Shown here piece by piece: positions 1-23,841 of a DNA stretch of 23,841 bases (position 1 is the stretch's first letter; each line of letters opens with the position of its first letter). Location: NCBI GenBank assembly GCA_020061125.1, contig JAGUYV010000235.1, positions 1-23,841 of the forward strand, in the 5' to 3' direction. This stretch comes from a bacterium. GTDB taxonomy: Bacteria > UBP15 > UBA6099 > DSWB01. The notes under the pieces are model-generated. The model was not told where the DNA came from, did no database searches, and saw only the letters and a program-made list of their open reading frames with translations. A program made the translations under genes and the position numbers.

Positions 1-423
1 GCCGCCGCGGTCGCGCGAAACGATCTTGCCGATCCGGTCCCGGGGTATGCGCCGCGCGGGCGCCTTGCTGAAGTGGCACGCCTGGCAGGATTGGCGCGCT
101 GTGGAGAATTTTTCCCCCTGTTCGCCGTCGTCCGTGGACGCGGCCACGCGGCCGTCCGCGCCTATGAGCCGCAACGCGGCGATGTCCGTGTTCTGTTCTA
201 CAATGCCGCGCAACTGCGCGCGCACTCCCTGCATGTCGCACGGTTTCATGTACCGGTCCAGGTCCTGCGCGATGGTGTCCGTGAGCAGGGACGCGTTGCG
301 GGCCGTGAGGGTGAGCGCATGCCGCACCTCAATGCGGTTGTCTATGTAGCCCCACACGGCCATGAGCGCCAGAAGGGCCGCGGCAACGATCAGGTTGATT
401 TTCGTTGTCAGCTTCATTTGCAT
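1..423 (-). CDS. Sensor protein N-terminus with periplasmic heme-c (CXXCH) motif, partial
   Basis: The minus strand is open from an ATG at 423 to the window edge: 141 codons, no stop. A second ATG at 417 is possible. The protein begins with a short basic stretch and one membrane segment at about residues 9-25. An extracytoplasmic region follows and carries a single CQACH heme c attachment motif at residues 113-117. This layout matches periplasmic sensor domains of histidine kinases or methyl-accepting proteins that carry a covalently bound heme c. The output domain lies outside the window, so the class of receptor is inferred. It is divergent from the regulatory operon starting at 784 and has its own promoter candidate at 525-552. 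A role in sensing redox state or a heme ligand for the cytochrome cluster is inference. Confidence 0.7.
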   Translation of the reverse strand, partial: MQMKLTTKINLIVAAALLALMAVWGYIDNRIEVRHALTLTARNASLLTDTIAQDLDRYMKPCDMQGVRAQLRGIVEQNTDIAALRLIGADGRVAASTDDGEQGEKFSTARQSCQACHFSKAPARRIPRDRIGKIVSRDRGG

Positions 424-524
424 GGTTCGCGTTCCGCGTCGGCATTGCTCCGTGCCGCGCGCGGGTCAGTCTTGATGAAATGCTTACAAAGTTTAGCGAG
501 TCTATATAATTGATATATGTTACC

Positions 525-552
525 ATTATACTTCTTTATGAGGTGATGACAA
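525..552 (-). promoter_or_regulatory. Candidate sigma-70 promoter for the leftward heme sensor gene
   Basis: Read on the minus strand, TTGTCA (552-547) is followed after 16 bases by a perfect TATAAT (530-525). The -35 matches the consensus at 5 of 6 positions. Transcription would start near 518 and leave a leader of about 95 bases before the ATG at 423. The site lies in the AT-rich part of the gap. It was found by eye and not scored. Confidence 0.5.
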
Positions 553-617
553 CCCGCAGAGCGAAAAGATTTCCTACGGGTTTGTGCGGTTATTCACAAA
601 AAAGAGGTAAAAGGGGT

Positions 618-646
618 TCGACATTGCGCCATGCCCGTTTTATAAT
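618..646 (+). promoter_or_regulatory. Candidate sigma-70 promoter for the PhnD-like/kinase/regulator operon
   Basis: TCGACA (618-623) is followed after exactly 17 bases by a perfect TATAAT (641-646). This is 5 of 6 and 6 of 6 against the consensus. It predicts a transcription start near 653 and a leader of about 130 bases before the proposed start codon at 784. Spacing and both boxes are good, so this is the strongest promoter match in the window. Confidence 0.55.
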
Positions 647-783
647 GGCTTTGGAAATTTTCCGTTCATTGCGCCGCGGAACATCTCGCGGAAGTCTTTT
701 GTTGATACACAATGTGTAAGCATGACAATGCAGTTCTGTACGGCCGTGCGGGATTCCCGCATTTCCAGTGGAGCGCCCTTGTA

Positions 784-1755
784 TTGAAAATAGAAAACAA
801 AACTCTAAAAGCGCATCTCCTGATCATGGTTGTATTCGCCGCCGCAATCGCATCCGGATGCGTGCAGAGCGAAAAAACCTATCAGGTGTCCTTCAACAAA
901 AAGAACCTTCGAAAACGCATTCTGGGACCGGACCGCGCGGATCAAGGCAAGAATCTGCAGTTCGCCATCAGCACCATGATCTCTCCGGAAGAGACGGTGC
1001 TGTATTACAAAAAGATATTCGATTATGTGGCGATTAAGATTGATCGCGGGTACGACCTTGTCCAGAAAAACACATACAGCCAGACCAACGATTTGTTCCG
1101 GGAGGGCGCGCTGGACATGGCGTTTATCAGCAGCGGGCCGTATGTGGACCTGATGAGCACCTCTGGCGCCGAGCTTCTGGCAGTGCCCGTGGTGGACGGC
1201 AAAGTCACCTATCATTCGTACATCATCGTGCCGGAGGGGTCTTCGGCGCGAAGCATCGCGGACCTGGAGGGCGGATCGTTCGCGTTCGTGGATCCCCTGT
1301 CCACCACGGGCCGGTATTACCCGATTTCGCAGGTGCAGGCGCTGGGCAGGTCTCCGGGCGAGTTCTTCGGCCGCTATCTGTATTCGTACAGCAACACGGC
1401 GTCCATCGGTCTGGTGCGCGACGGAGATGTGGACGGCGCTGCGGTCAACAGCCTCATTTTCGACTTTCTGGCCATGAACGACCCGGGGCTGAAGTCCGAG
1501 GTGCGGATCATCGGCGTGTCGCAGCCGTTCGGCAATCCGCCCATTGTGGTTCACGCCTCTATGCCAGAGGAACTGAAAGAGCGGCTGCGCGAGGCGCTCT
1601 TCAGCATGCACAAGGATCCCGAGGGACGCCGCGTGCTGCGCAATCTCAACATGCAGCGTTTCACGGGTGTGGACGACAGCCTGTACGATTCCGTGCGCAT
1701 GCTGTTCGAGTCCGTGGACTCCTATGAATCCAACCCTGGCGCTGGTGCCGAATAG
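784..1755 (+). CDS. PhnD-like periplasmic substrate-binding lipoprotein
   Basis: This 323-residue protein resembles the phosphate/phosphonate ABC transporter substrate-binding (PhnD) family. A TTG start at 784 is chosen because it follows a GGAG at 770-773 and gives a classic lipoprotein signal: basic N-terminus, hydrophobic core, and lipobox ASGC with the lipidated Cys at residue 26. An upstream in-frame ATG at 712 would add 24 residues before this signal and looks wrong. The body has the alternating alpha/beta pattern of a type II binding protein. No permease or ATPase gene is nearby. Instead its stop overlaps the kinase start by one base, so it is probably a ligand-binding sensory partner of that kinase. 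The ligand is unknown. Confidence 0.75.
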   Translation: MKIENKTLKAHLLIMVVFAAAIASGCVQSEKTYQVSFNKKNLRKRILGPDRADQGKNLQFAISTMISPEETVLYYKKIFDYVAIKIDRGYDLVQKNTYSQTNDLFREGALDMAFISSGPYVDLMSTSGAELLAVPVVDGKVTYHSYIIVPEGSSARSIADLEGGSFAFVDPLSTTGRYYPISQVQALGRSPGEFFGRYLYSYSNTASIGLVRDGDVDGAAVNSLIFDFLAMNDPGLKSEVRIIGVSQPFGNPPIVVHASMPEELKERLREALFSMHKDPEGRRVLRNLNMQRFTGVDDSLYDSVRMLFESVDSYESNPGAGAE

Positions 1756-3185
1756 TGCGCAGCATATACGCAAAACTCATGTTCTTCTCCCTGGGCGGCA
1801 CGTTCCTTCTGGCGTTGTGCTTCACCGTGGTCGTTCATTACAGGCACAAACAGAACCTGTCGGATGAATTGCAGCGGCGCGGCGGCATCCTGTCCACGGG
1901 CATCGCCATGAGTTCCCAGAAAGCCATGCTCACAAGCGACACATCACGCATCAAGTTCATCGTGGACCTGTACAGCCGCGTGGATCCGGACATCGTTTAT
2001 GTGGTCATTGTGAACGCCCGCGGCGAAATCGTGTATCACACCTTTGACGGCGGATTCCCCGCGGACCTCGCGCCTCTGCTTCACGAACATTCCAGGAAAA
2101 GCATTCTTCTCGAAACCGAAGACGGTTTCGTGCGCAACATCCCCACGCCCATTTTCGGGGGGCGTGCGGGCGTGTCCCATCTCGGGCTTTCGGAACAGCG
2201 CATCCGCGCCCAGGTCCTGCGCAACCAGGCCGTGACGATTTACATCGTGTTGTTCATCACATTTGCGGGCGTGGCGGTTCTCACGCTGTTGAGCCGCAGC
2301 GTAACCAGCCCCATCAATGAAGTCATCACCGCGGCCGGAAAATTCGGGGCAGGGGATTACAGCATGCGCCTGCCCGTGCGCTCAAACGATGAAACCGGAC
2401 AGCTCGCGCGCGCATTCAACGCCATGGCAGATGAACTCCAGCTCCATCACCGCGAAATCGTGCAGACCGAGAAACTCGCGGCCATCGGCCGGCTGTCATC
2501 GGCCGTGGCACATGAAATCAACAATCCGCTCATGGGCGTGCAGAACGCCTGCCGCATCATCAAGTCGGACTCGGGCCTCAATCCCAAATCCCTCGAATAT
2601 CTGGAATTGATTGAAGAAAGCCTCGGGAAAATGGAGCGCATCGTGCGGGGCCTTCTTTTGACATCGCGAGAGCGCGATTCCGGAAAGCGCGATTTCGCCA
2701 TGGAGCAGGCGGCCGCAAAAGCCGTGGCCCTGGCCCGCCACGCAGCGGACCGCAAGCGCATCGCCATCCGTGAAAATATGCCGGAATCCGGCTGCGTGGT
2801 TCACGGCGCGCCCGAGCGGTTCGAGCAAGTCGTGCTGAATCTGCTGCTGAACGCCGTGGACGCCGCGCCCGCGGGTTCCGTTATAAATGTGTCCGCCTCG
2901 TGCGGGCATGGCACGGAGTTTGCAATACTTCATGTCGAGGACCAAGGCCCGGGAATCCCCGCTCCGGTGCTCGAACACATATTCGAGCCGTTTTACACTA
3001 CCAAGGAACCCGGAGTGGGCACCGGGCTTGGCCTCTATGTCTGCTACGAAATCGTCAGCGAGATGCAGGGCCGGATTGAAGTCGCGACCGGCCCGGAACA
3101 GGGCACGGCGTTCCATGTATACATTCCGCTCGCCAGAGAGCGCACACCTTCCGCGGATGACGGCCATGGACATATTGCTGGTTGA
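1755..3185 (+). CDS. Membrane sensor histidine kinase (HAMP-HisKA-HATPase)
   Basis: This 476-residue kinase starts at GTG 1755, which shares its G with the TAG stop of the PhnD-like gene. Membrane helices lie at about residues 8-27 and 158-180 and enclose a periplasmic sensor domain of about 130 residues. A HAMP linker occupies about 180-232. The phosphoacceptor is His253 in VAHEINNPL. The ATPase domain has the N-box Asn near 366, DQGPG at 396-400, FEPFYTTK at 410-417 and GTGLGL at 422-427, all intact. It should autophosphorylate His253 and pass phosphate to the regulator encoded downstream, whose start overlaps its 3' end. The sensor domain has no CXXCH motif, so its signal is probably relayed through the adjacent binding lipoprotein (inference). 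Confidence 0.92.
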   Translation: MRSIYAKLMFFSLGGTFLLALCFTVVVHYRHKQNLSDELQRRGGILSTGIAMSSQKAMLTSDTSRIKFIVDLYSRVDPDIVYVVIVNARGEIVYHTFDGGFPADLAPLLHEHSRKSILLETEDGFVRNIPTPIFGGRAGVSHLGLSEQRIRAQVLRNQAVTIYIVLFITFAGVAVLTLLSRSVTSPINEVITAAGKFGAGDYSMRLPVRSNDETGQLARAFNAMADELQLHHREIVQTEKLAAIGRLSSAVAHEINNPLMGVQNACRIIKSDSGLNPKSLEYLELIEESLGKMERIVRGLLLTSRERDSGKRDFAMEQAAAKAVALARHAADRKRIAIRENMPESGCVVHGAPERFEQVVLNLLLNAVDAAPAGSVINVSASCGHGTEFAILHVEDQGPGIPAPVLEHIFEPFYTTKEPGVGTGLGLYVCYEIVSEMQGRIEVATGPEQGTAFHVYIPLARERTPSADDGHGHIAG

Positions 3186-4536
3186 CGATGAGAAAATCAA
3201 TCTGATCACGCTGCGCGATGGCCTCGATGCCGCCGGTCACACCGTAACCGCGTGTCCGGACGCGGAACAAGGCCTGGCCGCGGCTGCGGTGTCCTCCTTC
3301 GACCTCGCCATCCTCGACTACAAGCTGCCCGGGGGCAAAACCGGACTGGATATGCTCAAGGAACTCAAGCGCTCGGCCCCGCAGACCGATGTTATGATCA
3401 TGAGCGCGTTCGGTACCATAGACATTGCGGTAAGCGCCATGAAAAACGGCGCTTTCGACTTCATCACAAAGCCGTTCAGCCTGGACGAAATTCTGCTGAA
3501 AATCGAGAAACTCGCCAGGCATCGTGAACTCAAGCGGGAAAATGTGCAACTGCGCCGAGAGGTGCAGGGCCGCTTTTCCTTTGTGAACATGATCGGCCGC
3601 AGCGAGAGAACCCGCGAGGTGTTCCGGCTCATCGAGTCGTTCGCGGCCAGCCCCTCATCGGTGCTCATCACCGGAGAAAGCGGCACGGGCAAGGGCCTCA
3701 CCTCGCGCGTCATCCATTACAACAGCCCGCGCAGCGCCCTGCCTTTTGTGGAAATCCACTGCGGCGCCATTCCGGAAAACATCCTCGAATCCGAGCTGTT
3801 CGGGCACAAAAAAGGCTCGTTCACCGGAGCGAACCAGGACCGCGAGGGCAAGCTCGAAGCCGCGGCCGGCGGCACCGTGGCTCTGGACGACATTGACACC
3901 ATGCCCATGCCGCTCCAGGTCAAGCTGCTGCGCGTTCTCCAGGATGGCCGCTTCGAGCGCATCGGCTCCAACCACACCCTCGAACTCAAGGCGCGTGTCA
4001 TCACCACGGCCAAGCCCACCATCGAGCAGGACGTGGCCGCGGGCCGTTTCAGGGAAGACCTGTATTACCGCATTAATACCCTGCGCATTGATCTGCCCGC
4101 TCTGCGCGAACGCAGGGAGGACATCCCGGCGCTCGCAGATTTCTTCATCGCCAAATACGGTCCCGTCATCGGGAGCGCGGCAAAGGCTTTCAAGCCCGAC
4201 GCCATGGAAGCCCTCATGAACTATCCCTTCCCCGGCAATGTGCGCGAACTCGAGCACATGATAGAAAGGATCCTTCATTTATGTAAAGGGGATTGCGTGA
4301 TGCTCGAAGATCTGCCCCGGGAAATCGTGGCCCCCAGCAGAGCTTTGATCACCATGAATCCCGACGACCTCGAAACCGGAAAACGCAGCTACACGAGAAT
4401 GATGGAAGATGCTGAAAAGAAATTTATCCAGTGGGCCGTGCGCAAAGCGGGCGGAAACCAGTCAGAAGCCAGCCGCCTGCTGGACATGCCCAGGTCAACC
4501 CTGCAGGAAAAGATAAAGAGGTACAACATTGACTAA
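3157..4536 (+). CDS. NtrC-family sigma-54-dependent response regulator
   Basis: This is a 459-residue protein. The receiver domain (about 1-120) has acidic D10-D11, phosphoacceptor D54, S83 and K105. The AAA+ domain (about 143-375) has Walker A GESGTGKG (173-180), the sigma-54 contact loop GSFTGA (220-225), a Walker B region LDDID (243-247) and the ALRERREDIPAL region. A Fis-type helix-turn-helix occupies about 432-459. Two residues differ from the usual family pattern: Gly rather than Glu after the Walker A Lys, and DD rather than DE in Walker B. The ATG at 3157 overlaps the kinase gene by 29 bases; ATG 3166 is an alternative. It is the cognate regulator of the kinase. A likely target is the cytochrome operon at 4929, because tandem palindromes lie just upstream of that operon. 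Confidence 0.93.
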   Translation: MTAMDILLVDDEKINLITLRDGLDAAGHTVTACPDAEQGLAAAAVSSFDLAILDYKLPGGKTGLDMLKELKRSAPQTDVMIMSAFGTIDIAVSAMKNGAFDFITKPFSLDEILLKIEKLARHRELKRENVQLRREVQGRFSFVNMIGRSERTREVFRLIESFAASPSSVLITGESGTGKGLTSRVIHYNSPRSALPFVEIHCGAIPENILESELFGHKKGSFTGANQDREGKLEAAAGGTVALDDIDTMPMPLQVKLLRVLQDGRFERIGSNHTLELKARVITTAKPTIEQDVAAGRFREDLYYRINTLRIDLPALRERREDIPALADFFIAKYGPVIGSAAKAFKPDAMEALMNYPFPGNVRELEHMIERILHLCKGDCVMLEDLPREIVAPSRALITMNPDDLETGKRSYTRMMEDAEKKFIQWAVRKAGGNQSEASRLLDMPRSTLQEKIKRYNID

Positions 4537-4547
4537 ATCCATGGATA

Positions 4548-4588
4548 TTCTGCCAGATTCCGGCAGGCGCTGCCGGATTCCGGCAGAA
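4548..4588. repeat. Two tandem 17-bp palindromes; candidate regulator-binding site or terminator
   Basis: CTGCCAGATTCCGGCAG (4550-4566) and CTGCCGGATTCCGGCAG (4570-4586) are near-identical and begin exactly 20 bases apart. The second is a perfect 8-bp inverted repeat around a central T; the first has one mismatched pair. The two also pair with each other as 19-base arms around a GCG loop, with two mismatches. Tandem 17-bp palindromes about two helical turns apart are typical of upstream activator sites for NtrC-type proteins, and such a gene ends 12 bases earlier. A transcription terminator for that gene is the alternative, but no T-run follows directly. Confidence 0.55.
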
Positions 4589-4801
4589 AACAGCGCCGTG
4601 TGACGATAATCAATTTTCTCAAAACAAAAAAATATTTTCAGACAATTAAAAAAACATGAAATTCCGGCTTCTTTGGACGGATCTTTGACTGGATTCTCCG
4701 GTCGTAAAAAAAAATCCTGTCTTTTCGCGCTCATGGTATCGTTTTTGATTTATTAGGGGAGAAATATTTCTGTTGGACCGGAAACCGAGCGCAAACTTAT
4801 G

Positions 4802-4810
4802 TGGTATAAT
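4802..4810 (+). promoter_or_regulatory. Extended -10 promoter candidate for the porin-cytochrome operon
   Basis: TGGTATAAT combines a perfect TATAAT with the TG-N extension. No good -35 box is present at 16-18 bases upstream (AAACCG at 17). Such extended -10 promoters often depend on an activator, and the palindromes lie about 220-255 bases upstream. The predicted transcription start is near 4817, giving a leader of about 110 bases. Confidence 0.35.
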
Positions 4811-4928
4811 GCACAAACCATAACAGAAACGCAAAAAGCACAAGCCCAAGAATCCGTATCTTCGATCAGCCGTATTTTTAGAGAACAGAGCATCTCTTAA
4901 ACAGTATCACCAGAAGGAGGAAAATCCT

Positions 4929-5828
4929 TTGCGTCCCAAAAACACTACTAAAACAATCGTGACCCTTGCCGTCATCGCGGCGCTGGGCGCCATGATTGGC
5001 GCCGTGCGGCTGTATTCGCAGTCCAGCGGCGGCGGAGCCGAATACATCGGTTCCGCTCAATGCCTGGCATGCCACGAGAACATTGACACCCAGCTCATGG
5101 CCACCAAACATTCCATTCTGTTCCAGAAGGAAGGCCCCGAGGACAAGCAGGGTTGCGAAGCGTGCCATGGCCCGGGCAGTGAACACATGTCCGAAGCGCC
5201 CGAGGGCATCATCCGCTTCAACGGCGCATCCAAAGCCGCCGAGAGCGCCGCGTGCCTCAAATGCCACGCCGACGGCGACAAGGCCGAATGGAAAATGAGC
5301 ATCCACGCCTCCGAGGACATGTCCTGCGCGGATTGCCACAGCCCCCACGGCAAGGTCAAGGAGCGCTCCGAGCGCGAGAAACGGGAGATCGAAACCCTTC
5401 TCGTTGACAGCGAAGCGGACCTGTGCCTGGACTGCCATCAGGAAAAACGCGGCGAGTTCAGCAAGCCATCGCACATGCCCGTGCTCGAAGGCCAGATGGG
5501 CTGCTCCGACTGCCACAGCCCGCACAACAACTCGCCCCTCCAGATGGAGCGCGCGGCCGCGTCCTGCGTTTCCTGCCACGCGGAAAAATCCGGGCCCTTC
5601 CTCACCGAGCACGAACCGGTCGCCGAGTCCTGCCTCAACTGCCACGACCCGCACGGGTCCGTGAACCAGAATCTTCTCACGCAACGGCAGCCTACGCTGT
5701 GCCTCCAGTGCCACGCCAACACCTCGGTGATTCACCGGTCCAATTCCACCCAGTACAAGACCTGCACGAACTGCCACAAGGCCGTTCACGGCTCCAGGCT
5801 GAATGCGGACAACAATCTGTTCAACTGA
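4929..5828 (+). CDS. DmsE/MtrA-family decaheme c-type cytochrome
   Basis: This 299-residue periplasmic cytochrome has ten CXXCH motifs, at about residues 45, 76, 109, 133, 166, 192, 213, 235, 258 and 279. The CxxCHSPHG/CxxCHDPHG pattern that recurs in the MtrA/DmsE family is visible at hemes 4, 6 and 8. The start is TTG 4929, eight bases after a perfect AAGGAGG (4914-4920); it gives an N-terminal signal of about 30 residues. In characterised metal-reducing systems this family sits inside an outer-membrane barrel as a heme wire. The next gene encodes such a barrel, so the same role is inferred. Length is slightly below that of Shewanella MtrA, but the heme number is the same. Confidence 0.93.
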   Translation: MRPKNTTKTIVTLAVIAALGAMIGAVRLYSQSSGGGAEYIGSAQCLACHENIDTQLMATKHSILFQKEGPEDKQGCEACHGPGSEHMSEAPEGIIRFNGASKAAESAACLKCHADGDKAEWKMSIHASEDMSCADCHSPHGKVKERSEREKREIETLLVDSEADLCLDCHQEKRGEFSKPSHMPVLEGQMGCSDCHSPHNNSPLQMERAAASCVSCHAEKSGPFLTEHEPVAESCLNCHDPHGSVNQNLLTQRQPTLCLQCHANTSVIHRSNSTQYKTCTNCHKAVHGSRLNADNNLFN

Positions 5829-5867
5829 TACGCCATGACAAGAGACGATTCCAAGGGAGTTATGACC

Positions 5868-7511
5868 ATGGAGAAAAGAATCAGGACAAAAATGATGGGG
5901 GCGGCGGCCGCGCTGTTCGCCCTGATCATTGCGTGCGCCGCGCCCGCGCGATCCGAAATTACGGGCGAAGCCGGCGTCATGCTTCGCGGCACGGACCAGA
6001 CCCAGAGCCTGCTCCACATCGGCCGCGAACACAATATGCTGCCAAGGGACGCATCCGTATCCTTCCTCTCGCTGAATATGCCCCTGTTCCACAAACAGGG
6101 CGGCTATTTCCGCATGCTGGGAACCAACCTGGGCGAGGGCGATGTGTACAGCGCGATTCAGTTCGCGTTCAACCGAAACCTCACCGGGCAGGGCGGGTAT
6201 GTGAAAACCCCGCATGTCATCAATCTCGCCAGCGGATACCACACTTACAGGGACGCCGAAAATCTGCGCCTCAACCTGTATCCCCTGGGCAAAATCCGGG
6301 CTTCGTTCGCTTACAGCAACGAAGATAAAACGGGCCGCCTCGGAACCACGAACTTCGTGGGCCAGAAAACCCGCGACATGAGCCTGGGCGTGAGCGGCAA
6401 GCTGCGCAACGCCGTGGTTTCATTCGGCATAGACGACCGCGAACTCAAGCACAGCACCCTGGCGCACGAGATGGACGGCGTGTCCGTGACCGTGACGCTC
6501 AACCCCGCCAACACCAAGCGGTTCTACGGGCAGGCGTCTTACGCCATGCGCGAGTTCGACAGCAGCATGACCAACACGGCCACCAACACCGTGGAGATTA
6601 AAAACACGGACTTGAGCGCCATGTATGCGCTGCGCAAAAATGTCATGCTTATGACCGGGCTGTCCATGAAAGAGCGCAGCAGCAGCCGCACTATCGAGTC
6701 TCTGTCCTATGACGATGACGCTTTCAGCTTCGGCGTCAGAATCCGCAGCCGCATCGGCCGCCTGGGCGTGAACTACAAAAAATCCGACCGGGACTATTCC
6801 GGCGGGTGCGTGGCCAGCGGCGGATGCGTGAGCAGCCGCGGCACGGAAACCTTCTCGATCAAGGGTTCCTCGAAACTGTCGTTCCTGGGCCTCAACGCGC
6901 AGTACGAGCACTCCAACCGCGATGTCACGGGCGGCGCTTCGTCCACCAACTTCTCGCACATGGCCGGGGAATTCATCAAGCAGAATTATTCGGTGAACCT
7001 GCTCGGTTTCAAGAAGTTCTCCACGGTTCTTTACAACACCAACAACAAAGACAACTACGATCGCAAGGCGCTGTACGGCACCTCCGCCAACCGCGTTGTG
7101 ATCACCGGCGTGTCCACGGTGTACATGGCCGAGCCGAACCTGGACTTCACGCTGGACCTTTCGAGCGTGGAAACCCGCATGACCGGGCGCCAGGCCATGG
7201 AAGCGCAGCAGTGGGACTACAGCCTTGGCGTGGACGCGGACACCAAGTATTTCAGCCTTGGCTCCCGCTACTACTTCGAGCCGGGATCCATGCTGTCGTT
7301 CGGCTACTCCACCGCGGCCTCGGGCCTGGTTGACATTCAGGGAAGCAACCAGGTGCGCGAGCGCTCCGTGAGCGTGAATCTCGAAAAGAATATGGGCGCC
7401 AAGCATTCGCTCAACGCCGGGATCTCCCGCACCTACTTCTCGGACCAGTTGAACAGCGACATCTCCGGCAAGAGCACCTTGTACGAATTTGAAATCCTGC
7501 GCAAGTTCTGA
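5868..7511 (+). CDS. MtrB/PioB-like outer-membrane beta-barrel of a porin-cytochrome conduit
   Basis: This 547-residue protein has a signal peptide of about 28 residues, then alternating polar/hydrophobic strands throughout, ending in Phe as outer-membrane barrels do. The ATG at 5868 is chosen because AAGGGAG (5853-5859) is eight bases upstream; ATGs at 5835 and 5862 are in frame but poorly spaced. It lies 39 bases after the decaheme cytochrome gene and before an octaheme lipoprotein, the classic order-mates of MtrB-type sheaths. The family call rests on context, length and strand pattern rather than a signature motif. I see no N-terminal CXXC of the kind described in Shewanella MtrB. The only cysteines noted in the mature region are C314 and C320, close together and probably in a loop. 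Confidence 0.78.
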   Translation: MEKRIRTKMMGAAAALFALIIACAAPARSEITGEAGVMLRGTDQTQSLLHIGREHNMLPRDASVSFLSLNMPLFHKQGGYFRMLGTNLGEGDVYSAIQFAFNRNLTGQGGYVKTPHVINLASGYHTYRDAENLRLNLYPLGKIRASFAYSNEDKTGRLGTTNFVGQKTRDMSLGVSGKLRNAVVSFGIDDRELKHSTLAHEMDGVSVTVTLNPANTKRFYGQASYAMREFDSSMTNTATNTVEIKNTDLSAMYALRKNVMLMTGLSMKERSSSRTIESLSYDDDAFSFGVRIRSRIGRLGVNYKKSDRDYSGGCVASGGCVSSRGTETFSIKGSSKLSFLGLNAQYEHSNRDVTGGASSTNFSHMAGEFIKQNYSVNLLGFKKFSTVLYNTNNKDNYDRKALYGTSANRVVITGVSTVYMAEPNLDFTLDLSSVETRMTGRQAMEAQQWDYSLGVDADTKYFSLGSRYYFEPGSMLSFGYSTAASGLVDIQGSNQVRERSVSVNLEKNMGAKHSLNAGISRTYFSDQLNSDISGKSTLYEFEILRKF

Positions 7512-7570
7512 AAGCGCGAACAGCTTTGACCATAAACAAAATCACCACGATCGGGTGGAGGGAGAAACAA

Positions 7571-8953
7571 ATGAAGAAAAAGAATCACCTCATGAACATC
7601 ATGGCCGTCGTGCTCATGGCGATGATCGGGCTTGTTCTCAAGGGCTGCGGCGGCGGAGGCACAAGCAATGTGCTTGCGCCAACGAACAACACGGCAGCAT
7701 CCACGGTCACTTACACGGACACGCTGCCCTCGGCCATGGAAGCCAAGGCCGCCGCGGACATCACCACATTCGACACGGAAGCGCCCACGGCATTCTATGA
7801 CGGCACGACCATCGCCACATCCGGCGCCACGACCCAGGCCATCACCGCCTGCAACAGTTGCCACGCAAGGACGCAGTATGTGCCGTTTCTCAACACAAGG
7901 CACTACAACAACAATGTCACCTGCGAAAGCTGTCACGGCGTGTCCAGCCTGCACACCGTGGGCGGGGGCGACAAAAACAAAATCATCGCCGCATGGCAGG
8001 CGTTGAGCGCCAGCACATGCGCGAACTGCCATTCCTCATACTACGATGAATGGGAAAAATCCGGCCACTCCACCGCCAAGCACGCGGCGCACGGCAGCAG
8101 CGGATGCACCCCCTGCCACACGGGCGAGGGATTCATCGAATACGCGGGCTGGAGTAAAACCAACAACAACGACGACCTCATGTACTTCCTCGGAGAATCC
8201 GGGGCCAAGACCGTGACCGGAGCGGAGACCGAGGGCAACGGCGCGCACAATGTGAACTGCGGCGCCTGCCACAGCCCGCACGAAACCGGTTACGCCGGCC
8301 AGTTGCGCCTGGACAAATCCGCCCTGTGCATTTCCTGCCACGAGGGCCGCAAGAAACTGCCCGGCGACAGCCGCGCCCCGCACCACAACCTCCAGGGCCG
8401 CGTGCTCCTCGGCCAGGGCATCGTCAACACCAGCCACGAAATGCTCTGGGACCGCGCGGGCTTCCTTTGCGGCAGCAACGAGGAAACCAGCTCCGCCGCA
8501 TGCGGAACCTCGAACACCTACACCACGATTTCCACGACTGTGAATCCCATCATGGGCCCGGCCACAACCTGCACGGACTGCCACATGTACTCCAGCGCCA
8601 CCGCGGGCAAAGGCCACACTTTCAAGCCCAACTCTGAAAAGTGCAAAACCTGCCACACCGGCATGAGCCCGGCGGCCGTGATTTCCAACATCCAGAGCAA
8701 CTACGACGCCCTGTATAATCCCATGAAGGCGCGCCTGGACGCAGCCGTCGCGGGCCTGGGTATGCAAATCGGCTCCACGGGTTTGGTAACGAACGCCGCG
8801 GATTACACCGAAGCGCAACTCAAGGCTTATTATGAAGCCTCCTGGAATTTGAACTACATTGACTACGACGGCAGCAAGGGCGTGCACAACTTCACTCTGG
8901 TGGAGAAAGCCATGGAGTACACGGACGCCATGCTCACGAGCCTCGGTTATTGA
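7571..8953 (+). CDS. Octaheme c-type cytochrome, predicted surface lipoprotein
   Basis: This 460-residue protein starts at ATG 7571, following GGAGGGAG. It has a lipoprotein signal with the lipidated Cys at residue 26, then a Gly/Thr/Ala-rich linker to about residue 90. Eight CXXCH motifs begin at about 94, 118, 150, 179, 230, 253, 334 and 358. Two further cysteines at 300 and 311 could form a disulfide. The C-terminal 90 residues are helical and heme-free, with a GVHN motif like that in C-terminal helices of nitrite-reductase-type cytochromes. As third gene of the porin-cytochrome operon it is placed as the extracellular partner, like MtrC/OmcA or Geobacter OmcB by position. I recognise no sequence similarity to those proteins. 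Surface exposure is inferred. Confidence 0.85.
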   Translation: MKKKNHLMNIMAVVLMAMIGLVLKGCGGGGTSNVLAPTNNTAASTVTYTDTLPSAMEAKAAADITTFDTEAPTAFYDGTTIATSGATTQAITACNSCHARTQYVPFLNTRHYNNNVTCESCHGVSSLHTVGGGDKNKIIAAWQALSASTCANCHSSYYDEWEKSGHSTAKHAAHGSSGCTPCHTGEGFIEYAGWSKTNNNDDLMYFLGESGAKTVTGAETEGNGAHNVNCGACHSPHETGYAGQLRLDKSALCISCHEGRKKLPGDSRAPHHNLQGRVLLGQGIVNTSHEMLWDRAGFLCGSNEETSSAACGTSNTYTTISTTVNPIMGPATTCTDCHMYSSATAGKGHTFKPNSEKCKTCHTGMSPAAVISNIQSNYDALYNPMKARLDAAVAGLGMQIGSTGLVTNAADYTEAQLKAYYEASWNLNYIDYDGSKGVHNFTLVEKAMEYTDAMLTSLGY

Positions 8954-9031
8954 GGACTCCGGCATTACGCCGTCGGACGCCTTGACGCGGAGGAACAACG
9001 AATTCACAAGTTGACTGAAAGGAAATGACAA

Positions 9032-9061
9032 GCCCGCGGGCGTATGGCCCGCGGGCCTCTT
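9032..9061 (+). terminator. GC-rich hairpin terminator after the porin-cytochrome operon
   Basis: GCCCGCGGGC (9032-9041) pairs perfectly with GCCCGCGGGC (9047-9056) around a five-base loop. CTCTTT follows. The 10-bp, all-G/C stem is very stable; the T-run is short. It lies 78 bases after the octaheme gene stop. Confidence 0.65.
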
Positions 9062-9111
9062 TCAGAAACACATGACCCAAGCCTTCGACCTCTTTGGATA
9101 CTGTTTTTCCC

Positions 9112-9144
9112 GATGGAGTGACGCTCTCACTCCATCATCTTTTT
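9112..9144 (+). terminator. Rho-independent terminator
   Basis: GATGGAGTGA (9112-9121) and TCACTCCATC (9127-9136) form a perfect 10-bp stem with a five-base loop. It is followed three bases later by TTTTT (9140-9144). This is the most canonical terminator in the window. With the hairpin at 9032 it isolates the porin-cytochrome operon from the quinol-oxidase operon. Confidence 0.75.
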
Positions 9145-9152
9145 GTCAACAC

Positions 9153-9189
9153 GCCATTTCGCCGGAAAGATGCGATATGCTGAAATGGC
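9153..9189. repeat. Inverted repeat upstream of the tetraheme cytochrome gene
   Basis: GCCATTTC (9153-9160) is the exact reverse complement of GAAATGGC (9182-9189), with a 21-base spacer. It lies 59 bases before the ATG at 9248, between the terminators and the ribosome-binding site, which is where an operator or leader hairpin would be. No clear -35/-10 or -24/-12 pair could be placed here, so its function is unknown. Confidence 0.35.
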
Positions 9190-9247
9190 CGAAGAGTATC
9201 GCAAGACACGCAATTACATATCAAAAAACCCATGGGAGGGAACGGAG

Positions 9248-9658
9248 ATGAAAAGAATCTCGAAGACCGTTGCGGCCGCATTCGCGTTCGCCACATTTGC
9301 GGGCGCAGCCGTGTTGCTCGGCGCCGGCAAGGCGGATTCCCACGAAAAAATGCTCCTCAAGCCCAAGGCCGAGTTCTGCTACATGTGCCACGCGGACAAG
9401 AAAGCCGTGTACATGAAATCCGGCCACGGAAAGTTCGATGTCACTTGCGACATGTGCCACAACTCGCACGGCTCGGGCAACAAGTCCATGCTGCTCAAGC
9501 CGGGGCAGGACATGTGCTACGCGTGCCATTCCGATGTCAAGGATCACTTCAACAAATCCGAGCACGGCGCTGCGGGCATCACCTGCAACATGTGCCACGA
9601 CCCGCACGGCACGCCGGACGCCGAGCCGGCCAAGCAGGCCCCTCCGGCCAAAAAATAA
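9248..9658 (+). CDS. Small periplasmic tetraheme c-type cytochrome (paired CXXCH repeats)
   Basis: This 136-residue protein starts at ATG 9248, directly after a purine-rich GGAGGGAACGGAG. A signal peptide of about 30 residues precedes CYMCH (44), CDMCH (67), CYACH (90) and CNMCH (113). The mature protein is a clean internal duplication: each half has LLKP, a first heme, a SGHG or SEHG, and a second heme followed by a HNSHG or HDPHG-type stretch. That is the doubled-CXXCH layout. As first gene of the Rieske/cytochrome b operon it is well placed to take electrons from the Rieske protein, the role of cytochrome f or c1, or to shuttle to the later cytochromes (inference). The Pro/Ala/Lys-rich tail is probably disordered. 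Confidence 0.88.
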   Translation: MKRISKTVAAAFAFATFAGAAVLLGAGKADSHEKMLLKPKAEFCYMCHADKKAVYMKSGHGKFDVTCDMCHNSHGSGNKSMLLKPGQDMCYACHSDVKDHFNKSEHGAAGITCNMCHDPHGTPDAEPAKQAPPAKK

Positions 9659-9684
9659 CGCGCCCGGCGTAACGGGAGCCAACC

Positions 9685-10137
9685 ATGGAGCAAGACACAC
9701 GGAAATCAACGGGTGTGCGGCGCCGCACTTTCCTTGACACGCTGCTGCGCGGCTGGGTTCTGGCCGGCGTGGCGGGCATGGCGTATCCGGTGGCCAAATA
9801 CCTCACGCCGCCGCACGCGCCGGAAGCCGCGGAAAAGGAAGTGGAAGCCGCCGCCGCGGATCAGGTCAAGCCGGGCGAAGCCGTGAAATTCGAATTCCAC
9901 GGCACGCCCGCGCTGCTCATGAATGTGAAAACCGGATTCGTGGCCGTGAGCGCGGTTTGCACGCACCTCGGATGCATCGTGGACTGGGACGCCGGAAAAT
10001 CACAGGTCGTGTGTCCGTGCCACAACGCGATTTTCGATTACAACGGCAACATCGTGTCCGGACCCGCGCCCCTGCCGCTCGAACGCTTCGAGGTGGATGT
10101 GCGCGACAACAAGGTCATGGTCCGCAGAAAGGGGTAA
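9685..10137 (+). CDS. Rieske iron-sulfur protein of a bc-type quinol oxidase complex
   Basis: This 150-residue protein has an N-terminal RRRTFLDTLL stretch followed by one hydrophobic anchor at about residues 22-40; this resembles a Tat signal-anchor. Rieske motif CTHLGC is at 92-97 and CPCHNAIF at 110-117. C92, H94, C110 and H113 should bind the [2Fe-2S] cluster, and C97-C112 form the usual disulfide. GPAPLPL follows, as is common in this family. Start ATG 9685 follows GGAG. The cluster should accept one electron from menaquinol at the Qo site of the adjacent cytochrome b and hand it to a cytochrome c. It is comparable to petC/qcrA. Only two bases separate its stop from the cytochrome b start. 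Confidence 0.95.
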   Translation: MEQDTRKSTGVRRRTFLDTLLRGWVLAGVAGMAYPVAKYLTPPHAPEAAEKEVEAAAADQVKPGEAVKFEFHGTPALLMNVKTGFVAVSAVCTHLGCIVDWDAGKSQVVCPCHNAIFDYNGNIVSGPAPLPLERFEVDVRDNKVMVRRKG

Positions 10138-10139
10138 CC

Positions 10140-10886
10140 GTGCCAGAAGAAGTTAACGGGAAAACTCCCCGGCGGAAGGAAAACAGCATCACGGCGCAGT
10201 TGCGAGGCATCTGGCGGCGCATCAGCCTCGAGGCCGTAGGCGCCGTGGTGTACGGCGGCGTGGACCGCCGCCTGGAACTGTCCGACGCCATCGAGCACGC
10301 GCTCAAGCACAAAGTGCCGCGGCATGTGAATTGGACATATTGCTTCGGCGGCATCACCTTCTTTCTGTTTCTGGTGCTCGCAGCCACGGGCATCCTGCTC
10401 ACACTGTACTACAGGCCGTCTTCCTCGGACGCCTATGAGAGCGTGAAGTACATCATGAACGATGTGCGCTTCGGATGGCTGATCCGCAGCATCCACCACT
10501 GGGCCGCCAACCTCATGGCCTTCACCGTTCTGGCGCACATGGTTCGCGTGTATTTCCACGGCGCGTACAAGCACCCTCGCGAGCTGAACTGGATAGCGGG
10601 CGTTTTCCTTCTCGCGCTCACCCTGGCATTCGGATTCACCGGCTACTTGCTGCCCTGGGACCAGAAAGCCTACTGGGGCACCACCGTGGGCACGCGCATG
10701 CCCGCGGCCATGCCGTTTATCGGCGATTTCATGAAGCTCTTTCTGCGCGGAGGCGACGAAGTCACAGGCCGCACGCTCTCGCGCTTCTACAGCCTGCATG
10801 TCGTCATCCTGCCCATGGTCACGACCTTCTTCCTCGCCGCGCACTTCGCGATGATCCGCAGGCAGGGAATATCCAAACCCATGTGA
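10140..10886 (+). CDS. Cytochrome b6-type subunit of the quinol:cytochrome c oxidoreductase
   Basis: This 248-residue protein starts at GTG 10140, after AAGGGG. It closely follows the cytochrome b6 pattern: VNWTYCFGGIT near 63-73, YYRPSSSDAYESVKYIM, FGWLIRSIHHW, FTGYLLPWDQKAYW, FYSLHVV and MIRRQGIS. Four membrane helices are expected. Heme b ligands are a His of the 119/120 pair, H133, H220 and H235. Cys68 occupies the position of the cysteine that covalently holds the extra heme ci (cn) in plastid, cyanobacterial and Firmicutes b6-type proteins. The C-terminal half of a mitochondrial-type cytochrome b is absent and supplied by the next gene. The protein oxidises quinol at the Qo site and recycles one electron through its hemes. 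Confidence 0.93.
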   Translation: MPEEVNGKTPRRKENSITAQLRGIWRRISLEAVGAVVYGGVDRRLELSDAIEHALKHKVPRHVNWTYCFGGITFFLFLVLAATGILLTLYYRPSSSDAYESVKYIMNDVRFGWLIRSIHHWAANLMAFTVLAHMVRVYFHGAYKHPRELNWIAGVFLLALTLAFGFTGYLLPWDQKAYWGTTVGTRMPAAMPFIGDFMKLFLRGGDEVTGRTLSRFYSLHVVILPMVTTFFLAAHFAMIRRQGISKPM

Positions 10887-10914
10887 CGCATGGAGCAATC
10901 GTTTAGGAGCAGCC

Positions 10915-11394
10915 GTGACTGAACAGGACAAAAAGCAACCGCAGCTTCAAGATGAAGAGTCTGGCGGCATTCCGTTCTATCCGCTGCACTTCATGAAGGA
11001 AGTCATGGTCGTGACAGCCGTGCTGCTCGTCATCCTTGCGCTGTCCATTTTCTTCCCGGCCGGTCTTCAAGAGGCCGCGGACAGTTTCAGCACGCCCGAG
11101 CACATCAAGCCCGAATGGGTATTTTTAGCCATGTATCAGTTGCTCAAGTATGTGCCCCAGGGCGTGGCGTTCGGCAATGTCACCTATCTGAATCTGTTCG
11201 TGGCCGCCACCGGGATTCTCGGGCTGGCAGTGGCCGCACTGCCGTTCCTGGACCGCTCGCCTCACACCATGGCTCGAAAGCGCCCCCTGTTTCTGGCGCT
11301 CGGCCTGCTGGCGCTTGCGCTCTTTGTCGTCTTTACCTATCTCGGGCATTTTTCAGGGGCGCGGGATCCCATCTTCGGGATGCTGATTCCATGA
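10915..11394 (+). CDS. Subunit IV-like C-terminal half of split cytochrome b
   Basis: This 159-residue protein has three membrane helices, at about 28-48, 90-112 and 124-146. It contains HIKPEWVFLAMYQLLKYVP around residues 63-81, which aligns with the conserved subunit IV segment holding the Qo-site PEWY motif. Here the motif reads PEWV (66-69): the glutamate is kept and the tyrosine replaced. Start GTG 10915 follows AGGAG at a proper distance, 28 bases after the cytochrome b6 stop. Together with the preceding gene it forms a split cytochrome b as in b6f complexes. Its last bases include an in-frame ATG (11391) for the following cytochrome gene, so the two may be translationally coupled. Confidence 0.9.
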   Translation: MTEQDKKQPQLQDEESGGIPFYPLHFMKEVMVVTAVLLVILALSIFFPAGLQEAADSFSTPEHIKPEWVFLAMYQLLKYVPQGVAFGNVTYLNLFVAATGILGLAVAALPFLDRSPHTMARKRPLFLALGLLALALFVVFTYLGHFSGARDPIFGMLIP

Positions 11395-11432
11395 ACACAC
11401 GCATGCCCCTGCCTGTCAAGGACGGATTTGTT

Positions 11433-12704
11433 ATGAAACGATTTCCGGAAGCGCGCCCGGCGGCGCTTTGCCTGGCGCGCGTTCTGCTCCTGCTCTGCAC
11501 TTTCGCATCAGCCTCCCACGCCCGGATCGTCCGGTTCGAAGAAGGGTCCACCTGCCATGTTTGCCATGGCAAGGAAACCGTCACGCACGCGGGCAGCGTT
11601 CACGGCCGGTTTGATGTGTCGTGCGTGGACTGCCACGGCGGTGACGACACGCAGATTCTGTGGACCGCGGCCATGAACCCCGCGGCCGGATTCCAGGGCC
11701 GGTTCGGCCCCGAGGAAACCCTGTCCATGTGCGCGGGATGCCATAGCGATTATGAAAAGATGCGCCAGTTCGGCCTGCCCGTGGACCAGCTTATTCAGTA
11801 CAAGTCGAGCGAGCACGGCAAGGCGCTGTTCCAGACCGGCAACAAGTCCGTGGCCGTGTGCACAAGCTGCCACGGGATTCACGACATCCTCGAAGTCAAA
11901 AATCCCCGGGCCAGCGTGTATCCCACGAATGCGCCGGACATGTGCGCGGGCTGCCATGAGAACAGGAAGCTCATGAAGCCCCTTGGAGTCAGCGCCACAG
12001 TGGTTGCCGATTACAGGAAGGGGCAGCACGGGCGCAGGCTCCTTGAAAAGGATCTGGCCGCGCCCTCGTGCCCCACATGCCACGGGGCGCACAGCGCCGC
12101 GCCGCCGGGCGTGGCCGAGGTGGTCAATGTGTGCGGCCAGTGCCACGGCAACATCCGGGACCAGTTCAAGCGCAGCGTTCACTACCGCGAGCGCCTGGAG
12201 TGCATCTCGTGCCACGGAAGCCACAACAATGAACCTCCGTCCACGGCCATGTTCACGAGCGCCAGGCCCGGCGGGTGCCGCAACTGCCACACCGAGCCGG
12301 AATCCCGCGCAGCCGTATTTATCAGGGACACTTTGTCCCATTTGAGCAAAGCCCGCAAAGACCTGTCCGCCGCGGAAAAGGCCGCGGAGCGCGCTGCGCG
12401 CGAGGGATTCTATGTCGAGAGCGAGCAGGTGCTTCTCAAGGAAGCGCATACCGCGCTCATGGAATTCCGCAACACGCAACATTCGCTCGACATGCCCGAC
12501 ACAGACGCGCAACTCGCCACGGTCTCGTCCAAGGCGTCCCATGTCATGGACAACATCAAGGCCAAGAATGAGCGCATCATTGACCGGCGCATCGTAATGG
12601 TTGCCGTGGCGGGATACATGCTCGCGCTGCTGCTGATGCTGTTCATCAAGTACCGGAGGCTCAAGAAAGCCCATTCGGAGGCTCAAGCGCAGCACGATGC
12701 CTGA
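11433..12704 (+). CDS. Membrane-anchored nonaheme c-type cytochrome
   Basis: This 423-residue protein has nine CXXCH motifs (about 41, 64, 100, 143, 171, 213, 234, 257 and 282). A long heme-free helical segment (about 290-385, rich in Ala/Glu/Lys) follows, then one membrane helix at 388-406 and a basic cytoplasmic tail. ATG 11433 is preferred because AAGGA lies ten bases upstream and it gives a standard signal peptide cleaved near residue 30. ATG 11391, overlapping the previous stop as ATGA, would add 14 residues. The heme part faces the periplasm, tethered at its C-terminus. Its place directly after the Rieske/b genes suggests it carries electrons away from that complex. Motifs such as the YRKGQHGRRL stretch ahead of heme 6 are also seen in the undecaheme fusion protein downstream. 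Confidence 0.88.
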   Translation: MKRFPEARPAALCLARVLLLLCTFASASHARIVRFEEGSTCHVCHGKETVTHAGSVHGRFDVSCVDCHGGDDTQILWTAAMNPAAGFQGRFGPEETLSMCAGCHSDYEKMRQFGLPVDQLIQYKSSEHGKALFQTGNKSVAVCTSCHGIHDILEVKNPRASVYPTNAPDMCAGCHENRKLMKPLGVSATVVADYRKGQHGRRLLEKDLAAPSCPTCHGAHSAAPPGVAEVVNVCGQCHGNIRDQFKRSVHYRERLECISCHGSHNNEPPSTAMFTSARPGGCRNCHTEPESRAAVFIRDTLSHLSKARKDLSAAEKAAERAAREGFYVESEQVLLKEAHTALMEFRNTQHSLDMPDTDAQLATVSSKASHVMDNIKAKNERIIDRRIVMVAVAGYMLALLLMLFIKYRRLKKAHSEAQAQHDA

Positions 12705-15018
12705 CACGGACCGCGAATCTCCAAACCGTCCCTTTGTCATTCAAGTGGCCGTGGAGTTGAAAACCTTCATCAAAGTGGCCATCGTGCTTTTTATTGTGTT
12801 CGTGGTGGCCACTTTCCTGGGCGTGAAGCGCACGGAGCGGCCGGATTTCTGCGCCACCTGCAAAATCATGGTTCCCTATTACGAGGCGTGGAAAAACTCG
12901 TCCCACAACCAGGTCCCGTGCATCGAGTGCCACTATGCGCCCGGCATCCGCAGCACCGTCGAAGGCAAGTTCAAGGCCATTTCGCAGGTCGCCAAATATG
13001 TGACCGCCACCGAGGGCACGCGCCCCTGGGCCGAGATCCCCGACGAGTCGTGCCTTCGCGAGGAATGCCACGAGCGGCGCCTGCTGCGCAGCAAGGTCAA
13101 GTACGGCAATGTGGTCTTCGACCACAGGCCCCACCTGCTCGATATGCGCCGCGGCAAGCAGCTCCAGTGCACCTCGTGCCACTCCCAGATGGTCATGGGC
13201 AGCCATATCAGCGTCACGCAGTCCACCTGTTTCATCTGCCATTTCAAAGACAAGTCCATGCCCAAACTCTGGGGAAGCTGCTTGGACTGCCATCCCGACC
13301 CGAAATCAAAGATTAAAGTCGCGGGCGGCGCGGAGTTTCCGCACAAGGATTACATTGACCGCAATGTGCCGTGCATGAAATGCCACACCAATGTGGTGCA
13401 GGGCGACGGCGCCGTGCCCCGCGAGCGCTGCTTGAGCTGCCACAACGAGGAGCGCCACTCGCGCGAATACGACAACCCCTCCAAAGTTCACACCATCCAT
13501 GTGACCGAACACAAGGTGGAGTGCTTCGACTGCCACCTGGAAATTCAGCACGGGCTGCACAGGGCGCAGGTGCGCGAAATGCCCTCGTGCGACACATGCC
13601 ACATGAACACGCACCAGGCGCAACTGGAGCTTTACAACGGCACGGGCGGCCGTCGCGTCCAGCCGCACACCAGTGAAATGGCCGCGCGCCAGGTGTCATG
13701 CCGCGCCTGCCACATCGTGCAGCCGGATAAAAATGGCGCTTCGTTCCCCGGCTCGACCCTCATCGCGGAGAACATCGCCTGCATGGCCTGCCACGGACCC
13801 GAGTACAAGGACATTCTCGGCAACTGGCAGCGCACCCTTGACGGGCTTATCGCGCAGACGCAGCGCGACGCCCAGGCCGCCCGCGCCGCGCGCCCCGGAT
13901 GGCAACTCAACGATACGGAAAAACTGCTTGCCGAACAGCTTCTCAAGGACGCGGATTTCAATCTGGACTTTGTGCGAGGCGCCAAGGGCGCGCACAACAT
14001 TCATTACGCCCGCACTCTGCTCGAAAAATCCCAGTCCATTTACAAGGGGCTGCTCAAACCCGAAAATCTGCATCTGCTCGCTAAAGTGGACAAAAAAACC
14101 AGGCCCAAAGCCGTGTCCAGGGATACGAACTGCACCAAGCTGTGCCACACCGCGCCGCCCGACAAAACCATCCGCTACTACGACAAAGACTTCCCGCACG
14201 GCAAGCACGGCCCCGGCAACAAGGTTGCGTGTTCCCAGTGCCACAGCACGGATAAGCACGGCGAAACCACGCTTTCGCCGGAGTCGTGCAACACATGCCA
14301 CCACACGCAAGAGCCGGCAAAAGACTGCTATGCGTGCCACAAGGACTCCATGCGAAAACAGATTGGAAACTTCCCGCACCTGAAGCATTACAGTTCCAAC
14401 GGGGTGGCGTGCGCTACCTGCCACAAGCTGTCCGGCGCAAGCGGAACCATGAACATTCAGCGCGACTGCGCCTCGTGCCACCATGTCACCGGCGCGGCCC
14501 GCTGCGCCAGTTGCCATACCGCATCCGTCACCACCAGCAGAGGCGCATCGTTCCCGCACAAAAAACACGCAACCGATTACAAAGTCAAATGCACCCAGTG
14601 CCATGTTTTCTCGGAAAAACGCGCGAAAATGGTGTTCACGCGCAACTGCGTGGACTGCCATCATGAGCCTCGCGGCAATACCTGCGCCGCATGCCACGCA
14701 GCGCCCGCCGCTCTCACGGCCAAAAGCGAAATGAACTACGATTGCGATTTCTGCCACAAGGCGGGCAAGGGCGGCGGTTTCGCCGATCCATGGGCCGATT
14801 GCGGCAAATGCCACAGCCAGCAGATCCGGGAAGAAGCAGCGGTTCACGGCGCCAGAAGCTGCGCCAAGTGCCATCCCCTGCATTCCTGGAGCGCGAAGGG
14901 CGCGGCGGCTTGCGCCGCTTGCCACAAGAAGGTGAAGCACAAACAAGCGGTGGGCGGCGACTGCTTTGAATGCCACAAGCCGCATGTCTGGAAAAGTGCG
15001 GCCCCGGCCGCGCGCTGA
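12697..15018 (+). CDS. Giant NapC/NirT-type multiheme cytochrome, up to 27 hemes
   Basis: This 773-residue protein has an uncleaved N-terminal membrane anchor (about 20-42), then a NapC/NirT-like start. The first site is CATCK (52-56) rather than CXXCH, followed by CIECH at 75. I count 24 CXXCH motifs, plus CX4CH at 119-125 and CX3CH at 479-484, giving up to 27 hemes. The N-terminal heme block ends near 366. A heme-free helical region follows (about 371-478), containing GAHNIHYARTLL. The C-terminal part holds three triheme modules beginning with FPHxKH at 499, 559 and 619, a period of exactly 60 residues, then a cap with five to six hemes. The ATG overlaps the previous gene by eight bases. 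It should act as a quinol-linked or complex-linked periplasmic wire; partners are inferred. Confidence 0.88.
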   Translation: MPDTDRESPNRPFVIQVAVELKTFIKVAIVLFIVFVVATFLGVKRTERPDFCATCKIMVPYYEAWKNSSHNQVPCIECHYAPGIRSTVEGKFKAISQVAKYVTATEGTRPWAEIPDESCLREECHERRLLRSKVKYGNVVFDHRPHLLDMRRGKQLQCTSCHSQMVMGSHISVTQSTCFICHFKDKSMPKLWGSCLDCHPDPKSKIKVAGGAEFPHKDYIDRNVPCMKCHTNVVQGDGAVPRERCLSCHNEERHSREYDNPSKVHTIHVTEHKVECFDCHLEIQHGLHRAQVREMPSCDTCHMNTHQAQLELYNGTGGRRVQPHTSEMAARQVSCRACHIVQPDKNGASFPGSTLIAENIACMACHGPEYKDILGNWQRTLDGLIAQTQRDAQAARAARPGWQLNDTEKLLAEQLLKDADFNLDFVRGAKGAHNIHYARTLLEKSQSIYKGLLKPENLHLLAKVDKKTRPKAVSRDTNCTKLCHTAPPDKTIRYYDKDFPHGKHGPGNKVACSQCHSTDKHGETTLSPESCNTCHHTQEPAKDCYACHKDSMRKQIGNFPHLKHYSSNGVACATCHKLSGASGTMNIQRDCASCHHVTGAARCASCHTASVTTSRGASFPHKKHATDYKVKCTQCHVFSEKRAKMVFTRNCVDCHHEPRGNTCAACHAAPAALTAKSEMNYDCDFCHKAGKGGGFADPWADCGKCHSQQIREEAAVHGARSCAKCHPLHSWSAKGAAACAACHKKVKHKQAVGGDCFECHKPHVWKSAAPAAR

Positions 15019-15109
15019 TGCGAGAATGCGTATATGATGTTGTGAAATGCTTGATGACGAAATGGACAGATGGGCGGCGTCCCGCGCCGTCCCCCACGGA
15101 TACAGTTTT

Positions 15110-17299
15110 ATGCGAATTATTGCCGTAAAACATGGATTGTCACAGCGACGGTGCGCCGTCCGCTCTGCGCAGCACGCGCTGTTCGCGTGCGCGCTTGTTT
15201 GGGCCGCGCTTTGCGCGTGCGGCACGCACACGCAAGCGGCCATGCTCAACGAACCCCTGCACCAGGGCCTGCGCTACGAGGATTCCGAGTGCCTCATGTG
15301 CCACAGCGCCACTGTGACCGGCGAACGATCCGGGCGCACTTATGAACCCGTGGATCCGGATTCTCTCAAGCATTCCGTGCATAAGGAAATCCATTGCGTG
15401 CAGTGCCACAAGGGCGCGCGCCTCTCGAAGGATCGCAGCCACATGACCGCCATCACCATGGTCGAGTGCAAGGACTGCCACTACAAAGGCAACGACATCG
15501 GCGCCCCCCAGAAAGATGTTGCCGAAGAATACATGCAGGGCGTTCACGGACAGTCCGTTCTCAAGGACAAAGCCTCAAAAGCGCCCCGCTGCTGGGACTG
15601 CCACACTGGCCATTCCATCAAAAAAGTGTCCGGCGGCAAGAAGTCCGTAAACCGCGACCGCGTGGTCAAGGTCTGCAAGAACTGCCATTACGATTCCAAA
15701 ATCATGGGCAAATATAAACTGCGCACGGCTTTCATCGCCCAGTATGACAACACCCCGCACGCCAGGGCGCGCCAGAAGGGAAACGACAAGGCCGCAATCT
15801 GCACCGATTGCCACGGCAACCACAACATCAAAAAGCGCGATGACCCCGGCAACCCTCTGAAGCCCGCCCATGTGCCGGAAACCTGCGCAAAGTGCCACAA
15901 GGATGTTTCGGAGGTTTACAAAAAGAGCATCCACGGAAAGGGCTGGCTTGAGGGCGTCAAGGATGCGCCCGTATGCACCACATGCCACGGCGAGCATGAG
16001 ATCCGCTATGTAAAAAACCCGGACGCCACCGTGTATCCCACGCATGTGGTGTCTCTGTGCGAAGACTGTCATTCGAACATATCCATCCAGCGCGAATACG
16101 GACTGCGCAACACTGTGGAGACTTACAAGAAGTCCTACCACGGCATTGTGAACAGGCTGGGCCGCGATGTGCAGGTGGCCAATTGCGCAAGCTGCCACGG
16201 CCACCATGACATCCTGCCATCAACAGATAAAAATTCCCGGGTGAACGCCGCCAATCTGGGCAAAACCTGCGGCAATTGCCACGAGCCGGCCATGCTGAAC
16301 AGCAACATCGGCAAAATCCATGTGGCCGCCGAACCCGGAAGCTCCCTCATTCTGTTCTACATTAAGTGGATCTATATCGTCATGATTACCGGATCCATCG
16401 GGGGCATGCTGTTCTATATTTTCACGGACCTGTTCGGTTTCGTCACGCGCCGCCGCAGGCATATTCTCGAACGCATAAGGCGCAAAGAGCAGGAATCCGA
16501 TGACAGCGCGTTCCATGACCCCGCCGGGGAGCACGGGCATGCGGATCCGGACCTTCCCGACGACATGGAAGTCGAGCGCTGGCCCCGCGCCTACCGCATC
16601 CAGCACCTGCTGCTGATCACTTCCTTCACCATGCTCGTGCTCACGGGAATGCCCCTCGTGTTCCCGGACCTGTCCATTTTCCGTCTCATCGCGCGCAACG
16701 AATTCCTCTATGAACTGCGCGGCATTACGCACCGCGCGTTCGGATTCCTCATGATCGCGCTGTGCGCCTACCATGTGCTGTTCGTGGCCGCCAACCGGGC
16801 GGCGCGCCGCGACATCCTCAACATGATTCCAAAACCCCGCGACGCACGCGACGCCTTCCAGGCCGTGCTATACAACCTCAACCTGCGCCGCGAACACCCG
16901 CACATGCCGCGCTACAATTTCATCGAAAAATTCGAGTATCTGGCCATGGCTTGGGGCAGCTTCGTGATGATCGCCACGGGCCTGGTTCTCACCTTCAACA
17001 GTTTCTTCCTCCAGTACATTCCATGGATCGGATTCGACATCGCAACCCTGGTGCACAAATTCGAAGCCATTCTCGCCACGCTCGCCATTCTGATCTGGCA
17101 CATGTACACCGTGCACCTCACTCCGGATTTCTTCCCTATGAACAAAGTGTTCTTCAACGGGAAGATATCCCTGGGCAATCTTCGCAAGCACCACGGCGAG
17201 GAATATGAGCAGGTGGCCGAAGAACTCAAACGGCGGACCGCAGGAACCGTGGAGAACGATACGGATGTGCGGAACGGAAACGGAGGCGGCGATTCGTGA
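15110..17299 (+). CDS. CbcL-like fusion: undecaheme cytochrome c plus diheme cytochrome b domain
   Basis: This 729-residue protein has a signal peptide (about 1-43), then 11 CXXCH motifs between residues 61 and 391. A first membrane helix is at about 412-436, followed by a charged loop (448-495). A b561/hydrogenase-b-type domain of about four helices comes next (495-670), with candidate heme b ligands H499, H541, H555, H649 and H664. The architecture is that of Geobacter CbcL, an inner-membrane menaquinol oxidase, but with 11 c hemes rather than the nine I recall for CbcL. ATG 15110 is chosen because it puts the signal peptide at the N-terminus; ATG 15047 would add 21 residues, and neither has a strong ribosome-binding site. 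The tail reads into the next gene with a GTGA overlap. Confidence 0.9.
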   Translation: MRIIAVKHGLSQRRCAVRSAQHALFACALVWAALCACGTHTQAAMLNEPLHQGLRYEDSECLMCHSATVTGERSGRTYEPVDPDSLKHSVHKEIHCVQCHKGARLSKDRSHMTAITMVECKDCHYKGNDIGAPQKDVAEEYMQGVHGQSVLKDKASKAPRCWDCHTGHSIKKVSGGKKSVNRDRVVKVCKNCHYDSKIMGKYKLRTAFIAQYDNTPHARARQKGNDKAAICTDCHGNHNIKKRDDPGNPLKPAHVPETCAKCHKDVSEVYKKSIHGKGWLEGVKDAPVCTTCHGEHEIRYVKNPDATVYPTHVVSLCEDCHSNISIQREYGLRNTVETYKKSYHGIVNRLGRDVQVANCASCHGHHDILPSTDKNSRVNAANLGKTCGNCHEPAMLNSNIGKIHVAAEPGSSLILFYIKWIYIVMITGSIGGMLFYIFTDLFGFVTRRRRHILERIRRKEQESDDSAFHDPAGEHGHADPDLPDDMEVERWPRAYRIQHLLLITSFTMLVLTGMPLVFPDLSIFRLIARNEFLYELRGITHRAFGFLMIALCAYHVLFVAANRAARRDILNMIPKPRDARDAFQAVLYNLNLRREHPHMPRYNFIEKFEYLAMAWGSFVMIATGLVLTFNSFFLQYIPWIGFDIATLVHKFEAILATLAILIWHMYTVHLTPDFFPMNKVFFNGKISLGNLRKHHGEEYEQVAEELKRRTAGTVENDTDVRNGNGGGDS

Positions 17300-19191
17300 A
17301 GCTCCTCAAGCGTTCTCTGAAAATCATTGCCGCGCTCGCGCTGGTTCTTGCCGTGCTCGCGTGCATCCAGTTCTTTTTCCGTCAGGAGAAATTTATTTTC
17401 GCGTGCCGCGCATGCCATGAAATGCGCACGCACAAAACCAATTTGAGCTTCGCCAGGCACGAAGGCGTGGACTGCGTCAAGTGCCATGTGCTGGAATCCG
17501 TGTACGACATGGCGGTGATCAAGTATTTCAAACCGGAAAAGAAATACAAAAACATCACCGTGGCCGACGCCCGGTGCTCTGCCTGCCACCCGGACATCAA
17601 GGACCAGACGGTTTTTTACCACGATGTGCCGTTTTCCCACACCGCGCATCTCGAAGCGGGTGAGCATTGCTCCAAGTGCCACCGCAGTTTCGTGCACCGC
17701 AAGAGCCGGACCTCGCCTCTGATCAGCCTTCGCCAGTGCCGCGACTGCCACGAGAAAAAACGCAGAACGCACACGCCCCCGACCACCATCCGCGACCTGG
17801 GCGAACTTGAAAAGCAGCCCCACGACGACGGCTGGTATGTGGACCACAAGAATATCAAAAAAGCCGAGGAGAAATCCTGCGCCGAATGCCACCACAAGGA
17901 TTTCTGCACCGCGTGCCACGACAACTACAAGGACCATGTGGACAACTGGTGGGCCAACCACTACCAGGAAGCCATGATCCGGTTGCCCGAGTGCCAGATC
18001 TGCCACAGGCCCGATTACTGCATCTCGTGCCACAAGCAGCGCATTCCAACCACGCACCGCACAAAAGAGTGGGGCATGAACCACTGGACCGGCATCAACC
18101 TGGTGGAGTGCAACACCTGCCATACGCTGAATTTCTGCAAATCATGCCACACGCGCAATCAACCCAAATCGCACGCAACCATCAAGGACCATGCGGGCAT
18201 GAAACCTTCCATGGAACCCACATGCGATGTGTGCCACCAGAAGAATTCCTGTTCCTCGTGCCACCACTCGGAGACCCAGGGCGCGGCCTGCGGCTCGTGC
18301 CACGAGAAAGCCGCATCCAGCACTGTGAAAACAGCACAGGGAACCATGTCTCACGAGCGCCACACGGGGCAGGGCGGCGTGCTGTGCACGGAGTGCCACC
18401 GCAACGCACCCGAGCCGGGCAGGTTCCAGACCCGAAACGACTGCATGGCCTGCCACCACAGCCCCGAGCGCAAGTCCTGCCTCTCGTGCCACAGCGGCAT
18501 CTTCGACACCGTGGTGCGCGTGAACAACCGCAGCTTCTCGCACAAGCGCCACACAGGCCCCGCGGACCTTACATGTACGACATGCCACCGCGCCGACGGA
18601 ACGGGCCGTTTCACAAACGAGCAGGGCTGCTCCTCATGCCATCACAGCAAACAGCAGAGAAAGACCTGCTACGCATGCCACGGGGACATCCTGAAAAAGA
18701 CCGTGTCGTCCAGCAACAAGAAATTCTCGCACGATTCCCATGTGAACACGCATGGGGTGCCGTGCCACAAGTGCCATGTTTTCGCAAACACCAGAACCGG
18801 GCTGCGCAACGCTTATGACTGCAACTCCTGCCACCACAATCAGGCCGGAGGCAATTGCAAGAGCTGCCACCCGGTGCAGCAGCGCGAAACGGCAAAGAGT
18901 TCCATGGATTACGAGTGCGAATTCTGCCACAAAATTGACGGCCCCAATTTCAGCGACCCGCGCGGAAACTGCCGCAGTTGCCACGCTCTGGCTTATTCCC
19001 AGGAAGTGCAGGCGCACGGCGCCAAATCGTGCGACACATGCCACCCGCCGCATTCCTGGGCCTATGGCAAGGGAACGCCCTGCGTGAAATGCCACGCAAA
19101 GCCCGAGGCCATGCACAAGCGCGACATCAAGGGGATGAAATGCACCGACTGCCACGAGCCGCACATCTGGCGCGCGGCGCCGCCAAGATGA
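17296..19191 (+). CDS. 28-heme membrane-anchored c-type cytochrome
   Basis: This 631-residue protein has 28 CXXCH motifs, about one per 22 residues. GTG 17296 overlaps the preceding stop (GTGA). An uncleaved N-terminal helix (about 8-28) precedes a NapC-like opening with CRACH at 37 and CVKCH at 60. Four double-heme modules CXXCHx4CXXCH follow at 195, 233, 272 and 310. Then come three triheme modules starting SHxxH at 352, 415 and 478, a period of exactly 63. A C-terminal cap (541-625) clearly matches that of the 27-heme protein, with shared patterns CxFCH, DP...C, HGA(K/R)SC, HSW and CHxPH(I/V)W. The two giants are therefore paralogues across their C-terminal halves. It is last gene of the operon and its cap lies farthest from the anchor. 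A trans-periplasmic wire is an inference. Confidence 0.9.
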   Translation: MKLLKRSLKIIAALALVLAVLACIQFFFRQEKFIFACRACHEMRTHKTNLSFARHEGVDCVKCHVLESVYDMAVIKYFKPEKKYKNITVADARCSACHPDIKDQTVFYHDVPFSHTAHLEAGEHCSKCHRSFVHRKSRTSPLISLRQCRDCHEKKRRTHTPPTTIRDLGELEKQPHDDGWYVDHKNIKKAEEKSCAECHHKDFCTACHDNYKDHVDNWWANHYQEAMIRLPECQICHRPDYCISCHKQRIPTTHRTKEWGMNHWTGINLVECNTCHTLNFCKSCHTRNQPKSHATIKDHAGMKPSMEPTCDVCHQKNSCSSCHHSETQGAACGSCHEKAASSTVKTAQGTMSHERHTGQGGVLCTECHRNAPEPGRFQTRNDCMACHHSPERKSCLSCHSGIFDTVVRVNNRSFSHKRHTGPADLTCTTCHRADGTGRFTNEQGCSSCHHSKQQRKTCYACHGDILKKTVSSSNKKFSHDSHVNTHGVPCHKCHVFANTRTGLRNAYDCNSCHHNQAGGNCKSCHPVQQRETAKSSMDYECEFCHKIDGPNFSDPRGNCRSCHALAYSQEVQAHGAKSCDTCHPPHSWAYGKGTPCVKCHAKPEAMHKRDIKGMKCTDCHEPHIWRAAPPR

Positions 19192-19258
19192 GGAGGCTGC
19201 GGGATGCGCCTGGTATTTCTGCGCCCGCGCAATGTATTTATTTTCGGGTCTCTGACCC

Positions 19259-19286
19259 TTGCAGTTCCCGCGTGCGGTTTTAATAT
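19259..19286 (+). promoter_or_regulatory. Weak promoter candidate upstream of the c554-like gene
   Basis: TTGCAG (19259-19264) is followed after 16 bases by TAATAT (19281-19286), which are partial matches only. It sits in the 178-base gap before ATG 19370 and just after a small GGGTC/GACCC hairpin (19246-19258). The gap and the strong ribosome-binding site suggest an independent transcript, but this particular site is tentative. Confidence 0.22.
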
Positions 19287-19369
19287 TTAGTAGATCTATG
19301 GGATTTTGTGTAAGCAATCCAAAATGCGGATTCATTGATATAAACAAAACACAACGCAAGGAGGAAAAC

Positions 19370-19945
19370 ATGAGCAGAAAAATCTTCATCGCAGCCCTGG
19401 CCCTGTGTCTGGCTCTGGCTGTGTCGGGCGTGCGCCTGATCTCGGCCGAAGACGCCAAGGAAGAGAAAAAGCTCGAGTTCAAGGGCGCCAAGCAGTGCAT
19501 CAACTGCCACAAGGATCTGGATAATTCCGTAGAGGTCTGGCAGAAGGAAATGCACGCCAAGGCGTATGAAACCCTGGGTACGGATGCGGCCAAGGCGTTC
19601 AGCAAGGATCCGCAGAACGATCCCGCTTGCCTCAAGTGCCACACCACCGGCTACGGGCAGCCAGGAGGCTTCGACCTCAAGCTCGAAGACAAGAAGAAGG
19701 AAGCGCTTGCGGGCGTGACCTGTGAGTCCTGCCACGGACCCGGCGAGAAGTACAACACGGTCATGATGCAGGCCAAGATGAAGGGCAACTACTCGACCGA
19801 GGCAGCGGCCGAAGCCGGACTTCTGGTTCCGGATGAAAAGACCTGCCTCACCTGCCACAACGAGGAAAGCCCCACCTTCAAGGAATTCGATTACGAAAAG
19901 ATGGTTGCAAAAATCAAGCACGGCGAAAAGCTCGAAACCAAGTAA
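19370..19945 (+). CDS. Cytochrome c554-like tetraheme c-type cytochrome
   Basis: This 191-residue protein starts at ATG 19370, after a strong AAGGAGG. A signal peptide (about 1-26) is followed by CINCH (43), CLKCH (87), CESCH (118) and CLTCH (159). The spacing, the KQCINCHK...VWQKEMHAKAYETL stretch around the first heme and the CESCHGPGEKY motif at the third fit the cytochrome c554 family. In ammonia oxidisers that family takes electrons from hydroxylamine oxidoreductase, but homologues are widespread in metal and sulfur reducers. No such enzyme is encoded here, so it is best read as a soluble periplasmic shuttle. It is flanked by a 178-base gap and a strong hairpin, so it is probably expressed separately, perhaps at high level. 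Confidence 0.88.
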   Translation: MSRKIFIAALALCLALAVSGVRLISAEDAKEEKKLEFKGAKQCINCHKDLDNSVEVWQKEMHAKAYETLGTDAAKAFSKDPQNDPACLKCHTTGYGQPGGFDLKLEDKKKEALAGVTCESCHGPGEKYNTVMMQAKMKGNYSTEAAAEAGLLVPDEKTCLTCHNEESPTFKEFDYEKMVAKIKHGEKLETK

Positions 19946-19973
19946 TTCGCGCCGCGCTTACAGTGTGGAAATC

Positions 19974-20002
19974 CCGGATGGCGGACCCGTTCCGCCATCC
20001 GG
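19974..20002 (+). terminator. Strong hairpin after the c554-like gene
   Basis: CCGGATGGCGGA (19974-19985) pairs perfectly with TCCGCCATCCGG (19991-20002) around loop CCCGT. This is a 12-bp stem. Only a weak T-rich stretch (TTGCATTAT) follows. It could terminate the cytochrome transcript fully or partly, or protect its 3' end, before the thioredoxin-like gene. Confidence 0.55.
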
Positions 20003-20056
20003 TTGCATTATCCGGGGCGCTTCGATGCGCGCCCCTTTGATGTTGGGAGACGCCTT

Positions 20057-20491
20057 ATGAAATTTACCCTGATGCGCATGATGGCGCTGCTGTTTGTGGC
20101 CGCATTCTCCGCGGCCTGCATTTATGTGCCCCGGGCCATCGAAGCCGCGGAACAGAGAAAAACGGAACAGACGCTGGATTCCGTGTTCGGCGCGCGGCCC
20201 GTGGTGCTCCAGTACACATCCCCGGACTGTTCCACATGCAAAGCCATGAAGCCCGTGGTCAAAAAACTCAAGCAGGATTACAAAGGCCGCATAGATTTCG
20301 TGGAGGTTTCCGTGGAATCGGCCACGGCTCAAACGCTTCAGGAGATGTTCCCGCCCGAGTACCTTCCTTCGTTTTTCCTGCTCCATGACCGGGACACCGT
20401 ATACACCCGCGTGGAAGGCGAAGTCTCGGACGAGCATTTCCGCGCCATGCTGGACGACATGCTGAACGCGCCCAAAAACATGGTGAACTGA
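20057..20491 (+). CDS. Thioredoxin-like protein, possible apocytochrome c thiol reductant
   Basis: This 144-residue protein starts at ATG 20057, seven bases after GGGAG. A hydrophobic N-terminus (about 8-25) suggests export; SAAC at 18-21 is a poor lipobox but lipidation cannot be excluded. The thioredoxin fold is shown by TSPDCSTCKAMKP with active-site CSTC at 58-61, and by a cis-Pro motif YLPSFF at 102-107. It lies 70 bases before a CcmF heme lyase. In System I cytochrome c maturation, an exported thioredoxin (CcmG/CcmH pathway) keeps CXXCH cysteines reduced before heme attachment, and that is the most likely role here. It lacks the usual CcmG WCxPC sequence, so the exact assignment is open. 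Confidence 0.75.
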   Translation: MKFTLMRMMALLFVAAFSAACIYVPRAIEAAEQRKTEQTLDSVFGARPVVLQYTSPDCSTCKAMKPVVKKLKQDYKGRIDFVEVSVESATAQTLQEMFPPEYLPSFFLLHDRDTVYTRVEGEVSDEHFRAMLDDMLNAPKNMVN

Positions 20492-20561
20492 TAGCGCGCG
20501 AGGCATGGTTATTCGTCGTCCGCAATCCGGACCATTCATCTGAACGAGAGAGGAATTATTC

Positions 20562-23255
20562 ATGGCCATACTTCAATACGCCCCCCTGTGCCTGGCGATC
20601 CTTGTCTTCGGGTACTATCTTTTCGATCCCGATGAAAAGCGGCAGCGGTTTGGTGCGGTTCTGCGCTGGGCCACGGTCCTGGCCTCCACGGCCATGGTGA
20701 TCCGGCTCTTCGCGCTCTTCCTGGGCCGCCGCTACGAGTTCGCCTATGTGTTCGAGAATTCGAGCCAGGATCTGGAATTCATTTACCGGTTCTCCGCGGT
20801 GTGGGCCGGGCAGGCGGGCACCTTCCTGCTGTGGTACTGGTTCACGGCCCTGCTTCTCGTGTTCATGGTGCGGCCGCAGGACATGCGCAATCAGGTCTGG
20901 TGCGCCGTGGGTTTCGTGCTGGTTCTCATCGGCGTGTTTCTGGCCATCGAGTCCCCTTTCGCGCTTGTGTCCCGAGAAGAACTTGAAACGCTCCGCTCAC
21001 AAATGGCGCGCGGCATGCTGGCGCCCGGATTCTTAAATTCCGCAGGTCTGCCCGCGGACGGCCAGGGGCTGAACCCCATTCTAAAAAACCCGTGGATGGC
21101 CATTCATCCTCCCCTGATCTTCATTGGCTACGGACTGGCTGCGGCGCCGTTCGCCCTGGCTGCGGCCGCAGTCGCCAAAAGGCAAATCAACTCCTGGGCG
21201 CATCCGGCGCGCATCTGGTCGGCGCTGGCGTGGGCGTTTCTGGGCGCGGGGATTTTCTGCGGCAGTTACTGGGCGTACATCATCCTGGGCTGGGGCGGAT
21301 ACTGGGGCTGGGACCCTGTGGAGAACGCATCGCTTCTCCCCTGGATCGCGCTCGCGGCACTGTCCCACGGCCTCATCATCCAGGGCGGCGGCAAGCGGTT
21401 CTCATCCTGGAACCTGCTGCTCGCATTCGTTCCCCTGGCCATGGTTTTTGTCACAACCTTCCTCACGCGCAGCGGCGCGCTGGCCGAGTTCTCGGTGCAT
21501 TCCTTCCAGAAGAGCCTGCTTTTTTATCCCATCGCCATGACCCTGGCCGCGGTGTGCGCCGTGAGTCTGGGGCTGTGGATATTCGCCCTTGGCGCGCGCA
21601 TCGCCACGAACCGCGCGGACAGCGCCCCGAAATGGGGGCACAGGCTCCTGTCATGGACAATCGTGCTCATGATCATGCTTCTGGGTTTCGTGATGCTCGG
21701 CACCCTGTTCCCGCTACTGTCCGGAATTCCGGTGATCCGGAGTCTGCCCATGATCTCGGGCATGGCCGCGGGCGGGGCGGCCACCGTGGATCAGTCGTAC
21801 TACAACAAGACCACTTTTTTCAGCATGTTTCTGATTGGCGGCATTCTGATCGCCTGTCCGTTCCTGTTTGTGCGGGCGGCCAGGGGCGCGGCCGGGCGCG
21901 CGCGCACGATTGCCGGAACACTGGGCGCAATCGCTGGCGCAGCGCTGCTTGCAGCCTCGGCGCCCAAGGCCTCGTCCGGCACGATTCTGGTTTTGAGTTA
22001 CGCGCTCGCGCTTATGGCGGGCGCAACAGCCGCCATCAACATCGCCAATGTCCTGCACTTCTACAGGCTTAAAAACTGGAGTCTGGGAGGGTATACGGTT
22101 CACGCGGGGGTAGGGCTTCTCACTCTCGGCGTGCTCACCACCTCGTTCGGTTCCCGCGAACAGCAGGTGAGCCTGTCCACGGGCCAGACGGTCAAGGGCA
22201 AAATCGCGGAAGTCACGCTGACCAATGTCGAGTTTGACGCCAAACACGAACAGGGCATCGCCATTCTGGACATCAGGCGCGGCGCGAAAACGCAGATCGC
22301 GGCCGTGCGCTTCAATGTCGGCGAGACGCGGCGAGCGCCCACGCCCACCATTTTGAGTTCCCTGGCGTCAGACCTGTACATCATTCCCGAAAGCTTCTCC
22401 GCAATGCCGGGCGGCATGCCCGGCGGCGGCATGCCGCAAGCAGCGCCGGGCATGGGCATGATGGACGAACAGGACCTGCCCGAGGGCGACACCGTGACCC
22501 GCACACAGTCCGTGCGCGCGGGACAGGCGGAACTCCTGCTGATCGGGTGGGACCTGGCGTCCGGAGGCATGGAGCAGGGATCTCTGAATGTACAGCTTCA
22601 AATCACGGACGCGAGCGGCCAGCGGCAGATTACAGCGCCCTTCAACGCCATGGGCGGGGCGCAGAACAGCCCGGCCATCACGCTGGACGACGGAACCAAA
22701 GTGCGCGTGCTGCGCATCAATGTGAACAAGCGCCAGCCGGACCAGGAGTTCGCGGTTCTGGAAATCATCGAACCCCAGAGCCGCGCGCCGCGCATGCGCC
22801 CCGGGCGGTACGCGGATCCGTACATCATCCAGGCCTCTTTTTCCGTGGCGCAGGCCCCGGAAGCATCGCCCGAACCCGGACACGAAGGCCACGACCATGA
22901 GGAAATCATGGAATCAGGAGCCGTGCCGGGAAGCCCGGCTCCGGAAACCGCGCCGGATGCGGAACAGGATGTACAGAACCTGCCCCCCGGTCATCCGCCA
23001 ATGCCCGAAGGCATGGACGGCATGGGAAGCGGCATGCCCGGTGGAATGCAAGGCATGGGTGATATGGGCGGCATGGGAGGCGCGATGCCTCCGGGCCATC
23101 CGCCTGCTGGCATGGGCGGCATGGGCGGCGCCGTGCAGGTGCGCATCCTCACCAAACCATTCGTCGTGCTTCTGTGGCTCGGAATGCTTCTCATCACCGC
23201 AGGCGCAGCGGCCGCATCGCTCCGGGGACGCGGCAAGTCCAAAGCAAACGACTGA
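20562..23255 (+). CDS. ccmF: CcmF/NrfE-family cytochrome c heme lyase with Met/His-rich insert
   Basis: This 897-residue polytopic membrane protein starts at ATG 20562, with GAGAGGA upstream. CcmF hallmarks are present: WAGQAGTFLLW (81-91), NPWMAIHPPL (176-185), the heme-handling WWD stretch WGGYWGWDPVEN (244-255), LTRSGALAEFSVHSF (301-315), and histidines 182, 269, 313 and 514 at likely heme-ligand sites. The enzyme attaches heme to CXXCH cysteines in System I maturation. The family is usually about 600-700 residues. The excess lies in the periplasmic loop before the last helix (866-886). That loop contains a Met/Gly-rich patch (614-634) and a His/Met/Pro/Gly tract (773-856) with Met every three to four residues. 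Other System I genes are not in the window. The gene follows the thioredoxin-like gene and is probably co-transcribed with it. Confidence 0.93.
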   Translation: MAILQYAPLCLAILVFGYYLFDPDEKRQRFGAVLRWATVLASTAMVIRLFALFLGRRYEFAYVFENSSQDLEFIYRFSAVWAGQAGTFLLWYWFTALLLVFMVRPQDMRNQVWCAVGFVLVLIGVFLAIESPFALVSREELETLRSQMARGMLAPGFLNSAGLPADGQGLNPILKNPWMAIHPPLIFIGYGLAAAPFALAAAAVAKRQINSWAHPARIWSALAWAFLGAGIFCGSYWAYIILGWGGYWGWDPVENASLLPWIALAALSHGLIIQGGGKRFSSWNLLLAFVPLAMVFVTTFLTRSGALAEFSVHSFQKSLLFYPIAMTLAAVCAVSLGLWIFALGARIATNRADSAPKWGHRLLSWTIVLMIMLLGFVMLGTLFPLLSGIPVIRSLPMISGMAAGGAATVDQSYYNKTTFFSMFLIGGILIACPFLFVRAARGAAGRARTIAGTLGAIAGAALLAASAPKASSGTILVLSYALALMAGATAAINIANVLHFYRLKNWSLGGYTVHAGVGLLTLGVLTTSFGSREQQVSLSTGQTVKGKIAEVTLTNVEFDAKHEQGIAILDIRRGAKTQIAAVRFNVGETRRAPTPTILSSLASDLYIIPESFSAMPGGMPGGGMPQAAPGMGMMDEQDLPEGDTVTRTQSVRAGQAELLLIGWDLASGGMEQGSLNVQLQITDASGQRQITAPFNAMGGAQNSPAITLDDGTKVRVLRINVNKRQPDQEFAVLEIIEPQSRAPRMRPGRYADPYIIQASFSVAQAPEASPEPGHEGHDHEEIMESGAVPGSPAPETAPDAEQDVQNLPPGHPPMPEGMDGMGSGMPGGMQGMGDMGGMGGAMPPGHPPAGMGGMGGAVQVRILTKPFVVLLWLGMLLITAGAAAASLRGRGKSKAND

Positions 23256-23318
23256 CCGGCGAAGCAGCGCCCCGCGGCCGCAACGCATTCGCGCGCGGCT
23301 TCGTTATAATGAAATGTC
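23256..23318. promoter_or_regulatory. Gap with a TATAAT box just before mtaB
   Basis: A perfect TATAAT lies at 23305-23310, but no good -35 is seen at 17 bases upstream (AACGCA). A start about seven bases downstream would fall at the mtaB ATG itself, giving a nearly leaderless message, which fits the absence of a ribosome-binding site. It may equally be chance. Confidence 0.2.
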
Positions 23319-23841
23319 ATGTGCGCGGAGCCGTCAAAGACCGTGGGGTTCGTCACCTTCGGCTGCAAGCTGAACCACGCCGAAACCCAGATTATGCGTG
23401 AAGCCTTCGAGGCGCGCGGCTTCGTGTGCTCGGATTCTCCTCACAACGCGGATATCGTAATCGTGAACACTTGCACGGTCACCGGCGCCACGGACCACCA
23501 GTGCCGCCAGGCCCTGCGCCATGCCCTGCGCCGCAAGGACAGGGACCCGTCGGCCAGGATCATCGCCACGGGCTGTTACGCGCAGACCAATCCCGAGGGG
23601 CTGCTCAAGATGGTTCCGGGACTGGACCTGGTTGCCGGAAACCGGGAAAAGGAAGTTCTGGCGGACCTTGCGCTGGAGTTGCGCGAGAACCACGGGCGAG
23701 AGCCGGTTGTGCGCGTTGGCGGCATCTCTCGTGCGCGCTCCCTGGACCCCCCGCGCGTGGCGCGTTTCAGCGGCATGACACGCGCGTATCTGCGCGTGCA
23801 GGACGGGTGCGACAACCGGTGCGCGTATTGCATCATCCCCC
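23319..23841 (+). CDS. mtaB: tRNA t6A37 methylthiotransferase MtaB, partial
   Basis: The 5' 174 codons of a MiaB/MtaB-family radical SAM enzyme are present; the gene runs off the window. ATG 23319 is the first start after an in-frame TGA at 23310-23312. The N-terminal domain has VTFGCKLNHAETQ with its first cluster cysteine, then VNTCTV and TGCYAQ, the three cysteines of the auxiliary [4Fe-4S] cluster. The radical SAM motif CDNRCAYC is visible near the 3' edge. FGCKLN (rather than FGCQMN) and TVTGATDHQCRQ favour MtaB over MiaB. MtaB adds a methylthio group to t6A37 in tRNA. This is a housekeeping gene with no evident link to the cytochromes, and marks the end of the respiratory cluster. Confidence 0.9.
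   Translation, partial: MCAEPSKTVGFVTFGCKLNHAETQIMREAFEARGFVCSDSPHNADIVIVNTCTVTGATDHQCRQALRHALRRKDRDPSARIIATGCYAQTNPEGLLKMVPGLDLVAGNREKEVLADLALELRENHGREPVVRVGGISRARSLDPPRVARFSGMTRAYLRVQDGCDNRCAYCIIP

Follow-up and report, generated by a model that had tools for sequence, protein, structure and literature searches.

A multiheme cytochrome locus combining a b6-type Rieske complex, giant cytochromes and an MtrA-type conduit candidate, a putative multi-port module for extracellular electron transfer

Does the export of electrons to minerals or electrodes pass through a proton-translocating Rieske/cytochrome b complex? Geobacter oxidises quinol for extracellular electron transfer (EET) with ImcH, CbcL and CbcBA, which work at different potentials (PMC12307469), and a Rieske/cytochrome b candidate of this genus was called uncharacterised in 2010 (PMC2825233). 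The locus described here bears on the question, since it brings together on one strand a quinol-oxidising complex of the b6 type, a protein of the CbcL type, giant cytochromes and a candidate for an MtrA-type conduit, as a preliminary description had proposed. The window, that is the whole stretch of 23,841 nucleotides analysed, is one entire contig (C512) from a 79%-complete metagenome-assembled genome (MAG) of a poorly known phylum. In a small tree, RpoB is placed with Armatimonadota and Chloroflexota.

Gene content and heme sites

Gene content, motifs, protein families and gene order are read directly from the DNA (Table 1). The eight cytochrome genes, all on the plus strand, contain 98 CXXCH motifs, and three variant sites (CXXCK, CX3CH, CX4CH), all located in protein I, bring the total to approximately 101 heme sites, so that the direct count confirms the earlier figures. 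Chance is excluded as the source of the motifs, because shuffling of each protein yielded a mean of 0.01-0.49 CXXCH and never more than three. A first operon (A-C) encodes the MtrA/DmsE-type decaheme protein, the barrel-like protein and the 8-heme lipoprotein, and a second (D-K) the 4-heme protein, Rieske protein, b6, subunit IV and the 9-heme, 27-heme, CbcL-like 11-heme/b561 and 28-heme proteins; downstream follow the c554-like gene L, the thioredoxin gene and the CcmF gene. This division into two same-strand operons and a lone gene L is backed by gene overlaps and by the two hairpins, and the preliminary description also holds for gene order and strand, for the trio of Rieske protein, b6 and subunit IV and for the CbcL-like and CcmF genes.

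Table 1. Features of the window, with CXXCH motifs counted directly in the sequence
Feature	Position	Strand	CXXCH	Basis
Heme-bearing sensor fragment	1-423	minus		
PhnD-like periplasmic binding protein, possible sensor input	784..1755	+		PF12974
Histidine kinase	1755..3185	+		HAMP, HisKA, HATPase_c
Sigma-54 response regulator	3157..4536	+		Response_reg, Sigma54_activat, HTH_8
A: periplasmic decaheme cytochrome, MtrA/DmsE type	4929..5828	+	10	TIGR03508, 6R2Q matches
B: presumed beta-barrel porin of the outer membrane, outside known families	5868..7511	+		Barrel-like features, position
C: probable outer-membrane lipoprotein cytochrome	7571..8953	+	8	Motif count, lipobox-like start LVLKGC
GC-rich inter-operon hairpin	9032..9056	+		Read directly: GCCCGCGGGC-GTATG-GCCCGCGGGC, then CTCTTTC
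Terminator-like hairpin, T-rich tail	9112..9136	+		10 pairs, tail ATCTTTTTGT
D: small periplasmic tetraheme cytochrome	9248..9658	+	4	Paired_CXXCH_1
E: Rieske [2Fe-2S] subunit	9685..10137	+		PF00355; best PDB match b6f Rieske
F: cytochrome b6	10140..10886	+		Four heme-b His and heme-ci Cys retained
G: subunit IV	10915..11394	+		PF00032; Qo motif PEWV, not PEWY
H: 9-heme cytochrome, C-terminal TM helix	11391..12704	+	9	Conserved family
I: giant NapC-anchored cytochrome, 27 hemes	12697..15018	+	24	CXXCH plus CXXCK, CX3CH and CX4CH
J: CbcL-like, with membrane b561/FdnI domain	15110..17299	+	11	PF01292; FdnI 1kqf_C
K: 28-heme cytochrome, NapC-like N-terminus	17296..19191	+	28	CXXCHxM...H..V.C..CH pattern
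L: c554-type tetraheme cytochrome	19370..19945	+	4	PF13435
M: periplasmic thioredoxin-like protein	20057..20491	+		PF00085
N: second CcmF/NrfE-type heme ligase subunit	20562..23255	+		PF01578, PF16327

The genes at the borders concern heme attachment and regulation. M presumably reduces heme-site thiols, N reaches 206 bits against TIGR00353, below the cut-off of 569, and a paralogous thioredoxin-CcmF pair is present elsewhere in the same genome. The sensor fragment and the regulator trio (784-4536) lie just outside the range covered by the preliminary description. The sigma-54 response regulator possibly controls the locus; in the upstream regions searched, no sigma-54 promoter was found at the chosen threshold and neither a common regulatory motif nor a sigma-54 site ties the two operons together, the only shared elements being ribosome-binding-like and chance 10-mers. 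A link of the sensor fragment to the heme-bearing kinases of NC10 and Rokubacteria was rejected for want of sequence similarity.

Quinol-reactive proteins of the second operon

The complex encoded by E, F and G is of the b6f type in several respects: F scores 239 bits against 1q90_B and at most 146 against bc1 cytochrome b, b6 and subunit IV are split, and the four b-heme histidines, the heme-ci cysteine, the Qo glutamate and both Rieske ligand boxes (CTHLGC and CPCHNAIF) are intact. It departs from this type in that no cytochrome f is encoded, the 9-heme protein H following instead, and in that G lacks the PEWY motif found in 26 of 26 comparable loci. The motif table reveals that E is missing the Ser and Tyr hydrogen-bond donors which raise the potential of Rieske proteins (effect cited in PMC12954380), and E looks like a low-potential protein.

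H is likely the partner of b6, replacing cytochrome f/c1. Each of its nine CXXCH motifs is invariant in 17 aligned homologs from many phyla, a family for which the libraries searched hold no model of its own, and this family adjoins b6 in 31 loci fetched (with the b6 reading frame broken in some), 11 of which also contain a CbcL-type gene within the fetched stretch. The AF2 model of H (pLDDT 83.7) moderately resembles HAO/octaheme nitrite reductase in fold, at a VIA-align Z of about 10, which is the range where helical proteins may match by arrangement, and a Foldseek structure search returned nothing with E below 0.001.

The giant cytochrome I contains a NapC/NirT anchor domain (PF03264, 32.4 bits over a cut-off of 24.1), and K, which has no match to this model, resembles NapC by motif pattern; their C-terminal halves are paralogous (33% identity over 299 columns). 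The 27-heme count of I is sound, because its variant sites align with sites of homologs: CATCK (aa 52) with their first NapC heme motif CXXCHxM, CX4CH (aa 119) with a site found in nearly all of them and CX3CH (aa 479) with one found in some. ImcH-type proteins have three N-terminal transmembrane (TM) segments, a CX3CH first site and 5-9 CX2CH (PMC6295460); I and K, with one TM segment each and CX2CK and CX2CH as first sites, fall outside this type, and proteins of four relative loci (L060, L063, L066, L070) fall within it. J combines a multiheme N-terminus, as in CbcL/MtrH/MtoC proteins with their 3-23 CX2CH, with an FdnI/b561-like C-terminal membrane domain (PF01292, 44.9 bits over 30.1; FdnI match) in which five histidines are retained in at least 11 of 12 homologs. 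A crude hydropathy scan gives J five C-terminal segments plus a signal, compared with six helices in the CbcL/MtrH/MtoC type.

The outer-membrane side and the path of electrons

A is, by its sequence, a full-length MtrA homolog: it scores 221.9 bits against TIGR03508 (cut-off 192.2), which places it among MtrA/DmsE proteins, and it matches chain A of 6R2Q, MtrA in the MtrCAB structure, with an E value of 4e-41 over aa 38-290. B, located between A and C, has a signal peptide, no internal TM segment, a C-terminal Phe and a two-residue hydrophobic alternation with a z of 2.28, compared with 1.59 at the 95th percentile of negatives, features suggestive of a barrel. No sequence match to B was found in Pfam, NCBIfam or PDB, no homolog in 290 genomes, and no match to the MtrB/PioB porin model PF11854 even at E 1, compared with 385.7 bits for the barrel of an NC10 bacterium; its single-sequence AF2 model (pLDDT 28.6) was uninformative. 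C, with its eight hemes, does not match the OmcA/MtrC surface-decaheme model TIGR03507. Of the outer-membrane conduit proposed earlier, the MtrA homolog thus stands, while the presumed porin fits no MtrB/PioB model, and the term conduit accordingly rests on A, gene order and barrel-like features.

We consider it probable, judging from the encoded proteins, that the locus is an EET module with several parallel quinol-oxidising ports beside an MtrA-type conduit. The b6-type complex (E, F, G) would be one port, in which the Rieske cluster would give electrons to membrane-anchored H rather than to cytochrome f/c1 and which could conserve energy through a Q cycle; J would be a second as a CbcL-type b561/multiheme oxidase, and I and K with their NapC-type anchors and 27 and 28 hemes a third and a fourth. 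Electrons might then cross the periplasm with D and L as carriers or along I and K spanning it, and the outer membrane through A within barrel B to the surface lipoprotein C, and M and N would assist attachment of the heme load. Complex formation, outward direction, the barrel nature of B and quinone type are presumed here. The preliminary description had instead envisaged one chain from menaquinol outward to the surface. This has to be revised to up to four separate quinol-reactive modules in at least two transcription units divided by hairpins; menaquinol as the source is not borne out, as MqnA, MenD and MqnC gave sub-cut-off matches only in the 79%-complete MAG, although the Rieske protein looks low-potential, and the direction of flow is not readable from sequence. 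It is doubtful that the products of the second operon form one physical respiratory assembly, with a proton-translocating Rieske complex of the b6 type (H replacing cytochrome f) hard-wired via I/K directly to the MtrA-type conduit, and that a dedicated thioredoxin-CcmF pair loads the CXXCK heme 1 of I; if true, electrons would need no diffusing carriers to cross the periplasm and EET would gain a second energy-conserving site.

An inward flow from an extracellular donor (Fe(II), a cathode or a partner cell) through A-C to quinone via J and the b6 complex would use the same proteins, as CbcL/MtrH/MtoC homologs occur in organisms that reduce Fe(III) as well as in those that oxidise Fe(II), without a direction-telling feature (PMC6295460), and DmsE/MtrA-type decahemes are likewise common to both. 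We regard it as unlikely, given that a Rieske protein without potential-raising Ser/Tyr donors fits low-potential quinol oxidation (effect cited in PMC12954380) and that NapC-type oxidases dominate the operon. The operon with the b6 complex, the CbcL-like protein and the giant cytochromes might also feed a reductase that is periplasmic or acts on soluble acceptors (nitrite, selenite, sulfur species), with A-C being a separate system. The hairpins between the operons and the HAO/ONR-like fold match of H are in line with this reading, a molybdopterin oxidoreductase adjoins the b6 module in one relative (G048), so that the module can serve soluble acceptors, and the nearest described relative, the Geobacter ext cluster, is tied to selenite/tellurite reduction (PMC5877670). 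However, no reductase is encoded within the 23.8 kb and MtrA-type genes also adjoin the module in NC10, Zixibacteria and a further genome (G054), which makes this quite unlikely.

That the contig was mis-binned or recently acquired, in which case the locus would tell little about its phylum, appears very unlikely. Its b6 gene is present in one of the seven genomes of the phylum, this one only, and phyla are intermixed in the b6 phylogeny, but the tetranucleotide distance of the window is 0.108 to contigs of the same bin and at least 0.246 to other genomes, which is moderate evidence since binning itself uses composition, and the bin's rpoB contig clusters with its phylum.

Comparison with known systems

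The preferred reading of a multi-port EET module can be set beside related loci, and the arrangement is not unique: relatives are present in Zixibacteria, Ignavibacteria, Bacteroidota, Rokubacteria, Gemmatimonadota and elsewhere, incomplete forms being spread over many phyla, and one contig of an NC10 bacterium (RIFCSPLOWO2_12_FULL_66_18, METI01000228) has the same combination. This contig encodes on one strand b6-IV, the 9-heme H, three CbcL-type proteins, a histidine kinase/sigma-54 regulator, NapC-type 13- and 16-heme proteins, a DmsE decaheme and the MtrB_PioB barrel (84 CXXCH); it differs in gene order, in its smaller NapC-type proteins, in its true MtrB_PioB porin and in having no CcmF in the stretch. 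In the versions from Ignavibacteria, Bacteroidota, Zixibacteria and Omnitrophota the NapC slot is filled by an ImcH-type protein (three TM segments, CX3CH, six CX2CH).

The Geobacter bc-complex/ext cluster (GSU2937-2930, extKLMNOPQS; PMC2825233, PMC5877670) also combines a Rieske protein, a b6-type cytochrome b and a small subunit in the membrane; its multiheme cytochromes have 10 and 12 hemes, compared with 9, 27 and 28 sites here, and unlike in that cluster, CbcL-like and MtrA-type genes are linked in the present locus. Among NCBIfam models, ExtP is one of those closest to F, and the ExtP and ExtQ cut-offs are missed (270.5/290 and 26.9/150). As a tag for the complex the ExtP family was rejected, matching 8 of 14 control genomes and hence not being specific. 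Other bacteria have CbcL/MtrH genes clustered with mtrAB, and Rhodoferax ferrireducens has a CbcL-type oxidase and a NapC-type protein beside an MtrA conduit (cymA-mtrABC-mtrH; PMC6295460); for such clusters with mtrAB or mtoAB this source mentions no Rieske/b6 complex and no giant cytochromes, and B differs from them in not being MtrB_PioB. A Deferribacter cluster (PMC6896113), likened here by description, has nine cytochrome genes including one for 28 hemes, a 10-heme protein and membrane proteins within one short conserved region, in a genome said there to lack MtrA, MtrB and CbcL homologs. In anammox Rieske/cytochrome b complexes a TM-anchored multiheme protein, in one case with an HAO-like domain, replaces cytochrome f/c1, although their high-potential Rieske proteins retain the Ser and other partners are involved (PMC12954380).

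As far as found, the combination as a whole is undescribed in the literature and each pairing has published precedent. A b6-type complex, its 9-heme partner and CbcL- or ImcH/NapC-type oxidases, often with an MtrA-type conduit, occur together in widely separated phyla, and this grouping opens the Rieske route to tests by co-expression and by deletion; the 9-heme family of H can serve as a marker for finding further such loci. Compared with these systems, the parts of the present locus are of known kinds and similar clusters exist in other phyla, while their combination is unusually large.

Heme content, presumed conduit and flanking genes

The window spans the whole of contig C512, part of a 4.1 Mb draft genome (513 contigs, 79% complete), and the motif counts of the preliminary description proved exact: eight same-strand genes contain 98 CXXCH motifs by direct count (10, 8, 4, 9, 24, 11, 28, and 4), and three variant sites occur in protein I besides its CXXCH motifs. 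Shuffled versions of the eight proteins never exceeded three CXXCH each. At residue 52 of I, CATCK lines up with CXXCHxM, the first heme motif of NapC, at which all 16 alignable homologs have His; the alignment contains a CX4CH site in nearly all homologs and a CX3CH site in some.

Features of the window and of loci used for comparison
Feature	Position (strand)	Description
Sensor fragment	1–423 (-)	membrane sensor, one CXXCH, cut off by contig end
Likely signalling trio	784–4536	directly upstream, in a row: PhnD-like binding protein, histidine kinase, sigma-54 regulator
A–C, operon 1	4929–8953 (+)	A, DmsE/MtrA-family decaheme (above family cut-off; MtrA of 6R2Q matched at E 4e-41); B, 547 residues, signal peptide, C-terminal Phe, candidate barrel; C, 8-heme, probable lipoprotein
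Two hairpins	9032–9136	between the operons
D–K, operon 2	9248–19191 (+)	D tetraheme, E Rieske, F b6, G subunit IV, H 9-heme (11391–12704), I 27-heme (12697–15018), J CbcL-like, K 28-heme; G/H, H/I, and J/K overlap
L, M, N	19370–23255 (+)	L single gene, c554-type; M thioredoxin; N CcmF
L147, same genome (G000:C367)	7350–10824	second thioredoxin-CcmF pair, CcmF 1008 aa
L148, same genome (G000:C45)	530–3826	second set: Rieske, fused b6/IV, 8-heme gene
L049, Chloroflexi	2151–4745	H protein itself grown to 24 CXXCH
L112, Armatimonadota	near 6196	b6 frame with 15 CXXCH
L087, Chloroflexus	10640–12745	subunit IV frame with 7 CXXCH
L045, Gemmatimonadota	17541–19324 (-)	near the window's b6 in tree
L052, Gemmatimonadota	9483–11248	near the window's b6 in tree
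L024, genome G048	1229–5097	molybdopterin oxidoreductase and membrane protein adjoining the same b6/H/CbcL module

The hydrophobic alternation of B exceeds that of 95% of non-barrel controls; Pfam, NCBIfam, and PDB searches returned no family for it. In the PDB sequence file, chain A of 6r2q, the MtrA of this MtrCAB entry, is labelled cystathionine beta-synthase. Since another contig of the genome encodes a second thioredoxin-CcmF pair (45% and 51% identical), M-N appears to be an additional, dedicated pair; biogenesis genes of this kind were noted earlier beside Geobacter multiheme genes (PMC2700814). Sigma-54 sites were sought before the cytochrome operons and none was found at the threshold used. 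The NC10 (L140) and Rokubacteria (L056) clusters have neighbouring kinases that likewise contain a single CXXCH, with no sequence similarity to the sensor fragment.

Quinol-reactive modules

The b6 protein F scores 239 bits against b6 of b6f (1q90) versus at most 146 bits against bc1 cytochrome b, and retains both the heme ligands and the heme ci-binding Cys. Rieske E has intact ligands, and its potential-raising Ser and Tyr are replaced (CPCHNAIF), which fits a low-potential quinol; in yeast, their loss lowers the potential by ~130 and 65 mV (cited in PMC12954380). The Qo motif is PEWV versus PEWY in 26 of 26 comparable loci. H, encoded next to the b6 gene and ending in a C-terminal TM helix, probably stands in for cytochrome f/c1. 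None of its nine heme motifs varies across 17 sequences drawn from many phyla, and the AF2 model of H (pLDDT 83.7) shows a weak resemblance to HAO and octaheme nitrite reductases.

Elsewhere, the L112 and L087 frames are apparent fusions of b6-type subunits to multiheme parts. In L045 and L052 none of the four cluster ligands is left in the Rieske subunit, which retains one Cys per box as for a disulfide, and the Qo motif is lost (SSWIV, STWVP); the b-heme His are kept and a gene for a 21-heme NapC-type protein is close by, suggesting a "Rieske-less" b6-type complex.

The preliminary description proposed a single chain from one quinol oxidase complex. J has the CbcL layout with five His conserved in at least 11 of 12 homologs, I begins with a NapC domain above cut-off, and K has a motif pattern like this NapC start without a Pfam match; I and K share paralogous C-terminal halves (33% identity, 299 columns). 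With J, I, and K beside the b6 complex, the locus thus holds up to four quinol-reactive modules rather than one. Most likely, quinol would be oxidized at several ports, from which electrons would pass through the multiheme proteins and out through A-B-C, with B as putative barrel. Hemes are spaced ~0.8–1 nm apiece, so a 27–28-heme protein could reach ~20 nm, which would suffice to span a periplasm. The observation itself is confirmed and its interpretation partly supported; electron direction, quinone type, the barrel nature of B, and complex assembly are what we infer from the genes.

Host genome, related loci and precedents

Among seven genomes of the host phylum, only the window's contains the b6 gene. 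The composition distance of the window is 0.108 to other contigs of the bin and at least 0.246 to other genomes, a partly circular match because bins are themselves made by composition. In a small RpoB tree the host sequence fell with those of Armatimonadota and Chloroflexota; a search of the 79%-complete genome for menaquinone genes gave none passing a cut-off.

Scanning genomes with the b6 alignment yielded at least 80 named loci. The H family occurs in at least 31 loci, further genomes included, 11 of the 31 also containing a CbcL-type gene within the fetched stretch; H-bearing loci cluster in the b6 tree, yet not as a single clade. In the loci L066 (Ignavibacteria) and L060 (Bacteroidota) the order is CbcL-type, ImcH-type, Rieske, b6, H, c554, barrel-like protein, large multiheme, and CcmF. 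The NC10 contig METI01000228 combines on one strand (~25 kb, 84 CXXCH) b6, H, three CbcL-type genes, 13- and 16-heme NapC-type genes, a histidine kinase, and a sigma-54 regulator with a DmsE decaheme and an MtrB_PioB barrel (385.7 bits). A DmsE-type decaheme also adjoins the module in Zixibacteria (L070) and G054 (L025); in G048 a molybdopterin oxidoreductase takes its place, so the terminal partner varies, which suggests a partner swap.

In the open-licence literature, no paper turned up that reports the complete set of parts in a single locus. Its parts have precedents: the bc-type cluster of Geobacter, which has 5-, 12-, 10-, and 2-heme cytochromes, its role noted as unknown (Butler 2010, PMC2825233), and its ext extension tied to selenite and tellurite reduction (Jahan 2018, PMC5877670); CbcL/MtrH/MtoC genes listed in clusters with mtrAB (Zhong and Shi 2018, PMC6295460); 28- and 10-heme proteins together in Deferribacter (PMC6896113); single proteins with far more hemes (86; PMC12133095); and the Geobacter ImcH, CbcL, and CbcBA modules, each used at different potentials (PMC12307469). 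The arrangement, initially not recognised, is by its gene content a large, new form of an already known kind that occurs more widely than the preliminary description assumed, as the NC10 combination and the relatives in several phyla indicate.
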